DNA from: Novosphingobium sp. 9
GTDB lineage: Bacteria > Pseudomonadota > Alphaproteobacteria > Sphingomonadales > Sphingomonadaceae
NCBI RefSeq assembly: GCF_025340265.1
Contig: NZ_CP022707.1
Location: 558,001-622,000 of the forward strand
Length of the DNA: 64,000 bases
Direction of reading: 5' to 3'
The notes beneath the pieces are model-generated. The model saw only the letters and a list, made by a program, of their open reading frames with translations. It had not been told where the DNA came from and did not search any database. The translations under genes were made by a program, and so were the position numbers. This document shows positions 1 through 64,000 of the stretch, piece by piece; within the stretch, counting starts at the first letter, position 1, and every line of letters begins with the position of its first letter.

Positions 1-593
1 TCAACCTGCCGATCTTCCAGGGCGGCCTTCCCGCCGCCAAGCGGCGACAGGCGCAGGCCACAGCGCAGGCGACGATGGAAACCGAAATCGCTGCAGAGCG
101 CCAGGTCATCGCGCAGGTCCGCTCGGCCTATTCCTCGTGGAAGGCTGCGAACGATCTCATCGGAACATCGCAAGTCGCGGTCGACGCCGCCAAGCTCAGC
201 CTTGAAGGCGTACGGGCCGAAAACAGCGTGGGCAACCGCACGATTCTGGATATCCTCAATGCCGAGCAGGAGTACCTCAACGCGCAGGTCTCGCTGGTCA
301 CAGCGCGGCGCGATGCCTACGTCGCAGGCTTCACGCTGCTCGCAGCCATGGGCCATGCCGAGGCACGTGATCTCAATCTCGACGGCGGCGTGCTCTATGA
401 TCCCGAGGTCAATTACCGGCGGGTGAAGGCCAAAATGTCCGACTGGGGCAACGATCCCGCGCCCGAAGCGCAGTCCACCCGCACGGTCGATACTCCGATC
501 CAGGACGGCAACATCTCTGCCGAACGGGCACAGGCCTATGATCTCGATGCCGACAATCCCGACGGCAACGATACGACGATGGGGCCGCACTGA
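1..593 (+). CDS. TolC family outer membrane efflux protein, C-terminal part (5' end outside window)
   Basis: The reading frame is open from the first bases of the window, so only the C-terminal part of the protein is present. The segment NLPIFQGGLPAAKRR and the following long amphipathic helix (IAAERQVIAQVRSAYSSWKAA) are typical of the second structural repeat of TolC-type trimeric outer membrane channels, which carry substrates of tripartite efflux pumps or type I secretion across the outer membrane. About 60 residues after the barrel/helix domain form a hydrophilic, Asp/Asn-rich tail ending at a TGA. The next gene, popZ, starts 90 bp downstream on the same strand. The partner pump is not visible. 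The family call is secure; the substrate is unknown. Confidence 0.85.
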   Translation, partial: NLPIFQGGLPAAKRRQAQATAQATMETEIAAERQVIAQVRSAYSSWKAANDLIGTSQVAVDAAKLSLEGVRAENSVGNRTILDILNAEQEYLNAQVSLVTARRDAYVAGFTLLAAMGHAEARDLNLDGGVLYDPEVNYRRVKAKMSDWGNDPAPEAQSTRTVDTPIQDGNISAERAQAYDLDADNPDGNDTTMGPH

Positions 594-682
594 GCCCGTT
601 CCGGCCTTGCGCTCCAGCTTCAGGTCAGTCACAATTGGCGCTGTAGGCGGGATTGTGCCTGTCTCAGGGGATTTAGGTAACG

Positions 683-1165
683 ATGCGTCAGCCGGGTGAA
701 CCCAGCGTCGAGGATATTCTCGAATCGATCAAACAGGTGATCGCCCGCGACAATCGCGCCGGTACACGCTCGACCCGGTCGCGCAGCGAACCGTTCACAC
801 CGGAAGCGCCGGCCACAGCGACCCCGGCGCAAGCCGCTCCCGCTGTGCCCGATCCCGAAGACGTGCTCGATCTTGCCGCCAGTGCCGCATTCATCTCCGA
901 TGACGAGGACGATGAAGCGACGGAAAACGGCCTGATTCCTCCCGGTGCGCGGGCATCGATGCGCGAATCGCTGGCGGCGCTGGCCATGCTGGCGGAACCC
1001 GGCGCGTCGCCGCAGATCGTGCGCTCTGGCGAAACCTCGCTGGAAGGGCTCACGCGTGATCTGCTGCGCCCGATGCTGGCCGAGTGGCTCGACAAGAACC
1101 TGCCGCCGCTGGTGGAGCGACTCGTCGCCGCCGAAATCGCGCGGATCGTTGGCAAGAAGGGCTGA
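683..1165 (+). CDS. popZ: PopZ-like polar organizing protein (DUF2497)
   Basis: This 160-residue protein has the PopZ layout: a short conserved N-terminal helix (residues 6-23, GEPSVEDILESIKQVIARD), a variable Pro/Ala/acidic middle (about 35-95), and a conserved C-terminal helical block (about 120-156, with LLRPMLAEWLDKNLPPLVER). In Caulobacter, PopZ self-assembles at the cell pole and tethers the ParB-bound centromere. Here it lies about 12 kb from the predicted origin and 23 kb from parA/parB, and a parS-like site sits about 0.7 kb downstream of its stop, which fits that role. The role in this organism is inferred from the family. The start ATG is 90 bp after the tolC-type gene. Confidence 0.85.
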   Translation: MRQPGEPSVEDILESIKQVIARDNRAGTRSTRSRSEPFTPEAPATATPAQAAPAVPDPEDVLDLAASAAFISDDEDDEATENGLIPPGARASMRESLAALAMLAEPGASPQIVRSGETSLEGLTRDLLRPMLAEWLDKNLPPLVERLVAAEIARIVGKKG

Positions 1166-1180
1166 CGGGAAGGGTTGTCG

Positions 1181-1555
1181 ATGTCGGTTGGGGATCGTCA
1201 GGTCGAAAAGGCGCAGGCCGCTTTCGCGAAGATTGGCGGGCCGACTGTCCAGCGACAGATCTTTATCTGTGCCGAGCCGCAGAAGGGCGAGTGCTGCTCT
1301 CTCGCTGTTGGTGCGGCTTCGTGGAAGTATCTGAAAAAGCGCCTGAAACAGCTCAAGCTGGATGGGCAGGGCGGGGTCGCGCGCACCAAGGCGGACTGCC
1401 TGCGGATCTGCGCTGCGGGGCCTGTCGCGGTCATCTGGCCCGACAATGTCTGGTATCATTCCTGCACCGAAACCGTGCTGGAGCGTATCATTCAGGAACA
1501 CCTGATCGGCGGCGAGCCGGTGGCGGATTTCCGGCTTACGCCTCCGGAGGCGTGA
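1181..1555 (+). CDS. (2Fe-2S) ferredoxin domain protein, thioredoxin-like
   Basis: About 124 residues. The cysteine pattern is that of the thioredoxin-like [2Fe-2S] ferredoxins: Cys in [12 protein letters not shown] near the N-terminus and a CLRIC pair about 65 residues later, followed by [13 protein letters not shown]. These small cytosolic proteins carry an electron-transfer cluster; the partner is unknown. An in-frame TTG lies 6 bp upstream (1175), but the purine-rich GGGAAGGG at about 1167-1174 is better spaced for the ATG used here. It begins 15 bp after popZ, so the two may be co-transcribed. Its last 20 bp overlap, on the opposite strand, the 3' end of the small membrane protein gene. 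Confidence 0.82.
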
Positions 1556-1847
1556 TCGCGTCCTCGCCGGTTTGCGCACTGCCCACCGCATCGTCATGAC
1601 CGCTGCTGCTGGACAGGAACGCCAGCCCCATCAGGGCCGAGGCGAGTAGCATCGACAGCCCCAGACCCAGCGCGGCCGCAATATAGAAATGTACGGAAAT
1701 CAGTCCGTTACCGCGCCACAGATGGACGATCATGCCGATCACCAGCAGCACCGTGACGGCCATCATCCACGCCATGACCCGGCGATAGCGCGCCCAGGCG
1801 AGCGCCGCCTTCTGGGGATTCTGGAGCAGGGACGAGCGATGTTTCAC
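1536..1847 (-). CDS. small membrane protein of unknown function (two TM helices)
   Basis: The 103-residue product has a basic N-terminus (about residues 1-24) followed by two strongly hydrophobic segments, about 26-45 ([20 protein letters not shown]) and 52-76 ([20 protein letters not shown]), and a polar, acidic tail. It is probably an inner-membrane protein; I do not recognise a named family. Its 3' end overlaps the convergent ferredoxin gene by 20 bp. A parS-like sequence (1840-1855) covers its start codon, so ParB binding could in principle affect its expression; that is inference. Confidence 0.65.
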
Positions 1848-1855
1848 GTGAAATC
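1840..1855. other. parS-like ParB binding site
   Basis: TGTTTCACGTGAAATC matches the 16-bp alphaproteobacterial parS palindrome (TGTTYCACGTGRAACA) at 14 of 16 positions, with all of the central TTTCACGTGAAA intact. It overlaps the start codon of the minus-strand membrane protein gene and lies about 22 kb from parB on the other side of the origin. Confidence 0.7.
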
Positions 1856-2032
1856 ATCTGTGCGCTTGCAAGCGATCACGCAAGTCCCCCCGTGCCGACA
1901 CAGGGGAGGCAAAGGCAGGGTAAGGACCACCTAAGAGAGGCTAGAGGGGGTCTAGAGCCGCATAACCCCGCGTGACGGCGGCTTTGCGCTTTGATACTCT
2001 CGCCTCCAACACACAAAAGAGGGAGAGTCGAA

Positions 2033-2458
2033 ATGACGATCGGACGTCTGATCGAAGGACGCGGCGATGTCGTGCGCTGCGATGTATCCACCCCTGTCAG
2101 CGAAGCCGCCGGGCTTCTGGCCGAGCGCCGCATCGGTGCCTTGCCGGTGATGGACGGCGATGAGCTTGTCGGCATCTTCTCCGAACGCGACGTAATCTAT
2201 CGCCTGCGCGAATTCGGCCCCTCGATGCTGGCGATGCGCGTGGGCGACGTGATGACCGCGCCGCCCGTCACGGCGGAGCCCGATACCCCGGTGATGAGCG
2301 CGCTGGCGCTGATGACGCGGCGGCGCATCCGCCATCTGCCGGTGGTGCAAGGTGGAACCATGGTCGCCTTCGTGTCGATCGGCGATCTGGTGAAGTACCG
2401 CATCGAGAAAGTGGAATCCGAAGCCGAGGCGATGCGCTCCTATATCCAGACCTCCTGA
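2033..2458 (+). CDS. CBS domain-containing protein
   Basis: A 141-residue protein made of two tandem CBS motifs (about residues 8-62 and 75-130), recognisable from ERRIGALPVMDGDELVGIFSERD in the first and TRRRIRHLPVVQGG followed by VSIGDLVKYRI in the second. Such stand-alone CBS pairs bind adenine nucleotides or NAD(H) and act as energy sensors or regulate a partner; the partner is unknown. The ATG at 2033 follows GAGGGAGAG with good spacing; an upstream in-frame start at 1991 lacks such a site. A large palindromic repeat lies directly downstream. Confidence 0.85.
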   Translation: MTIGRLIEGRGDVVRCDVSTPVSEAAGLLAERRIGALPVMDGDELVGIFSERDVIYRLREFGPSMLAMRVGDVMTAPPVTAEPDTPVMSALALMTRRRIRHLPVVQGGTMVAFVSIGDLVKYRIEKVESEAEAMRSYIQTS

Positions 2459-2464
2459 GGAGGC

Positions 2465-2673
2465 TGTTTGAAAAATGCCTGCAACGGCATTTTTGAGACG
2501 GCACCGGCCCTCTCCCGTTCCGAAGATCACGAATATGTCCGGGGGACATATTCGCTGAGGGGGCCTGCCACCCGCAGGATACTACCGTTGGGTGGCAGGG
2601 TGGGGGCGCCAAAAAACAAAATGGGGCCGGTGCCGCAAAATTCGCATGCGCGAATTTTCGAACGGACTCTGAG
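2465..2673. repeat. palindromic three-stem repeat, copy A
   Basis: Three stem-loops in a row. Left: AAAAATGCC/GGCATTTTT (2471-2479 with 2486-2494). Centre: GGCACCGGCCC (2500-2510) pairs with GGGCCGGTGCC (2624-2634), enclosing CTGCCACCC/GGGTGGCAG (2565-2573 with 2590-2598). Right: AAAATTCGC/GCGAATTTT (2637-2645 with 2650-2658). The left central arm also holds an extra hairpin, GAATATGTCC/GGACATATTC (2531-2553), absent from the other copies. Related copies at 6049-6180 and 28699-28856; the latter is in reverse orientation. It fills the gap between the CBS gene and erpA and has no plausible ORF. Confidence 0.85.
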
Positions 2674-2727
2674 GCGCCACCTTCCTCCACCTTGTCGGAG
2701 AAGGGCGGCGCGCCTACATTCGCAGCC

Positions 2728-3060
2728 ATGGATACCACCGCTCTCACGCTCAGCCCCTCTGCCGCCGCGCGCGTTGCCGCCATCGCCGCGAAGCAGGGCA
2801 AGCCCGCGATCCTGCGCCTTGCCGTCGAAGGGGGCGGATGCTCGGGCTTCCAGTATCGCTTCGGACTGACCGATGCTGCCGATGCCGACGATTCGGTGAC
2901 GCAGACCGATGGCGTCTCGCTGGTGGTCGATTCGGTCAGCCTCGATCTGGTGAGCGGCTGCGTGGTCGATTACGTCGAATCGCTGGGCGGCGCGGCGTTC
3001 CGGGTCGAGAATCCGAATGCCTCTGCCGGGTGCGGCTGCGGATCGAGCTTCGCGATCTGA
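2728..3060 (+). CDS. erpA: iron-sulfur cluster insertion protein, HesB/IscA/ErpA family
   Basis: 110 residues with the A-type carrier signature: RLAVEGGGCSGFQYRF near residues 31-46 (first conserved Cys) and the C-terminal SAGCGCGSSF with the two other ligating cysteines. These dimers receive Fe-S clusters from the assembly scaffold and pass them to apo-enzymes. The start ATG at 2728 gives the usual family length; an in-frame start at 2692 would only add a non-conserved extension reaching toward the repeat. No isc/suf genes are adjacent. IscA and ErpA cannot be separated with certainty by eye. Confidence 0.85.
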   Translation: MDTTALTLSPSAAARVAAIAAKQGKPAILRLAVEGGGCSGFQYRFGLTDAADADDSVTQTDGVSLVVDSVSLDLVSGCVVDYVESLGGAAFRVENPNASAGCGCGSSFAI

Positions 3061-3086
3061 TCGCAGCAGAATAGCGCTGAATACGA

Positions 3087-3117
3087 GAAGGGCCGGAAGT
3101 TCGACTTCCGGCCCTTC
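3087..3117. terminator. strong hairpin between convergent genes
   Basis: Perfect 14-bp stem GAAGGGCCGGAAGT / ACTTCCGGCCCTTC with a TCG loop, between erpA (+) and the minus-strand glucosaminidase. A short T-containing tail follows (CCGTTTGTCC). Likely a bidirectional terminator. Confidence 0.75.
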
Positions 3118-3128
3118 CCGTTTGTCCC

Positions 3129-5124
3129 TCAGGGTTTCGGCGCTGGTGCCGGGGCTTGCCAGACCAGCCCCGGCGCATCGGCCACGAACGTATCGAGCAC
3201 CCCGTCGGCGACCTTGATCGGCCCGCCGATCCGCGTGGCGCCGGGGATCGACTGGATCGCGGTGGCCTTGTCCGCCAGCGCCTTCGCCTCTGCAAAGTCA
3301 CGCGGCGCGGCCTCGCTGCCCTCCAGTGCGGCATTCAGGCCATCGACCGTCAGGCGCAGCGAACGGCCCCAGAGCGCCGTCGCATCGAGCCAGGGCGCCG
3401 CTTCCGCCACGAACCCGCGCCCGGTCTCGCCCGGAACGCCGGCGCGGATGCGATCGGGCGCCGCCGCAAGCGCATCGGCGGCCTTGCCCAGACGGGCCAG
3501 CGCCGCGCGCAACGCGGCCACGTCACCGCTCGCCAGCGCATCGCGCACCGCATCGACCTTCGCGGCGAGCACCGGCGCCTGCGGCTGCCAGGGCTGGTGC
3601 CCGAAGGTCGGCGCGAGGTGCTGGGTGTCGAAGAAGGTCAGCAGCGCCTGCGTGGTTTCCGCATCGCCGCCCGCCATGTCACGCGCGGCGGCGCGCCAGG
3701 TGCGCTGCGCATCGTAGGCACTGTCGTTCCAGGCGAAAGCCAGCAGGCCCGCGACGGCGGGACGGCTCGCCACTTCCTGATTCATCGGATTGGCGACCAC
3801 GCCTTCCAGTTCGCTGGAAAGCCCCGCCTGTCGGCGATCATAGGGCGCCATCAGCAGTCGACCGGCGGACTCGCCATAGTCGTTCACCGGGTAATTGTCC
3901 CAGAGCAGGGTCTTGCGCCCGAAGGCCTTGGTCGCGGCCTTGGCATCGGACACCGAGATCGAGGAGGGCACCACGTCGGTCCCCGTCCACTGCACCACCA
4001 CGCGCGGATCGAGTGCTTCGCCCAGCGCCGTCTTGTAGGGCGAGACGGTGGCGTTGTAATATTCGGTCGGCACCATGATGAGCGCGCCGTGGCGGCCGGT
4101 ATGTGCCCCAGAACTGACATTGTCGGCCGTGATATCGGCCTGCACCGCGTTCAGCAGGCTGGCTTGCGCCTTGCCCGCAGCCGCCTCTCCCGGTGCGCCG
4201 AACTTCGCCTCGTCGTCCTTGCAGTTCCATTTGGTGTATTCGATATCGTCGAAGGCGACGTAGAAGCTGCGCACGCCGCGTGCCCGCAGCGCGCCGAACT
4301 TGGCGCGGATCGCGGCAAGGTCAGCCGGATCGCTGTAGCACACCGAGGGGCCGGGCGAGATCGCATAGACGAAATTCACATGCTCGCGGTTGGCAACATC
4401 GACCACCTTCGAAAGCGCATCGAGCGTTTCGGCGGGGTAGGGATCGCGCCAGTGATCGCGGGCGTAAGTGTCGTCCTTGGGCTGTAGATATAGGTATTGG
4501 CCTTGAACCGGGCGAGGAAGGCGATGTGCGCCTCGCGCTGCGCCATGGTCCACGGCTTGCCATAGAAGCCCTCGATGGTGCCGCGCACCGGCATGGCAGG
4601 GTAATCGGCGATGGTCAGCGAGGCGATGCTGTCTTTCGCCACCAACTGCCGCAAGCTCTGCGCCGCGTGATAGAGACCGTCCGCATCCTTGCCCGCCAGC
4701 ACGATCAGCGCGCCACTCTCGTCGGCCTTGCTGGCGAGGGCATAGCCTTCTTCGTGATCGGGCACGCTGGCGCCGGTCTGCGAAAGCGCCTTGGCGACCA
4801 GCGGCGTGTCCGCCGTGCCGAGCACGACCTGCACGCCCCCCGTTCGCCCTTGCCCATGCTGGAGGCGACGCGGACACGCGCCACGCCCGCCTGCGTCAGC
4901 ACCTGCCGCACGAGATCGAGGCTGGAAGCGTCGGTGCCCTTGGGGGCGACGATCGACACGCTGTCACCCAGCGCGATCTGCGGCCCGGTCAGGCGCAGCG
5001 ACTGCGGGGCGGGGAAGATCGCCGGTGCGGTAGCGGGCGCCGCAAGGGCAGGGACGGCGATCAGCAGCGCCGCCGCGCCTGTTGCCAGCAGACTCTTCGT
5101 TCGAAACGATCCCGACTTTCGCAT
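3129..5124 (-). pseudogene. beta-N-acetylglucosaminidase (GH84, NagJ/OGA-like), two frameshifts
   Basis: Read from 5124, the gene starts MRKSGSFRTKSLLATGAA, an export signal, then an N-terminal GH20b-like domain, the GH84 TIM barrel (RGTIEGFYGKPWTMAQRE) and a C-terminal helical region. The catalytic Asp pair is in FYVAFDDIEYTKWN. The frame breaks twice: near 4836-4841 (a run of six C on the plus strand) and near 4479-4481 (GGG). In both cases adding one base to the run restores a continuous product of about 665 residues. GH84 enzymes remove beta-linked N-acetylglucosamine. It is either a recent pseudogene or a sequencing artefact; the same error type recurs elsewhere in this window. No sugar-transport genes are adjacent. 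Confidence 0.8.
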
Positions 5125-5264
5125 AATGCCACTCGCCCCCGTCATTGGTATTTGATTGATCCGATATTGGTATCTGTGGCGACGGGATATGTCGAGATGA
5201 AAGCGTGCAGGGGATAGGGCCGCGCTCTTGACGACAGGGGGGCTCACTCCCGACAAGGCGCATC

Positions 5265-6038
5265 ATGAAGATTGCCACATTCAACATCAACGGGATCAAG
5301 GCCCGTCTGCCCCGCCTGCTCGAATGGCTGGAGGAAACCCGCCCTTCCGTCGCCTGTCTGCAGGAGATCAAGACGCAGGACGAGGGCTTCCCGATCGAAG
5401 AGTTCGAGAAGCTCGGCTACAAGGCGCTGTGGCACGGCCAGAAGGGCTTCAACGGCGTCGCGATCCTGGCGGACGGCGAACAGCCGGTCGAAGTGCGGCG
5501 CGGGCTGGAGGGCGACCCTGAGGATCTGCACTCGCGCTATCTGGAGGCGGACGTCTTCGGGGTGCGCGTCGCGTGCATCTATCTGCCCAACGGCAATCCG
5601 GTGCCCGGGCCGAAGTTCGACTACAAGCTGCGCTGGATGGAGCGGCTGCGCGCGCGCATGGCCGAGATCGCCGCCGAGGAAGTGCCCGCGATCGTCACCG
5701 GCGACTACAACGTGATCCCGACCGATGCCGATGTGTGGTCGCCCGCCGCAATGGCCTCGGACGCGCTGATGCAGCCGGAATCGCGCGATGCCTATTACCG
5801 CCTGCTGGGCGACGGCTGGACCGATGCGGTGGCCACCCATGCGCCGCAGGGCGGGGTGTGGACGTTCTGGGACTATCAGGCCGGGGCCTGGCAGCGCGAT
5901 CACGGCTTCCGCATCGATCACGCCCTGCTGTCACCCGAACTCGCCGACCGTCTGGTCGCCTGCGGCGTCGACAAGGAATACCGGGGCCGCGAGAAGTCCA
6001 GCGATCACACGCCGGTCTGGGTGGAATTGCGGGATTGA
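5265..6038 (+). CDS. xth: exodeoxyribonuclease III
   Basis: 257 residues of the exonuclease/endonuclease/phosphatase fold. Signature segments are MKIATFNINGIKARLP (metal-binding Asn), CLQEIKTQDE (catalytic Glu), TGDYNVIPTDADVW, WTFWDYQAGAWQRDHGFRIDH and the terminal KSSDHTPVWVEL (catalytic Asp-His). The enzyme cuts at abasic sites and degrades 3' ends in base-excision repair. The length equals that of the usual XthA family. It is a single gene, followed at once by palindromic repeat copy B. Confidence 0.93.
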   Translation: MKIATFNINGIKARLPRLLEWLEETRPSVACLQEIKTQDEGFPIEEFEKLGYKALWHGQKGFNGVAILADGEQPVEVRRGLEGDPEDLHSRYLEADVFGVRVACIYLPNGNPVPGPKFDYKLRWMERLRARMAEIAAEEVPAIVTGDYNVIPTDADVWSPAAMASDALMQPESRDAYYRLLGDGWTDAVATHAPQGGVWTFWDYQAGAWQRDHGFRIDHALLSPELADRLVACGVDKEYRGREKSSDHTPVWVELRD

Positions 6039-6048
6039 AGGGTTTTCG

Positions 6049-6180
6049 ATCCGGCCTGAAGGCCGGATTGATGCGGCACCGGCCCACGCCCCCACCCTGC
6101 CACCCCCTAGGTTACTATTGTCGGGTGGCAGGGTGGGGGCGTGGGCCGGTGCCGCAAGCCTCCTACGGAAGCAGGAGGCT
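6049..6180. repeat. palindromic three-stem repeat, copy B (33-bp perfect inverted repeat)
   Basis: The central stem is a perfect 33-bp inverted repeat, 6073-6105 pairing with 6123-6155 around a 17-nt loop; it begins GCGGCACCGGCCC and ends GGGCCGGTGCCGC. It is flanked by ATCCGGCCT/AGGCCGGAT (6049-6057 with 6060-6068) and AGCCTCCT/AGGAGGCT (6057-... region: 6157-6164 with 6173-6180). The outer hairpins differ in sequence from copies A and C but keep the same architecture. It separates xth (+) from the convergent SleB-type hydrolase gene and could also stop transcription from both. Confidence 0.88.
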
Positions 6181-6186
6181 ATATCA

Positions 6187-6861
6187 TCAGCGATAGAAGA
6201 TGTGGTTGTCGACCTGGGCCAGCTTCGTCAGGCCCCAGCGCGGCGAAACGCTCGTCGCGTGGAAGAACAGCGCGCCCTTGGCGGCGCTCTTCCAGGTGCC
6301 CTGATCGGCGATGCGCGCAATCGCGACAGCGCGGCTCCAGGTGTCCGAAGACGTGTCGATATGCGGCAGGCTGTGATGGCGCACGAACGAAAACTGCGAG
6401 GGCTGAAGCACCACGCCGCAGTAACTTGTCGGGAACCGACCCGAGCTGGTGCGGTTTACAATGACACGGGCCACGGCCAGCTGACCTTCGAGCGTCTCGC
6501 CGCGCGCCTCGAAATAGACGGCGCCCGCCAGGCACTTCATGTTGCGGTCGAGCTTGCCCGCGTTGTCGGCAACGTCGGACACCAGTTCGGAGAGCGAGGA
6601 AGCGCTCTGGTCCGAAGCATCGGTGGAAACAGGGTCGGCCACGTTGTCTGCATCGTCGTCTGCGGCGTCAGGTCCGGCGCTCGCTTCGGCATTGGGAAGC
6701 GGCTGGACGACAGGCTGCGACACGAAGGCCACGGGATTCTGTTCGGTCTGCCCGGGTGCCACCACCGAGGCTACCGCGCCCGATCCCAGGGCGCTCAGGA
6801 GGGTCACGAGGACCATCGCGGAACGGGCACATGCGCCCGCCCAAACCAGTTTGCTCTTCAT
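6187..6861 (-). CDS. cell wall hydrolase, SleB family
   Basis: 224 residues. An N-terminal signal/anchor (MKSKLVWAGACARSAMV..., about 1-35) precedes an Ala/Asp-rich linker and the SleB hydrolase domain (about 115-224), with the catalytic-region motif CLAGAVYFEARGETLEGQLAV followed by VARVIVNRT, PTSYCGVVLQPSQFSF and the terminal NHIFYR. Such enzymes cleave peptidoglycan glycan strands in the periplasm. An in-frame start at 6933 would put 24 polar residues before the signal, so 6861 is preferred. It ends close to the palindromic repeat. Confidence 0.85.
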   Translation of the reverse strand: MKSKLVWAGACARSAMVLVTLLSALGSGAVASVVAPGQTEQNPVAFVSQPVVQPLPNAEASAGPDAADDDADNVADPVSTDASDQSASSLSELVSDVADNAGKLDRNMKCLAGAVYFEARGETLEGQLAVARVIVNRTSSGRFPTSYCGVVLQPSQFSFVRHHSLPHIDTSSDTWSRAVAIARIADQGTWKSAAKGALFFHATSVSPRWGLTKLAQVDNHIFYR

Positions 6862-7065
6862 CGAGCCTTGTTCAAGAGCGGTGAACCGGTCAGACACAGG
6901 CCCTGGAACGGATGCTCCCCCCGCGGAAAGCATGTGACCCGTTCGGCCTGCCGACGATCCCCCGTCTGCGTGCTAGCGTCCCGGGCCGATCTGCCCCGAA
7001 AGCCGCATTCGCTTCAACGAGAGCGCGCCGTTGCCAGCCCGCGAAAGCCAAGTCAACCCACCGGG

Positions 7066-7395
7066 TCAGCCTTCCACGAGGAGTCGTTCGCCCCCTGCGA
7101 CATCCAGTTCGACGATCCACAGGTCGCGATCCTGCGCCTTTCGCCGGTCGAGGTACTCGGTAAATTCGAATGGGTTTTCAGCGTCCTGCACCCGCGAACA
7201 GTCCCATCCACGGGTGCCGTCGAGACGCGGCATCCGCTCGTAGAGACGGGCCAGACCGCCACGTTCCTGTATCGTCACAAGAATTGTTCCGGCGTCCGCC
7301 TCTCCCTTGGCGAGCACCATCGCGAATCCCCCGGCAGCCTGCGTGCGGCGAATCAGCGCGGCGACTTCGAGGTGGGCGGGCAGGCGCTGGTCCAT
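7066..7395 (-). CDS. DUF1491 family protein
   Basis: 109 residues beginning MDQRLPAHLEVAALIRRTQA and containing GGFAMVLAKGEADAGTILV and CSRVQDAENPFEFTEYLDRR, which match the DUF1491 family of alphaproteobacteria as I remember it. Function unknown; no signal peptide or membrane segment. It starts 10 bp after the thioesterase gene stop and is the last gene of a probable hpf-ptsN-thioesterase-DUF1491 run. The upstream extension of the frame is not conserved in character. Confidence 0.78.
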   Translation of the reverse strand: MDQRLPAHLEVAALIRRTQAAGGFAMVLAKGEADAGTILVTIQERGGLARLYERMPRLDGTRGWDCSRVQDAENPFEFTEYLDRRKAQDRDLWIVELDVAGGERLLVEG

Positions 7396-7405
7396 GGCGG
7401 AAGCG

Positions 7406-7933
7406 TTACCCTTCGTCGGGAACGGAGGCGGGGATGGATGCGGGATTGCCGTATCCGGCCAGCCCCGAAAGCGCCATGCGCGATCGCATGAACGTTCCGG
7501 TGCCGCGCCCGATCTCCTCGCCCGTTGCATCGACCAGCCGCGATTCCGCCACCAGCACGCGGCGGCGCCCGCTGATCCACCGGCCATGCGCCGTCACCCG
7601 CCCCTCGCGCACCGGGGCGGAGAAGTGCAGGTTGAACGAGGTGGTCAGCAGGAAACGGTCGGTGACGAGGGTATTGGCGGCATAGAACGCCGCATCGTCG
7701 AGCATCTTGAAGTAGATGGTGCCGTGCGCCGCGCCTGCGGCATGAAACACCTCGGGACCAACCTCGAACGAGATCGTCGCCTCGCCTTCTTCGTGGATCG
7801 CCAGCGAAGAGCGGAACAGGCGGTTGATCGGGGCCGAGTGATAGAGCGCTTCCAGCGCCCGCCAGTGTGTCTGCGCCCCGCTGGAAGCCCCTTCGTTGGA
7901 CACTGGGCGCGCGATACTGTCGTCAGGCTGCAT
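7406..7933 (-). CDS. PaaI/hotdog-fold thioesterase family protein
   Basis: 175 residues with a hotdog fold: a short N-terminal helix region, then VFHAAGAAHGTIYFKMLDDAAFYAAN (the central hotdog helix with HGTIYFKMLDDAA), LLTTSFNLHFSAPVREG and ISGRRRVLVAESRLVDATG, and a terminal GTGTFMRSRM strand. The family hydrolyses acyl-CoA or aryl-CoA thioesters; the substrate here cannot be told. Its first 11 bp overlap the 3' end of ptsN, indicating translational coupling. Confidence 0.82.
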   Translation of the reverse strand: MQPDDSIARPVSNEGASSGAQTHWRALEALYHSAPINRLFRSSLAIHEEGEATISFEVGPEVFHAAGAAHGTIYFKMLDDAAFYAANTLVTDRFLLTTSFNLHFSAPVREGRVTAHGRWISGRRRVLVAESRLVDATGEEIGRGTGTFMRSRMALSGLAGYGNPASIPASVPDEG

Positions 7934-8384
7934 CGCGCTCGATGACGTTGCTCAGCAGGCTGTAGATGGCTTCCGCGCTGGGCGCCGCCATCAGGGTTTC
8001 GTGCATGCGCTCGTCACGCATCATGCGCGAGATCGCCGCCAGCGCGTGGAGGTGGACCGCGCCTGCGCCATCGGGCGAGAGCAGGCCGAACACCAGATCG
8101 ACCGGCTGACCGTCCGCCGCCTCGAAATCGACGGCGGCTTCCAGACGCACGAACCCGGCAACCGGGCGCTGGAGGCCGGGAATGCGGGCATGGGGAATGG
8201 CGATGCGGCGGCCGAAGCCGGTGCTGCCCAGTGCTTCGCGCTCGAACAGGTGGGCCAGCACGGTCTCGCGATCGAGATCGTAGACCTGCGCGAAAAGATC
8301 GGCGAGGCGCCCCAGAATGATCGGCTTGCTGTCCGCGCTTACCGTGGTCACGGCTTCGGGCAGCAGGGTGAAAAGATGGTTCAT
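7923..8384 (-). CDS. ptsN: PTS IIA-like nitrogen regulatory protein PtsN
   Basis: 153 residues of the IIA(Ntr) fold. The phosphorylated histidine lies in TGFGRRIAIPHARIPG (about residue 64), and PVDLVFGLLSPDGAGAVHLHAL and AISRMMRDERM are conserved. EIIA(Ntr) is the end acceptor of the nitrogen-related phosphotransfer chain and regulates partners such as K+ transport and stress sigma factors. The position just downstream of hpf is the common proteobacterial arrangement. The ATG at 8384 (MNHLFTLLP) is chosen over an in-frame TTG at 8426 that would lie inside the hairpin leader. Confidence 0.92.
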   Translation of the reverse strand: MNHLFTLLPEAVTTVSADSKPIILGRLADLFAQVYDLDRETVLAHLFEREALGSTGFGRRIAIPHARIPGLQRPVAGFVRLEAAVDFEAADGQPVDLVFGLLSPDGAGAVHLHALAAISRMMRDERMHETLMAAPSAEAIYSLLSNVIERDAA

Positions 8385-8434
8385 CGTATACGTACTGATC
8401 TGGTCCGTGACCGCCCCCGTGGTCAAATGCAGAT

Positions 8435-8457
8435 GAGCCCCGGCTGAACCGGGGCTC
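8435..8457. terminator. hairpin between hpf and ptsN
   Basis: Perfect 9-bp stem GAGCCCCGG / CCGGGGCTC with a 5-nt loop in the hpf-ptsN gap. No T-run follows in the minus direction, so it may be a partial terminator or an mRNA-processing/stabilising stem rather than a full stop. Confidence 0.55.
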
Positions 8458-8519
8458 CTTGCGTTGTCCGCCGTTGAAGTATCAGCCCTGGAGGCAGGAC
8501 CGATGGCGCACGCTCAGCG

Positions 8520-9092
8520 TCAGTGCGGCTCCACCCAGCCGATCGAACCGTCGCCGCGGCGGTAAACCATATTATGGCGTCCCGTTCCAGCGTTTTTGAA
8601 GAACAGCGCATTGGTGTGCCGCAGGTCGAGCATCATCACCGCGTCCGAAACGGTGGCTTCGGGAATGTCCACGCGGGTTTCGGCGATCACCACCGGCGCT
8701 TCCTGCTCCGGCTCGTCGTCGTTCTCGTGGTGCTGCTGTTCCTCGAAGATGATGTAGGCGGCTTCCTCCACCGCGGCGGCGTGATGGGCCTGCTCGCTGC
8801 GGTCCTTGAGGCGGCGCTTGTAGCGGCGCAGCTGCTTGTCGATCTTTTCCGCCGCCTGATCGAGCGCGGGGTGCGCGTCCTGCGCGGAACCGGTGGCCTT
8901 GAGCACCAGATTCTGCATCACATGCATGATGATGTCGCATCGAAATGCGCCGGCCGGCGCACGCCCGAAGGTGACGTGCGACGAGAGGGCCCGGTTGAAA
9001 TACTTCGCGATGATCGCATCGAGACGTTCGCTTGCGTAGACCTGCAGGGCCTCGCCAGTTTCGACCTGATGACCGGAAACGCGGATATCCAT
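8520..9092 (-). CDS. hpf: ribosome hibernation promoting factor, long form (HPF)
   Basis: 190 residues in two domains. The N-terminal domain (about 1-100, MDIRVSGHQVETGEALQVYA ... DKQLRRYKRRLKDR) binds the 30S decoding region. After an acidic/His-rich linker comes the C-terminal dimerisation domain (about 135-190, SDAVMMLDLRHTNALFF ... YRRGDGSIGWVEPH), which pairs two ribosomes into 100S dimers in stationary phase. Having both domains makes it the long form. The ATG at 9092 has GAGGAG about 10 nt upstream; a TTG two codons earlier would be too close. First gene of the run ending at DUF1491. Confidence 0.93.
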   Translation of the reverse strand: MDIRVSGHQVETGEALQVYASERLDAIIAKYFNRALSSHVTFGRAPAGAFRCDIIMHVMQNLVLKATGSAQDAHPALDQAAEKIDKQLRRYKRRLKDRSEQAHHAAAVEEAAYIIFEEQQHHENDDEPEQEAPVVIAETRVDIPEATVSDAVMMLDLRHTNALFFKNAGTGRHNMVYRRGDGSIGWVEPH

Positions 9093-9116
9093 GGGCAATT
9101 GCTCCTCTTCTTGGCG

Positions 9117-9803
9117 TTATCCCTCACCCCAGAGCGGGGCATCGACTGACTTCAGAAACGCCGCATGGGTGGCGAGTTCCTCGGCAGTGGCCGCGTGGGG
9201 ACGCGGCTGGCGGAAGGGACGGTCCTTTCGGACGAGGACCTTGGTTTCCGCCACGATTTCGTGTGCCTCGGCCACAAGGCCAAGGCCGATCTGGCGCCCG
9301 CCGCGCAGTTCGACATAGACCTGCGCGAGCAGTTCGGCGTCGAGCAGCGCGCCGTGCTTGGTACGATGGCTGCGATCGATGCCGTAGCGGGTGCACAGCG
9401 CATCGAGCGACAGCTTGGCGCCGGGATGGCGCTGCTTGGCCAGCGCCACGGTATCGACCATGCGATCGCGCGAGACCGCCTCGAGACCGCAGAGCGCCAA
9501 CTCGGCATTGATGAAGTTGAAATCGAACCCGGCGTTGTGCGCGACCATCGGCGCATCGCCGATGAAATCGAGGAAATCCTGCGCACAGGCCGAAAACAGC
9601 GGCTTGTCGGCCAGGAAGGCATCGGACAGGCCGTGCACCGCCTCGGCCTCTGCCGGCATGCCGCGTTCGGGGTTGAAATAGGCGTGATAGGTGGCGCCCG
9701 AGGGCACCCGGTTGATCATCTCGATACAGCCGATCTCGACCATCCGGTCCCCGCTCTTGGGGTCGAATCCAGTCGTCTCGGTGTCAAAGATAATCTCTCG
9801 CAT
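9117..9803 (-). CDS. dnaQ: DNA polymerase III subunit epsilon
   Basis: 228 residues of the DEDDh 3'-5' exonuclease family: ExoI motif IFDTETTGFDP (Asp/Glu metal ligands, about residues 6-16), ExoII MVAHNAGFDFNFINAEL, and ExoIII HRTKHGALLDAELLAQVYVEL with the catalytic His and Asp. As the proofreading subunit it works with DnaE in the replicative core. The C-terminal segment would contact the polymerase PHP domain. It follows coaE on the same strand in the origin-proximal gene string coaE-dnaQ, a usual alphaproteobacterial order. Confidence 0.93.
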   Translation of the reverse strand: MREIIFDTETTGFDPKSGDRMVEIGCIEMINRVPSGATYHAYFNPERGMPAEAEAVHGLSDAFLADKPLFSACAQDFLDFIGDAPMVAHNAGFDFNFINAELALCGLEAVSRDRMVDTVALAKQRHPGAKLSLDALCTRYGIDRSHRTKHGALLDAELLAQVYVELRGGRQIGLGLVAEAHEIVAETKVLVRKDRPFRQPRPHAATAEELATHAAFLKSVDAPLWGEG

Positions 9804-9853
9804 TCCTCTTCATATCTGCCTCATGACGCTTTCGTGCAAGGGCCGGACGGGGA

Positions 9854-10471
9854 TTAATAATCTCCGCTTATCCTCTTCACGACGGCATCCACCTGATCAC
9901 GGGTCTGCTCCAGCGTGGTGCCGGTATCGATCACATGGTCGGCGCGCGCGCGCTTTTCCGCGTCGGGCACCTGAAGCGCCAGAATTGCCTCGAATTTCGC
10001 CTCGGTCATACCCGGACGGGCGAGCACGCGGGCGCGCTGCATCCCGGCGGGGGCAGAGACCACCGCGACCGCATCGAGCGTCTTTTCGTAGCCCTTTTCG
10101 TAGAGCAGCGGGATATCCATCACCACCAGCGGCGCTTCGGCATGGTCGCGCAGGAAGGCCGCCCGCAGATCGGCCACGGCGGGATGGACGATCCCCTCCA
10201 GCCGCGCCATCGCCTGCGGATCGCCGAACACCGCCGCGCCCATCTTTGCGCGGTCGAGGCCACCGGGTCCGGTCGTGCCGGGAAACGCCGCCTCGATGGC
10301 GGGCAGCAGCGCGCCGCCCGGTCCTTGCAGGACGTGGACCGCCGCATCGGCATCGAACACCGGCACGCCAAGCTCGCGCAGCATCGTCGCCACGGTCGAC
10401 TTGCCCATGCCGATCGAACCGGTCAGGCCCAGAATGACGGGGCGGTTGTCGGTCGTTTTCGGGCCAGGCAC
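9854..10471 (-). CDS. coaE: dephospho-CoA kinase
   Basis: 205 residues, P-loop kinase. Walker A is [19 protein letters not shown] near residue 13, followed by [13 protein letters not shown] (substrate Asp) and [12 protein letters not shown], with [18 protein letters not shown] in the middle, all characteristic of CoaE. It catalyses the last step of coenzyme A synthesis. The start is a GTG, supported by a strong TAAGGAGG 5 nt upstream. It begins 21 bp after aroE ends, in the run ppsR-maf-aroE-coaE-dnaQ. Confidence 0.94.
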
Positions 10472-10492
10472 GCCCGCCTCCTTACGACAGGA

Positions 10493-11344
10493 TCAGGCGG
10501 CGCAGATCGGCGTCGTGCTCGCGCGGGGGCGAGCGCCGAAGAAGCGCGCGAAGGCCTCGTCCGCCTGCCCGATCAGCATGGAAAGACCATCGATCGTCTC
10601 GAACCCCGCCGCCCGCGCGGCTTTCAGGAACTGGGTGTCGAGCGGGCTGGTGACGATATCGTAGACGACGCTGTTCGGCGGCGCGTGGCTGAAGTCGAAC
10701 GGCAGCGGCGGCTGGCCGGTCATGCCCAGCGCACTGGCGTTCACCACCAGATCGAACAGCTGCTCGCGGTCGTCGAAGGCGAAATCGGTGGGCGTGGCGA
10801 AATGTTCGGTGGCGATGGCGTGGTGATCGTCACCCAGCGCAACCTCGGCGAGCAGGTCCTGCGCCCGCTCTGCCTCGCGCCCCGCCAGCACCACGACGAA
10901 GCCCTCCGCCGTCAGCCCCGCAACGATCGCGCGCGCAGCGCCGCCGGTGCCGATCACGCGGGCCATGCGGAACAGGTGCGTTTCGGCAAGACGGGGCCGC
11001 AGCGGTTCGAGAAATCCCGAAGCGTCGGTGTTGTAGCCGGTCAGCGAGCCGTCGGCCTCGCGCACCACGGTGTTCACCGCGCCGATGCGCTCGGCCAGCG
11101 GATCGAGGCGGTCCATCATCGGCAGCACCAGCTGCTTGTGCGGCATCGTCACATTGCACCCGCGCCACAGCGGATCGGCCCGGCGGCGGGCGATGTAATC
11201 GGCCAGATCGTCGACATGGACGAGGCAGTGATCGTAGCGCCCTTCGAGGCCGAGCTTGCCCAGCCAGAAATTGTGGATCGCAGGCGATTTCGACTGCGCG
11301 ATCGGATCGCCGATCACTTCTGCATAAGGAACGGTATCGGTCAC
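10493..11344 (-). CDS. aroE: shikimate dehydrogenase
   Basis: 283 residues. The N-terminal substrate domain has SKSPAIHNFWLGKLGL, CNVTMPHKQLVLP (catalytic Lys) and NTDASGFLEPL; the C-terminal Rossmann domain has VIGTGGAARAIVAGL; then LVVNASALGMTG and DIVTSPLDTQFL. It reduces 3-dehydroshikimate to shikimate in aromatic amino acid synthesis. The start is a GTG overlapping the maf stop (GTGA, 4 bp), so the two are translationally coupled. The open frame extends further upstream through maf in another frame but is not coding there. Confidence 0.93.
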   Translation of the reverse strand: MTDTVPYAEVIGDPIAQSKSPAIHNFWLGKLGLEGRYDHCLVHVDDLADYIARRRADPLWRGCNVTMPHKQLVLPMMDRLDPLAERIGAVNTVVREADGSLTGYNTDASGFLEPLRPRLAETHLFRMARVIGTGGAARAIVAGLTAEGFVVVLAGREAERAQDLLAEVALGDDHHAIATEHFATPTDFAFDDREQLFDLVVNASALGMTGQPPLPFDFSHAPPNSVVYDIVTSPLDTQFLKAARAAGFETIDGLSMLIGQADEAFARFFGARPRASTTPICAA

Positions 11345-11925
11345 GCGTCGAGATCTCCCAGCTGGCGCAGCGCCGCCTGCACCTTCAGCAGCGGCATGCC
11401 CAGGATCGTGAAATAGTCGCCTTCGATGTGCTCGAACAGCTGCACGCCGCGCGCCTCGATGCGGAAACAGCCCACGCACCCGGCGATGGCGGGCCATTCG
11501 GCATCGAGATAGGTCTCGATGAAGGCCTCGCTCAACGGCGCGACGTGCAGGTCGGCGCGCGCGGGCGCTTCCCACACCACCTTGCCGTCGCGCACCAGCG
11601 CCGCCGCGCTGTGCAGGCGCATGACCTTGCCCGAGAAGAAGCGCAAATGCTCCGCAGCACCTTCGCGACTGCCCGGCTTGTCGAACCGGCGGCCTTCGCA
11701 CTCGACGAGACTGTCACTGCCGAGCACGAGGCGGCCCTCAGCTTGCGCGCTGATCGCCTGCGCCTTCGCACGGGCGAGGGCGAGGGCGATCTTTTCGGGC
11801 GGCGCATCGCCGAGGCCGGCCTCCAGCGCGCGTTCGTCGATATGCGCAGGGATCGGCTCGTGCGCGATACCGGCGGCTTCGAGCATGGCGCGGCGCGAGG
11901 CGCTTTGCGAGGCGAGGATCAGCAT
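11341..11925 (-). CDS. maf: Maf family nucleoside triphosphate pyrophosphatase
   Basis: 194 residues with Maf signatures: LILASQSASRRAMLEAAG at the N-terminus, RLVLGSDSLVE in the centre, FSGKVMRLHSAAALV, and FIETYLDAEWPAIAGCVGCF. Maf proteins hydrolyse non-canonical or modified nucleoside triphosphates and have been linked to control of division. Translation couples into aroE by a 4-bp overlap; it starts 13 bp after ppsR. Which Maf subtype (YhdE- or YceF-like) is not resolved. Confidence 0.9.
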   Translation of the reverse strand: MLILASQSASRRAMLEAAGIAHEPIPAHIDERALEAGLGDAPPEKIALALARAKAQAISAQAEGRLVLGSDSLVECEGRRFDKPGSREGAAEHLRFFSGKVMRLHSAAALVRDGKVVWEAPARADLHVAPLSEAFIETYLDAEWPAIAGCVGCFRIEARGVQLFEHIEGDYFTILGMPLLKVQAALRQLGDLDA

Positions 11926-11938
11926 CGTCTTGGCTCTT

Positions 11939-12784
11939 TCAGATCGGCTTCGGGCCGGTCTGGCCCTGCGTGCCCGCCGCGCGGCGCTCGTTATAGAGGT
12001 TGATGATCGCCGCCGCCGTCTCCTCGATGGAGCGGCGCGAGACGTCGATCACCGGCCAGGAATTGTCCGCGAACATGCGCCGCGCATATTTCAGCTCCTG
12101 CTCGACCATCTCGACCTGCACATAGTCGGTATCGGGCGACTGGCTGAGCGAGAGCAGGCGGTTGCGACGGATCTGGATCAGCCGCTCGGACGCCGTGGTC
12201 AGTCCGACGACCAGCGGGCGCTTCAGCCCGAACAGCGAAGGCGGCGGCGGGCTTTCGACCACGATGGGAATGTTCGCGACCTTGTACCCGCGATTGGCGA
12301 GATAGATCGAGGTCGGCGTCTTGGACGTGCGCGAGACGCCCGCGAGCACGATGTCGCACTCCTCCCAGTCTTCCCACGCGATGCCGTCATCATGGGCGAT
12401 GGTGAACTGGATCGCATCGACGCGCGCGAAATAGGCCTCGTCCAGCTGGTGCTGGCGACCGGGACGGCCCTTGGCTTCCTGCCCCAGCAGCGCTTCGAGC
12501 GCATCGGTCACACCGTCGAGCACGGCGATCGCGGGCAGGCCCAGCGCCTGACAGCGCGCCTCCAGCCGCCCGCGCGTCTCCTCGTTGACCAGCGTGAAGA
12601 ACACGAGGCCGGGGTTCGCGGCGATCTCGCCCATGATCCGGTCGAGGTGCTGCTGCGAGCGCACCATCGGCCAGAAATGGCGCAGGACATCGCTGTCATC
12701 GAACTGCGCCAGCGCCGCCTTGGCGATCATTTCCAGCGTCTCGCCAGTGGAGTCCGAAAGCAGATGCAGGTGAAAACGCGCCAT
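11939..12784 (-). CDS. ppsR: pyruvate, phosphate dikinase / PEP synthase regulatory protein
   Basis: 281 residues of the bifunctional kinase/pyrophosphorylase family (formerly DUF299). It starts FHLHLLSDSTGETLEMIAKA; the nucleotide-binding loop is LAGVSRTSKTPTSIYLANRG near residue 150, followed by VANIPIVVESPPPPSLF; the end has NSWPVIDVSRRSIEETAAAI. It uses ADP to phosphorylate, and phosphate to dephosphorylate, a Thr of PPDK or PEP synthase. It faces away from hemE across the predicted origin, the standard alphaproteobacterial context. Confidence 0.92.
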   Translation of the reverse strand: MARFHLHLLSDSTGETLEMIAKAALAQFDDSDVLRHFWPMVRSQQHLDRIMGEIAANPGLVFFTLVNEETRGRLEARCQALGLPAIAVLDGVTDALEALLGQEAKGRPGRQHQLDEAYFARVDAIQFTIAHDDGIAWEDWEECDIVLAGVSRTSKTPTSIYLANRGYKVANIPIVVESPPPPSLFGLKRPLVVGLTTASERLIQIRRNRLLSLSQSPDTDYVQVEMVEQELKYARRMFADNSWPVIDVSRRSIEETAAAIINLYNERRAAGTQGQTGPKPI

Positions 12785-13123
12785 GAGTCAGGGAGTACCG
12801 GGTGCTGTGGGAAGGGCTGTGGATAGAGGGCGGCATAAACCACGGGATAGTTCCGGTGACAACTCGCAACCACGATTCCATCCCCGCACCCACCGATTCC
12901 CCGACGGCTTTTGGACAGGCCCAGGACTCTTCCCACAGGCTGGGGATAAGACTCATAACTTTGCTTTGACTCTGACTCTGTCGAGAGTCGCAAAACGCAG
13001 GCAGCCTGTTCATTTCGGGACAAATCGGGCAAGGACCCGCAATCCCCGATTTCCACAGGCCCAACAACTCCTGAATCCTTAATTCAAGAATCTCTTATTT
13101 TTTTTGATCGGACCCGAAACGCA
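12785..13123. other. predicted chromosomal replication origin (oriC)
   Basis: A 339-bp non-coding region between divergent ppsR and hemE, the usual origin position in alphaproteobacteria. DnaA-box-like 9-mers: TGTGGATAG (12818-12826) and TGGGGATAA (12941-12949), one mismatch each to TGTGGATAA, and ATTTCCACA (13049-13057), two mismatches to TTATCCACA. An AT-rich stretch with a T-run (about 13074-13106) could be the unwinding element. Nine GANTC sites begin at 12874, 12895, 12925, 12950, 12968, 12974, 12985, 13073 and 13088. Inverted repeat GACTCT-GTCG-AGAGTC at 12974-12989. The region must also hold the ppsR and hemE promoters. Confidence 0.85.
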
Positions 13124-14146
13124 ATGCCCGGACCTCTCCTGAACGCCCTGCGCGGCGAAAATATCCGCCGCCGCCCGGTGTGGCTCATGCGTCAGGCAGG
13201 ACGCTATCTCCCCGAATATCGCGCGCTTCGGGCCGAGAAGGGCGGCTTCCTCGCGCTGGTCTATGATTCCGCCGCCGCCGCCGAAATCACCCTCCAGCCG
13301 ATCCGCCGTTTCGGCTTCGACGGCGCGATCCTGTTTTCCGACATCCTGATCGTGCCTTATGCGATGGGGCAGGGGCTGGAATTCCTGGCGGGCGAAGGCC
13401 CCAAGCTCTCTCCCAAGCTGGTCGATCACGCGCTGTCCTCGCTCACCGCCGTGCCGGAGAGACTCTCTCCGATCTATGACACCGTGAAGCGCGTCGTTGC
13501 CGACCTTCCGGGTGAGGTGACGATGCTGGGCTTTGCGGGAAGTCCCTGGACGGTGGCGACGTATATGGTCGCAGGCGAAGGGAGTCGGGATCAGGCAGAA
13601 ACGCGGGCGATGGCCTGGCGCGATCCGCAAGCGTTCCAGGCGATCATCGATGCCATCGTGGAAGTCACGATCGAGTATCTCTCCGGCCAGATCGCCGCAG
13701 GTGCCGAAGCGGTGCAACTGTTCGACAGCTGGGCCGGGACTCTGGCTCCGTCCGAATTCGAGCGCTGGGTCATCGCCCCCAATGCGCGGATCGCCGCCGA
13801 GATTCACCGCCGCCATCCCAGTGTGCCGGTGATCGGCTTCCCCAAGGGCGCGGGCGAGAAACTCCTCGCCTATGCCCGCGAGACCGGAGTCGATGCCGTG
13901 GGGATCGACGAGACGATAGACCCGGTGTGGGCCGCGCGCGAACTGCCACAAGGGCTTCCCGTGCAGGGCAATCTCGATCCGCTGGTGCTGCTGGCAGGCG
14001 GCGCCTCGCTGGAACTGGAAGCCCGCCGCGTGCTCGATGCCTTCGCCGATCGTCCCCATGTTTTCAATCTGGGCCATGGCATCGGCCAGTTCACCCCGAT
14101 CGAGCATGTCCAGCGGCTGCTCGATGTGGTGCGCAGCGTGGACTGA
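13124..14146 (+). CDS. hemE: uroporphyrinogen decarboxylase
   Basis: 340 residues. Signatures are RPVWLMRQAGRYLPEYRALR near residue 17, FDGAILFSDILIVPYAMG (substrate Asp), GFAGSPWTVATYMVAG and the C-terminal VFNLGHGIGQFTPIEHV. It decarboxylates the four acetate chains of uroporphyrinogen III to give coproporphyrinogen III in haem synthesis. It lies immediately to the right of the predicted origin and is followed by hemJ. The ATG at 13124 is directly at the edge of the origin region. Confidence 0.95.
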   Translation: MPGPLLNALRGENIRRRPVWLMRQAGRYLPEYRALRAEKGGFLALVYDSAAAAEITLQPIRRFGFDGAILFSDILIVPYAMGQGLEFLAGEGPKLSPKLVDHALSSLTAVPERLSPIYDTVKRVVADLPGEVTMLGFAGSPWTVATYMVAGEGSRDQAETRAMAWRDPQAFQAIIDAIVEVTIEYLSGQIAAGAEAVQLFDSWAGTLAPSEFERWVIAPNARIAAEIHRRHPSVPVIGFPKGAGEKLLAYARETGVDAVGIDETIDPVWAARELPQGLPVQGNLDPLVLLAGGASLELEARRVLDAFADRPHVFNLGHGIGQFTPIEHVQRLLDVVRSVD

Positions 14147-14255
14147 ATGCGCCTTGACCCGAGCGGCAACGTTCAGGAAAGGTCAGGGTTACAGGACGTA
14201 AGGGGCCTGAAAAGGGCTGGACCAGAGAGGCGCGGCCGCGCCCAAGGGATGTTTC

Positions 14256-14696
14256 ATGGAGTTTCTGCAGTCGATCTATCCGTGGCTGAAGGCGGGTCAC
14301 ATCATCTTCGTGATCTTCTGGATGGCAGGCCTGTTCATGCTGCCGCGCTATTTCGTCTATCATCAGGAGGCTGAGCCCGGTTCGCCCGAGGAAGCGCGCT
14401 GGATCGACCGCGAGGCCAAGCTGCGCACGATCATCCTGACGCCTTCGCTGATCGCGGTCTGGGTGTTCGGGGTGCTGCTGGCAACCGCGATGGGCTTCTG
14501 GATGGCGCCGTGGCTCCATGCCAAGCTCCTGCTGGTGGTGCTGCTTTCGGGCTATCATGGCTGGCTGGTCGGCTATGCGAAGAAGCTGGCGCGCGGTGAA
14601 CGTCCGCTCTCGGGCAAGGCACTGCGCATGCTGAACGAAGTGCCGAGCATCGCGGCAGTGCTGATCGTCGTGCTGGTTGTCGTTAAACCCTTCTGA
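14256..14696 (+). CDS. hemJ: protoporphyrinogen IX oxidase HemJ
   Basis: 146 residues with four hydrophobic segments (about 10-32, 58-80, 85-102, 125-144). Conserved elements are WLKAGHIIFVIFWMAGLFMLPR (His and Arg), VYHQEA, KLRTIILTPSLI and LLVVLLSGYHGWLVGY; the His residues probably bind b-type haem. HemJ is the membrane-bound oxidase that converts protoporphyrinogen IX to protoporphyrin IX in most alphaproteobacteria. It sits 109 bp after hemE, likely in one unit. It ends before a strong terminator. No hemH lies between hemE and hemJ. Confidence 0.92.
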   Translation: MEFLQSIYPWLKAGHIIFVIFWMAGLFMLPRYFVYHQEAEPGSPEEARWIDREAKLRTIILTPSLIAVWVFGVLLATAMGFWMAPWLHAKLLLVVLLSGYHGWLVGYAKKLARGERPLSGKALRMLNEVPSIAAVLIVVLVVVKPF

Positions 14697-14719
14697 ACAA
14701 GCGAATTTGCCGAGAAAAG

Positions 14720-14754
14720 GCGCGCGGGGGAAACTGGCCTTCCGCGCGCTTTTT
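14720..14754 (+). terminator. intrinsic terminator after hemJ
   Basis: GCGCGCGG (14720-14727) pairs with CCGCGCGC (14742-14749), followed at once by TTTTT (14750-14754). It lies 24 bp after the hemJ stop on the same strand: a textbook rho-independent terminator. Confidence 0.85.
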
Positions 14755-14841
14755 CGTATCTGGAACTCTGTGACCCTGTCGGGCTGCGCGGTCAGGCAGA
14801 CTCGGTCTGCCCCGGTCGGGCCTCCGTCCGAAGATCATCCG

Positions 14842-14870
14842 TTGACCAAAGGCACCGGCGCGCTTATTTG
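14842..14870 (+). promoter_or_regulatory. candidate sigma-70 promoter for rho
   Basis: TTGACC (14842-14847), a 17-nt spacer, then TATTTG (14865-14870). Spacing is ideal and the -35 matches five of six consensus bases; the -10 is weaker. It lies about 160 bp upstream of the rho start. Confidence 0.5.
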
Positions 14871-15028
14871 AAGCGCGTCCGGCAATGGGTTCCACGGGAA
14901 CCCGGAACGCCACCCGGATCCGCTTTCCCCAAGCCTTTCGATCCTTCGCGTTTTACGAAAATCCGCTTTTCAAAAAAATTGTCGGCCGAACCCTCTTCCA
15001 CTCCGGAATAAAAACAAGACACACGAAA

Positions 15029-16285
<1,257 letters not shown>

Positions 16286-16339
16286 GGGTTCTTCGCCGGA
16301 ACCATACGCTGGAACCAAAAAAGGGGGGCGATCCCGGTC

Positions 16340-17068
16340 ATGAGCATCCTGACGTTACTGGCAGCAACAGCCTCCGCTTCGGCCCCCGCGATGGGTGGCC
16401 CGGCGGAGATCTGGCAGCACATCGTCACCGATTTCTCGAACCTGGGATCGCCCGCCGCGCTGTCTGCCTTCGTGCAGGTGCTGATGATCGACGTGGTGCT
16501 GGCGGGCGACAATGCGATCGTCGTCGGTGCCCTTGCGGCGGGCCTTCCTGCTGACCAGCGCCGCAAGGTCATCACTATCGGTGTGCTTGCCGCGCTGGTG
16601 ATGCGCATCGGCTTTGCGCTGATCGTCACCTGGCTGCTCGGCATTGTCGGGCTGGTGTTCGCAGGTGGGCTGCTGCTGCTGTGGGTCGCCTGGAAGATGT
16701 ACCGCGAGACCCGCGCGCAGGGTTCCGCAGGTTCTCCCGAAGTGGACGGCGACGAGCATTCCGGCCTCACCGCATCCAAGAGCTTCGGCGCGGCGGTGTT
16801 CTCCGTGGCGCTGGCGGACGTGTCGATGTCGATCGACAACGTGCTGGCGGTGGCGGGCGCCGCGCGCGACCATCCCGGTATCCTGATCGTCGGCCTGATC
16901 GTGGCTGTGGCGCTGATGGGCGTGGCGGCGAATGTGATCGCCAAGTATATCGACCGTTACCGCTGGATCGCCTGGGTGGGCCTTGCGGTGATCGTCTATG
17001 TGGCCGTCAAGATGATCTACGAAGGCTTCGTGGACCCGCAGCTGGGTATCATCACCCTGCTATCCTGA
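16340..17068 (+). CDS. TerC family integral membrane protein
   Basis: 242 residues with about seven membrane segments. It has the paired TerC motifs with conserved acidic residues, VLMIDVVLAGDNAIVVGAL near residue 50 and VALADVSMSIDNVLAVAGAA near residue 155, separated by a polar loop (about 115-140). Members act in metal ion export, notably manganese, or in tellurium resistance; the substrate here is not evident. It starts 54 bp after rho. A half-site repeat follows the stop. Confidence 0.87.
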   Translation: MSILTLLAATASASAPAMGGPAEIWQHIVTDFSNLGSPAALSAFVQVLMIDVVLAGDNAIVVGALAAGLPADQRRKVITIGVLAALVMRIGFALIVTWLLGIVGLVFAGGLLLLWVAWKMYRETRAQGSAGSPEVDGDEHSGLTASKSFGAAVFSVALADVSMSIDNVLAVAGAARDHPGILIVGLIVAVALMGVAANVIAKYIDRYRWIAWVGLAVIVYVAVKMIYEGFVDPQLGIITLLS

Positions 17069-17119
17069 ACGCGCTTAAAAGTGCCTCGGAGCGCTTCCAT
17101 CGATCCTAAATAAGACCTT

Positions 17120-17168
17120 GCGTCGGAAGACGTAAAGGGGGTGCAGGGGGGCTATGCTCCCCTGCGTA
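17120..17168 (+). repeat. GTCGGAAGACGTAA half-site repeat, locus 1 (single half)
   Basis: GCGTCGGAAGACGTAA, then a G-run and a hairpin GCAGGGG...CCCCTGC ending at about 17166. The same unit occurs at 38907-38955 and 42177-42224 with two or three changes, and in inverted, G/C-changed form at 38772-38799 and 42058-42097. Here it lies between convergent terC-type and quinone oxidoreductase genes, where it could end transcription, although no T-run follows. Confidence 0.75.
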
Positions 17169-17183
17169 ATCACTTCCACTCCT

Positions 17184-18155
17184 TCACGGAACCAGCACCG
17201 TAGACCCCGTCGTCTCCCGGTTCTCCAGCGCCCGGTGTGCCTCGGCCGCTTCGGCCAGCGCGAAAGTGCGCCCGATCTTCGGGACGAGTACGCCGCTGGC
17301 GATCCGGTCGAACAGCTTGGCGGACGCGATCCGCAGTGCCTCGGGTGTGCCCACGTAGTCCGCCAGCGTAGGCCGGGTGAGATACAGCGAGCCGCCGCGC
17401 ATCAGGTCGAGCGGGGTGATCTCGCCCACCGCGCCCGAGGCATTGCCGAAGCTCGCCATCAGCCCGCGCGGGCGCAGGCAGGCGAGCGAGGCGTTCCACG
17501 ATGTCTTGCCGACGCCATCGTAGACGACATGGCACATCGCCCCGCCGGTGATCGCGCGCACGGCCTCGGGCAGCGTATCAAAGGGGCCGTGGAGCGAGTG
17601 CTCGGTCGGCACGCTCGCGGCTTTTTCGGCGCTGCCGCAGTGGGCGATCACCGTTGCGCCCTTGTCGGTCAGCCAGGGCACCAGCAGCGAGCCGACACCG
17701 CCTGCCGCCGCATGGACGAGCGCCACGGTGCCTGCCGTGACCGGATAGGTATCCTCGGCCAGGTAGCAGGTGGTCAGGCCCTTGAGCAGCACCGCTGCGG
17801 CAATCTCGGGCGAGATCGCATCGGGGATCGGGATCGCGCGCGCGGCCTCGATTACCCGGTGAGTTGCATAGGCGCCGTTGCTGCCGACGCAGCAGCCCAC
17901 GCGCTCACCCATGGCGAAACCCGAGACGCCTTCTCCCAGCGCGACGATCCGCCCAACGCTTTCGGTGCCGAACTGCACCGGCAGCGGCCCCGGATAGAGA
18001 CCCTTGCGAAAGTACGTCTCGATGAAGTTCAGTCCTACCGCCTCGGTCGCGATGACGATCTGGCCGGGAGCGGGCGTGGGGACGGCGAAGTCCTCGCGCT
18101 CGATCACCTCGGGGCCGCCGTGCCGATGGGCGATCATGCGGTATGGCTGGGTCAT
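17184..18155 (-). CDS. NADPH:quinone oxidoreductase family protein (zinc-free MDR)
   Basis: 323 residues of the medium-chain dehydrogenase/reductase superfamily without catalytic zinc ligands. The N-terminal GroES-like part has VGLNFIETYFRKGLYP and FGTESVGRIVALGEGV; the Rossmann part has ALVHAAAGGVGSLLVPW. This layout matches QOR/crotonyl-type quinone reductases that reduce quinones with NADPH. The ATG at 18155 starts MTQPYRMIAHRHGGPEV. It is 19 bp downstream of the glutamate-synthase-like gene on the same strand, so they may be co-transcribed. Confidence 0.88.
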   Translation of the reverse strand: MTQPYRMIAHRHGGPEVIEREDFAVPTPAPGQIVIATEAVGLNFIETYFRKGLYPGPLPVQFGTESVGRIVALGEGVSGFAMGERVGCCVGSNGAYATHRVIEAARAIPIPDAISPEIAAAVLLKGLTTCYLAEDTYPVTAGTVALVHAAAGGVGSLLVPWLTDKGATVIAHCGSAEKAASVPTEHSLHGPFDTLPEAVRAITGGAMCHVVYDGVGKTSWNASLACLRPRGLMASFGNASGAVGEITPLDLMRGGSLYLTRPTLADYVGTPEALRIASAKLFDRIASGVLVPKIGRTFALAEAAEAHRALENRETTGSTVLVP

Positions 18156-18174
18156 TGGAACTACTCCGTTGGGC

Positions 18175-19758
18175 TCAGGTCACGCGGCGGAAGGTGTCCG
18201 CGCGCGAGACCTTCCAGGCGTGGGCGTATTGCGTGGCGAGGGGATCGGCCAGCAGTTCACCGGGTTGCAGGAACTCGTAGACTTCATCGAGCGGCCCCGC
18301 CTTGGCGCTGTCGATCCGCTGGTACATGTCGTGCGGGCTCAGTTCCCAAGGGCTGCGATAGCCCATGGCGACGACGATCTCGCGGAGGGCCTTCAGCGTC
18401 TCGTGGTGGAAGCGGGCGACGCGCTCGGCCTTGTCGTCCACCACCAGCCCGCGCTGGCGCCACTCGCTCTGGGTGGCGACGCCGGTGGGGCAATTGCCGG
18501 TGTGGCACTTCATCGACTGGACGCAGCCCAGCGAGAACATGAAGGCGCGCGCAGCGTTGCACCAGTCCGCGCCCATGGCGAAGGCACGGGCCATTCCGGC
18601 GCCGGAATGGATCTTGCCCGAGGCACCCAGACGGATCTGCGACTTCAGGTTGACGCCCACCAGCGCGTTGCGCATCAGCGTCAGTCCCTCGCGCAGCGGC
18701 ATGCCGACATTGTCCGTCAGCTCCTGCGGCGCGGCGCCGGTGCCGCCCTCGGCCCCGTCGACGACGATGAAATCGGGCGTGATCCGGGTTTCGACCATGG
18801 CCTTCACGATCGCCATGATCTCATGCGGCTGACCGACGCAGAGCTTGAACCCGGTCGGCTTGCCGCCCGACAGCTCGCGCAACTGCTCCACCCATTCGAG
18901 CAGGCCGATGGGCGTGGAGAAGGTCGAGTGACCGGCAGGGGAGAGGCAATCCTCGCCCACTTCCACCTTGCGCGCCTCGGCGATCTCGGGCGTCACCTTG
19001 GGGCCGGGAAGGACGCCGCCGTGGCCGGGCTTGGCGCCCTGGCTCAGCTTGATCTCGATCATCTTGACCTGGTGGTCGGCGGCCTGCTCGGCGAAGAGTT
19101 CGGGGTTGAACGAGCCGTCCTTGTGGCGGCATCCGAAATAGCCGCTGCCCAGTTCCCAGATCAGGTCGCCGCCGTGCTTGCGGTGATAGCGGCTTATCGA
19201 TCCTTCGCCGGTGTCATGCGCGAATCCGCCGAGCGCTGCACCCTTGTTGAGCGCCTCGATGGCATTGCCTGACAATGAGCCGAAGCTCATCGCCGAGATG
19301 TTGAGCAGCGCACTGTCATAGGGCTTGGCGCGGGTCGAACCGATGCGGGTGTGCCACGAAGGCGGGGCCTTCTCGTTCGGCGCGATCGAATGCCCAAGCC
19401 ATTCGTATTCCTCGGAATAGACGTCCAGCTCGGTGCCCATCGGGTGCGAGTCTATGGTACCCTTGGCGCGGGCATAGACGAGGCCGCGTTCCTCGATGGT
19501 GTAAGGGCGCCCTTCGCGGTCGCCCTCGACGATGTAGGCGCGCAGGAACGGGCGCAGGTCCTCGAACAGCCAGCGCACGCGGGCGATCAGCGGGTAGTTG
19601 CGGCGCAGCGCATGGCGGTCCTGCGCGAAGTCCCAGACGGCGATCAGCAGCAGCGGCACGCTCAGGATCAGCCACCAGTGCAGCAGGGGAACGAGGGCGA
19701 AAAGCGCGGTCAACAGCAGCAGCAGGGCCGGAACGGTGTAGCGGGGCAGAGGGGCCAT
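18175..19758 (-). CDS. FMN-binding glutamate synthase family protein (GltB-like, stand-alone)
   Basis: 527 residues. Two N-terminal membrane helices (about 9-45) precede the FMN-binding (beta/alpha)8 glutamate synthase domain: SALLNISAMSFGSLSGNAIEALNKGA, HDTGEGSISRYHRKHGGDLIW, SQGAKPGHGGVLPGPKVTPEIA, DFIVVDGAEGGTGAAP and the Cys-rich SLGCVQSMKCHTGNCPTGVAT, whose three cysteines fit the [3Fe-4S] site. It lacks the glutamine amidotransferase domain of full GltB. Electron donor and substrate are unknown. Its ribosome-binding GGAGGT lies within a 17-codon ORF just upstream. Confidence 0.85.
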   Translation of the reverse strand: MAPLPRYTVPALLLLLTALFALVPLLHWWLILSVPLLLIAVWDFAQDRHALRRNYPLIARVRWLFEDLRPFLRAYIVEGDREGRPYTIEERGLVYARAKGTIDSHPMGTELDVYSEEYEWLGHSIAPNEKAPPSWHTRIGSTRAKPYDSALLNISAMSFGSLSGNAIEALNKGAALGGFAHDTGEGSISRYHRKHGGDLIWELGSGYFGCRHKDGSFNPELFAEQAADHQVKMIEIKLSQGAKPGHGGVLPGPKVTPEIAEARKVEVGEDCLSPAGHSTFSTPIGLLEWVEQLRELSGGKPTGFKLCVGQPHEIMAIVKAMVETRITPDFIVVDGAEGGTGAAPQELTDNVGMPLREGLTLMRNALVGVNLKSQIRLGASGKIHSGAGMARAFAMGADWCNAARAFMFSLGCVQSMKCHTGNCPTGVATQSEWRQRGLVVDDKAERVARFHHETLKALREIVVAMGYRSPWELSPHDMYQRIDSAKAGPLDEVYEFLQPGELLADPLATQYAHAWKVSRADTFRRVT

Positions 19759-19764
19759 GGTCTG

Positions 19765-19818
19765 TCAGACCTCCGCACGCGGGCAGGGCGCGGTGGGCAC
19801 CTGCGATGAATATGTCAT
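19765..19818 (-). CDS. possible 17-residue leader ORF before the glutamate-synthase-like gene
   Basis: ATG at 19818, with GGGAG six bases upstream, encodes MTYSSQVPTAPCPRAEV and stops 6 bp before the downstream start codon. The GGAGGT that would serve the downstream gene is inside the last codons, an arrangement that can give translational coupling. It is far too short to judge by coding statistics and may be chance. Confidence 0.35.
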   Translation of the reverse strand: MTYSSQVPTAPCPRAEV

Positions 19819-19996
19819 GGTCGTCTCCCGTTTTTGGTTCTGGTCGGGGTTTCGGCTCAGGCTAGGACGATGCGATGGCTTTGCCCACTGTTTCCGGCAC
19901 TTGGCACTTGCAAAAGCGCGGCGATGGACTTTGCGACGCGCATGTGTCAGCACATGAGGGTCGATAAGGTTCCGGGGCCATCGGGGAGAGACGACG

Positions 19997-20278
19997 ATGA
20001 AGATGAATGTCGAAGTCGAATGCACGCCGGAAGAGGCGCGCCGCTTTCTCGGCCTTCCCGATGTGACCCGCGCGAACGAGGTCTATGTCGAGGCGCTGAC
20101 CAACGCGATGAAGGGCGTGGGCAGCTTTGAGCAGATGCAGGAACTGTCCAAGCAGATTGCGCCGATGGGACAGTTCGGCCTCAAGATGTTCCAGCAGTTC
20201 CTCGAAAGCGGTGCCGCGATGGCGATGGGCGGAGCGGGAATGGGCACTTCGGGCAGCAAGCCGCGCAAGGACGATTGA
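19997..20278 (+). CDS. DUF6489 family protein
   Basis: 93 residues: KMNVEVECTPEEARRFLGLPDV, then VYVEALTNAMKGVGSFEQMQEL and a Met/Gly-rich stretch (MAMGGAGMGTSG) before a basic end. This is the pattern of a small protein family common in sphingomonads and relatives, which I recall as DUF6489. No signal peptide is evident; function unknown. It starts with ATG at 19997 after GGGGAGAGACGACG and sits 31 bp before mnmE on the same strand, so it probably heads the mnmE-parB string. Confidence 0.75.
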   Translation: MKMNVEVECTPEEARRFLGLPDVTRANEVYVEALTNAMKGVGSFEQMQELSKQIAPMGQFGLKMFQQFLESGAAMAMGGAGMGTSGSKPRKDD

Positions 20279-20309
20279 CGCGAGCGCCTGCCCGCGCTTT
20301 GCATCATCC

Positions 20310-21590
20310 ATGACCGATACGATCTTCGCGCTGTCGAGTGGTTCGCCACCCGCAGCGATAGCCGTTGTGCGCGTGAGCGGACCGCAGGCCGGCACGGCCC
20401 TTGCCGCGCTGTGCGGCGGGCGTTTGCCCGAGCTGCGCCGGGCGAGTTTTCGTCCTTTACGCGACGAGAACGGAGCGCTGCTCGATCACGCGCTGGTGCT
20501 GTGGTTTCCGGGGCCTGCGACGGCGACGGGTGAGGACCTTGCCGAATTGCATCTCCATGGCGGCCGTGCGGTTGTTCGCGCTGTCGAAGCGGCGCTGGCG
20601 GCGATACCCGGTCTGCGTCCGGCGGAGGCGGGTGAGTTCACCCGGCGATCTTTCGCCAATGGCCGGATGGATCTTGCCGAGGCCGAAGGGCTGGCCGATC
20701 TGCTTTCTGCAGAAACGGAACTCCAGCGCCAGAATGCGGTGGCACTGGCGGGCGGCGCGCTTTCGCGCGAGGTCGAAAGGTGGCGCGCCGAGGTGCTGAC
20801 GCTCTCGGCACTGGTCGAGGCGGCGCTCGATTTCGCGGACGAGGATGACGTCGAGGGACTTCCGCCTGCCTTCGCAGAACGCCTCGCAATGTTTCACGTG
20901 GAACTTTCCGACTGGCTCACTCGCCCTCGCGCCGAGGTGCTCAAGGAGGGCTTCCGCGTTGTGCTGGCGGGGCCACCCAACGCGGGCAAGTCCACGCTGT
21001 TCAATGCACTGGTCGAGGATGAGGCGGCGATCACCTCTCCGCTGGCGGGCACCACGCGCGACGTCCTGACCCGCGCGGTCGCCATCGGCGGCGTCGCCTT
21101 CGTGTTCGGCGATACCGCCGGTCTGCGCGACGAAACGGGCGACGCCATCGAGGCCATCGGTATCGATCGCGCCAGAGCGGAACTCGGTCGGGCCGACCTG
21201 GTGCTCTGGCTTGGCCCTGAAGGCGAAGGGCCGGAGGGAAGTTGGGAAATCGCCGCGCAGATCGACCGCGAAGGCACTTCGGAGAAACGCGCGCCCCGCC
21301 ATCGGCTGTCCGCCGCGACGGGGGAGGGACTGGACTCCCTGCGCCGCGATCTGGTCGAACACGCGCGAGGCACCTTGCCGAAGCCCGGCGCGGTGGCACT
21401 CAATGCGCGGCAGGCCAAAGCGATCGGCGAGGCGGTCGATGGGCTTGCCATTGCCCTGTCGGCGCATGATCCGCTGGTGGTCGCCGAAGGGCTGCGTCTG
21501 GCGCGTCTGGCGTTCGATGCGCTGACCGGGCGTGCAGCGACAGAGGACATGCTCGATGCCCTGTTCGGACGCTTCTGCATCGGCAAGTGA
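20310..21590 (+). CDS. mnmE: tRNA uridine-5-carboxymethylaminomethyl(34) synthesis GTPase MnmE
   Basis: 426 residues. The N-terminal tetrahydrofolate-binding domain (TDTIFALSSGSPPAAIAVVRVSG) is followed by helical and GTPase domains: G1 VVLAGPPNAGKSTLFNAL (about 213-230), G2 SPLAGTTRD, G3 FGDTAGLRDETGD, and the C-terminal FCIGK with the essential Cys. With MnmG it modifies wobble uridine of several tRNAs. The usual G4 motif NKxD is not visible; the corresponding place reads AQIDREG. A parS-like site lies inside the gene at 20891 and a perfect one follows its stop. Confidence 0.94.
   Translation: MTDTIFALSSGSPPAAIAVVRVSGPQAGTALAALCGGRLPELRRASFRPLRDENGALLDHALVLWFPGPATATGEDLAELHLHGGRAVVRAVEAALAAIPGLRPAEAGEFTRRSFANGRMDLAEAEGLADLLSAETELQRQNAVALAGGALSREVERWRAEVLTLSALVEAALDFADEDDVEGLPPAFAERLAMFHVELSDWLTRPRAEVLKEGFRVVLAGPPNAGKSTLFNALVEDEAAITSPLAGTTRDVLTRAVAIGGVAFVFGDTAGLRDETGDAIEAIGIDRARAELGRADLVLWLGPEGEGPEGSWEIAAQIDREGTSEKRAPRHRLSAATGEGLDSLRRDLVEHARGTLPKPGAVALNARQAKAIGEAVDGLAIALSAHDPLVVAEGLRLARLAFDALTGRAATEDMLDALFGRFCIGK
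20891..20906. other. parS-like site inside mnmE
   Basis: TGTTTCACGTGGAACT matches the consensus TGTTYCACGTGRAACA at 15 of 16 positions, despite lying within codons of mnmE. Confidence 0.8.
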
Positions 21591-21606
21591 TGTTCCACGT
21601 GGAACA
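21591..21606. other. parS site between mnmE and mnmG
   Basis: TGTTCCACGTGGAACA is a perfect 16-bp palindrome and a full match to alphaproteobacterial parS. It begins on the base after the mnmE stop codon. Confidence 0.92.
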
Positions 21607-21673
21607 TTTGCGCGGGTAAAATCGCGTTTGCACTTTGACCGGAGTCGTGGACTGGCGTAAGCGCGAAGTCGAA

Positions 21674-23551
21674 ATGCATTCCTTCGACGTTATCGTGATC
21701 GGCGGCGGCCATGCCGGCTGCGAAGCTGCGGCTGTCGCGGCCCGCATGGGTGCGCGCACCGCGCTCGTCAGCTTCGATCCCGCCACCATCGGCGCGATGA
21801 GCTGCAACCCGGCCATCGGCGGCCTCGGCAAGGGCCACCTCGTGCGAGAGGTTGACGCGTTCGACGGCCTTATCGCCCGCGCCGCCGATGCCTCGGCCAT
21901 CCATTATCGCATGCTCAACCGCTCCAAGGGCAGTGCGGTGCAGGGCCCGCGCGTGCAGGCCGACCGAGCGCTGTTCAAGGCGGCGATCCATCACCTGCTG
22001 GCGTGTCAGGGCGACCTCACCATCGTCGGTGGCGAGGCGGCGGACCTGATCGTCGAGGGCGGCGCGGTGTGCGGCATCGAACTGGCGGACGGCTCGCGGC
22101 TGAGCGCCGGGGCGGTCGTGCTGTGCACCGGCACGTTCTTGGGCGGCACGCTGTTCCGGGGCGAGGAGCGACTGACCGGCGGACGGATCGGCGAGGCCTC
22201 GGCCCAGCGCCTTGCTGCGCGCCTTCGCGATGCGGACCTGCCGATGGCCCGCCTCAAGACCGGAACACCGCCGCGCCTCGATGGGCGCACCATCGACTGG
22301 GCACGTCTGGAAGTGCAGCCTTCCGATGGCGAGCACTGGACGATGTCGGCGCTCGGCGCACCGAATACCGAAGGGCAGGACGGGGGCGCGCGTCGCACTG
22401 TCCCGCAAGTGTTCTGTGCCGTCACGCGGACCAATGCCCACACGCACGATCTGATCCGCGCCAACCTCGATCGCTCGCCGCTGTTCAGTGGTGCTATCGG
22501 CGCGCGTGGTCCGCGCTATTGTCCGTCGATCGAGGACAAGATCCATCGTTTCGCCGATCGTGACAGCCACCAGATATTCCTGGAGCCGGAGGGCCTGACG
22601 ACGCCGCTGGTCTATCCCAACGGGGTCAGCACCTCGTTGCCGACCGATGTGCAACTGGCGATGATGCGCTCGATGGACGGGCTTGAGCGCGTCGAGATGG
22701 CGGTGCCGGGCTATGCGGTGGAATACGATCACATCGATCCGCGTGCGCTGCGGCACAGTTTGGAACTGCGCGATATGCCGGGGCTCTACTGCGCGGGCCA
22801 GATCAACGGCACGACGGGATACGAGGAAGCGGCAGCGCAAGGACTGGTCGCAGGGATGCACGCGGCGGCCAAAGTGCTCGGGCGCGAAGCGGCGCCCATC
22901 GACCGCGCAAACTCCTATATGGCGGTGATGATCGATGACCTGACGCTGCACGGGGTGAGCGAGCCCTATCGCATGCTGACCGCGCGGGCCGAATATCGCC
23001 TCCGCCTTCGTGCCAACAACGCCTCGACCCGGCTGACCCCTCTGGCGATCGCGGCGGGGACGGTCGGGGCGGAACGATGCGCGTGGTTCGCGCAGCGTGG
23101 CGAGCAGCGTGCAGCGCTGGAATCGGCGTTCGATACAAAGGTCGGCGCCGTCGATCTCGTCGCGCAGGGCTTGCCGGTCCGTACCGATCAGGGGCGCCTG
23201 CCGGTGCGCGAATGGCTGCGGTTCGGCGGCATCGAATTGGCACATCTGCTGCCGTGGATCGACGGGGCGGAAGGTGCCGATCCCGATCTGCTCGAAGAGC
23301 TGGTCGAGGATGCCGAATATGCGCCGTACCTCGACCGGCAGGAGCGCGAACTGCGCGACTTGCGGGCCAGCGAAACACTGCGACTGGCAGACGATTTTCC
23401 TTACGATCAGGTACCGGGCCTGTCGCACGAGATGGTCGAGAGACTGACGTCGGCGCGACCGGCGACGCTGGCGGCGGCAGGGCGCGTACCGGGCATCACG
23501 CCCGCCGCGCTCGCCGCGCTGCTCGTCCATGCCCGGCGGGAGGCAGCATGA
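21674..23551 (+). CDS. mnmG: tRNA uridine-5-carboxymethylaminomethyl(34) synthesis enzyme MnmG
   Basis: 625 residues. The FAD-binding fold begins [24 protein letters not shown], then [21 protein letters not shown], the conserved [13 protein letters not shown], and LPDLYCAGQ-like [21 protein letters not shown]; the C-terminal helical domain ends in [13 protein letters not shown]. With MnmE it installs the cmnm5 group at U34. The ATG at 21674 ([12 protein letters not shown]) is preferred to an in-frame TTG at 21635 that would only add a short non-conserved tail. Its stop overlaps the rsmG start (ATGA). Confidence 0.95.
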
Positions 23552-24189
23552 TTACCAATGAGAGCGAAGCGCAGGCCTGGCTGGCAGCGCGCCCCGAATA
23601 CGATGCCACTGCGCGCGAGCGGATCGAGACGCTGATCGCGATGCTGGTGGAAGAGAACAAGGTGCAGAACCTCGTCTCTGCCGCCAGTCTTGATCAGGTG
23701 TGGCAACGCCATATCGTCGACAGCGCGCAGCTGCTGGCCCATGTTCCACGTGAAACATCCGGCGTCTGGCTCGACCTTGGCACCGGTGCTGGTTTCCCCG
23801 GCCTAGCGGTAGCCGCCCTGCGCCCGGACCTGGAAGTGGTGATGGTCGAATCGCGGGCCCGCCGCATCGACTGGCTCGACCGGGCGCGGATCGCGATGGG
23901 CCTGGACCGCGCGCAGGTGGTCGGCAGCCGTCTTGAACTGGTCGAATCGCGCGACGTGAGTGTGGTTTCCGCGCGCGCCTTTGCACCGCTCGACAAACTT
24001 CTCGCATTGTCTGCCCGATTTTCCACAAGCGAAACGATTTGGGTGTTGCCCAAGGGGCGGTCTGCACAGCAAGAATTGGACGACCTTCGCAAGTGGCGGC
24101 ACATGTTCCACGTGGAACAGTCCCTGACGGACCCGCAGGCAGGCATCATCGTCGGTACGCTGACCGACGGGAAGGACAGGACCAGATGA
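23548..24189 (+). CDS. rsmG: 16S rRNA (guanine(527)-N(7))-methyltransferase RsmG
   Basis: 213 residues, Rossmann-type methyltransferase: [22 protein letters not shown], the SAM site [17 protein letters not shown] near residue 75, and [12 protein letters not shown]. It methylates G527 of 16S rRNA. Start and stop both overlap neighbours by 4 bp (ATGA with mnmG and with parA), so the cluster is tightly coupled. Two parS sites (23742 and 24104) are embedded in its coding sequence. Confidence 0.94.
23742..23757. other. parS site inside rsmG (5' part)
   Basis: TGTTCCACGTGAAACA fits TGTTYCACGTGRAACA at every position, within codons for HVPRET. Confidence 0.9.
24104..24119. other. parS site inside rsmG (3' part)
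   Basis: TGTTCCACGTGGAACA, a perfect palindromic parS, within codons for MFHVEQ, about 80 bp before the parA start. Confidence 0.92.
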
Positions 24190-24962
24190 TCCGTATCGCC
24201 ATTGCCAACCAGAAGGGCGGAGTCGGCAAGACCACCACCGCCATCAACGTGGCTACGGCCCTTGCGGCAACGGGCTGGAACACCCTGCTGGTCGATCTCG
24301 ATCCGCAGGGCAATGCCTCGACCGGGATCGGCGTTTCGGCGGCGGATCGCGAATATTCGACTTACGACCTGCTGGTCGATGGCGCGCCGCTGCGCCAGTG
24401 CGTGGTGGGGACGTCGATCCCCAACCTCGACCTCTTGCCCGCGACCGTCGATCTGTCCGGCGCCGAGGTGGAGCTGGTGAGTGCGGAGGATCGCACGCAT
24501 CGTCTGGGCAAGGCGCTCTCGGTCGAAAATCCCTACGACGTCTGTCTGATCGATTGCCCGCCTTCGCTGGGTCTGCTGACGCTGAATGCGCTGACCGCTG
24601 CCGATACGTTGCTGGTCCCGCTCCAGTGCGAGTTCTTCGCGCTCGAAGGGCTGAGCCAGCTGTTGCAGACGGTGGAGCGGGTGCAGCAGCGCTTCAATCC
24701 AGAACTCGGCATCATCGGCATTGCCCTGACGATGTACGACCGCCGCAACCGGTTGACCGATCAGGTTTCCGAGGATGTGCGCTCGGTGCTGGGGCAGCTG
24801 GTGTTCGAGACAGTGATCCCGCGCAATGTGCGCCTGTCGGAAGCGCCCAGCCATGGCGTTCCGGCGCTTATCTACGATCATGCCTGCGCCGGTAGCCGCG
24901 CCTATATGGCGCTGGCCCGCGAGCTGATCACACGACTGCCCGAAAAGAGGAAAGCGGCATGA
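24186..24962 (+). CDS. parA: chromosome partitioning ATPase ParA
   Basis: 258 residues, the Walker-type ParA/Soj family without an N-terminal HTH, as in chromosomal versions. Deviant Walker A IANQKGGVGKTTTAIN near residue 6 with both lysines, LLVDLDPQGNASTG, VCLIDCPPSLGLLTLNAL (Walker B) and IPRNVRLSEAPSHGVPALIYD. ParA-ATP forms a nucleoid-bound gradient that pulls ParB-parS complexes toward the new pole. Start overlaps the rsmG stop and stop overlaps the parB start. Confidence 0.96.
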   Translation: MIRIAIANQKGGVGKTTTAINVATALAATGWNTLLVDLDPQGNASTGIGVSAADREYSTYDLLVDGAPLRQCVVGTSIPNLDLLPATVDLSGAEVELVSAEDRTHRLGKALSVENPYDVCLIDCPPSLGLLTLNALTAADTLLVPLQCEFFALEGLSQLLQTVERVQQRFNPELGIIGIALTMYDRRNRLTDQVSEDVRSVLGQLVFETVIPRNVRLSEAPSHGVPALIYDHACAGSRAYMALARELITRLPEKRKAA

Positions 24963-25927
24963 ACGACGATTCCATCATCCGCATCACGCCGCCGCAAAGT
25001 CCGGTGACGCCTCGCCAGAAGCCCAAGGGTCTCGGGCGCGGCCTTGGCGCACTGCTGGGCGAGACGCGGCGCGAGGAACCAGTTGCGGGTGCAGGACACA
25101 ATTCGGGCGCGGTGGCGACGCCGCGCGTCGGCGGTCTGGCGGTTCTGACGATTGCCGATATCGTGCCGCATCCCGATCAGCCGCGCCGCATCTTCAACGA
25201 GGAGGCGTTGGGCGAACTGGCTGCCTCGATCGAGCAGCGCGGGGTGATCCAGCCCGTGATCGTGCGACCGATACCGGGTGGCAAGTACCAGCTCGTCGCC
25301 GGTGAGCGTCGCTGGCGCGCGGCGCAGAAGGCGCACCTCCACGAGATTCCGGCGCTGGTCCGCGAACTGACCGAGCGCGAGGTGATGGCGCTGGCGCTAA
25401 TCGAGAACCTCCAGCGCGAGGATCTCAACCCGATCGAAGAGGCCCGCGCCTATCAGCGCCTCGCCGAATCGGAGAGCATGACTCAGGCCGAGATCGCCCG
25501 CATGGTCGACAAGAGCCGCAGCCATGTCGCCAACTTCCAGCGCCTGCTGGCGCTCCCCGACGATGTGATCGGGCTGGTCGAGACCGGTGAGTTGTCGATG
25601 GGGCATGCTCGCGCGCTGATCGGTTGCGAGGGTGCGTTCGAGATCGCCGAGGCGGCCATCGCCAGGCAGATGTCGGTGCGCGAGATCGAGAAGCTGGTGC
25701 GCAAGAAGGCGCGCGGCACCACCGAACCGCGCCGCGCCCGCACCGCGCGCAGTTCCACGCAGGATGCCGATATCGCGGCGATGGAACAGCACCTTGAGGA
25801 ATTTCTCGGCCTGCCGGTGAAGATCGATGCCGATGCCGATCCGCGTTCGGGCACCGTCTCGATCCGCTATGCCACGCTCGATCAGCTCGATCTGGTATGC
25901 CAGCGGCTTACCGGCGGCGGGATCTGA
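24959..25927 (+). CDS. parB: chromosome partitioning protein ParB
   Basis: 322 residues. Order: basic N-terminal ParA-contact segment (PKGLGRGLGALLG, about 20-33), the ParB/Srx CTP-binding domain (IADIVPHPDQPRRIFNEEAL, VAGERRWRAAQKAHL, LIENLQREDLNPIEEARAY), a helix-turn-helix that reads parS (MTQAEIARMVDKSRSHVANF), and a C-terminal dimerisation region (LGLPVKIDADADPRSGTVSI). It loads at parS and slides as a CTP clamp. The six parS-like sites in this window are its expected targets. Confidence 0.96.
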   Translation: MNDDSIIRITPPQSPVTPRQKPKGLGRGLGALLGETRREEPVAGAGHNSGAVATPRVGGLAVLTIADIVPHPDQPRRIFNEEALGELAASIEQRGVIQPVIVRPIPGGKYQLVAGERRWRAAQKAHLHEIPALVRELTEREVMALALIENLQREDLNPIEEARAYQRLAESESMTQAEIARMVDKSRSHVANFQRLLALPDDVIGLVETGELSMGHARALIGCEGAFEIAEAAIARQMSVREIEKLVRKKARGTTEPRRARTARSSTQDADIAAMEQHLEEFLGLPVKIDADADPRSGTVSIRYATLDQLDLVCQRLTGGGI

Positions 25928-25966
25928 TCCGGCGACGGTAATTTCGACCGCTGTGATCGAACAGGG

Positions 25967-25992
25967 AAGGGCTGCATCGCGCGGCCCTTTTT
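25967..25992 (+). terminator. terminator after parB
   Basis: AAGGGC (25967-25972) and GCCCTT (25984-25989) form a stem ending in TTTTT (25988-25992), about 40 bp after the parB stop. It closes the mnmE-mnmG-rsmG-parA-parB unit. Confidence 0.7.
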
Positions 25993-25996
25993 CGTA

Positions 25997-26497
25997 TCAG
26001 CGCCGTAGCGGCGCCTTGCTGCCGGGCGACAGTCTGGAGCCGGTATCGACATAGGCATAGTCGATCACCGGGCTGCTGTGCGCTGCCGCAGGGGATGCTG
26101 CGGTAGGCTGCTGGACCGGCGCGGGAGTGGATTGCGCACCCGAGGGGGCTACGGGAACCATCATCACCGGCACCATGCCCGGCGCATAGCCATAGACGTA
26201 TCCCGGCTCCCCGCGCGCTGCCGCTTCGTAGCGGGCGGCGTAGCTGTCGAGATAGGCCTCGCACTCGCCACTGTCATAACCGGCGGCACCATCGCGATAG
26301 CCAAGGCGGCGGTGGCAGTCGTCTAGCCAGGCGGCGCGCGCGGCGGGATCGAAGCTGAACTGGATGGGGGCAGGTGCCGGTGCGGGAGCAGACTCGGGCG
26401 CCACAGCTTTTGCAAGGGCTGGCGTGGCCGACAGTGCCGCGAAGCTGAGGGCAAGGGCGCAAAGGCTGCGCAGGCGAACGATAGCGTGTCGGTCCAT
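25997..26497 (-). CDS. secreted protein of unknown function
   Basis: 166 residues. An N-terminal signal peptide (LRSLCALALSFAALSATPALA, cleavage after about residue 29) is followed by a Pro/Ala linker, a short conserved-looking segment FDPAARAAWLDDCHRRLGY with CEAYLDSYAARYE (two Cys), a Tyr/Gly/Met/Pro-rich region and a Pro/Ala/Ser-rich tail. It is probably periplasmic. I do not recognise the family. It converges with parB, separated by the parB terminator. Confidence 0.7.
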   Translation of the reverse strand: MDRHAIVRLRSLCALALSFAALSATPALAKAVAPESAPAPAPAPIQFSFDPAARAAWLDDCHRRLGYRDGAAGYDSGECEAYLDSYAARYEAAARGEPGYVYGYAPGMVPVMMVPVAPSGAQSTPAPVQQPTAASPAAAHSSPVIDYAYVDTGSRLSPGSKAPLRR

Positions 26498-26592
26498 ATG
26501 CGGACTTTAACGCAAAATTCACCATGAGGATCGGGAAATCTTCAGGGCTCGGCGGCTGCCCCGAAGCGGGACAACCGCCGGGCTTTTGTTAC

Positions 26593-27075
26593 TCAGATAC
26601 AGGATGCGGCCAGCGCGGCGAGGCGCTCGATGCCGTCGGCGTCCTCGCTGTCGAAGCGATTGGGCTCGGGGCTGTCGAGGTCGATCACCGCGATCACCTT
26701 GCCCTCGCGGATCACCGGCACCACCAGCTCCGAACGGCTTGCCGCGTCGCAGGCGATATGGCCCTCGAAGGCGTGGACGTCGGGCACCAACTGGGTCGCA
26801 GCCTGAGAAGCTGCCGCGCCGCACACCCCGCGCCCGAAGGGGATACGGATGCAGGCAGGCTTGCCGACGAACGGCCCGAGCACCAGTTCGTCCTCGACCG
26901 AGCGGTAGAACCCGGCCCAGTTGAGATCGGGCACCAGCTGCCAGATCAGTGAGGCGAGGTTGGCCATGTTGGCCACGCCATCGGGCTCGCCATCGACCAG
27001 CGCGCTCGCGCACTGGAGCAGGTAGTCATAGCGTTCGGCCTTGGGCGTATCGGGGGCGAGATTGAAATCGTACAT
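26593..27075 (-). CDS. msrC: free methionine-(R)-sulfoxide reductase (GAF domain, fRMsr)
   Basis: 160 residues, a single GAF domain. LNWAGFYRSVEDELVLGPFVGKPACIRIPFGRGVCGAA and HIACDAASRSELVVPV contain the three cysteines of the fRMsr active site, followed by AVIDLDSPEPNRFDSEDADG. (The first quoted region spans residues about 52-88.) The enzyme reduces free Met-R-sulfoxide. It is divergent from the sugar dehydrogenase gene. Confidence 0.86.
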   Translation of the reverse strand: MYDFNLAPDTPKAERYDYLLQCASALVDGEPDGVANMANLASLIWQLVPDLNWAGFYRSVEDELVLGPFVGKPACIRIPFGRGVCGAAASQAATQLVPDVHAFEGHIACDAASRSELVVPVIREGKVIAVIDLDSPEPNRFDSEDADGIERLAALAASCI

Positions 27076-27137
27076 GGGCGCTGCGATACTCCAAAGCGAG
27101 GTTGCCGCCTAGAGCATGGCCTCGTATCTGTAAGGCC

Positions 27138-28616
27138 ATGGCCTCGATCCTCAAGCGAAGCGCGCTGGCGCTGCTCGTCATTCTCGTCCTGCTGGCGGCG
27201 CTGCTCGCCTGGACGCAGTATTCCAATTCCTCGGACCTGCCCTCCACGGCGACGACCGGGCCGGACCCCAAGCTCGTCGATCCGGCACCGCAGTGGTTCC
27301 CGAGCGTCAGCCTGCCCAAGACGGTGGGCTGGGGCGCGGACGGCAAGCCCGATGCAGGCAAGGGGCTGTCGGTCAGCCGCTTTGCCGAAGGGCTCGATCA
27401 CCCGCGCACAATGCTGACGCTGCCCAATGGCGATGTGCTGGTGACGGAAACGAATGCCCCGGCGGTCAGCCGCGAGGGCGGCGGGATCACCGGTGCGGTG
27501 GCGCGCTGGATGATGAAGCGCGTGGGCGCCGGCGAGGCGTCTCCCGATACCATCGTGCTGCTTCGCGATGCCAATGGCGACGGCAAGGCCGAACAGCGCT
27601 TCACCTTCCGCACTGCTGACATGCGCTCGCCCTCGGGCATGGCCTATGGCGATGGCACGCTTTACGTCGCCGATCACGATGCCGTTCTCGCCTTCCCGTT
27701 CACGCCGGGCGCCACCAAGCTGACCAGCGCGCCGCGCAAGCTGATGGACCTGCCCGCAGGTGGCCAGCACTGGATGCGCAATCTGCTGCTCAGCCCCGAT
27801 GGCGCGCATCTCTATGTCGCGGTCGGTTCGGGCACCAACGTTGCCGACAACGGTCTCGATGCCGAGAAGGGCCGCGCCGGGATCTGGGAGATCGACACCA
27901 AGACGGGCTCGCACCGTCCTTATGCGGCGGGGATGCGCAATCCCAACGGGATGGACTGGAATCCGTCGACCGGCATGCTCTGGGCGACGGTGCAGGAGCG
28001 CGACATGCTCGGCCCCGATCTGGTGCCGGACTACCTCACCGACGTTCCGGTGGGCGCGCAGTATGGCTGGCCGTGGGTCTACTGGCGCGACCATTTCGAT
28101 GACCGTGCGAACTATCCGATGCAGATCGGCATGACCGACTATACCCGTCGCCCGCGCTATGCGATGGGCGCGCATACCGCCGTGCTGGGCATGACCTTCG
28201 CCAAGGGTGGCGAGCGTCTGGGGCCGGGCTTTGCCAACGGCGCCTTCATCGCCCGCCATGGCTCGTGGAACCGTCGCCCGGCAGTGGGTTACGATGTCGT
28301 CTATGTCCCGTTCGATGCGCTGGGCAATGCGACCGCAGCGATGCTGGTGCCGGTGCTGAGCGGCTTCCTCGACGGCAAGGGCGATACCCATGGCCGTCCG
28401 GTCTGGCTCACCTGGGGCCACGACGGCAGCCTGCTGGTCAGCGACGATACCGCAGGCATGATCTGGCGCGTGATCGCGCCGGGCGCGGCGCCGTCTCCGG
28501 CACCCAAGCCGGTCGTGACGGACCACATGAAGCCGCAGACCGAGCTGAAGGACCCTTCGCTGATCACCCCGCAGATGCTGATGGGCGGGATGATGAAATC
28601 GTCCGACGGTCAGTGA
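27138..28616 (+). CDS. PQQ-dependent sugar dehydrogenase / sorbosone dehydrogenase family protein
   Basis: 492 residues. An N-terminal membrane anchor (about 7-27) precedes a six-bladed beta-propeller of the soluble aldose dehydrogenase/sorbosone dehydrogenase type: SRFAEGLDHPRTMLTLPNGDVLV, VADHDAVLAFPF, MRNPNGMDWNPSTGMLWATVQERD, VGAQYGWPWVYW, FIARHGSWNRRPAVGYDVVYV and PVWLTWGHDGSLLVSDDTAGMIWR. Such enzymes oxidise sugars or aldehydes with PQQ in the periplasm. The ATG at 27138 (MASILKRSALALL) gives a clean signal-anchor; an earlier in-frame start at 27102 adds 12 residues. Confidence 0.83.
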   Translation: MASILKRSALALLVILVLLAALLAWTQYSNSSDLPSTATTGPDPKLVDPAPQWFPSVSLPKTVGWGADGKPDAGKGLSVSRFAEGLDHPRTMLTLPNGDVLVTETNAPAVSREGGGITGAVARWMMKRVGAGEASPDTIVLLRDANGDGKAEQRFTFRTADMRSPSGMAYGDGTLYVADHDAVLAFPFTPGATKLTSAPRKLMDLPAGGQHWMRNLLLSPDGAHLYVAVGSGTNVADNGLDAEKGRAGIWEIDTKTGSHRPYAAGMRNPNGMDWNPSTGMLWATVQERDMLGPDLVPDYLTDVPVGAQYGWPWVYWRDHFDDRANYPMQIGMTDYTRRPRYAMGAHTAVLGMTFAKGGERLGPGFANGAFIARHGSWNRRPAVGYDVVYVPFDALGNATAAMLVPVLSGFLDGKGDTHGRPVWLTWGHDGSLLVSDDTAGMIWRVIAPGAAPSPAPKPVVTDHMKPQTELKDPSLITPQMLMGGMMKSSDGQ

Positions 28617-28636
28617 GCATCGCCTGATCGAACAGG

Positions 28637-28673
28637 AAAAGGCCCGCCGGAGTTCTGCTCCGGCGGGCCTTTT
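28637..28673. terminator. strong hairpin after the sugar dehydrogenase gene
   Basis: AAAAGGCCCGCCGGAG and its complement CTCCGGCGGGCCTTTT form a perfect 16-bp stem with a 5-nt loop, 20 bp after the stop codon. It has A- and T-runs at the two ends and would work in both directions. Confidence 0.88.
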
Positions 28674-28698
28674 CGCATCTGGATCGGGGAGGTAGGGC

Positions 28699-28856
28699 TC
28701 AGAGTTCGTTTGAAAATTCGCGAAAGGCGAATTTTGCGGCACCTGCCCGCGCCCCCACCCTACCTCCCAACGGTAGTATCCTGCGGGTGGTAGGGTGGGG
28801 GAGGGCGGGCCGGTGCCGCATTCAAAAATGCCCGTCAGGGCATTTTTCAAATCAGA
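28699..28856. repeat. palindromic three-stem repeat, copy C (reverse orientation of copy A)
   Basis: Left stem AAAATTCGC/GCGAATTTT (28713-28721 with 28727-28735) equals the right stem of copy A. Right stem AAAAATGCCC/GGGCATTTTT (28824-28833 with 28838-28847) equals the left stem of copy A. The central arms GCGGCACCTGCCC... (28736-28768) and ...GGGCCGGTGCCGC (28785-28819) pair imperfectly. Flanks also match: CTCAGAGTTCGTTTG here against the reverse complement CTCAGAGTCCGTTCG of copy A. The element abuts the stop codon of the DUF815 gene. Confidence 0.88.
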
Positions 28857-29690
28857 GCACCTTGCCGGCGCGGCCTGCCAGTTCGTTGACGTATTGCCAG
28901 GCGATACGGCCCGAGCGCGCACCGCGCAGGCGCGACCATTGCAGCGCGTCGCCTTCGTCCCAGTCGAGCCCGAAGGTTTCCGCATAGCCCCGGATGATTG
29001 CGAGGTAGGCATCCTGATCGCAGGCGTGGAATCCGATCGACAGGCCGAAGCGGTCGGCCAGCGCAAGCTGGTCGTCCACCTTGTCGCGCGGGTTGATGGG
29101 ATCGTCCTGCTCCGCCATGCCGCGCGGCACGATGGCGCGGCGGTTCGAGGTGACAGCCAGACGCACGTTGGCGGGGCGCGCCTCGACGCCGCCCTCCAGC
29201 CACGAACGCAGCAGGCGCGGCCCTGCGCTGTCGCCTTCCTCGAAGCCCAGATCGTCGATGTAGACGAGGAAGCGGCGCTCCGGCACCTTGCCCAGCAGAG
29301 TGAACAGCGCGGTGACGCCGGAGAGCGCTTCCTGCGCCACCTGCACCAGCGCGATGTCGCCGGGGTGCGCGTCTTGCGCGGCGCGGATCGAGGCGCGGAT
29401 CAGCGCGGACTTGCCCATGCCGCGCGATCCCCACAGCAGCATGTCGTGCGCGGCATGACCTGCGGCAAGGCGGGTGACGTTCTCGACCACGCGGGCCTTC
29501 TGCGCCTCGACGCCCTGCAGCAGCGCGAGCCGGGGCGCTTCGAGCACGGGCACCGGGCGGCCTTCGTGTCCGGTCCACACGTAGGCAGGGTGCGCGGTCC
29601 AGTCGATCGTTTCGGGGCAGGGGGCGCCAGGCGTTCGAGCGCGGCGGCGATGCGGGCGAGGGCGTCCGCGATATCGGGGGTCTCGGTCAT
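28852..29690 (-). pseudogene. DUF815 family P-loop ATPase, one frameshift
   Basis: The start MTETPDIADALARIAAALERL (from 29690) and the main part WTGHEGRPVPVLEAPRLALL ... are in different frames. The break falls at GGGG 29614-29617; one extra base there yields ...PAPETIDWTAHPAYVWTG... and a product of about 279 residues. The rest is a typical DUF815 AAA+-like ATPase: MLLWGSRGMGKSALIRASI (Walker A), FLVYIDDLGFEEGD (Walker B), RLAVTSNRRAIVPR and YVNELAGRAGKVL. Function unknown. It is divergent from the sua5-type gene. Sequence error is more likely than decay, since the rest is intact. Confidence 0.82.
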
Positions 29691-29717
29691 GATGTTGCGC
29701 TGGAACCAGAAAATTCG

Positions 29718-29733
29718 TGCATTTGCAAATGCA
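29718..29733. promoter_or_regulatory. perfect 16-bp palindrome in a divergent promoter region
   Basis: TGCATTTGCAAATGCA is fully self-complementary and lies in a notably AT-rich 135-bp gap between the DUF815 ATPase gene (-) and the Sua5-type gene (+). It is a candidate operator for a dimeric regulator; the regulator is not known. Confidence 0.5.
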
Positions 29734-29825
29734 AATATCAGGAAGTTTGATGAATTATTGCTCTATCACACATTCATCGTCCGAAATTGTTGGAATTACC
29801 CGCGATTGGCGATAGCGCAAGGGCG

Positions 29826-30773
29826 ATGAACCAGACCGACGCGCCCCGCCTGCTGCCCGATACGCCCGAAGGCCTTCAGGATGCTGCCGTCATCCTGCGC
29901 GGCGGCGGGCTGGTCGCGGTGCCGACCGAGACGGTCTACGGCCTTGCCGGGCGGGCCGATCGTGACGAGACGGTGGCGGCGATCTATCGGGCCAAGGGGC
30001 GGCCGAGTTTCAATCCGCTGATCGTCCATGTCAGCGATTTCGCGCAGGCAGAGACAGTCGCGGTGTTCGACGAGCGCGCCCGTGCGCTCGCCCATGCCTT
30101 CTGGCCGGGGCCGCTGACGATGGTGCTGCCGCTGCGCGACGGCGCCCCGGTTGCCCCTGCGGTGACGGCGGGGCTGCCCACGGTGGCGTTGCGCTGCCCC
30201 GGTCATCCGACGATGCGCGAACTGATCGCGCGCTGCGGGGTGCCGCTCGCGGCGCCCTCGGCCAATGCCAGCGGCGGGGTGAGCCCCTCGTGTGCGGCGC
30301 ATGTGGTGGCATCGCTGGGTGGGCGGATCGATGCGGTGATCGATGGCGGCGCGTGTCCTGCCGGTCTGGAATCCACCATCGTCGCGCTGCGTGGGGAGGG
30401 AGCATGGCAACTGCTGCGACCCGGCCCGCTGACGGTGGAGGCACTGGCCGAGGTGCTGGGGTGCGATCCGGTGCCGGTGACATCGCACGAGATCGAAGCG
30501 CCGGGGCAGCTTGCCAGCCACTACGCGCCGGGCAAGCCGGTGCGGCTGGAGGCGGAAGTGGCCGAAGCGGACGAGTTCCACATCGGCTACGGAGCGATCT
30601 CAGGCGATGCGACGCTCTCTGCCGATGCCGATCTCGCCGAAGCCGCCGCGCGCCTCTACGCGCTGCTGCACGAGGCTGCTGCGGCCCCGCAGCCGCGCAT
30701 TGCCGTGGCGCCGATCCCCGATGTCGGGATCGGCCTGGCGATCAACGACCGCCTGCGCCGCGCGGCGGCGTGA
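29826..30773 (+). CDS. L-threonylcarbamoyladenylate synthase (Sua5/YrdC family)
   Basis: 315 residues, long Sua5 form. The YrdC domain (about 10-200) has GGLVAVPTETVYGLAGRADRD, YRAKGRPSFNPLIVHV (the KGRP motif), FWPGPLTMVL and PLAAPSANASGGVSP; a linker with LRPGPLTVEAL and SHYAPGKPVRL leads to the C-terminal Sua5 domain. It makes threonylcarbamoyl-AMP from Thr, bicarbonate and ATP, the first step of tRNA t6A37 synthesis. The ATG at 29826 is preferred to an upstream in-frame start at 29787. TsaB/D/E are not in view. Confidence 0.92.
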   Translation: MNQTDAPRLLPDTPEGLQDAAVILRGGGLVAVPTETVYGLAGRADRDETVAAIYRAKGRPSFNPLIVHVSDFAQAETVAVFDERARALAHAFWPGPLTMVLPLRDGAPVAPAVTAGLPTVALRCPGHPTMRELIARCGVPLAAPSANASGGVSPSCAAHVVASLGGRIDAVIDGGACPAGLESTIVALRGEGAWQLLRPGPLTVEALAEVLGCDPVPVTSHEIEAPGQLASHYAPGKPVRLEAEVAEADEFHIGYGAISGDATLSADADLAEAAARLYALLHEAAAAPQPRIAVAPIPDVGIGLAINDRLRRAAA

Positions 30774-30811
30774 CGGGGCGCTGACGAAGGCGGGGTAGTC
30801 TCGCCGCCCGA

Positions 30812-31138
30812 TTAGGAGGGGTACTGCGTGCGCAGGCCCTGAATCTGGGCATAGTCGTCGCGCGCGGTCTGGCAGGCCCGTTCGTCGCCCTGGTTGCACT
30901 GCTTCATGTGCCGGTCGTACTGCTTCTGCAGCTTGCCGATCTGCTCTTCCTGCTTGCGCATCTTGCGCCCGCGGTTGCGATCGGATTCCGACTGGCTGGT
31001 GGTGGTCCAGTCCACGGCCTTGCTGCCCGCCTTGACCGGCAGCGTCACGACATTCACCGCCGTCTTCGCGATGCAGCCCGAGAGGGCAGGGGCCAGCGCC
31101 AGAGCGGCGAGCGAGGCGATCAGGGCGGCATGTTTCAT
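30812..31138 (-). CDS. small putative lipoprotein
   Basis: 108 residues. MKHAALIASLAALALAPAL followed by SGC forms a lipoprotein signal with a lipobox ending at a Cys near residue 21. The mature part has AKTAVNVVTLPVKAGSKAVDW, then a basic coiled-coil-like stretch rich in Arg/Lys/Gln (RKQEEQIGKLQKQYDRHMK) with two Cys in KQCNQGDERACQTARDDYA. It is probably a periplasm-facing membrane lipoprotein of unknown function. The start at 31138 is used because the frame from 31177 lacks a signal at its end. It converges with the Sua5-type gene. Confidence 0.72.
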   Translation of the reverse strand: MKHAALIASLAALALAPALSGCIAKTAVNVVTLPVKAGSKAVDWTTTSQSESDRNRGRKMRKQEEQIGKLQKQYDRHMKQCNQGDERACQTARDDYAQIQGLRTQYPS

Positions 31139-31184
31139 GACAGGCCGGAGCCTTTCACGAACGCGCGCATCCGGCAATCTCTAA

Positions 31185-31226
31185 AAGAAAAGGGCCTCTC
31201 GTCCGCAGACGAAAGGCCCTTTTCTT
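31185..31226. terminator. hairpin terminator after carD
   Basis: AAGAAAAGGGCCT pairs with AGGCCCTTTTCTT, with an inner stem TCGTC/GACGA; it lies 20 bp after the carD stop and 47 bp before the lipoprotein start, with T-runs on either strand. Confidence 0.85.
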
Positions 31227-31246
31227 GCGCGAAGCCGCTTGAGCGA

Positions 31247-31780
31247 TCAGGCGGTTTCAGCGTTCTCGTAATACTTGGGCGCATACTCGTTGAGGATCGC
31301 GAGGATCTTCTGGAGGGCGGCCGGTTCGTCGGTCTTTTCCATCGCCGCCAGTTCGCGGGCGAGGCGCGAGGACGCAGCCTCGAAGATCTGGCGCTCGGAA
31401 TAGCTCTGTTCGGGCTGGTCGTCGGCACGGAACAGGTCGCGGGTCACTTCGGCGATCGACACGAGGTCGCCCGAGTTGATCTTCGCTTCGTATTCCTGCG
31501 CGCGGCGCGACCACATGGTGCGCTTGACCTTGGGCTTGCCCTTCAGGGTATCGAGCGCTTCGCGAAGCGTCTTGTCCGAAGAGAGCTTGCGCATGCCGAT
31601 GGATTCCACTTTATTGAAGGGAACCCGGAGGGTCATGCGTTCTTTTTCGAATCGCAGCACATAGAGTTCAAGCTGCATGCCGGCGATTTCCTGCCGCTGC
31701 AGTTCGATTACCCGGCCCACGCCGTGCTTGGGGTAAACGACGTAGTCTCCAACATCGAAGGCGTCAGCCTTGGTTGCCAT
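31247..31780 (-). CDS. carD: CarD family transcriptional regulator
   Basis: 177 residues. The N-terminal RNA polymerase-interacting domain is FDVGDYVVYPKHGVGRVIEL (about 8-27) with LYVLRFEKERMTLRVPFNKVES; the C-terminal helical DNA-binding domain is TMWSRRAQEYEAKINSGD ... ERQIFEAASSRLARELAA. CarD binds the RNA polymerase beta subunit and stabilises open complexes at many promoters, including rRNA. The ATG at 31780 (MATKADAF) is preferred to a start at 31939 that adds 53 non-conserved residues. Confidence 0.93.
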   Translation of the reverse strand: MATKADAFDVGDYVVYPKHGVGRVIELQRQEIAGMQLELYVLRFEKERMTLRVPFNKVESIGMRKLSSDKTLREALDTLKGKPKVKRTMWSRRAQEYEAKINSGDLVSIAEVTRDLFRADDQPEQSYSERQIFEAASSRLARELAAMEKTDEPAALQKILAILNEYAPKYYENAETA

Positions 31781-32107
31781 GTATCGTCCTTTCACCTGCG
31801 GGATTTCGCTGCAGTTTTGGCGGCGGAAAGAGCGCGGGCAGTGCGACGCGGAGGCCGGTAAAAACCTCCACCACCCGGTCAGATTGCTCTCCCAACCGTT
31901 TGCTTTCGAATCCCGCCTCGCAATGAAGATAGCTGCCACACGAGCGCGAATGCCCGGACAGTTGAGCCATCATATAGCATCGATGTGACAAAATTGCCAG
32001 AGGTACGCGCGTATTTGCGCGCCATGCACGTTAGCGCGGCCTTAACCCTCTGGAAATGCAATCGGTTGAGGCTCTGGCAACAGAGCCCCGAAGGCCTTGG
32101 GAAGGGT
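31781..32107. other. non-coding gap between fdxA and carD (327 bp)
   Basis: No credible gene on either strand. It must contain the carD promoter; I see no clear -35/-10 pair, repeat or long hairpin. The open frame that continues upstream from carD through the first 160 bp is not protein-like. Confidence 0.5.
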
Positions 32108-32446
32108 TCAGTCGCCCTCGCCCGGCTCCGGCGAGAAGTACTTCTCGAGCTTGCCTTCCTCGTCCTTCATCGCGTCGGCATCCTCTGGCGGATCGCGCTT
32201 GACGGTGATGTTGGGCCACTCTGCCGAGTACTTGGCATTGAGCTCGAGCCAGGCTTCGAGGCCGTTCTCGGTGTCGGGAAGGATCGCTTCGGCAGGGCAT
32301 TCCGGTTCGCACACGCCGCAGTCGATGCACTCGCTGGGGTTGATGACGAGCATGTTGTCGCCCTCGTAGAAGCAGTCCACCGGGCACACTTCCACGCAGT
32401 CCATGTACTTGCACCGGATGCAGTTGTCGGTGACGACATAAGTCAT
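32108..32446 (-). CDS. fdxA: 7Fe-type ferredoxin FdxA
   Basis: 112 residues. The two cysteine clusters are [17 protein letters not shown] (Cys 9, 12, 17, 21, 25) and [12 protein letters not shown] (Cys 40, 43, 46, 50), the arrangement that holds one [3Fe-4S] and one [4Fe-4S] cluster, followed by the alphaproteobacterial C-terminal extension ([12 protein letters not shown] ...). An electron carrier in the cytosol. Its ATG overlaps the stop of the S4-domain gene (ATGA), so the helicase-S4-fdxA genes appear to form one unit. Confidence 0.94.
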
Positions 32447-32781
32447 GGCTGCAGCTCTTCCTTCACAACGGTCCGTACCGGCCCACCCGCGGGGCCTCCA
32501 TCAGCGGGTGCTGCTATGGGAAGGATGCCCCTCCCGTCAAGCACTCTGTAGCAGGCCTGCGCTTCCGGAGCGGGACCGCGGCGTTCGGGCAACGCCACGA
32601 TCTCGATCACGCGGACCCCTGCGGGGGTGGAAAGCGTCAGCACGTCGCCCAATCCCACTTTCTGGTGGGCGCGGTCGATGCGGCGTCCGTTGAGCCGCAT
32701 GTGACCGGCCTGTGCCCACTCCTGGGCAAGCGGGCGGGTCTTCGCCAGTCGAAGGAACCAGAGCAGCTTGTCTACCCGCAT
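32443..32781 (-). CDS. RNA-binding S4 domain protein (Hsp15-like)
   Basis: 112 residues. The S4 domain fills the N-terminal half: [47 protein letters not shown]. The tail is Pro/Gly rich. Proteins of this type, such as Hsp15, bind stalled 50S subunits carrying peptidyl-tRNA. It lies 37 bp downstream of the Suv3-like helicase gene and overlaps fdxA by 4 bp. Confidence 0.86.
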
Positions 32782-32818
32782 ATGCCTCCTCTTGGTCTGA
32801 CCCGCCGACGCTTCCTGA

Positions 32819-35799
32819 TCAGCGGGACATCAGTTCCGCCAGAGCCGCGAAAGCACCGGGTGCCCGCGCGGGCTCACCGGGACGTTCGGGGCGACCTGAC
32901 TTGTTGCCCGGCTTGTTCCGGGCATCGCCGGAACGGTTGTCCTGACGCGCCGGACGCTCGCCGCGTTCCGGCCTGTTGTCGTGGCCGTTCCTGCGCGCAT
33001 CGTTGCGGCGGTTCTCGCCCTGACGGCGCTCACCCTGTCGTTCGCCGCCCCGTTCTCCACGTGGGGTGCGCGGGCCGCGCCCTTCGCCCTGACGGGGGCC
33101 GCCATCGCGGTGCCCATCATTGCGGCGGGCCGGACGCCAGCGCCAGCGCAGCGGTGCGGCGGGGCCGAAGGCGCCTTCGGCAAGCGCGCGGGTGGGCTGG
33201 GGCTGGAAGCCTGCGGTACGCATCAGCCGCTCGAAGCTCGCCTCGGTCAGGCCCATCGAGATCGCGCGGGCGGAATCGAGGGTAAAGCTCGCATCGCGGT
33301 TCTGGCGCGGGCGGCAGTGGGCTTAGGTGCAGGCGCGACCTGAGCCGTCTCATCGGCTGCCGCTTCGCCAGTTGCTGTTTCCGCCGTCTCGGCATGTGCC
33401 TCGACCTTGACGTCTTCAACCTTGGGCGTCTCGCCCTTCGCAGCCTTTCCGGCTTCGCGCTTGGCGCTGCGAGCCTCATAGGCTTCGCGCAGCAGCTTTT
33501 CGGCCATGTCGAGGCGGATCAGCTGCTTGCCGAGATAGCGATAGCCCGGCGTGCGGCCTTCGCGCGTGGCGGGAAGTGCGGGCGGCATGTCGGCTTCCGG
33601 CTCGGGACCGGGACGACGCCCGGCGACGACCGCCAGCTGGCGCCACAGCGCGATGACATGCGAGCGCAGCAGCACGGGGACGAACAGGTCGAGCGCACCG
33701 ACGCGCACGCCCAGCTTCGCCAGCATCGAGCGGCGCTCCTTGTCGATGCCCTCGACACCGGAATCCTCGCGCGGGGTCATGCCGCAACGCTCGACCAGCG
33801 TGATCAGCAGCGCGCGCAGTTCCGGGCCGGCCTCTTCCGAGCGGCTTGCCTCGTCCAGCTTCGCCAGCGGGGCGAGCGGGGCAAGCGCACGTTCCAGCCA
33901 GCTTTCCAGCGCCGCGACCAGTACCTTGCGCTCCGCTGCGGGCACCGGATCGAGCGTGCGGTCCGGTGCGAGCTGGGGCGTCAGCAGCGTGCGGCCGGGC
34001 TTGAGGCGGGCGATGGTCTCGCCTTCCCAGACGAGCGCGCCGTCGACCAGCGAGAGCCCTGCGGCAGGCGCGGTCTTGTCTTCACCAAGTTCCGCCTCGA
34101 TGGCAGCGGCCAGCGTGGTGGCGCGGGTCTGGAGCAGGGTGGGCAGGTGGCGTTCGGCAGCGGCCAGCAGCAGCTTGCGGTCGGTCAGGCGGGTGCCCGG
34201 ATCGACATGGAAGGTGAAGCCGCGAAGGCTGCCGATGTGCTCGCCTTCGACGAGGACTTCCTCGTCTTCGAGGCGGATCGAGAGCAGCCCTGAATCGGGG
34301 CCGAGATTTTTCATGAGTATAGCCGTCCGGCGATTGATGAAACGTTCGGTAAGGCGGCCATGTAGCGCATCTGACAGCCTTGCCTCAACTGCGCGTGCAC
34401 GTTCGGCCATTTCGTCGCGTGCCAGAACCCAGTCGGGACGCTGCGCGATGTAGGCGAAAGAGCGGATCGCGGCAATCCGGCCCTGCAAGGTGTCGATATC
34501 GCCGCCGGTACGGTCGAGATGGGCGATCTGCGCTGCCATGTAGTCGGCACCGAGCTGCCCGTCGCGCAAGTCCTGCCACAGCCGTGCGACGAAGCGCGAA
34601 TGGGCCTCCACGCCCTGCTGGCGGAAGTCGGGCAGGCGGCAGACCTCCCAGAAGCGGCGGATCTGCCCTGCGCCAGAGACGGTGCCGACCAGATCGGCAT
34701 CGTCGGCCAGCCGCTTGAGCACGGCGAGGTCGATGGCCTCGGGCGCGATCACCAGTTCGGGGCGCGACGGCGGGGTTTCGAGATCGGCGATCAGCGTCGC
34801 CAGAGTGTCGAAGCGCGGCTCGGGATTGCGCCAGAACAGGCGGGTGATCGGCGCGAAGCGATGCTCCTCGATCGCATAGACTTCCTCGTCGTCGAACTCG
34901 GAATTGTGGCCGCCGGAGCCTGACAGCGTGCCAAAGGTGCCGTCTGTCTGGTGGCGTCCGGCGCGCCCGGCGATCTGGGCCATTTCGGCGGGCGTCAGGC
35001 GGCGGTGGCGCTGGCCGTCGAACTTGGACAGCCCTGCGAAGGCGACATGCTGGACATCGAGGTTCAGCCCCATGCCAATGGCGTCGGTGGCGACCAGATA
35101 GTCAACCTCGCCCGACTGGTAGAGCGCGACCTGCGCATTGCGCGTCTGCGGGCTGAGGCCGCCCATCACCACGGCCGCACCGCCCCGGAAGCGGCGCAGC
35201 ATCTCGGCGATGGCATAGACCTGCTCGACCGAGAAGGCGACGATGGCGCTGCGCGGCGGCATCCGGCTGAGCTTCTTGGCGCCCGCGTGGGAGAGCGTGG
35301 AGAAGCGCGGGCGGGTGATCGTCTCGGCGCCGGGGATCAGCGCCTTGACCATCGGCTCCAGCGTGGAGGAGCCCAGGATCATCGTTTCCTCGCGTCCGCG
35401 CGCATGGAGCAGGCGGTCGGTGAAGATATGCCCGCGCTCGCGGTCGGCGCCCAGTTGCGCCTCGTCGATACCGACGAAGGCGACGTCGCGCTGGTCTTCG
35501 GCGGGGCGGTGTTTGTCGATGGGCCGGCCGCTGAGCACCGGCCCTTCGGCTGGCCGGACAGGCCGGCCGCTCAGGACAGGCATAGCTTCCATCGTACAGA
35601 GGAAATAGCGGGCCTTGGGTGGCTCGATCCGCTCCTCGCCGGTGATCAGCGCGACGCTGGCCTCGCCCTTGATCTTGACCACGCGGTCGTAGACCTCGCG
35701 GGCCAGCAGGCGCAGCGGGAAGCCCATCATGCCGCTGGAATGAGCGCACATCCGCTCGATCGCGAGGTGCGTCTTGCCGGTATTGGTGGGGCCGAGCAC
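32819..35799 (-). pseudogene. Suv3/MgpS-like DEAD-box RNA helicase with Arg/Gly-rich tail, one frameshift
   Basis: The helicase core starts LGPTNTGKTHLAIERM (Walker A), then VGIDEAQLGADRERGHIF (Walker B, DEAQ) and AEMAQIAGRAGRHQT (motif VI), as in Suv3-type helicases. The intact frame runs to 33247; one base added at GGG 33309-33311 joins it to the downstream frame (SMGLTEASFERLMRTAGF) and a tail of about 100 residues rich in Arg, Gly, Asn and Asp. The joined product is about 993 residues. The true N-terminus may lie a few codons upstream: GTG 35824 has AGGAGA before it but needs a one-base change to be in frame. A frameshift by sequence error is likely; RNA turnover role is inferred. Confidence 0.82.
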
Positions 35800-36061
35800 C
35801 GCCTTGACCCCGAAGGGGCCTCACGATTTCTCTCCTTTTGGCCCGCTTTAGGGAAGGAGGCTCGCGGCGAAACGTTGCGGTCGTGAACCATCTCGCCTGC
35901 CAATGTGGCACCGCAATACGTCGCTCGCAAGACGCACCCGGACGAATGGAGGGCACTGCGTCCACAGATTTAGGCAGCTGTTAACCTTACAGGTGCAGGG
36001 AGAAGCCACGCAAAGATGATGCCGCCGCCGGTCGGACGGGAGCATCAAAGGACGGGGCGTT

Positions 36062-38735
<2,674 letters not shown>

Positions 38736-38771
38736 GGTGGTTTCAGGTTAGATTTGAAAGGGGTATTTTCC

Positions 38772-38956
38772 GGGGCCAGTGGCCCCGGACCCCGTTACTG
38801 TCGGCATAGGAATGCCGGTTCAGCGTCATGACCCGCCGCGCTGTCGGTAGATCGGGACTTCCGGCGAGAAGAATACGCGGGCAGGCCTGCCTCTCTATCG
38901 AAGCCCGCGTCGGAAGACGTAAAGGGGGTGCAGGGGGGCTCTGCTCCCCTGCGTTT
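38772..38956. repeat. GTCGGAAGACGTAA half-site repeat, locus 2 (inverted pair)
   Basis: Left half in reverse orientation: hairpin GGGGCCAGTGGCCCC (38772-38786) followed by ACCCCGTTACTGTCGG. Right half in forward orientation: GCGTCGGAAGACGTAA with the G-run and the hairpin GCAGGGG...CCCCTGC (38907-38953). About 105 bp of unrelated sequence lies between. It fills most of the gap between hemB and the gamma carbonic anhydrase gene. Confidence 0.75.
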
Positions 38957-39003
38957 ATCCTCTAAAGCTCTTCCCAAATCACAACCCCCGGAAGAGCCAC
39001 ACC

Positions 39004-39594
39004 ATGACCACCGCCCGCCCAGACATCACCATCGCCGCAATTCACGGCAAAGCGCCGCGCATCCATTCCAGCGCCTTTATCGCGCCGGGGTGCCGGATCA
39101 TCGGCGATGTGGAGATCGGGCCGGATGTCAGCATCTGGTACAACTGCGTGATCCGCGCCGATGTGAACCGGGTGGTGATCGGCGCGCGCAGCAACGTGCA
39201 GGACGGGACGGTGATCCACTGCGACAGCCCCAAGCCGCACCGGCCGGAGGGCTATGCGACGCTGATCGGCGAGGACGTGCTGATCGGGCACATGGCGATG
39301 ATCCATGGCTGCACGCTGGAGGATGGCGCGTTCGTGGGGCTCGGCGCGATTGTGATGGACGGCAGCCATATCGAGGCGGAGGGCATGCTGGCGGCGGGCG
39401 CGCAGCTGACCGGCAAGCGGATCGGCGCGCGGCAGTTGTGGATCGGTCGCCCGGCGAAGTACCTGCGCGATCTCGACGAGGCGGCGCTGGCGGGCAACCG
39501 GGCAGGCGTTGCGTCTTATGTCGAGAATGGCCGTGCCCATGCCCAGGCGCTAGGCCTTGCGCTGGGTCTTGCGGCGGGCCTTGCGCACGACTGA
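39004..39594 (+). CDS. gamma carbonic anhydrase family protein
   Basis: 196 residues of left-handed beta-helix hexapeptide repeats (SAFIAPGCRIIGDVEIGPDVSIWY, NCVIRADVNRVVIGARSNVQDG). The three metal-binding histidines appear in GTVIHCDS and LIGHMAMIHGCTL. The C-terminal helix (WIGRPAKYLRDLDE ... YVENGRAHAQ) closes the trimer. Homologues (YrdA/CaiE/PaaY) bind zinc or iron; carbonic anhydrase activity is not certain. The stop and the DUF167 start share a base (TGATG). Confidence 0.9.
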   Translation: MTTARPDITIAAIHGKAPRIHSSAFIAPGCRIIGDVEIGPDVSIWYNCVIRADVNRVVIGARSNVQDGTVIHCDSPKPHRPEGYATLIGEDVLIGHMAMIHGCTLEDGAFVGLGAIVMDGSHIEAEGMLAAGAQLTGKRIGARQLWIGRPAKYLRDLDEAALAGNRAGVASYVENGRAHAQALGLALGLAAGLAHD

Positions 39595-39875
39595 TGGCGC
39601 GTCCCAAACCCGTCCTGCCGCCTGCCGAGGCGGTTCAGGCGCTGGTCGACCCGGAAGGCCGTCTGGCGCTGAAAGTCACGCCCGGCGCGCGGGTGGAGGC
39701 GCTGGAGATCGTCGAGGGGCGGCTCATGGCGAAAGTGCGTGCCCAGCCGCAGGACGGCATGGCCAATGCGGCGGTGCGGATGCTGCTGGCCTCCGCGCTC
39801 GATATCGCGCCTTCGCGGGTGGAATTGCTGCGCGGAAGCACCTCGCGCGAGAAGATGTTTCGGATCGACATCTGA
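39594..39875 (+). CDS. DUF167 family protein (YggU-like)
   Basis: 93 residues. The core is RLALKVTPGARVEALEIVEGRLMAKVRAQPQDGMANAAV, then LLASALDIAPSRVELLRGSTSREKMFRI, with the TPGAR, DGMANAA and GSTSREK segments of the family. Function unknown; it is soluble and widely conserved. It overlaps the gamma carbonic anhydrase gene by one base. (The core covers residues about 24-62.). Confidence 0.86.
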   Translation: MARPKPVLPPAEAVQALVDPEGRLALKVTPGARVEALEIVEGRLMAKVRAQPQDGMANAAVRMLLASALDIAPSRVELLRGSTSREKMFRIDI

Positions 39876-39884
39876 TATTTGCCT

Positions 39885-40322
39885 TCAACGGAACTGCTGC
39901 GCGCGGCCCAGCGCATGGGCCGTGCGGGTGAGGGCATCGGCCACGATATCGCGGGCCTCGGCATCGAAGCCGGGAGCAACGCCCGGCGCGGGATCGGGCA
40001 GCACGTCGCGGATCGCGTGCTCCATGCATTCGGCCCACTGCCCGGCGACCTCGGGATCGATGGTCATGCCGGTGTGCATCGACATCATGCAGCGCCCCGG
40101 ATTGGCGGCAAACCAGTCTCGCGGCCCGCCCGCCCAGCCGATCAGGAACCCGGTCAGCGAAGCGCGCGTGGGTTCGAGATCATCGGGGTGCATCGCGCGC
40201 AGGCGGGCATAGCGCCGCTCGCCGTCCATCCGGGCATAGAACCGTGCGGCGATCGCGGCGAATGTGGCGTCGCCACCGAGGCGCGCGTGGATGGTCTGGG
40301 TGCGATCATCGATATCGGTCAT
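39885..40322 (-). CDS. group II truncated haemoglobin
   Basis: 145 residues. Segments typical of group II truncated globins are RLGGDATFAAIAARFYARMDGE, RAMHPDDLEPTRASL, FLIGWAGGPRDWFAANPGR and MMSMHTGMTIDPEVAGQW, whose His is the probable proximal haem ligand. Such globins bind oxygen or nitric oxide. It converges with DUF167 (9-bp gap) and is followed in the minus direction by nothing close; a parS-like site lies about 40 bp upstream of its start. Confidence 0.86.
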   Translation of the reverse strand: MTDIDDRTQTIHARLGGDATFAAIAARFYARMDGERRYARLRAMHPDDLEPTRASLTGFLIGWAGGPRDWFAANPGRCMMSMHTGMTIDPEVAGQWAECMEHAIRDVLPDPAPGVAPGFDAEARDIVADALTRTAHALGRAQQFR

Positions 40323-40362
40323 GCAGGCAAATCCGGGCTCATGCTGTTGCCCTTAGCACGAA

Positions 40363-40378
40363 CGTTCCACGTGGAACT
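40363..40378. other. outlying parS-like site
   Basis: CGTTCCACGTGGAACT has the complete 14-bp core GTTCCACGTGGAAC; only the outermost base pair departs from consensus. It is in the gap between the truncated haemoglobin and the ligase genes, about 15 kb from parB. Confidence 0.72.
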
Positions 40379-40399
40379 TGATGCCGGTCAACTCCTCCT

Positions 40400-42025
40400 T
40401 CAATCGCGGATCATCGCCTTGAGTGTTGCGATCCGGTCAGCCTCGTGCGCGGGCTTGTCGGCGCGGATGCGGTGGATGCGGGGGAAGCGCATGGCAAGGC
40501 CCGACTTGTGGCGCTTGCTGGCGTGGACCGAATCGAAAGCGACTTCCAGCACCAGCGACTTGTCGGTTTCGCGCACCGGGCCGAAGCGGTTGACGGTGTG
40601 CTGGCGGACATGGCGGTCGAGGCCTTTCAGCTCCTCGTCGGTGAATCCGAAATAGGCCTTGCCGACCGGGAGCAGCTCGCCGCCGTTTTCCGGATCGCCG
40701 TCCCAGCAGCCGAAGGTGAAGTCCGAATAGAACGAACTACGCTTGCCCGAACCGCGCTGGGCATACATCAGCACGCAGTCAATCAGCAGCGGATCGCGCT
40801 TCCACTTGTACCACAGCCCGGTTTTGCGGCCCGCAATGTAAGGGCTGTCGCGCCGTTTCAGCATCAGGCCCTCGATCGCCTCGTCGCGCGCGCCTTCGCG
40901 CAGGGCCGCCAGCTGCTCGAAATCGACCGCCCGGATCAGCGAGGACAGGTCGAAGCGCGCAGGGTCGAGGCGGGCCATCAGCGCCTCCAGCGCGGCCCGG
41001 CGTTCGCTCCAGGCAAGCGCGCGCAGATCCTCGCCATCCAGCCGCAGCACGTCGTAAAGGCGCACGAAAGCGGGATAGTCGTTGCGCATCGCCTTGGTCA
41101 CGCTCTTGCGGCCCAGCCGCTGCTGAAGCGCGTTGAAGCTGGCCGCGCCGCCTTGCGTGGCCTCGTTCGCCTCGCCGCCCTGATGGCTGCCGCGCACCAG
41201 CAGCTCGCCATCGAGCACGGCATCGAACGGCAGCGCCTCGGCGATCTCGGGAAAGGTCGCCGATATATCGTCGCCGGAACGCGAATAGACGCGCGTCTCG
41301 CCTGTCCCGTCCTCGCCTTTCGCATGGACCACCTGCACGCGGATGCCGTCCCACTTCCATTCCGCAACGTACTCGGCCAGATCGAGCCGCGCGCCGTCCT
41401 CCAGCGGATGGGCCAGCATGAACGGGCGGAACAGCGGCAGGTGCTCCGACGAAGGCGCCGCCGCCCCGCGCGCCGCCCAGTCGAACAGCGCATCGTAAGG
41501 CGGGGCCTGCCCGTGCCAGTGCTGCTCGACATCCTCCACCGAGACGTCGAAGGCCTGCGCAAACGCGGTCTTGGCCAGTCGCGCCGAAATGCCGATCCGC
41601 ATGGCCCCTGTCGCCAGCTTGAGCAGGGCATAGCGCCCCTCGGCATCCAGCCGGTCCAGCAGGCGCGGCAGTTCGACACCGACATTTGCCCGCGTCATAG
41701 TCGCCAGCGCCTCGACCGCCTCGCTGACCGAGGGCGGCGAGGGCGGAGTGTCCGGCTCGGGCCAGAGCAGGCTCGCCGTCTCCGCCGAATCGCCCACATA
41801 GTCGCGGCTCAGCGTCCACAGCACCGGATCGATACGCTCGGCCATCAGGTTGCGGATCGTCGAGGACTTCACCGCCGGAAAATCGAGCCCGTCGGTCAGC
41901 GCCGCCAAGGCCCATCCGCGATCGGGATCGGGCGTCTCGCGCAGGTACTCCGCCAGTAGCCGCAGCTTGGCATTGCGGCTGCGGGTATAGACCAGCGCGT
42001 CGAGCAGGGCGGCGAAGCGTTCCAT
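40400..42025 (-). CDS. ATP-dependent DNA ligase (cisplatin-damage-response type)
   Basis: 541 residues. The N-terminal helical DNA-binding domain (about 1-200) is followed by the nucleotidyltransferase domain with motif I EYVAEWKWDGIRVQVV (adenylated Lys), GELLVRG (motif III region), GLMLKRRDSPYIAG and GLWYKWKRDPLLID (motif V), and the OB domain with MRFPRIHRIRADKP. This type is normally encoded next to a metallo-beta-lactamase exonuclease, as here, and acts in repair. It does not sit with the usual Lhr helicase or PdeM phosphoesterase in this window. Confidence 0.92.
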   Translation of the reverse strand: MERFAALLDALVYTRSRNAKLRLLAEYLRETPDPDRGWALAALTDGLDFPAVKSSTIRNLMAERIDPVLWTLSRDYVGDSAETASLLWPEPDTPPSPPSVSEAVEALATMTRANVGVELPRLLDRLDAEGRYALLKLATGAMRIGISARLAKTAFAQAFDVSVEDVEQHWHGQAPPYDALFDWAARGAAAPSSEHLPLFRPFMLAHPLEDGARLDLAEYVAEWKWDGIRVQVVHAKGEDGTGETRVYSRSGDDISATFPEIAEALPFDAVLDGELLVRGSHQGGEANEATQGGAASFNALQQRLGRKSVTKAMRNDYPAFVRLYDVLRLDGEDLRALAWSERRAALEALMARLDPARFDLSSLIRAVDFEQLAALREGARDEAIEGLMLKRRDSPYIAGRKTGLWYKWKRDPLLIDCVLMYAQRGSGKRSSFYSDFTFGCWDGDPENGGELLPVGKAYFGFTDEELKGLDRHVRQHTVNRFGPVRETDKSLVLEVAFDSVHASKRHKSGLAMRFPRIHRIRADKPAHEADRIATLKAMIRD

Positions 42026-42057
42026 CAGCTTTTTAGGGAGTTAGGAAGGATAGTCCT

Positions 42058-42224
42058 GGGGCCAGAGGCCCCAGACCCCGTTACGTCTTCCGACGCGGGC
42101 GTTCTTTCCAGATTTTCCGGCATTGCGTGCATCCACGTCGAGAACACGGGAAAACGCTTGGTTTCATGGTCTGTCTGCGTCGGGAGACGTAATGGGGGTG
42201 CAGGGGGGCTTTGCTCCCCTGCGT
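42058..42224. repeat. GTCGGAAGACGTAA half-site repeat, locus 3 (inverted pair)
   Basis: Left half, reverse: hairpin GGGGCCAGAGGCCCC (42058-42072), then CCCCGTTACGTCTTCCGACGC to 42097, the exact complement of GCGTCGGAAGACGTAACGGGG. Right half, forward: GCGTCGGGAGACGTAA with the hairpin GCAGGGG...CCCCTGC (42177-42223). It fills most of the 234-bp gap between the ligase and exonuclease genes, which are on the same strand. Confidence 0.78.
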
Positions 42225-42259
42225 CTTTCCTGTCTTGAATCCCGATCTGTCTCATCCCC

Positions 42260-43264
42260 TCAATCATCCTCGTCCTCATAGCCGACCAGCGCCAGTGCGC
42301 GAGCCTTGCGCTGGTGGAGTTCGCACCAGCGCAGCATGGCGTCTTCGCGGCCGTGGGTGATCCAGGTTTCGGCGGGGTTCACCTCTTCGATGGTGCGGGT
42401 GAGTTCGTCCCAGTCGGCGTGATCGGAGATGACGAGGGGCAGTTCGACCATGCGCTGGCGGGCGCGCTGGCGCACGCGCATCCAGCCGGATGCCATGGCG
42501 GTGATCGGATCGGGCAGGCGGCGGCTCCAGCGGTCGTTCAGCGCGGAGGGCGGAGCCAGCACGATGTGGCCTGCCAGCGCATCTTTCGGGGCTTCGGAGA
42601 CGAGTCGCAGGTCGCCGAGGTCCACGCCGAAGTCTTCGTAGAGGCGGCACATGCGCTCCATCGCGCCGTGCATCCAGATGGTGTCGCGGTATCCGGCAAG
42701 ACGCAGTTCGGCGATCACTCGCTGCGCCTTCCCCAGCGCATAGGCGCCGACGAGCACGCAGCGGTCGGGATTGGCGGCGCGCGCCTCCAGCAGCCGGGCG
42801 ATCTCGTGGGCGATGGGCGGGTGGCGGAACACAGGGAGCGCGAAAGTCGCCTCGGTGATGAACACATCGCAGGGCGTGACTTCGAACGGCGGGCAAGTGG
42901 GATCGGGACGGCGCTTGTAGTCGCCGGTCACGATCACCCGCTCGCCCGCGTGCTCCAGCAGGATCTGTGCCGAGCCGAGCACATGCCCGGCAGGAATCCA
43001 GGTGGCGCGCACGTTGCCCGGCAGGTCGATCGGCTGGTGATAGGGCGTCGGCACCGCGCCTTCCTCTACGCCGTAGCGCAGGTGCATGATCGCCAGCGTT
43101 TCGGGTGTGGCAAACGTTCGGCCATGGCCGCCTCGCGCATGGTCGGCGTGGCCGTGGGTGATCAGCGCCGTGTCGACGGGATGCGCGGGGTCGATCCAGC
43201 AGTCAGCAGGCGTGACGTGGATGCCGTGGGGCTCGGGCCGGATCCAGGCGAAATCGCGGGGCAT
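42260..43264 (-). CDS. ligase-associated DNA exonuclease (metallo-beta-lactamase fold)
   Basis: 334 residues. The metal site is LITHGHADHARGGHG (HxHxDH) with WIPAGHVLGSAQILLEHAG, VTGDYKRRPDPT and the beta-CASP part ending TWITHGREDAMLRW. This is the partner exonuclease of the ATP-dependent ligase in a bacterial repair module. The start used is MPRDFAWIRPEPHGI at 43264; the frame is open 86 codons further upstream. The ligase gene follows 234 bp later with a repeat between them. Confidence 0.9.
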   Translation of the reverse strand: MPRDFAWIRPEPHGIHVTPADCWIDPAHPVDTALITHGHADHARGGHGRTFATPETLAIMHLRYGVEEGAVPTPYHQPIDLPGNVRATWIPAGHVLGSAQILLEHAGERVIVTGDYKRRPDPTCPPFEVTPCDVFITEATFALPVFRHPPIAHEIARLLEARAANPDRCVLVGAYALGKAQRVIAELRLAGYRDTIWMHGAMERMCRLYEDFGVDLGDLRLVSEAPKDALAGHIVLAPPSALNDRWSRRLPDPITAMASGWMRVRQRARQRMVELPLVISDHADWDELTRTIEEVNPAETWITHGREDAMLRWCELHQRKARALALVGYEDEDD

Positions 43265-43274
43265 GGGATATAGA

Positions 43275-43312
43275 AGAAAGGGCGGGAAACCGCTGAGGTT
43301 CCCGCCCTTTCT
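43275..43312. terminator. strong hairpin between exonuclease and M1 peptidase genes
   Basis: AGAAAGGGCGGGAA and TTCCCGCCCTTTCT form a 14-bp stem around a 10-nt loop, followed by T-rich bases in both directions. It separates the M1 peptidase gene from the exonuclease gene, both on the minus strand. Confidence 0.85.
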
Positions 43313-43331
43313 TTCCTGCCTTTCGGAAGGC

Positions 43332-45184
43332 TCAGCCCTTGGTGACGGGGCTTGCGTCCTTTTTCGACTTTTCAGCCTTCTCCTTGGCTTCCTTGTCCTT
43401 GGCCTGCTGATCTTCGAAGGCCTGCCATGCGGTGATCGCGGGATCGTCGCGCAGGATCTTGCCGTCCGGGTCGAGCACGTAATGCGTATCGGGCGAAGGC
43501 AGCTCCAGCGTACCATGGCCATCTGCCATATCCACGACGTGTGTCGTGTCGCCTACCCGGACTTCCACCGGCAGGAGGAACGGTTCGGCTGCAGGTGTGT
43601 GCCAGCGCAGGGTCAGGTGCGTGCCGTCCTGCTGCGTTTCCAGACGCGGCAGCGGGGCCACGCGGAAATAGGCGTCGAAAAACCAGCCCATCGGCTTGCC
43701 GGTGATCTGCTCGACCACCTTCTGGAAATCGGCGGTATCATGGATCTGGTGCGCAAAATTGCCCGGTTTGGGGTCGTCGCGCCCATATGTGATCGCGCGA
43801 AGCGCGCGGCCGAACCCGTCATCGCCCATGTAGAGCCGCAGGGTATGGGCGATCCAGGCGCCCTTGTAGTAGATATCGCCGCCCCAGTGCGCGTCCTTGT
43901 CGTCGTAGTACGTGCTCGACACTTCGGTGTCGGGCGCGAGCGGCACGGTGCTGCGGATCTTCTTGCGCATGTCCCACAGCGCGGCGTGATATTCGAGATC
44001 GCCGTTCTTCCAGCGCAGATAGAGCGGCTGCATGTACGATCCGAAGCCCTCCTGCAGCCACATGTCGGCATTGCGCGCGTTGGTCAGCTGGTTGGCAAAC
44101 CATTCGTGGCTGAATTCGTGGTGCATCAGCCAGTCATAGCCCTCGGGCGAGGGTTTGAAGTGGTTGCCATAGGCGTTGATGGTCTGGTGCTCCATGCCCA
44201 GATGCGGCGTTTCGGCAAGGCCGACTTTCTCGTCGCTCCAGGGATAGGGGCCGACTGTGCTTTCGAAGAAGCGCAGGAAGTCCTGCATCTGGTCCAGCAT
44301 GGTATCGGCTCCGGCCTTGTCGCCGGGCAGATACCAGAATTCGGTCGGGATCGTGTTGCCGAAGCGGCTGGCATAGTCACGCGTCGCGGTCTCGTAAGGT
44401 CCGATCTGGAGCGAGACGCCATAATCGTTGGGCGTGCGGGCGCGCCAGTGCCAGATGCGCCGCCCGTTCGCCTCGCGGCTGTCGACCAGCCTGCCGTTCG
44501 ATGCCGCGACGAGCGGATCGGGCACGTCGATCATGAAATCGAGCACGCCCACGCGCTTGGAGAAATGATCGAGGCACGGCCAGAACAAGTCGCAACCCTG
44601 TCCCTGTACTGCGGTGGCGATCCATGGCTGGTCATGTCCGGCAGCATCCTTTGCGGTGCTCCACACGAACCCGCCGATCCATGGCGGCTTGGGGCAACGA
44701 ACGGTGTGCCGCCATAGGTGATGGCAACACGGGCCTGCTGTCCTTTTTTCAAGGGGCGCGGCAGGCGAATCACCAGACCGCCGTCCGGGTTCGACCACTG
44801 CGTCGATGCCACGGCCTTGCCATTGATGGTGACTTTGCTGACCGGCAGGCGCGGATCGAGATCGAATTCCACTTTCGACAGCGGCGAAAGCGCCTGCACG
44901 GTATAGTCGGCGGTCCCTGCGATCGTTTTTGCGGACGGGTCGACGGAAAGCGACAGCGTGAGGTGGGGCAGATCCATCGCGACCTGCGTAGCGCTGAGCG
45001 GCAGACCGCTCTGGCCGGTGCGCTTGGCCAGCGGCGCTTGTTCGGGTGTCTTGGCGGGCTCGATCTTACCCGCCTGAGTCTTATTCCCGTCTTCGGCAAA
45101 TGCGTTTGTTGCTGTCGCCAGCATCAGCATGCTGCCCGCCAGCGTGCATGCCGCAGCCCATCGGCTGCTGCGTATCTTGATCAT
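43332..45184 (-). pseudogene. M1 family metallopeptidase (aminopeptidase), one frameshift
   Basis: The N-terminus (from 45184: MIKIRSSRWAAACTLAGSML, signal peptide) and the main body lie in different frames, meeting at GGGG 44691-44694. One extra base there gives FVAPKPPWIGGFVW and a product of about 617 residues. The domain order is an N-terminal beta-sandwich (TLSLSVDPSAKTIAGTADYTV), then the catalytic domain with LGMEHQTINAYG in the exopeptidase-motif position and the zinc site HHEFSHEWFANQL plus WLQEGFGSY. The tail is Lys/Glu rich. It is a periplasmic peptidase by its signal. A sequencing error is likelier than gene loss. Confidence 0.85.
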
Positions 45185-45268
45185 TCCCCGTAGTCCCCCC
45201 GTATGCGAAACCGGCCCGCTTCGGGTGAAGCGGGCCGGCCGTGTCAGATAGTTTTGCGTTTACGCGTG

Positions 45269-47668
45269 TCAGTCGTCGCCGTTGGTCTCCGGCTGTTCGC
45301 CCGGCTTCTTGGCGGTGGTAGCCTTACCGGACGCGCCGGAAGAGCGGGCGGCGGGCTTCTTCTTCGCCTTGACCACCTTGGGCGCGGACGGGGTCAGCTC
45401 GAAGCTGAGTGCGTCATCCTTGACCGAGACGTGGACTTCGCCGCCCTGCGCCAGCTTGCCGAACAGCAGTTCTTCCGCCAGCGGCTGCTTGACCTTCTCC
45501 TGGATCACGCGGCCCATCGGACGCGCGCCATAGAGCTTGTCGTAGCCACGATCGCCCAGCCAGGTGCGGGCATCGCCGTCGAACTGGATGTGGACGTTCT
45601 GGTCGGCCAGCTGCAGTTCCAGCTGGAGGATGAACTTGTCCACCACCCGGCTGATCGTCTGCTTCGCAAGGTAGGCGAAGGGCACGATGGCATCGAGGCG
45701 ATTGCGGAATTCCGGCGTGAACAGCTGCTTGACCGCTTCCTCGCCGGCATCCGCCTTCGACACGTCGCCAAAGCCGATACCCGACCGCGCCATGTCCGAT
45801 GCGCCCGCATTGGTGGTCATGATCAGGACCACGTTGCGGAAGTCCACGGTCTTGCCGTGGTGATCGGTCAGACGGCCGTTGTCCATCACCTGCAGCAGGA
45901 TGTTGAACAGGTCGGGGTGCGCCTTCTCGATCTCGTCGAGCAGCAGGACGCAGTGCGGCTGCTGATCGATCGCATCGGTGAGCAGACCGCCCTGATCGTA
46001 GCCGACATAGCCCGGAGGAGCACCGATCAGACGGCTGATCGAATGACGCTCCATATATTCGGACATGTCGAAGCGCTGCATGGGGATGCCCATGATATGC
46101 GCCAGCTGCTTGGCGACTTCGGTCTTGCCGACGCCGGTGGGGCCGGAGAACAGGAACGAGCCGATCGGCTTGTCCGGATCGCGAAGACCCGCACGGCTCA
46201 GCTTCATCGCGGTGGAGAGCACCTCGATGGCCTTGTCCTGACCGAACACCACGCGCTTCAGGTCGACCTCGAGGTTTTCGAGCGCCTTCTTGTCGTCCGA
46301 ACTGACCGACTTGGCCGGGATGCGCGCCATCGTGGCGATCACCTGCTCGATTTCCTTCGAGGTGATCGTCTTCTTGCGGCGGCTGGGCGGCACCAGCATC
46401 TGCATCGCGCCCACTTCGTCGATCACGTCGATCGCCTTGTCGGGCAGCTTGCGGTCGTTGATGTAGCGCGCCGAAAGCTCGACTGCGGTCTTGATCGCAT
46501 CGGCGGTGTACTTGACCTTGTGGTGATCCTCGAAGGCAGAGCGCAGACCCTTGAGGATCTTGATCGTGTCCTCGATGGTCGGCTCGTTCACGTCGATCTT
46601 CTGGAACCGGCGCAGCAGGGCGCGGTCCTTCTCGAAGTGGTTGCGGAACTCCTTGTAGGTGGTCGAACCGATGCAGCGGATCGTGCCGCCCGAGAGTGCG
46701 GGCTTGAGCAGGTTGCTGGCATCCATCGCGCCGCCGCTGGTGGCACCGGCGCCGATCACGGTGTGGATCTCGTCGATGAACAGCACCGCATGCGGCATCT
46801 TCTCCAGTTCGGAGACGACCTGCTTGAGGCGTTCCTCGAAGTCGCCGCGATAGCGGGTTCCGGCCAGCAGGCTGCCCATGTCGAGCGAGTAGATCACCGC
46901 TTCGGCCAGCACTTCGGGCACTTCGCCTTCGACGATCTTGCGCGCAAGGCCCTCTGCAATCGCGGTCTTGCCGACGCCGGGATCACCGACATAGAGCGGG
47001 TTGTTCTTGGAGCGGCGGCACAGGATCTGGATCGTGCGATCCACCTCGGGACCACGGCCGATCAGCGGGTCGACCTTGCCCTTCAGCGCCTTCTCGTTGA
47101 GATTGACGGTGAACTGGTCGAGCGCGGAATCCTTCTTGCTGGCGCTGGAGCCCTTGCTTTCGGACTTTTCCTCAGGCGCAGGCGTGCTTTCGTCGCTGCC
47201 CTTGGGGCTGCGATCCTCGATCCGCTTGCCGCCCTTGCCGATGCCGTGGCTGATGAAGCTGACGGCATCGAGACGGCTCATGTCCTGCTGCTGCAGGAAA
47301 TAGACGGCGTAGCTGTCCCGCTCGGAAAACAGCGCGACGAGCACGTTGGCGCCGGTCACGGTGTCCTTGCCGGAGGACTGGACGTGCAGGATCGCGCGCT
47401 GGATCACGCGCTGGAAACCGGCGGTCGGGGCGGGGTCGCCCTTTTCCTCGGTCTTGAGCGACTGGTACTCCTGATCGAGGTACTGGCGCACCACGTCGCC
47501 CAGATCGCCGAGGTCCACACCGCAGGCCTGCATCACCTGCGCGGCGTCCGCATCGTCGATCAGCGCGAGCAGCAGGTGCTCGAGCGTCGCATATTCGTGG
47601 CTGCGCTCGGATGCATGGGACAGAGCCGAGTGCAGGGTCTTCTCAAGGCTTTGGGCGAAACTGGGCAT
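45269..47668 (-). CDS. clpA: ATP-dependent Clp protease ATP-binding subunit ClpA
   Basis: 799 residues. The N-terminal Clp repeats (SFAQSLEKTLHSALSHASER, YATLEHLLLALI) precede a charged linker, AAA1 with VGDPGVGKTAIAEGLA (Walker A) and LFIDEIHTVIGAG (Walker B), and AAA2 with FSGPTGVGKTEVAKQLA and LLLDEIEKAHPDL. The absence of a ClpB-type middle coiled coil supports ClpA. It unfolds substrates, including N-degron proteins delivered by ClpS, for ClpP. The tail is rich in Lys/Ala/Gly. No clpS or clpP is adjacent; DUF1192 is the next gene upstream. Confidence 0.95.
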   Translation of the reverse strand: MPSFAQSLEKTLHSALSHASERSHEYATLEHLLLALIDDADAAQVMQACGVDLGDLGDVVRQYLDQEYQSLKTEEKGDPAPTAGFQRVIQRAILHVQSSGKDTVTGANVLVALFSERDSYAVYFLQQQDMSRLDAVSFISHGIGKGGKRIEDRSPKGSDESTPAPEEKSESKGSSASKKDSALDQFTVNLNEKALKGKVDPLIGRGPEVDRTIQILCRRSKNNPLYVGDPGVGKTAIAEGLARKIVEGEVPEVLAEAVIYSLDMGSLLAGTRYRGDFEERLKQVVSELEKMPHAVLFIDEIHTVIGAGATSGGAMDASNLLKPALSGGTIRCIGSTTYKEFRNHFEKDRALLRRFQKIDVNEPTIEDTIKILKGLRSAFEDHHKVKYTADAIKTAVELSARYINDRKLPDKAIDVIDEVGAMQMLVPPSRRKKTITSKEIEQVIATMARIPAKSVSSDDKKALENLEVDLKRVVFGQDKAIEVLSTAMKLSRAGLRDPDKPIGSFLFSGPTGVGKTEVAKQLAHIMGIPMQRFDMSEYMERHSISRLIGAPPGYVGYDQGGLLTDAIDQQPHCVLLLDEIEKAHPDLFNILLQVMDNGRLTDHHGKTVDFRNVVLIMTTNAGASDMARSGIGFGDVSKADAGEEAVKQLFTPEFRNRLDAIVPFAYLAKQTISRVVDKFILQLELQLADQNVHIQFDGDARTWLGDRGYDKLYGARPMGRVIQEKVKQPLAEELLFGKLAQGGEVHVSVKDDALSFELTPSAPKVVKAKKKPAARSSGASGKATTAKKPGEQPETNGDD

Positions 47669-47832
47669 TTAATTGGCTTCCATCACAAGAGGAGGACGCT
47701 CCGTGTCGGGGAGAGTTGAGGGGCTGGAGGGAAGGGAGGCTGGAGGGACGGGAAAGGGTGACAACATCCATATAGGTACGCCGGAAAAGGTTGCGAGGGG
47801 CTCGTCGAAGCCATCCGGGCGCAACCCTAAGG

Positions 47833-48066
47833 TCAAGAGGTTCGAGACCCGGCCTTGGGCGCTCCGAACAGCGCTTGCGCGGCCAGCATATGCGCCGAGG
47901 CACGCTCGCGATGATCGCGAATGCGGGAAATCTCGAACTCGAGCAGAGAGATTCGCGCGTCGAGTTCGTCCAGCGAATAGCCGTCGAGGCTTTCGCGGGC
48001 GAGGAGGCTGGCGGCACCGAAGTTGCCTTCGGTCGACCGCCGCCGCGGTCCTTCGTCGTCGTCCAT
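47833..48066 (-). CDS. DUF1192 family protein
   Basis: 77 residues: SLLARESLDGYSLDELDARISLLEFEISRIRDHRER then AHMLAAQALFGAPK. This is the short coiled-coil-like layout of DUF1192 in alphaproteobacteria. The start at 48066 (MDDDEGPRRR) gives the usual length; the frame opens earlier at 48132. Function unknown; it lies upstream of clpA. (The coiled-coil segment is residues about 22-55.). Confidence 0.78.
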   Translation of the reverse strand: MDDDEGPRRRSTEGNFGAASLLARESLDGYSLDELDARISLLEFEISRIRDHRERASAHMLAAQALFGAPKAGSRTS

Positions 48067-48175
48067 CAGTGGAACATCGGTCCGATCGGTTTTGCTGTCA
48101 ATGCCCTTGCGACATGGCACAAAGTGATCCACTGCTGCGATGAACCGGGGTTACGAAAGGGCGAATTTCCTCGCC

Positions 48176-49198
48176 ATGTCGACTGAGATTTCCACCATTT
48201 CCGCCACGCTTCCCACCACCATGACCGCCATCGGCTACGATGCGCCGGGCGGTCCCGAGGTGCTGCGGCCCGAAACGCTGCCGATGCCTGTGCCGGGCGC
48301 GGGACAGGTGCTGATCAAGGTGGCCTTCGCAGGCGTGAACCGCCCCGACGTGGTCCAGCGCGAGGGCAATTATCCCCCGCCGCCGGGCGCTTCGCCGATA
48401 CCGGGCCTGGAAGTGTCCGGCACGGTCGTCGCGCTGGGTGAGGGCGTTACCGACCCGCTGCTCGGCATGCGGGTCTGCGCGCTGATCACCGGTGGCGGCT
48501 ATGCCGAATATGCGCTGGCCGATGCCGGACACTGCCTGCCGGTGCCGGACGACCTGCCGCTCGATCAGGCCGCCGCACTGCCCGAAACGCTGTTCACGGT
48601 GTGGCATAACGTGTTCGAGCGCGGTTTCGCGCGCGAGGGCGAGACGCTGCTGGTCCATGGCGGCACCAGCGGCATCGGCTCGATGGCGACGATGCTGGCG
48701 CGGCTGTTCGGCCTCACGGTCATCACCACCTGCGGTTCGCCCGAGAAGTGCGCGGCCTCGCTCCAGATCGGCGCGCATCACGCGATCGACTACAGGGCGA
48801 GCGATTTCGTCGAGGAAGTGCGCCGCATCACGCAGGGGCGCGGCGTCGATCTGGTGCTGGACATGGTGGCGGGCAGCTATGTCGCGCGCAACCTCAAGTG
48901 CCTTGCGCCCGAGGGTCGCCATGTCACCATCGCGGTGCAGGGCGGGGCGAAGGCGGAGATCAACATGGCTGTGGTCATGATGCGGCGCTACACGCTGACC
49001 GGATCGACGCTGCGGGCGCGCTCGGACGCGTTCAAGTCGCTGCTGGCGCAGGATCTGCACGAAAATGCCTGGCCGCTGGTCGAATCCGGTGCGTTGCGTC
49101 CGGTGATGGACCGCCGTTTCGCGCTGGCCGAGGCGGCTGCCGCGCACGCGTACATGGAATCGGGCGATCATGTCGGCAAGATCGTGCTGGAAGTCTGA
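48176..49198 (+). CDS. NAD(P)H-quinone oxidoreductase (zinc-free MDR, PIG3-like)
   Basis: 340 residues. The core begins TAIGYDAPGGPEVLRPETL and carries KVAFAGVNRPDVVQREGNYP, then GLEVSGTVVALGEG, the Rossmann motif VHGGTSGIGSMATMLARLFG and ALAEAAAAHAYMESGDHVGKIVLEV. Without zinc ligands it belongs to the NADPH:quinone reductase/PIG3 group. An in-frame ATG at 48221 (MTAIGYDAPGG) may be the true start; 48176 is kept because it precedes no other gene signal. DUF1192 is divergent from it. Confidence 0.87.
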   Translation: MSTEISTISATLPTTMTAIGYDAPGGPEVLRPETLPMPVPGAGQVLIKVAFAGVNRPDVVQREGNYPPPPGASPIPGLEVSGTVVALGEGVTDPLLGMRVCALITGGGYAEYALADAGHCLPVPDDLPLDQAAALPETLFTVWHNVFERGFAREGETLLVHGGTSGIGSMATMLARLFGLTVITTCGSPEKCAASLQIGAHHAIDYRASDFVEEVRRITQGRGVDLVLDMVAGSYVARNLKCLAPEGRHVTIAVQGGAKAEINMAVVMMRRYTLTGSTLRARSDAFKSLLAQDLHENAWPLVESGALRPVMDRRFALAEAAAAHAYMESGDHVGKIVLEV

Positions 49199-49288
49199 GG
49201 CAACAGGCTTAAGCTGACCCTGCGGCGGGGCGCCCGGACATCGGGCGGGGCTGAATGACGAAATACCGAACGGGCGGGACACAAGACG

Positions 49289-49909
49289 ATGACCGATAAA
49301 CTGGTGCTGCATGAAGATCCGCGCAGCGGCAACTGCTACAAGATCCAGCTGACGGCGGCGCTGCTCGGCCTGCCGCTGGAGCGTCGGCAGTACGACATCA
49401 TGCGCGGCGACACACGTACGCCCGAGTTTCTCTCGAAAGTGAACTCGAACGGGCGCATCCCGGTGTTGCAGGTCGGTGAGCGCTTCCTGCCGGAAAGCAA
49501 CGCGGCATGCTGGTATCTGGGCGAGAGCACGCATCTCGTGCCCGACAGCCGCTTCGAGCGCGCCGACATGCTGCGCTGGATGTTCTTCGAACAGTACAAC
49601 CACGAACCGAACATCGCCACGCTGCGCTTCTGGCTGGTCTATCTGGGGCAGGGTAACCTCAGCCCGCAGCAGCGCGAACAGATCATGGGCAAGCGCGCGG
49701 CGGGTGAAGCTGCGCTCAAGCTGATGGACGAGCATCTGACCGGCCGCGAATGGTTCGTCGGCGCTTCGGCCAGCCTCGCCGACATCGCGTTGTTCGCCTA
49801 TACCCATTTGGCGGAGGCGGGCGGGTTCAGCCTTGGCGATCACCCGGCGGTCTGCCGCTGGCTGGACCGGGTGCGCAAGCTGCCCGGCTTCGTGGCGATG
49901 GACACGTAA
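49289..49909 (+). CDS. glutathione S-transferase family protein
   Basis: 206 residues. The thioredoxin-like N-terminal domain has HEDPRSGNCYKIQLTAALLGL, SNGRIPVLQVGERFLPESNAA (cis-Pro and Glu-Ser glutathione contacts), followed by the helical domain with FVGASASLADIALFAYTHLA and a VCRWLDRVRKLPGF end. Substrate unknown. Ends about 146 bp before trcR, after a short gap that holds a 9-bp inverted repeat. Confidence 0.87.
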   Translation: MTDKLVLHEDPRSGNCYKIQLTAALLGLPLERRQYDIMRGDTRTPEFLSKVNSNGRIPVLQVGERFLPESNAACWYLGESTHLVPDSRFERADMLRWMFFEQYNHEPNIATLRFWLVYLGQGNLSPQQREQIMGKRAAGEAALKLMDEHLTGREWFVGASASLADIALFAYTHLAEAGGFSLGDHPAVCRWLDRVRKLPGFVAMDT

Positions 49910-49920
49910 GCAGGAGAGCC

Positions 49921-49950
49921 GTTGCAATCGGTCTCCCGATGGATTGCAAC
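49921..49950. repeat. short inverted repeat after the GST gene
   Basis: GTTGCAATC (49921-49929) and GATTGCAAC (49942-49950) are exact complements separated by 12 nt. It has no following T-run, so it may be an operator for trcR rather than a terminator; no other evidence supports either. Confidence 0.4.
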
Positions 49951-50055
49951 AAACCCCAAGCATGCGCTTGCCCAATGGCGTGAATTCGCCTAAACCGGCC
50001 CGGAACGGCCGCTCCGCGAGGGGCGGCCCTTATTGTTTCCGCTGGAGATAAAGAC

Positions 50056-50760
50056 ATGAGCCAGCCCGCTCCGCTGATGCCGCACGCGACCGCCGCCTGG
50101 CTGGTCGACAACACGGCGCTGTCGTTCGAACAGATCGCAGAGTTCTGCGGTCTGCACATGCTCGAAGTCCAGGCCATGGCCGACGACCTCACCTCGAGCA
50201 AGTACACCGGTCGCGATCCGGTGCGCTCGGGCGAACTGACCATGGACGAGATCGAGAAGGGTCAGGCCGATCCTGCGTACAAGCTGCGCATGCACAAGAT
50301 CCCGGTCACTTCGAACCGCACCAAGGGCCCGCGCTACACGCCGGTCTCGAAGCGTCAGGACAAGCCGGACGGCATTGCCTGGATCCTGCGCAACCACCCT
50401 GAGGTTTCGGACGCGCAGGTCGGCAAGCTGATCGGCACCACCCGCAACACCATCGCCGCGATCCGCGACCGTTCGCACTGGAACATCGCGAACATCACGC
50501 CCAAGGACCCGGTGACGCTGGGCCTGTGCTCGCAGCGCGAGCTGGACGCGATCGTCGCCAAGGCCGCCAAGAAGGCCGGGATCACCGACGACGGCCAGGG
50601 CGATCAGCGCCTGACCGACGACCGTCAGGCCCTGATCGACGAACTGCGTGCCGAGCGTGAGGCCGCCTCGCGCGCGTCGAGCGAAGCCGCGCAGGAAGCC
50701 GAAGTCGCCCGCTGGCTCGAAGCCAAGCGCGCTGCCGAGCGGGAAGCCGGCGAAAGCTGA
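50056..50760 (+). CDS. trcR: cell cycle transcriptional regulator TrcR (DUF1013)
   Basis: 234 residues. Two conserved blocks: HATAAWLVDNTALSFEQIAEFCG ... LEVQAMAD and the central RNHPEVSDAQVGKLIGTTRNTI with NIANITPKDPVTLGLCSQREL, then an acidic, Ala/Glu-rich helical tail. This matches DUF1013/TrcR, a CtrA-regulated factor in Caulobacter. Function here is inferred from the family. A G/C hairpin with a T-run follows the stop. Confidence 0.88.
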   Translation: MSQPAPLMPHATAAWLVDNTALSFEQIAEFCGLHMLEVQAMADDLTSSKYTGRDPVRSGELTMDEIEKGQADPAYKLRMHKIPVTSNRTKGPRYTPVSKRQDKPDGIAWILRNHPEVSDAQVGKLIGTTRNTIAAIRDRSHWNIANITPKDPVTLGLCSQRELDAIVAKAAKKAGITDDGQGDQRLTDDRQALIDELRAEREAASRASSEAAQEAEVARWLEAKRAAEREAGES

Positions 50761-50789
50761 GCTTTTCCGTTACCGGATCAAAGACGCAA

Positions 50790-50816
50790 GAAGGGGCCTC
50801 GCAAGGGCCCCTTTTT
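50790..50816 (+). terminator. terminator after trcR
   Basis: GGGGCC (50793-50798) and GGCCCC (50806-50811) pair around a 7-nt loop and are followed by TTTTT, about 30 bp after the trcR stop. Confidence 0.8.
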
Positions 50817-50843
50817 CGTATCTGCCGAAGTCTGCGTCAGGCT

Positions 50844-51722
50844 TCACGCGCGTTCGTCCAGCAGCGCCAGCAGGGCATCGGCGGCGCGGGTGCGATAGCG
50901 CTCCTTGTGGCGCAGGCCGTGGAAGGCGCGGGCGGGAAACACGAAAGGCGCGGCATGGAGCGTGCCCGCCGCCAGCGCCGGGGCCACCACAAGGCCGGAA
51001 AGCACGGCGATGCCTACGCCTGCCTCCACCGCCGTGCGCACGCTTTCGTTGGAGGGCAGTACCAGCACCGCGTCGCGCGCGTCGGGGTCCAGGCCCTGTT
51101 CGCGCAGCGTCTCCTCGAAGCTGGAGCGCGTGCCCGATCCCTGCTCGCGCATGACCCATGGGATGCCGGGGGCGACCAGCGCGGGCAAGGTGGCGTCGGG
51201 CGCGAAAGGCGTGGCGCTGACCAGCACCAGCCGGTCCGCACCCAGCACCCAGTGCGCCAGCGCGGGATCGTCCACCTCGCCCTCGACGATGCCAAGGTCG
51301 GCAAGCCCTTCGTGGACTTGCGCGGCGGCCTGTTCGGTATTGGCGATGGCAAGTTCCACGGCGATGGCCGGATAGCGCTGGCGGAAGGCGGCGAGCACCG
51401 GGGGGAGCCAGTAGGCAGCGATGGTCTGACTGGCGACCAGCCGCAGCCGTCCGCGCGAAAGGCCGCCCAGTTCCTCCAGCATCACTTGCGTCGCCTCGGC
51501 CTGCGCCAGCAGTCCGCGCGCTTCGGGGAGGAACAGCTGCCCCGCCTCAGTCAGGGTGATCCCGCGTCCGACGCGGTGAAACAGCTTGACGCCGTGGCGC
51601 TCCTCCAGCGCGGCGATGGCCGAGGATACTGCCGACTGCGTGAGGTTCAGTGCCCGCGCGGCGGCGGTCATGTGCTCGCGCTCGGCCACGGCGACGAAGA
51701 TGCGCAACTGTTCGAGAGTCAT
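50844..51722 (-). CDS. LysR family transcriptional regulator
   Basis: 292 residues. The N-terminal winged helix-turn-helix is LEQLRIFVAVAEREHMTAAA, LNLTQSAVSSAIAALEER; the substrate-binding domain (about 90-292) has LVASQTIAAYWLPPVLAAF. It is divergent from the YeiH-type exporter gene and so most likely controls it. The closest named group by pattern is the CysB/CbbR type, but the effector cannot be read from sequence. Confidence 0.9.
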   Translation of the reverse strand: MTLEQLRIFVAVAEREHMTAAARALNLTQSAVSSAIAALEERHGVKLFHRVGRGITLTEAGQLFLPEARGLLAQAEATQVMLEELGGLSRGRLRLVASQTIAAYWLPPVLAAFRQRYPAIAVELAIANTEQAAAQVHEGLADLGIVEGEVDDPALAHWVLGADRLVLVSATPFAPDATLPALVAPGIPWVMREQGSGTRSSFEETLREQGLDPDARDAVLVLPSNESVRTAVEAGVGIAVLSGLVVAPALAAGTLHAAPFVFPARAFHGLRHKERYRTRAADALLALLDERA

Positions 51723-51830
51723 GGCGAGACCCTTGCACTATTCATCAAATAAATCGATTAAAATGATATAAATGAAGCGTTGGATAGATGAATGGCGCAG
51801 GCGTAGCTGAAGGGGCGAAAGGAATGTCCC
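51723..51830. promoter_or_regulatory. LysR/YeiH divergent intergenic region
   Basis: Short AT-rich stretch (about 51740-51778) containing TTCAT ... ATGAA as arms of an imperfect palindrome around ATCGAT. This is the expected place for a LysR-type operator and both promoters. Confidence 0.5.
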
Positions 51831-52904
51831 ATGCGCGCTTTCGCGTCCTCCATCGCTCTCCCCAAGGCCCTTCATGCCCCGATCCTCACGCTTGCGCCTG
51901 TTCGCAAGGTGCTGCCGGGGCTCGGGCTCTGCCTTGCGGTCACGCTTGCTGCCTATGCGCTGGGGGGCGTGGAGCGTGCCATGGCGGGCAAGGCCTGGCT
52001 GGAGGCGCTGGTGCTGGCGATCGTGCTGGGCACGGCGTTGCGCAGCCTGTGGAACCCGTCCGGGCGCTGGCATGCGGGGATCGCCTTCAGCGCCAAGTAT
52101 CTGCTGGAGATCGCGGTCGTGCTGCTGGGCCTGTCGGTCAGCGCGGGTACGATCCTGTCGGCAGGCCCGGCGCTGCTGGGCGGGATCGCGGGCGTGGTCG
52201 CGCTGGCCATCGCAGTGAGCTTTGCCATCGGGCGCCTGCTCGGCCTGCCGGTCCGCATGGCGCTGCTGATTGCCTGTGGCAACTCGATCTGCGGCAATTC
52301 GGCCATCGCCGCCGTCGCCCCGGTGATCGGTGCGGACGGCGAGGAGGTGGCAGGCTCGATCGCCTTTACCGCCGTGCTGGGCGTGGCCGTCGTGCTGGGC
52401 CTGCCGGTGCTTGGCCTTGCACTGGGAATGAGCGCGACCGCGTTCGGCGCCTTCGCCGGGCTGACGGTCTACGCCGTGCCGCAGGTGATCGCGGCGACGG
52501 CGCCGATGGGCACCGCCGCCATCCATATGGGCACGCTGGTCAAGCTGGTGCGGGTGATGATGCTCGGCCCGGTGTGCCTTACGCTCTCACTGCTGATGCC
52601 GCGCAAGATGGAAGAGGCGCAACGCAAAGGGCCTGCCATCGGCCATCTGGTGCCGTGGTTCATCATCGGGTTTCTGCTGCTGGTCGCGGTGCGTTCGGCC
52701 GGACTGGTGCCGCAGGCCGTGGTCGCTCCCGCCGGGCATCTGGCGACCGGACTGACGGTGGTGTCGATGGCGGCGCTGGGCCTTGGCGTCGATGTGCGCA
52801 GCGTGGCGCGGGCCGGAGGCCGGGCGACCGTGGCCGTGGTCGGCTCGCTCGCCCTGCTGGGCGCGGTGAGTTACGCGCTGCTGATGGTGGTCGGGCTGGT
52901 CTGA
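51831..52904 (+). CDS. YeiH family putative sulfate exporter
   Basis: 357 residues with about ten hydrophobic segments. The family pattern is seen in LGLSVSAGTILSAGPALLGG, LLIACGNSICGNSAIAAVAP, VYAVPQVIAATAPMG and TAAIHMGTLVKLVRVMMLGP. YeiH proteins are membrane carriers of unknown natural substrate, some linked to sulfonate or sulfate export. The likely regulator is the divergent LysR gene. Confidence 0.87.
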   Translation: MRAFASSIALPKALHAPILTLAPVRKVLPGLGLCLAVTLAAYALGGVERAMAGKAWLEALVLAIVLGTALRSLWNPSGRWHAGIAFSAKYLLEIAVVLLGLSVSAGTILSAGPALLGGIAGVVALAIAVSFAIGRLLGLPVRMALLIACGNSICGNSAIAAVAPVIGADGEEVAGSIAFTAVLGVAVVLGLPVLGLALGMSATAFGAFAGLTVYAVPQVIAATAPMGTAAIHMGTLVKLVRVMMLGPVCLTLSLLMPRKMEEAQRKGPAIGHLVPWFIIGFLLLVAVRSAGLVPQAVVAPAGHLATGLTVVSMAALGLGVDVRSVARAGGRATVAVVGSLALLGAVSYALLMVVGLV

Positions 52905-52929
52905 CGCCTGATGTCTGGCGGATAATCCG

Positions 52930-52973
52930 TAGCGAAGCCGACCGGCTTTCCCCGCCGTCGGCCAGCTTCGCTA
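52930..52973. terminator. hairpin between convergent yeiH-type and bactofilin genes
   Basis: TAGCGAAGC and GCTTCGCTA (9 bp) flank an inner CGAC/GTCG stem. It lies between two convergent genes and may stop both. Confidence 0.6.
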
Positions 52974-52986
52974 TAGCTTTGTTACT

Positions 52987-53388
52987 TTACTGCGCCGCGA
53001 TCGCCAGCGGCGGCTTCGCCGTGATCGAAGGCGCCAGATCGCCGCCGCTGGGCGACAGGCGACCGTCGATCTGCGCGCCCTGCTCGATGGTGAGCGCGTC
53101 GTAATGCACATCGCCGACGATCCGCGCGGTCTTGAGGATCACCACTTCGCGCGCGGTGATCGTGCCCTTGACGGTGCCCGAGATGCGCGCGGTCTTGGCC
53201 TTGATGGCGCCGGTGATCTCGCTGCCTTCGCCCTGGACGAGGCCCTGGCAGGTGATGTCGCCCTCGACCCGGCCATCGACGTGAAGGTCGGCAGAGGCGT
53301 TGACGTCGCCTTTCACCGAGACGTCGGGGCTGAGGATCGAGAAGGTCGAGGCCATGCCGCTGCGCGGCGCGATGTGGGGACGGGGCAT
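52987..53388 (-). CDS. bactofilin (polymer-forming cytoskeletal protein)
   Basis: 133 residues. The beta-helical core is FSILSPDVSVKGDVNASADL, DGRVEGDITCQG, TGAIKAKTARISGTVKGTI, AREVVILKTARIVGDVHY and TIEQGAQIDGRL, followed by a Pro/Ser tail. Bactofilins form filaments on the inner membrane. Its ATG directly follows the stop of the M23 gene (TAAATG), so the two are coupled. This pairing with an M23 hydrolase is common and suggests local cell-wall growth or stalk/pole shaping. Confidence 0.9.
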   Translation of the reverse strand: MPRPHIAPRSGMASTFSILSPDVSVKGDVNASADLHVDGRVEGDITCQGLVQGEGSEITGAIKAKTARISGTVKGTITAREVVILKTARIVGDVHYDALTIEQGAQIDGRLSPSGGDLAPSITAKPPLAIAAQ

Positions 53389-54576
53389 TTAGCGGGTTTC
53401 CTGCTGCTGGACGTTGCGGGCGGCCTCCAGGAAAGGCCGGGGATTGACCGGGTTGCCGTTGACCCGGACTTCGAAATGGAGATGCGATCCGGTCGAGCGG
53501 CCGGTGCTGCCCATGCGGGCGATCTGCGTACCGGCGTCGACTTTCTCGCCGACATGGGCATCGAAGCCTGAAAGGTGGCCATAGCGCGTCATCAGCCCGT
53601 TGCCGTGGCTGACCTCGACACAGTTGCCATAGCCGCTGCGCTGGCCGACGAAAGTGACGGTGCCCTTGGCGGCGGCATAGATCGGCGAGCCCATCGGGCC
53701 GGGGAAGTCGAGCCCGGCATGGAAGGCGCTGGCGCCGGTGAACGGGTCCGAACGGTAGCCGTAGCTCGACGAGACATAGGCGACATGCGCCGGCGAGACC
53801 TGCGGGATGCTGGCCAGGCCGTTCTCCAGCGAATCCATCCGGGCGAGACTCTTGCCCAGCGCCCTGAAGCGCGGGTCGATGGTGCCATGCGTGCCGGTCG
53901 AGAGTAGTTGCAGCGGGCCACCCTCGGCGGCGCGGGCGCGGACCATCATCGCGTTGGGATTGAGGCCGAGGCCACGGATCTGTGCAACGGCGCTCTCGCT
54001 GCGGGCGTCGGCATAGCGGGTGAGTCGGTCCACCATCGCGAACTGCTGCGCCTCGATCCGGTCAAGCTGGGCCGACGTGGGCAGGCCGCGCAGCGACAGG
54101 ACGGCGGCGCTGATCTTGTTCGGGTCGGTTGCGGTAGAGGCTGATGCGGCAGGGGAGGTCTCCAGCGCGGCATCGGTGGCGCCGTCCGAACCGAGATGGG
54201 CGTCCATCAGCTGTTCGAGCACCTGCTGGCGGCGGGCGAGGTCTTCGGTGCGGGCTTCCACGCCTTCGCGGTAGCGGGCGAGGCGCGCCTGCTCCTGCGC
54301 GACCTGCGCCTCGCGTCCGGCGAGCGCGGTCTGGCGGTCTCCCGCTGCGGCATGGCCCAGCGCCAGCGCGCCGAGCGAGGCAGCCGAACCGCCGACCAGC
54401 GCGAATGCGACCGCCGCCGCCGCGATCTGCGTGCGCGAGGACAGTTTCACAAAGCGGATCTGTCCTTGCGACCGCACGATGAACTCGCGGTCGGCAAAGG
54501 CATTCCGCAGGCGCTGTTTCAGCACCGCGACATTCGGTAAGTTCAAGACGACCCCGCCACAAAGCCGGAACGGCAC
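53389..54576 (-). CDS. M23 family metallopeptidase, bactofilin-associated
   Basis: 395 residues. A cytoplasmic N-terminus (FADREFIVRSQGQIRFVKLS), one membrane segment (about 52-73), a long coiled-coil region (about 80-115), a helical linker and the M23 domain: SSSYGYRSDPFTGASAFHAGLD (His/Asp), YGHLSGF and STGSHLHFEVRVNG (HxH). All zinc ligands are present. The start is assigned to GTG 54576; other alternatives (TTG about 54545) exist. It is immediately followed by the bactofilin gene. Confidence 0.88.
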   Translation of the reverse strand: MPFRLCGGVVLNLPNVAVLKQRLRNAFADREFIVRSQGQIRFVKLSSRTQIAAAAVAFALVGGSAASLGALALGHAAAGDRQTALAGREAQVAQEQARLARYREGVEARTEDLARRQQVLEQLMDAHLGSDGATDAALETSPAASASTATDPNKISAAVLSLRGLPTSAQLDRIEAQQFAMVDRLTRYADARSESAVAQIRGLGLNPNAMMVRARAAEGGPLQLLSTGTHGTIDPRFRALGKSLARMDSLENGLASIPQVSPAHVAYVSSSYGYRSDPFTGASAFHAGLDFPGPMGSPIYAAAKGTVTFVGQRSGYGNCVEVSHGNGLMTRYGHLSGFDAHVGEKVDAGTQIARMGSTGRSTGSHLHFEVRVNGNPVNPRPFLEAARNVQQQETR

Positions 54577-54837
54577 GCCCGATCAGAGCGCCGCTTCCGC
54601 AAGGCCGCTGCGCTAGCAAAACCGCCGCGCTCTGGCGAATCCGCCCGCCGTAATCTTCCGTAGATTCGGGCCGAGTCGAAATCGGCAGGCGATGAACGGA
54701 TGCCCGGTGTCGCATGCCCGTTACGTGTGCCGTTGCCCTGTGGTCCTGCGAATCGCCGGAACGCGCGCGAATCTGCCATTTCCGGCCAGTGACAGGGCGG
54801 TGACAGGCGCGTACGTCGATGATAGGACACGCAGCCT

Positions 54838-56127
54838 ATGGAACAGGATCTTCAGCTCGCCCCCGTCGCCACGACGGAAACGCCCGAAGCGCTCGTCGCC
54901 CGCTTTGCGCGCGATGGCCGCGCGGCGCAGGCCGTGCTCGCCACCTTGAGTGACGAGGCCAAGCGTGCCGCGCTCGTCAGCGCCGCCGCCGCGCTGCGGG
55001 CCGCAGAGCCAGCGATCCTCGAAGCCAACGCGCAGGACATCGCCGCGGGCGAGGCCAAAGGGCTGTCGGGCGCGATGCTCGACCGCCTGCGTCTCGACGC
55101 CGGGCGCCTTGCCGGGATCGCCGATGCCGTCGATCAGGTGGCGGTGCTCGCCGATCCGGTGGGCGAGGTGATTTCGGCAAGCGAGCGGCCCAACGGCCTC
55201 AAGCTGTCGCGCGTGCGTATTCCCATCGGGCTGATCGGGATCATCTACGAAAGCCGCCCCAATGTGACGGCGGATGCGGCGGCGCTGTGCCTGCGCTCGG
55301 GCAATGCCGTGCTGCTGCGCGGCGGCAGCGAGGCGCTGCATTCGAACCGCGCGATCCTGTCCGCGATGGTCGCAGGGCTCGAAGCCGCGGGCGTTCCCGG
55401 CGCGGCGGTGCAACTGGTGCCCACGCAGGACCGTGCGGTCGTCGGCGCGATGCTGACGGCGGCGGGGCTGATCGACATGATCGTGCCGCGCGGGGGCAAG
55501 AGCCTGGTCGCGCGCGTGCAGGCCGATGCCCGCGTGCCGGTGCTCGCCCACCTCGACGGGCTTTGCCATACCTATGTGCACGAGGCCGCCGATCCCGAGA
55601 TGGCACGCGCGCTGACGCTCAATGCCAAGATGCGTCGCACCGGCATCTGCGGCTCGATGGAGACGCTGCTGCTCGACGCGCGCTTCCCCGAAAGCGCTTC
55701 GGTGGTTGCCGGGCTGATCGAGGCGGGCTGCGAAGTGCGCGGCGATGCCCGCGCCCGTGCGCTCGACCCGCGCGTGCTGCCCGCCACCGACGAGGACTGG
55801 GATACCGAATATCTCGACGCGGTGCTGTCGGTCGCGGTGGTCGATGGCCTCGATGCCGCGCTTGCGCATATCGCCAAGCACTCCTCGCACCACACCGATG
55901 CCATCGTCACGGCGGATGCGGAGGTGGCGGAGCGCTTCCTCAATGCAGTCGACAGCGCGATCGTGATGGTCAATGCCTCCAGCCAGTTCGCCGATGGCGG
56001 CGAGTTCGGGCTGGGTGCCGAGATCGGTATCGCCACCGGGCGCCTCCACGCGCGCGGGCCGGTCGCGCTGGAAGGGCTGACCACCTACAAGTGGCAGGTG
56101 CGCGGGACCGGGCAGGCGCGCCCGTAA
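54838..56127 (+). CDS. proA: glutamate-5-semialdehyde dehydrogenase (gamma-glutamyl phosphate reductase)
   Basis: 429 residues, aldehyde dehydrogenase superfamily. RIPIGLIGIIYESRPNVTADAA, ALCLRSGNAVLLRGGSEALHSN, the catalytic Cys in KMRRTGICGSMETLLLD and the C-terminal NASSQFADGGEFGLGAEIGI identify ProA. It reduces glutamyl-5-phosphate in proline synthesis. It is the first gene of a plus-strand string proA-nadD-rsfS-rlmH-envC-ctpA; a terminator before nadD is not evident. Confidence 0.95.
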   Translation: MEQDLQLAPVATTETPEALVARFARDGRAAQAVLATLSDEAKRAALVSAAAALRAAEPAILEANAQDIAAGEAKGLSGAMLDRLRLDAGRLAGIADAVDQVAVLADPVGEVISASERPNGLKLSRVRIPIGLIGIIYESRPNVTADAAALCLRSGNAVLLRGGSEALHSNRAILSAMVAGLEAAGVPGAAVQLVPTQDRAVVGAMLTAAGLIDMIVPRGGKSLVARVQADARVPVLAHLDGLCHTYVHEAADPEMARALTLNAKMRRTGICGSMETLLLDARFPESASVVAGLIEAGCEVRGDARARALDPRVLPATDEDWDTEYLDAVLSVAVVDGLDAALAHIAKHSSHHTDAIVTADAEVAERFLNAVDSAIVMVNASSQFADGGEFGLGAEIGIATGRLHARGPVALEGLTTYKWQVRGTGQARP

Positions 56128-56152
56128 GAACCGGCGCGCCGACGCAAGCCTG

Positions 56153-56851
56153 GTGACTCTGACCTTCGTGACTCGACCGACCATGATCCGCAGCGGCCCG
56201 GTGACCGGGCTGCTGGGCGGCAGCTTCAACCCGGCGCACGGCGGGCACCGGCGCATCACGCTGTTCGCGGCCGAGGCGCTGGCGCTCGACGAGGTGTGGT
56301 GGCTGGTATCTCCCGGCAATCCGCTCAAGGCGAAAGAGGGCATGGCGCCGCTGGCGGCACGCTGCGAATCGGCACAGAAGCAGGCCCGTCGCGCGCGGAT
56401 TCGCGTGACCGCGCTGGAGCGCGAACTGGGCACCCGCTACACGGTCGACACGCTGCGCGCGGTGCTGAAACGCTGGCCGAAACGTCGCTTCGTGTGGCTG
56501 ATGGGAGCGGACAATCTGGCCCAGTTGCACCGCTGGAAGGACTGGCGAACGCTGGCGCGACTCATGCCGATTGCGGTTGTCGCCCGTCCGGGGTATGATG
56601 ATGCCGTCGTCGCGAGCCCCGCGATGGCCTGGTTGAGGCGTTTCCGGCGGCCTTTGTCCAGTCTCGAGCGGCCGGAAAGGTGGAGCGCACCGGTACTGGT
56701 GACATTGCGGTTCGATCCCGACACGCGGTCGGCCACGGCGATACGCCGGGCAGATCCGGACTGGGCCCGAAAGTCTACGACACGGCTTTCGAGAGGTCGG
56801 CAGCTTCGTGACCAGGTCACGCGGCGCCTGATTTCCGGCACTTGGTCGTGA
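56153..56851 (+). CDS. nadD: nicotinate-nucleotide adenylyltransferase
   Basis: 232 residues. TGLLGGSFNPAHGGHRRITL holds the HxGH nucleotidyltransferase motif; LVSPGNPLKAKEGM, RYTVDTLRAVLK and WLMGADNLAQLHRWKDW are typical of NadD; the C-terminal phosphate motif is a variant (SATAIRRADPDW). It makes nicotinate adenine dinucleotide in NAD synthesis. GTG 56153 is used; ATG 56183 (MIRSGPVTG) is also possible. Confidence 0.93.
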   Translation: MTLTFVTRPTMIRSGPVTGLLGGSFNPAHGGHRRITLFAAEALALDEVWWLVSPGNPLKAKEGMAPLAARCESAQKQARRARIRVTALERELGTRYTVDTLRAVLKRWPKRRFVWLMGADNLAQLHRWKDWRTLARLMPIAVVARPGYDDAVVASPAMAWLRRFRRPLSSLERPERWSAPVLVTLRFDPDTRSATAIRRADPDWARKSTTRLSRGRQLRDQVTRRLISGTWS

Positions 56852-56976
56852 TACGAGAAGCAGCCTCTCCCCTCGCCCCCGACAACGACAAGACCCGATC
56901 GCGCGCGGTCGTGCGGCAACCCGTCCGGGTTTGCCGCCGAATGTGCCGGTCCCTGAAAGGAGCACACACGACCTAG

Positions 56977-57405
56977 ATGCCACAGGCACAAACCCAGCCG
57001 GAATCGACCGGCATTTCTGCCCCGACCGCGAGCCAGACCGGGACCGCGAACCTGCCCACGGTCGAATCCGACGATCCCTTGCTGTCGCTCGTCCTGCGTT
57101 CGCTCGACGATGATCAGGCGCAGGAGCTCGTCACGATCGATCTGGGCGGTAAGTCCAGCATCGCCGATTTCATGGTGATCGCCTCGGGCCGTTCGACCCG
57201 TCAGGTTGCCGCGATGGCCCAGAAACTGGGTGAGCGCATCAAGCAGGGCGGCTTCGGCCATGCCCGTGTCGAAGGCCTTCCCGCAGCCGACTGGGTGCTG
57301 GTCGATGCCGGCGGCGTTGTCGTCCACCTGTTCCGCCCCGAAGTGCGCACGTTCTACAATCTGGAACGTATGTGGGGCTTTGACGGACCCAGCGGCGCCG
57401 CCTGA
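56977..57405 (+). CDS. rsfS: ribosome silencing factor RsfS
   Basis: 142 residues. A non-conserved N-terminus of about 30 residues is followed by LSLVLRSLDDDQAQELVTIDL, IADFMVIASGRSTRQVAAMA, PAADWVLVDAGGVVVHLFRPEVRTFYNLERMW, which are typical of RsfS. It binds uL14 and blocks subunit joining in starvation. The next gene is rlmH, the conserved partner. (Motifs span residues about 36-130.). Confidence 0.93.
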   Translation: MPQAQTQPESTGISAPTASQTGTANLPTVESDDPLLSLVLRSLDDDQAQELVTIDLGGKSSIADFMVIASGRSTRQVAAMAQKLGERIKQGGFGHARVEGLPAADWVLVDAGGVVVHLFRPEVRTFYNLERMWGFDGPSGAA

Positions 57406-57557
57406 TCGCGGCCGATATGTCGGGCGCCTCGGCTGTCATGTCGAGGCGACACATATCAACCGGGCAGGCCTTGTCGGGGCGCTTTCAAGCGATCGAAGGC
57501 CTGCGCAAGTCCATGTAGGGCTTGCGCCGGGCGCCGTGCTGGCGCACCGCCTGTCCC

Positions 57558-57983
57558 ATGCTTCTGCACATCATCGCCCGCGGCAAGATCGCCCGTTCGC
57601 CCGAAGCCGAACTGCTAGATCGCTATGCCAAGCGCCTGACCTGGCCGTTCCGTCACAGCGAACTGCCCGATGTCGGCGGGCGGATTCCGCCTCCCACCCA
57701 TACCCCGGTGCGCGAAGTCCTGCTGGACGAGCGCGGCAAGCTGATGAGCAGCGAGGAGTTCGCCGCGCTGCTCGGGCGCTGGCGCGACGAGGGCGTGCGC
57801 GAATGCCGCTTCCTGATCGGCGCGGCGGACGGCCATGGCGACGAGGCGCGGGCTGAGGCCGATCACCTCCTGTGCTTCGGGCGCATGACCTGGCCGCACC
57901 TGATGGTCCGCGCGATGCTGGCCGAGCAACTCTGGCGCGCCACCGCGATTCTGGCCGGGCATCCGTATCATCGGTCGGGCTGA
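57558..57983 (+). CDS. rlmH: 23S rRNA (pseudouridine(1915)-N(3))-methyltransferase RlmH
   Basis: 141 residues, SPOUT fold. LLHIIARGKIARSPEAELLDRY at the N-terminus, then CRFLIGAADGHGDE (SAM loop) and MTWPHLMVRAMLAEQLWRA with ILAGHPYHR at the C-terminus. It methylates pseudouridine 1915 in helix 69. An in-frame start at 57522 is less likely; the ATG at 57558 gives the family start MLLHIIARGKI. The next gene, envC-type, starts 42 bp later. Confidence 0.94.
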   Translation: MLLHIIARGKIARSPEAELLDRYAKRLTWPFRHSELPDVGGRIPPPTHTPVREVLLDERGKLMSSEEFAALLGRWRDEGVRECRFLIGAADGHGDEARAEADHLLCFGRMTWPHLMVRAMLAEQLWRATAILAGHPYHRSG

Positions 57984-58025
57984 GAGAGCGTTGGACATTC
58001 CTCGCAGCCGATCTAGACAGCGCGT

Positions 58026-59300
58026 GTGAGCCTTTCTTCGCGCGCCCTCCCATCCCGACGCCTGAACCGTGGCGCGCTGCTTGGCGCGACGCTGCTGGTG
58101 GCCGTGGGGGCAGGGATGTTGGCCCGTCCGGGGCAGGGTCAGGGCGACAGCCTTGCCGTGCTCGATCCCGCTGCCGATGCCGCGCAGGCCCGCCGGCAGA
58201 TGGCGCAGGCCCGGCGCGAGGGCGAGATTGCCCGCCAGCGTGCCGACAAACTCGAAGCGAAAGCGAGAGTGGCAGGCGCGCAGGTCGAGAAGACCGCGCA
58301 GGCTGCCGCTGCCGTCGCCGCGCGCATCCAGCAGAACGAGGCCGACATCGCCGCCCGGCAGGCAAGGATCGCGCTGATCTCTGCCGAGCGTGAACGGCTG
58401 CGGGCAGACCTTGCGCGCAGGCAGGCGCCGCTGATCCGGCTGACCGGTTCGCTCCAGCGCCTCTCGCGCCGTCCGCCGCTGTTCGCGCTGCTGCGCCCCG
58501 GCTCGGTGCGCGATCTCGTCTACATGCGCGCGGTGCTCGATTCGGTGATGCCCGAGGTGGAAGCGCGCACGGCGGACCTGCGTGCCGATATCGCCCGCGC
58601 CCGCACGCTGGAGGCCGACGCGCGCGAGGCCAATGCCGATCTTCAGGCGGCGCAGGATGATCTCGGCAAGCGTCGCACCGAACTGGCGGTGCTCGAATCG
58701 CGCCAGCGCCTTGCCAGCCGCGCCGCCTCCGGGCTGGCCGCACGCGAGCAGGACCATGCCCTCGCGCTGGGCGAGCAGGCGCGCGATCTTTCCGACCTGA
58801 TCGACACGATGGGCGCGCAGGGGCGGTTGCGCGCGCAACTGGCGTCGCTTCCCGGCCCGGTCATGAAACCTGCTGACCCGACCCGCACGCAGGCGGTGAC
58901 GGCGGCGGACTTCACGCCTCCACCGCAAGGGCTCGGCAACTATGTCCTGCCGGTGGCAGGCCGGGTCGTGACCGGCTTTGGCGAGGCGTTGCCGGGACAG
59001 CCCGGTGCCAGTGGGCTGACGCTGGAGACCGGCGCGCAGGCGCAGGTGGTGGCACCGGCGGATGGGCGCGTTGCCTACGCCGGGGTCTATCGCGGGTTCG
59101 GGCAGATCGTGATCGTCGAGCATGCGGGCGGCTGGACCTCGCTCGTCACCGGCCTTGCCCGGCTCGACGTGGCGGTGGGCGACAGGCTGGTGGCGGGATC
59201 GCCGCTGGGCGTTGCCGGGGCCGGGCATCCGCAGGTTACGATCGAGCTGCGCCGCGATTCGGTTCCGGTTAATCCGCTGCTCTATATCCACGCGCCATAA
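58026..59300 (+). CDS. murein hydrolase activator EnvC-like (degenerate LytM domain)
   Basis: 424 residues. An N-terminal signal (LLGATLLVAVGAGMLARP), two long Arg/Ala/Glu-rich coiled coils (about 45-130 and 175-250), and a C-terminal LytM fold (LPVAGRVVTGFGEALPG ... YIHAP). The zinc ligands of an active M23 enzyme are missing (GLTLETGAQAQV at the HxxxD site; VTIELRRD at the HxH site), as in EnvC activators that switch on amidases. It is followed by a CtpA protease. The GTG start is the only one that gives the signal peptide. Confidence 0.88.
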   Translation: MSLSSRALPSRRLNRGALLGATLLVAVGAGMLARPGQGQGDSLAVLDPAADAAQARRQMAQARREGEIARQRADKLEAKARVAGAQVEKTAQAAAAVAARIQQNEADIAARQARIALISAERERLRADLARRQAPLIRLTGSLQRLSRRPPLFALLRPGSVRDLVYMRAVLDSVMPEVEARTADLRADIARARTLEADAREANADLQAAQDDLGKRRTELAVLESRQRLASRAASGLAAREQDHALALGEQARDLSDLIDTMGAQGRLRAQLASLPGPVMKPADPTRTQAVTAADFTPPPQGLGNYVLPVAGRVVTGFGEALPGQPGASGLTLETGAQAQVVAPADGRVAYAGVYRGFGQIVIVEHAGGWTSLVTGLARLDVAVGDRLVAGSPLGVAGAGHPQVTIELRRDSVPVNPLLYIHAP

Positions 59301-59447
59301 CTTGCGCTTTTTACGTGCAGCTTTCGTACCTTCGCCCCCGGCTCTTCGCTGGAAAAGCACGGCGCGGCTCGATAGAGTGACGGCCCTGCGACAATACCGG
59401 ACGGCGCCTTGCCGACCCGGATCGACTGACGAGAGGCCCCAAGCCCG

Positions 59448-60851
59448 ATGAAGTTCCTGCCCCTGATGCGCGCTACCCTGCTGGTTTCCGCCGTGGCGAT
59501 GTTGCCTGCGGCCACAGCGGGCCTTGCCGCCGTCGACAGCCAGGTGAACCCGGAATTCGGCAAGCTTTTCGAGATCTACCAGCTGATCAAGGAAAACTAC
59601 GTCGATCCGGTCGATGACGACAAGCTGGTGAAGGGCGCGATCGACGGCATGATGGCCAGCCTCGATCCGCATTCGGACTATCTCGATGGCGCCGCGCTGG
59701 ACCGTCTGGAGACGATGATCGACGGCAACTATACCGGCCTTGGCCTTTCCGTGGTCGAGGATGACGGCGTGGTGAAGGTGATCTCGCCGTTCAAGGGCAG
59801 CCCGGCGGACAAGGCGGGGATCAAGGCGGGCGATTACATCACCCATATCGACGGCAAGCTCTATTACGAGCAGGACCTCGACGAGGCGGTCGACAAGATG
59901 CGCGGGCCTTCGGGCACCACGGTGAAGCTCACCGTCTATCGTCCCGGCCGTCCCGATTCGTTCGACGTCACCGTGACGCGCGGGGTGATCGAGCTGGAGC
60001 CGGTCACGTCCGAGCTGAAGGGCGATATCGGCGTCGTCAGCGTCAACGAGTTTTCCAAGAACGTCGGGCGCGATGTCGCCAAGGCGATCACCACGCTGCG
60101 CCAGCAGGCCGCGACCAAGGGCACCAAGATGAACGGTCTGGTGCTCGACCTGCGCTCCAACCCCGGTGGTTCGCTGGACGAGGCGGTGGCGCTGTCCGAC
60201 CTTTTCATCGACCACGGCGTGATCGTCTCGCAGCGCGGACGCCTTGCCAGCGAGAACCAGGTCTATCGCGCCGAGACGGTGTTCAAGGGCGATGCCGTTC
60301 CGGGCATGCCGATCATCGTGCTGGTCGATGCGGGCTCGGCCTCGGCGTCCGAGATCGTCGCGGGTGCGCTGCAGGACAGCCACCGCGCGGTGATCATGGG
60401 CCAGCGCACTTTCGGCAAGGGCTCGGTCCAGTCGTTCATCCAGCTCGACAAGACCAGCGCGATCAAGATCACCACGGCGCGCTATTACACGCCATCGGGC
60501 CACTCGGTGCAGGAAGGCGGCATCGACCCCGACATTGCCGTGCCGCAGTTGACCGATCCCGATGCCCGCGCCCGCAACGAACGCGCGGTGCGCGAATCCG
60601 ACCTGCGCGGCCACCTGATCAACGAATCGTCGATGGCCGACAAGGAGCTGGAGCAGGACCAGAAGCCCGATCCGCGCTTCAACATCAGCGCCGAGCAGCT
60701 CAAGAAGGACGGCATCACCGACTTCCAGCTGCACTACGCGATCGAGACGCTCGACCGCGTGCAGGGCAAGCCCGCCGCGCTTGCCGCGACGGTTCCGCCC
60801 AAGCCTGCGGCGGAAAAGCCTGCTGCCAAGACTCCCGCCAAGTCCAACTGA
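59448..60851 (+). CDS. S41 family C-terminal processing peptidase (CtpA)
   Basis: 467 residues. A signal peptide (MKFLPLMRATLLVSAVAML ... GLAA), a PDZ domain (about 85-165, GLGLSVVEDDGVVKVI, PADKAGIKAGDYI), then the S41 protease domain with LRSNPGGSLDEAVALSDLF, GSASASEIVAGALQDS (catalytic Ser, near residue 300) and FGKGSVQSFIQL (catalytic Lys). The tail is Ala/Pro/Lys rich. It cuts periplasmic proteins, often murein hydrolases or their regulators. EnvC upstream makes a functional link plausible. Confidence 0.93.
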   Translation: MKFLPLMRATLLVSAVAMLPAATAGLAAVDSQVNPEFGKLFEIYQLIKENYVDPVDDDKLVKGAIDGMMASLDPHSDYLDGAALDRLETMIDGNYTGLGLSVVEDDGVVKVISPFKGSPADKAGIKAGDYITHIDGKLYYEQDLDEAVDKMRGPSGTTVKLTVYRPGRPDSFDVTVTRGVIELEPVTSELKGDIGVVSVNEFSKNVGRDVAKAITTLRQQAATKGTKMNGLVLDLRSNPGGSLDEAVALSDLFIDHGVIVSQRGRLASENQVYRAETVFKGDAVPGMPIIVLVDAGSASASEIVAGALQDSHRAVIMGQRTFGKGSVQSFIQLDKTSAIKITTARYYTPSGHSVQEGGIDPDIAVPQLTDPDARARNERAVRESDLRGHLINESSMADKELEQDQKPDPRFNISAEQLKKDGITDFQLHYAIETLDRVQGKPAALAATVPPKPAAEKPAAKTPAKSN

Positions 60852-60873
60852 TCCCGATCGGAACCCTGCCGCG

Positions 60874-61365
60874 ATGACCGTTGCCGTTTCCCCTTCGCTT
60901 CGTCTGGCGCGCATCATCGCGCTGGCGGTTCCCGTCTGCGCGCTGGGTGGCGCCTATATCGGGCAGTACGCCTTCGGGCTGTTCCCGTGCGAGATGTGCT
61001 GGTGGCAGCGCTATCCGCATTTCGTGGCGCTGGTGCTGGCGCTGCTGGCGTTCTGGTGGCGCCCGGTACGTCCGCTGGTGGCGGTTGCGGGGCTTGCCTT
61101 GCTGGTCACGGGACTGATCGGCGGCTATCATGCCGGGGTCGAGTATCACTGGTGGAAGGGCGTGACCGAATGCACCTCCACCGTGTTTAGCGGCGGTGGC
61201 GGCAGTTCGCTCGACGCGGTGCTGTCGGCCCCGCTGATCCGCTGCGACGTGGCGCAGTGGAGCCTGTTCGGGATTTCGCTGGCCGGGTGGAACTTCCTGT
61301 TCTCCACCGCCGGTGCGATCGCGATTTTCCTGCTGCTGACGCGGCGCGAGAAGAGGTTTGCCTGA
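60874..61365 (+). CDS. disulfide bond formation protein B family
   Basis: 163 residues with four hydrophobic segments. The first cysteine pair is FPCEMCWWQRYPH, the second lies in VTECTSTVFSGGGG and IRCDVAQWSLFGISLAGWN. The CxxC-WWQR motif and the distal Cys pair fit DsbB, which reoxidises DsbA using ubiquinone. The ATG at 60874 (MTVAVSPSLRL) is used; an earlier in-frame start at 60781 overlaps ctpA. It is immediately followed by coq7. Confidence 0.86.
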   Translation: MTVAVSPSLRLARIIALAVPVCALGGAYIGQYAFGLFPCEMCWWQRYPHFVALVLALLAFWWRPVRPLVAVAGLALLVTGLIGGYHAGVEYHWWKGVTECTSTVFSGGGGSSLDAVLSAPLIRCDVAQWSLFGISLAGWNFLFSTAGAIAIFLLLTRREKRFA

Positions 61366-61366
61366 G

Positions 61367-61939
61367 ATGAGCACTGCAAGCATGGGCACTTCAGGCATGA
61401 CGGCCAGCAGCTATCACAAGCGCCGCGCGGCGCAGCGCTTCTCGCGCATGATCCGCGTCGATCAGGCGGGCGAGTACGGGGCAGTGCGCATCTATGCCGG
61501 GCAACTGGCGGTGATGGGATCGCGCGGGCCGCATTCGAACGAGATCGTCCACATGCTGGCGCAGGAAGAGGTCCACAAGGCGCGCTTCGATCAGATGATC
61601 GCCGAGCGCGGCGTGCGCCCGACGCTGCTCCAGCCGTTCTGGTCGGTCGCCGGGTTCGCGCTGGGCGCGGTGACGGCACTGATCGGGCCGGAAGGGGCGA
61701 TGGCCTGCACGGCGGCGGTCGAGACCGAGATCGATAAGCACTATACCCAGCAGATCGAGGAGATCGGCAAGGACGATCCCGAACTGGCCGAGGTGGTCCA
61801 CAAGTTCCGCGACGAGGAGCGCGAGCACCGCGACGCCGCGCTGGCCGCAGGGGCGGAGAAGGCGCCTGCCTATCCGCTGCTCTATGCGGCGATCCGGCTG
61901 GGCTGCAAGGCGGCGATCCGGTTGTCGGAACGCTTCTGA
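61367..61939 (+). CDS. coq7: 2-nonaprenyl-3-methyl-6-methoxy-1,4-benzoquinol hydroxylase Coq7
   Basis: 190 residues. Carboxylate-bridged di-iron residues are visible in RVDQAGEYGAVRIYAGQ, MLAQEEVHKARFDQM, AAVETEIDKHYTQQ and FRDEEREHRDAAL (EExxH-type motifs). It hydroxylates demethoxyubiquinol in ubiquinone synthesis. The start follows the dsbB stop by 2 bp (TGAGATG), so the two are coupled; the quinone link to DsbB is notable but may be chance. Confidence 0.93.
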   Translation: MSTASMGTSGMTASSYHKRRAAQRFSRMIRVDQAGEYGAVRIYAGQLAVMGSRGPHSNEIVHMLAQEEVHKARFDQMIAERGVRPTLLQPFWSVAGFALGAVTALIGPEGAMACTAAVETEIDKHYTQQIEEIGKDDPELAEVVHKFRDEEREHRDAALAAGAEKAPAYPLLYAAIRLGCKAAIRLSERF

Positions 61940-62103
61940 TCGCAGGCGGTTATCACAGAAGGCCGGTATCGGGCCGAGGGCTGTATCGAAGTGTGTCCGG
62001 AAAGACGCCGCAGCTACCCTTCGCGATCCGGCTGGCCTATATTGAAAAGAGGAAACGGCAGGCCCCACTTCGACCGGCCCGTTTGCCAAGGAGTTCCCGT
62101 AAG

Positions 62104-62724
62104 ATGTCCCGCCTCCTGACCGTATCGACTGCCCTGGCCGCCTTCGCGCTGGCGCTTCCGCTCGGCGCCGCGCCGGCCATGGCGCAGCAGCGTACACCCG
62201 TGGGCGATGCGGGGCCGGAGGATACCGGCGAGAAGATCAACCAGCTGATCGTCTACGGCAACGATCCGTGCCCGGCCTCGCAGGGCAGCGAGATCACGGT
62301 CTGCGCGCGCAAGCCCGAATCGGAGCGCTATCGTATCCCCGAGCCGCTGCGCGGGGTGGACGAGCCGCAGGCCGAGCCGTGGGCCAACAAGGTTGCCGCC
62401 TACGAGACGGTTGGCGCGTCGGGCATCAACTCGTGCTCGCCCTCGGGTTCCGGCGGGGCTTCGGGCTGTACCCAGAAGCTGATCGATCAGGCCTATGCCG
62501 AGAAGAAGAACGGCTCCGACGTCCAGTTCAGCAAGCTGATCGACGCCGAACGCCAGAAGCGCCTTGCGACCATCGACAAGACGGCGGCTGTCGAACAGAA
62601 GCAGGTCGAGAAGGAAGAGGACGCCTACTTCGCGGCCAAGAAGGCGGACAAGAACAAGGACAATGCCGCGGAAGACGCCGCCAAGGCCGACAACGCGACA
62701 AGCCCGGATTCGAAGGGTAACTGA
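62104..62724 (+). CDS. secreted protein of unknown function (conserved in sphingomonads)
   Basis: 206 residues. The signal peptide (STALAAFALALPLGAAPAMAQ) is cut after about residue 28. The segment IYGNDPCPASQGSEITVCARKPESERYRIPEPLR (residues about 48-82) is a motif I recall in many sphingomonad hypothetical proteins. A Cys pair follows (NSCSPSGSGGASGC), then a Lys/Ala/Glu-rich helical tail. Probably periplasmic. I cannot assign a function. Confidence 0.75.
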   Translation: MSRLLTVSTALAAFALALPLGAAPAMAQQRTPVGDAGPEDTGEKINQLIVYGNDPCPASQGSEITVCARKPESERYRIPEPLRGVDEPQAEPWANKVAAYETVGASGINSCSPSGSGGASGCTQKLIDQAYAEKKNGSDVQFSKLIDAERQKRLATIDKTAAVEQKQVEKEEDAYFAAKKADKNKDNAAEDAAKADNATSPDSKGN

Positions 62725-62749
62725 GGCGCCGGGCAACTAGCCGCCCAAA

Positions 62750-62787
62750 CGAAAAGGGCCGGGAGTGATCTCCCGGCCCTTTTCGTT
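62750..62787. terminator. strong hairpin between convergent genes
   Basis: ACGAAAAGGGCCGGGAG and CTCCCGGCCCTTTTCGT form a perfect 17-bp stem with a 4-nt loop, with A- and T-runs. It separates the secreted-protein gene (+) from fabI (-) and works in both directions. Confidence 0.9.
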
Positions 62788-62819
62788 TGTCCTGTGTCCG
62801 CAAGGACCAGACCCCAGAA

Positions 62820-63623
62820 TCACACCAGCGCGATGTCCGGTGCGTCTTCCTGCTTCATGCCCACGGTGTGATAGCCCGCATCGACGTGATGCACTTCGCC
62901 GGTCACGCCCGAGGCGAGGTCGGACAGCAGGTAGAGGCCCGAGCCGCCCACATCGTCGATCGTCGCGTTGCGGCGCAGCGGCGAGTTGTACTCGTTCCAC
63001 TTCAGGATGTAGCGGAAATCGCCGATGCCGCTGGCCGCCAGCGTCTTGATCGGGCCTGCCGAGATCGCGTTGACGCGGATGTTGCGGGGGCCGAGATCGT
63101 TGGCGAGATAGCGCACCGACGCTTCCAGCGCGGCCTTGGCGACGCCCATCACGTTGTAGTGCGGCATGACCTTTTCGGCGCCGTAGTAGGTCAGCGTCAG
63201 GATCGAGCCGCCTTCGTTCATCATTTCGGACGCCCGCTTCGTCACGGCGACGAGGCTGTAGGCCGAGATGTTCATGGTCAGCAGGAAGTTGTCCAGGCTG
63301 GTGTCCATGTACATGCCGCGCAGCTCGTTCTTGTCCGAGAAGCCGATGGCGTGGACGACGAAGTCGATCGTCTCCCAGCGCTCTTTCAGCGTGGCGAAGG
63401 CAGCGTCCAGCGCGTCCATGTTGGACACGTCGCAATCGATCAGGAAATCGCTGCCAAGGCTCTCGGCAAGCGGCTTCACGCGCTTGGCCAGCGCGTCACC
63501 CTGATAGGAGAAGGCGAGCTCTGCCCCCTGTTCGTGCAGTTTCCTGGCAATGCCCCAGGCCAGCGACTTGTCGTTCGCCAGGCCCATGATGAGGCCGCGC
63601 TTACCCTGCATCAGACCGGTCAT
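62820..63623 (-). CDS. fabI: enoyl-[acyl-carrier-protein] reductase (NADH) FabI
   Basis: 267 residues, short-chain dehydrogenase fold. Nucleotide site GLANDKSLAWGIARKLHEQG, DFVVHAIGFSDKNELRG, LTLTYYGAEKVMPHYNVMGVAKAALEA (catalytic Tyr and Lys, Y-x6-K), ISAGPIKTLAASGI. It reduces trans-2-enoyl-ACP in fatty acid synthesis and is the classic triclosan target. Its first 23 bp overlap the 3' end of the BrkB-type gene. (The Tyr-Lys segment spans residues about 145-168.). Confidence 0.94.
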   Translation of the reverse strand: MTGLMQGKRGLIMGLANDKSLAWGIARKLHEQGAELAFSYQGDALAKRVKPLAESLGSDFLIDCDVSNMDALDAAFATLKERWETIDFVVHAIGFSDKNELRGMYMDTSLDNFLLTMNISAYSLVAVTKRASEMMNEGGSILTLTYYGAEKVMPHYNVMGVAKAALEASVRYLANDLGPRNIRVNAISAGPIKTLAASGIGDFRYILKWNEYNSPLRRNATIDDVGGSGLYLLSDLASGVTGEVHHVDAGYHTVGMKQEDAPDIALV

Positions 63624-64000
63624 TCGTATTTTCCTGTACCTCGTTATCGTGTTCTGCCGCGTGCTTCGCGAAGAGTTCGCGGCCCGAAAGTGTTTCCTGC
63701 TCTTCCGGACGCGCGGCGAGGGCGGCGTTGAGTTCCGCGCCCACGACCATCCCTAGTCCGACTAGCCAGAAAAAGAAAAGCGAGATCACCACTCCGGCAA
63801 GACTTCCGTACGTGAGATCATAAGCGATGAAATTGCGCAACACTTTGGGCAATATCCAGGCCGCTGCCAACCACCAAAGCGTCACAAAGGTTGCACCCGG
63901 CCATTTCGGGTTGCGCCTGCCCTGAAACGCGGAGGGCGTGAGCAGCAGGAAAAGCGTGAAGATCGACGCGAACAGCGCGCCCGCACTGACCACGCGCGAG
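63601..64000 (-). CDS. YihY/virulence factor BrkB family membrane protein (5' end outside window)
   Basis: Only the last ~133 residues are in view. Membrane segments VSAGALFASIFTLFLLLTP, FVTLWWLAAAWILPKVL and SLAGVVISLFFFWLVGLGMVVGAELNAAL match the C-terminal half of the YihY/BrkB family; GAELNAAL is a family signature. A charged tail follows. The family is a membrane protein of uncertain role. Its stop overlaps the fabI start by 23 bp. Confidence 0.85.
   Translation of the reverse strand, partial: SRVVSAGALFASIFTLFLLLTPSAFQGRRNPKWPGATFVTLWWLAAAWILPKVLRNFIAYDLTYGSLAGVVISLFFFWLVGLGMVVGAELNAALAARPEEQETLSGRELFAKHAAEHDNEVQENTNDRSDAG

What the first reader, a model, noticed from the sequence alone, without database searches (positions are those of the whole stretch)
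2465..28856. A three-stem palindromic repeat family with three copies
Copies at 2465-2673, 6049-6180 and 28699-28856 share a long central inverted repeat (GCGGCACCGGCCC ... GGGCCGGTGCCGC) with a hairpin on each side. Copy C is copy A in reverse orientation, with flanks matching too. Copy B keeps the same architecture with different outer hairpins. This is unlike short REP elements and looks like a mobile, structured non-coding element (MITE-like or BIME-like) of this genome, or a family of terminator/attachment modules. All three lie directly at gene ends.
Basis: seen in the sequence. Interest (0 to 1): 0.75.

Follow-up and report, generated by a model that had tools for sequence, protein, structure and literature searches.

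The report
Stop-codon-inserting structured miniature transposon
The three palindromes are copies of a small, hairpin-rich jumping element, related to one found in many sphingomonad bacteria, that often lands in the stop codon at the end of a gene and duplicates it, so that the gene stays intact.

Summary
In detail: copies A, B and C each carry a long central stem-loop between two smaller hairpins. This genome has 36 such copies, not three. The core, as a covariance model, occurs in 160 of 195 Novosphingobium genomes and 96 of 246 genomes of the order; its stem shows strong compensatory change. Well-preserved copies end in GAGNCNGTTTGAAAA and are flanked by a TNA triplet that matches on both sides in 30 of 36 kept pairs. 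A sister genome has the empty site with a single TAA. IS5-family elements of the genus share these ends and the TNA repeat. The best reading is a MITE moved by an IS5/IS1031-type transposase. Every TNA is a stop codon on one strand or the other; many copies sit in gene stop codons and duplicate them, which explains 'gene ends'. A RAYT/REP origin is not supported. Unusual: a modular three-hairpin body, a core found across the order even where these ends are absent, and repeated use of one stop codon (folE). What the hairpins do is inferred.

The parts
2456..2458 (+). TGA stop codon of the CBS-domain gene 2033-2458; left copy of the target-site duplication of copy A
   Evidence: sequence; CBS domain; gene
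2459..2669 (+). Copy A of the element (G000:C1:560459-560669): left end GAGGCTGTTTGAAAA (one extra G before it), right end GAGTCCGTTCGAAAA read inward
2471..2494 (+). Copy A, left arm hairpin (type A, AATGCC/GGCATT)
   Evidence: (within I1)
2499..2635 (+). Copy A, core stem-loop CGGCACCGGCCC..GGGCCGGTGCCG, with two extra segments inside
2514..2562 (+). Extra module in the 5' half of the core stem (bounds approximate), holding the hairpin CGAATATGTCC/GGACATATTCG; a like module is in three other own copies
2637..2658 (+). Copy A, right arm hairpin (type B, AATTCGC/GCGAATT)
   Evidence: I7
2670..2672 (.). TGA, right copy of the target-site duplication of copy A
6036..6038 (+). TGA stop codon of the gene 5265-6038 (Exo_endo_phos; the name xth is recalled), next to copy B
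6039..6186 (.). Copy B: lies between two convergent stop codons; arms of other sequence, no recognisable GAG-type end
6046..6071 (.). Copy B, left arm hairpin
   Evidence: I4
6072..6156 (.). Copy B, core stem-loop, 34-nt arms, 100% complementary
   Evidence: (I1)
6157..6180 (.). Copy B, right arm hairpin
   Evidence: I5
6187..6189 (-). TCA, the stop codon (TGA) of the cell-wall hydrolase gene that ends at 6187 on the - strand
28699..28701 (.). TCA, TNA triplet at the left end of copy C
28702..28851 (-). Copy C: reverse orientation of copy A; left end GAGTTCGTTTGAAAA, right end degenerate, so no matching right triplet
28713..28735 (-). Copy C, arm hairpin of type B
   Evidence: I8
28735..28820 (-). 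Copy C, core stem-loop
   Evidence: I1, I3
28821..28850 (-). Copy C, arm hairpin of type A
   Evidence: I5
28852..28854 (-). TCA, the stop codon (TGA) of the DUF815 gene 28852-29580 on the - strand, abutting copy C

Best explanation
[quoted passage not shown] Shown: in Novosphingobium well-preserved copies end in GAGNCNGTTTG(A/G)(A/G)AA inverted repeats, are flanked by a 3-bp TNA repeat, have moved (near-identical copies in one genome, empty site in a sister genome), and share ends and target with IS5-family elements of the genus. Inferred: an IS5/IS1031-type transposase supplied in trans acts on these ends and inserts the element into TNA. Shown: in many copies the TNA is the stop codon of the neighbouring gene, so insertion duplicates the stop and leaves the protein unchanged. 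Inferred: such insertions survive because they are neutral, which puts the element in the 3' untranslated part of the transcript, where its three hairpins form a stable RNA. Shown: the body is modular (two unlike arm hairpins around a core whose loop lies in either orientation), with compensatory change in the core stem. Inferred: the hairpins are kept by selection on structure, by arm-to-arm copying within the palindrome, or both.
For: 36 own copies. Core stem: 97.7% of cells paired, 8 of 32 pairs with double changes, 64 doubly changed cells against 22.2 in shuffles and 0-12 in slid versions. Five near-identical elements of G002, each flanked by matching TNA. TIR pairs with identical TNA: 30 of 36 kept (8/8 G002, 12/17 G094, 7/8 G005, 2/2 G030, 1/1 G102; shuffled mean 10.0, maximum 23 in 200,000). 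Empty site: G126 reads LQAGL-TAA-GGCTTTCC, G005 LQAGL-TAA-element-TAA-GGCTTTCC. folE stop codon: full element in G002, 43-bp remnant in G005, none in 19 of the 21 loci read to the end of folE. IS5 partners: of 33 loci, 15 gave a GAG-type pair of ends, 13 of these with identical TNA on both sides; seven have GAGNC(C/T)GTTTGAGAAT or GAGNC(C/T)GTTTGGAAAA ends like the element (L248, L249, L252-L256). Transposase: NF033580 transpos_IS5_3, 231 bits against a cut-off of 110. IS1031 group: TNA with 3-bp repeat, one passage of PMC12016507 seen. Gene ends: 20 of 36 own copies between convergent genes against 11 of 60 gene pairs of the window (p 2.6e-4); 29 of 36 with a facing stop 27-47 bp from the core (range chosen after seeing the distances); 13 of 36 with the TNA exactly that stop codon against 158 of 1,276 non-coding TNA sites (p 2.3e-4). 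Other genomes: 44 of 59 with a facing stop within 50 bp of the core.
Against: In the window's own genome identical triplets are found in only 5 of 16 copies with both ends recognised (shuffle p 0.09), TNA stands beside 28 of 40 recognised ends, and no homologue of the partner transposase was found there at E <= 1e-60: most own copies look old. 32 of 72 own ends, both ends of copy B included, are not recognisable as GAG-type. Two of the three IS with the GAGAAT ends (L248, L249) have TCA/TTA and TTA/TCA, not identical triplets; 18 of 33 IS loci gave no GAG-type ends. The G005 folE remnant shows no second TGA. The shortage between divergent genes (2 of 36 against 10 of 60) is not significant (p 0.20), and the gene-pair background includes tightly spaced operon pairs. 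In the three other genera read in detail (G314, G268, G233) the ends differ and no partner IS was sought, so the MITE claim is tested for Novosphingobium only. No transposition was observed; movement in trans is inferred from matching ends. The gene caller was home-made from codon usage.
Confidence: 0.9

Rival explanations
1. REP/BIME/REPIN family moved by a RAYT (Y1 tyrosine transposase).
Against: The own genome holds a single Y1_Tnp match, IS200-like by eye, with an in-frame TAA and no element end in its 3.4-kb locus. The element has TIRs and a TNA duplication, which fit a DDE transposase. Y1 genes were not sought in the relatives (only in the tool's 14 control genomes).
Confidence: 0.03
2. 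Host-serving bidirectional terminator or mRNA 3'-end stabiliser, kept by selection at gene ends; mobility is only how it once spread.
For: Excess at convergent gene ends, strong stem covariation, core across the order, core stems as perfect in 7 copies without recognisable ends as in 7 with both ends (0.99 against 0.95 arm identity), elements at orthologous sites A and B in several species.
Against: By eye only 3 of 38 printed relatives have an element at site A and 4 of 44 at site B; no element follows folE in 19 of 21 loci. An ordinary-looking hairpin terminator is present as well in G002 folE and beside copy C, though the terminator scan did not list the latter. No T run follows the core. 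Insertion at stop codons alone explains the location.
Confidence: 0.25
3. The core is an older, separate structured element that different IS5-type ends have captured in different lineages; the three-stem form is a composite.
For: Core and loop occur in 27 of 71 genera while arms and ends differ by lineage, by eye GAGNCNGTTTG, GAGTCTGAT, TTTGTCAGA; loop orientation is independent of arm order (11 concordant, 8 discordant).
Against: Shared descent with fast-changing ends would look the same; no core without arms was shown to move. The loop flip can come from recombination between the core's own arms.
Confidence: 0.3
4. Chance or assembly artefact of GC-rich palindromes.
For: Palindromes at contig ends can be artefacts (possibly L192, a short locus whose two arms are alike).
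Against: Copies within contigs of megabase size, fold z-scores, 42 matches of the inner motif against 1 of the reversed motif, core in 160 of 195 genomes.
Confidence: 0.005

Closest known systems
IS5 family, IS1031 group (insertion sequences)
   Same: TNA target with 3-bp direct repeat (passage in PMC12016507); IS5 elements of the same genus with closely matching ends
   Different: No transposase gene; about 150 bp; three hairpins inside, which I did not see in the ends of the one IS read in full
Bacterial MITEs in general (review PMC10969869; passages seen)
   Same: TIR, direct repeats, non-coding, intergenic, stable stem-loops
   Different: The review calls MITEs typically AT-rich; this one is rich in G+C by eye. 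The term 'stop codon' does not occur in its main text
RIME, BIME, ERIC and Correia elements (recalled, not tested)
   Same: Palindromic mosaic repeats in intergenic regions
   Different: No sequence comparison was made. No Rfam family reaches its gathering score in the window; six other loci gave 33 matches at E <= 0.01, all below gathering score, 32 to microRNA precursors and one to an IRES
REP / REPIN with RAYT
   Same: Hairpin DNA, extragenic
   Different: No RAYT-like gene found in this genome; TIR plus TNA duplication

Membership tests
MITE | Terminal inverted repeats | tested here: met
   GAGNCNGTTTGAAAA at both ends of many copies; 40 of 72 own ends score at least 10 of 13
MITE | Target-site duplication | tested here: met
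   30 of 36 kept pairs in five relatives; only 5 of 16 in the own genome
MITE | Short, no room for a transposase gene | tested here: met
   About 140-210 bp
MITE | Evidence of movement (empty site) | tested here: met
   G005 filled, G126 empty with a single TAA
MITE | Ends shared with an autonomous element | tested here: met
   IS5-family elements L248, L249, L252-L256, in relatives, not found in the own genome
MITE | Mobilised in trans by that transposase | not testable with these tools
   Needs a transposition assay
IS1031 group of IS5 | TNA target, 3-bp repeat | tested here: met
   own genome weaker; rule from PMC12016507
IS1031 group of IS5 | Partner transposase assigned to that group | tested here: inconclusive
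   NF033580, IS5 family, above cut-off; the subgroup could not be looked up
REP/BIME with RAYT | RAYT gene in the genome | tested here: not met
Intrinsic terminator family | GC stem followed by a T tract, at the core | tested here: not met
   No T run follows the core (by eye); many arms have T runs of 4-5 paired with A runs

The most novel reading that the evidence does not exclude
A structure-conserved palindromic core, spread across the order, acts as a portable 3'-UTR module: it has been taken up with different IS5-type ends in different lineages, is delivered into stop codons by TNA-specific insertion, and is then kept because its hairpins do something useful for the transcript or for its own spread.
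Probability: 0.25. Interest if true: 0.78.

Novelty: new variant of a known kind. Interest (0 to 1): 0.58.

Why it matters
It gives a simple rule for how a transposon can hit gene ends without harm: a TNA target is a stop codon on one strand or the other, and the duplication restores it. It also offers a large natural data set (many genera, many copies) for asking whether hairpins at transcript ends are selected, or whether palindromes keep themselves perfect by copying one arm onto the other. For annotation, a repeat family of sphingomonads for which I found no name gets boundaries, a likely mobiliser and a covariance model.

Tried and rejected
RAYT search: one broken IS200-like gene, no element end nearby. 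Own IS5 genes with PF13340 (three loci): L104 has inverted repeats TTAGAGCGGATTTCGA and L103 long ones containing TAGGCGGCGTGGACAAATT, neither the element's; L105 gave none that convinced. Rfam: nothing at gathering score in the window; in six loci only matches below it. The first gene caller put shadow genes beside several copies and was replaced by a second before counting. Sites A and B: relatives too divergent to read the duplication there; at site A L110 carries an element with other arms, so old insertion and repeated insertion cannot be told apart. G007 matches spanning the joined flanks of L078, L080 and L240 were too divergent to show the triplet. Literature: the listings of searches showed no title or abstract start that describes this family; of papers I saw passages of three only, PMC10969869, PMC3281130 and PMC12016507. 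R1 was not run outside the order, so it has no negative control there; its match counts include both strands of a palindrome and are capped per genome, so they are not copy numbers.

Full report
What is there. The three copies are real. Each has a core stem-loop with CGGCACCGGCCC..GGGCCGGTGCCG (or nearly so) at its base, a loop close to NNAGGRTACTAYCGTY, and a smaller hairpin on each side. Folding energies lie 6.6 to 13.7 standard deviations below shuffles. The window is G000:C1:558001-622000 of a 4.39-Mb, two-contig genome. G005 is probably strain IC081, because a contig of the same length, 3,910,009, is so named.

Copy number. A search with the core of copy B gave 83 strand-wise matches. I grouped them into 40 places; 36 have both core arms, one of these with a degenerate right arm. 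Of the other four, three look like remnants and C1:2748234 like chance. Two more places came up by their ends: L098, which has lost its core but keeps both ends with TCA on either side, and L094, a half copy.

Structure. On 37 aligned cores (36 distinct; 28 own, 7 of G005, one each of L110 and L127) 97.7% of cells are standard pairs. Eight of 32 pairs have double changes, and 64 cells are doubly changed against 22.2 in shuffles and 0-12 in slid versions. The set was chosen for regular core length, so eight own copies were left out. The arms fold as well: 50 of 72 own 40-nt flanks have z below -2 against mononucleotide shuffles, compared with 6 of 72 control stretches; in other genomes 47 of 90. 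Where both arms could be typed by motif (20 of 36), arm A always goes with B and C with D (17 and 3), and the loop lies in either orientation relative to the arms (11 and 8 of the 19 with a clear loop). Some copies carry an extra GTCC hairpin or an A-rich segment within the stem.

Distribution. The core model R1 matches 160 of 195 genomes of the genus at E <= 1e-3. It matches 96 of 246 genomes of the order at E <= 1e-5, in 27 of 71 genera. E-values are rough, counts are strand-wise and capped, and no other order was searched.

Ends and target. In well-preserved copies the ends are GAGNCNGTTTGAAAA (also GGAAA or GAGAA) next to TNA. In the own genome 40 of 72 ends are recognised and TNA stands beside 28 of them; identical triplets are seen in only 5 of 16 copies with both ends (shuffle p 0.09), as old copies would show. 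In relatives the picture is sharper: five elements of G002, nearly identical, each flanked by matching TTA, TAA or TGA. Over five relatives 30 of 36 pairs match. I paired matches by hand, within 250 bp; four further pairs were dropped because a mismatch lay in the TNA itself (30 of 40 if they count as failures; one of the four is the L079 element below), and the list was cut before all eight genomes were shown.

Movement. The flanks of nine G005 elements, joined, were searched in G007 and G126. In G126 seven of nine match in two pieces 140-212 bases apart, as if filled (not read), and for L241 only one side matches. The site of L079 is empty there: 282 joined bases match in one piece at 92%. 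In G126 an open frame ends ...LQAGL TAA GGCTTTCC; in G005 the same TAA is followed by the element and then TAA GGCTTTCC, with one extra 11-bp copy of the right end. In G002 an element sits in the stop codon of a gene that I take for folE (name recalled from its sequence). Of 24 such loci, 21 were read to the end of the gene; 19 have no element there, and one (G005) has a 43-bp remnant at the very same stop codon, without a second TGA, absent in its relative G007.

Mobiliser. A pair of the same ends 902 bp apart in G002 proved to be an IS5-family element with one uninterrupted transposase. Relatives of it occur at E <= 1e-60 in 42 of 194 genomes of the genus, not in the own genome. Of 33 IS5 loci (30 returned and three own) 15 gave a GAG-type pair of ends. 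Seven have GTTTGAGAAT or GTTTGGAAAA ends like the element's; five of these seven have identical TNA on both sides, and the other two TCA/TTA and TTA/TCA. The other eight, mostly of the GAGCCCGAT kind, all have identical TNA; the remaining 18 loci gave no such ends. According to PMC12016507 (one passage seen) TNA with a 3-bp repeat is the mark of the IS1031 group of IS5.

Gene ends. With a codon-usage gene caller, 20 of 36 own copies lie between convergent genes, 14 between co-directional and 2 between divergent ones; the window's 60 gene pairs give 11, 39 and 10 (convergent p 2.6e-4, divergent p 0.20; the background includes close operon pairs). 29 of 36 have a facing stop 27-47 bp from the core, a range chosen after seeing the distances, and in 13 of 36 the TNA is exactly that stop codon, against 158 of 1,276 non-coding TNA sites. 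In other genomes 27 of 59 loci are convergent, 24 co-directional and 8 divergent, and 44 of 59 have a facing stop within 50 bp of the core (64 loci given; a short one and repeats of the same sequence dropped). Since every TNA is a stop codon on one strand or the other, insertion there with duplication leaves the protein unchanged. I infer that this neutrality, added to target choice, places the copies. The excess over other non-coding TNA sites (about threefold) may be selection, target context or both.

What remains open. Ends differ in the three other genera read in detail (single loci of more genomes), so the conserved unit across the order is the core, mostly with hairpin arms, and partner elements there were not sought. 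Core stems are as perfect in 7 own copies without recognisable ends as in 7 with both (0.99 and 0.95 arm identity); this hints at maintenance of the palindrome but does not tell selection from arm-to-arm copying, or from copies that had other ends from the start.

Noticed in passing
window 3129-4553 (-): A beta-N-acetylglucosaminidase gene (PF07555) lies between the Fe-S biosynthesis gene and the xth-like gene; in many relatives only about 400 bases separate the CBS gene from xth.
   Followed up: partly
window 28636-28674: A perfect 17-bp GC-rich hairpin with A and T tracts just upstream of copy C looks like a bidirectional terminator, though the terminator scan did not list it.
   Followed up: no
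G000:C2:326733-327089 (L084): The genome's only Y1 transposase match is IS200-like with an in-frame TAA, next to what looks like an IS110-type transposase gene (both names by eye).
   Followed up: partly
L238, L239, L240, L241; L298: Shorter forms (88-105 bp with their triplets) with both ends and arms but little core, and a 43-bp remnant, suggest that the core hairpin is often lost.
   Followed up: partly
window 2514-2562; L136, L137, L145: A GTCC..GGAC hairpin module sits inside some copies, and GTCCCCCGGAC occurs in three of 80 relatives' loci; it may be a second palindromic repeat that nests in the first.
   Followed up: no
L081:1171-1334, L110:8156-8319: Copies with ends of two kinds (GAGT..TTGT..GTGCGC on one side, a GTTTGAAAAT- or GTTGAAAAT-type end on the other) suggest exchange of ends.
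   Followed up: no
NZ_CP017076.1 (Novosphingobium resinovorum), NZ_CP079204.1 (Sphingomonas sanguinis): Like elements occur in plasmid records (5 and 4 places, strands counted apart), with no listed feature under the best match: a possible route of spread.
   Followed up: no
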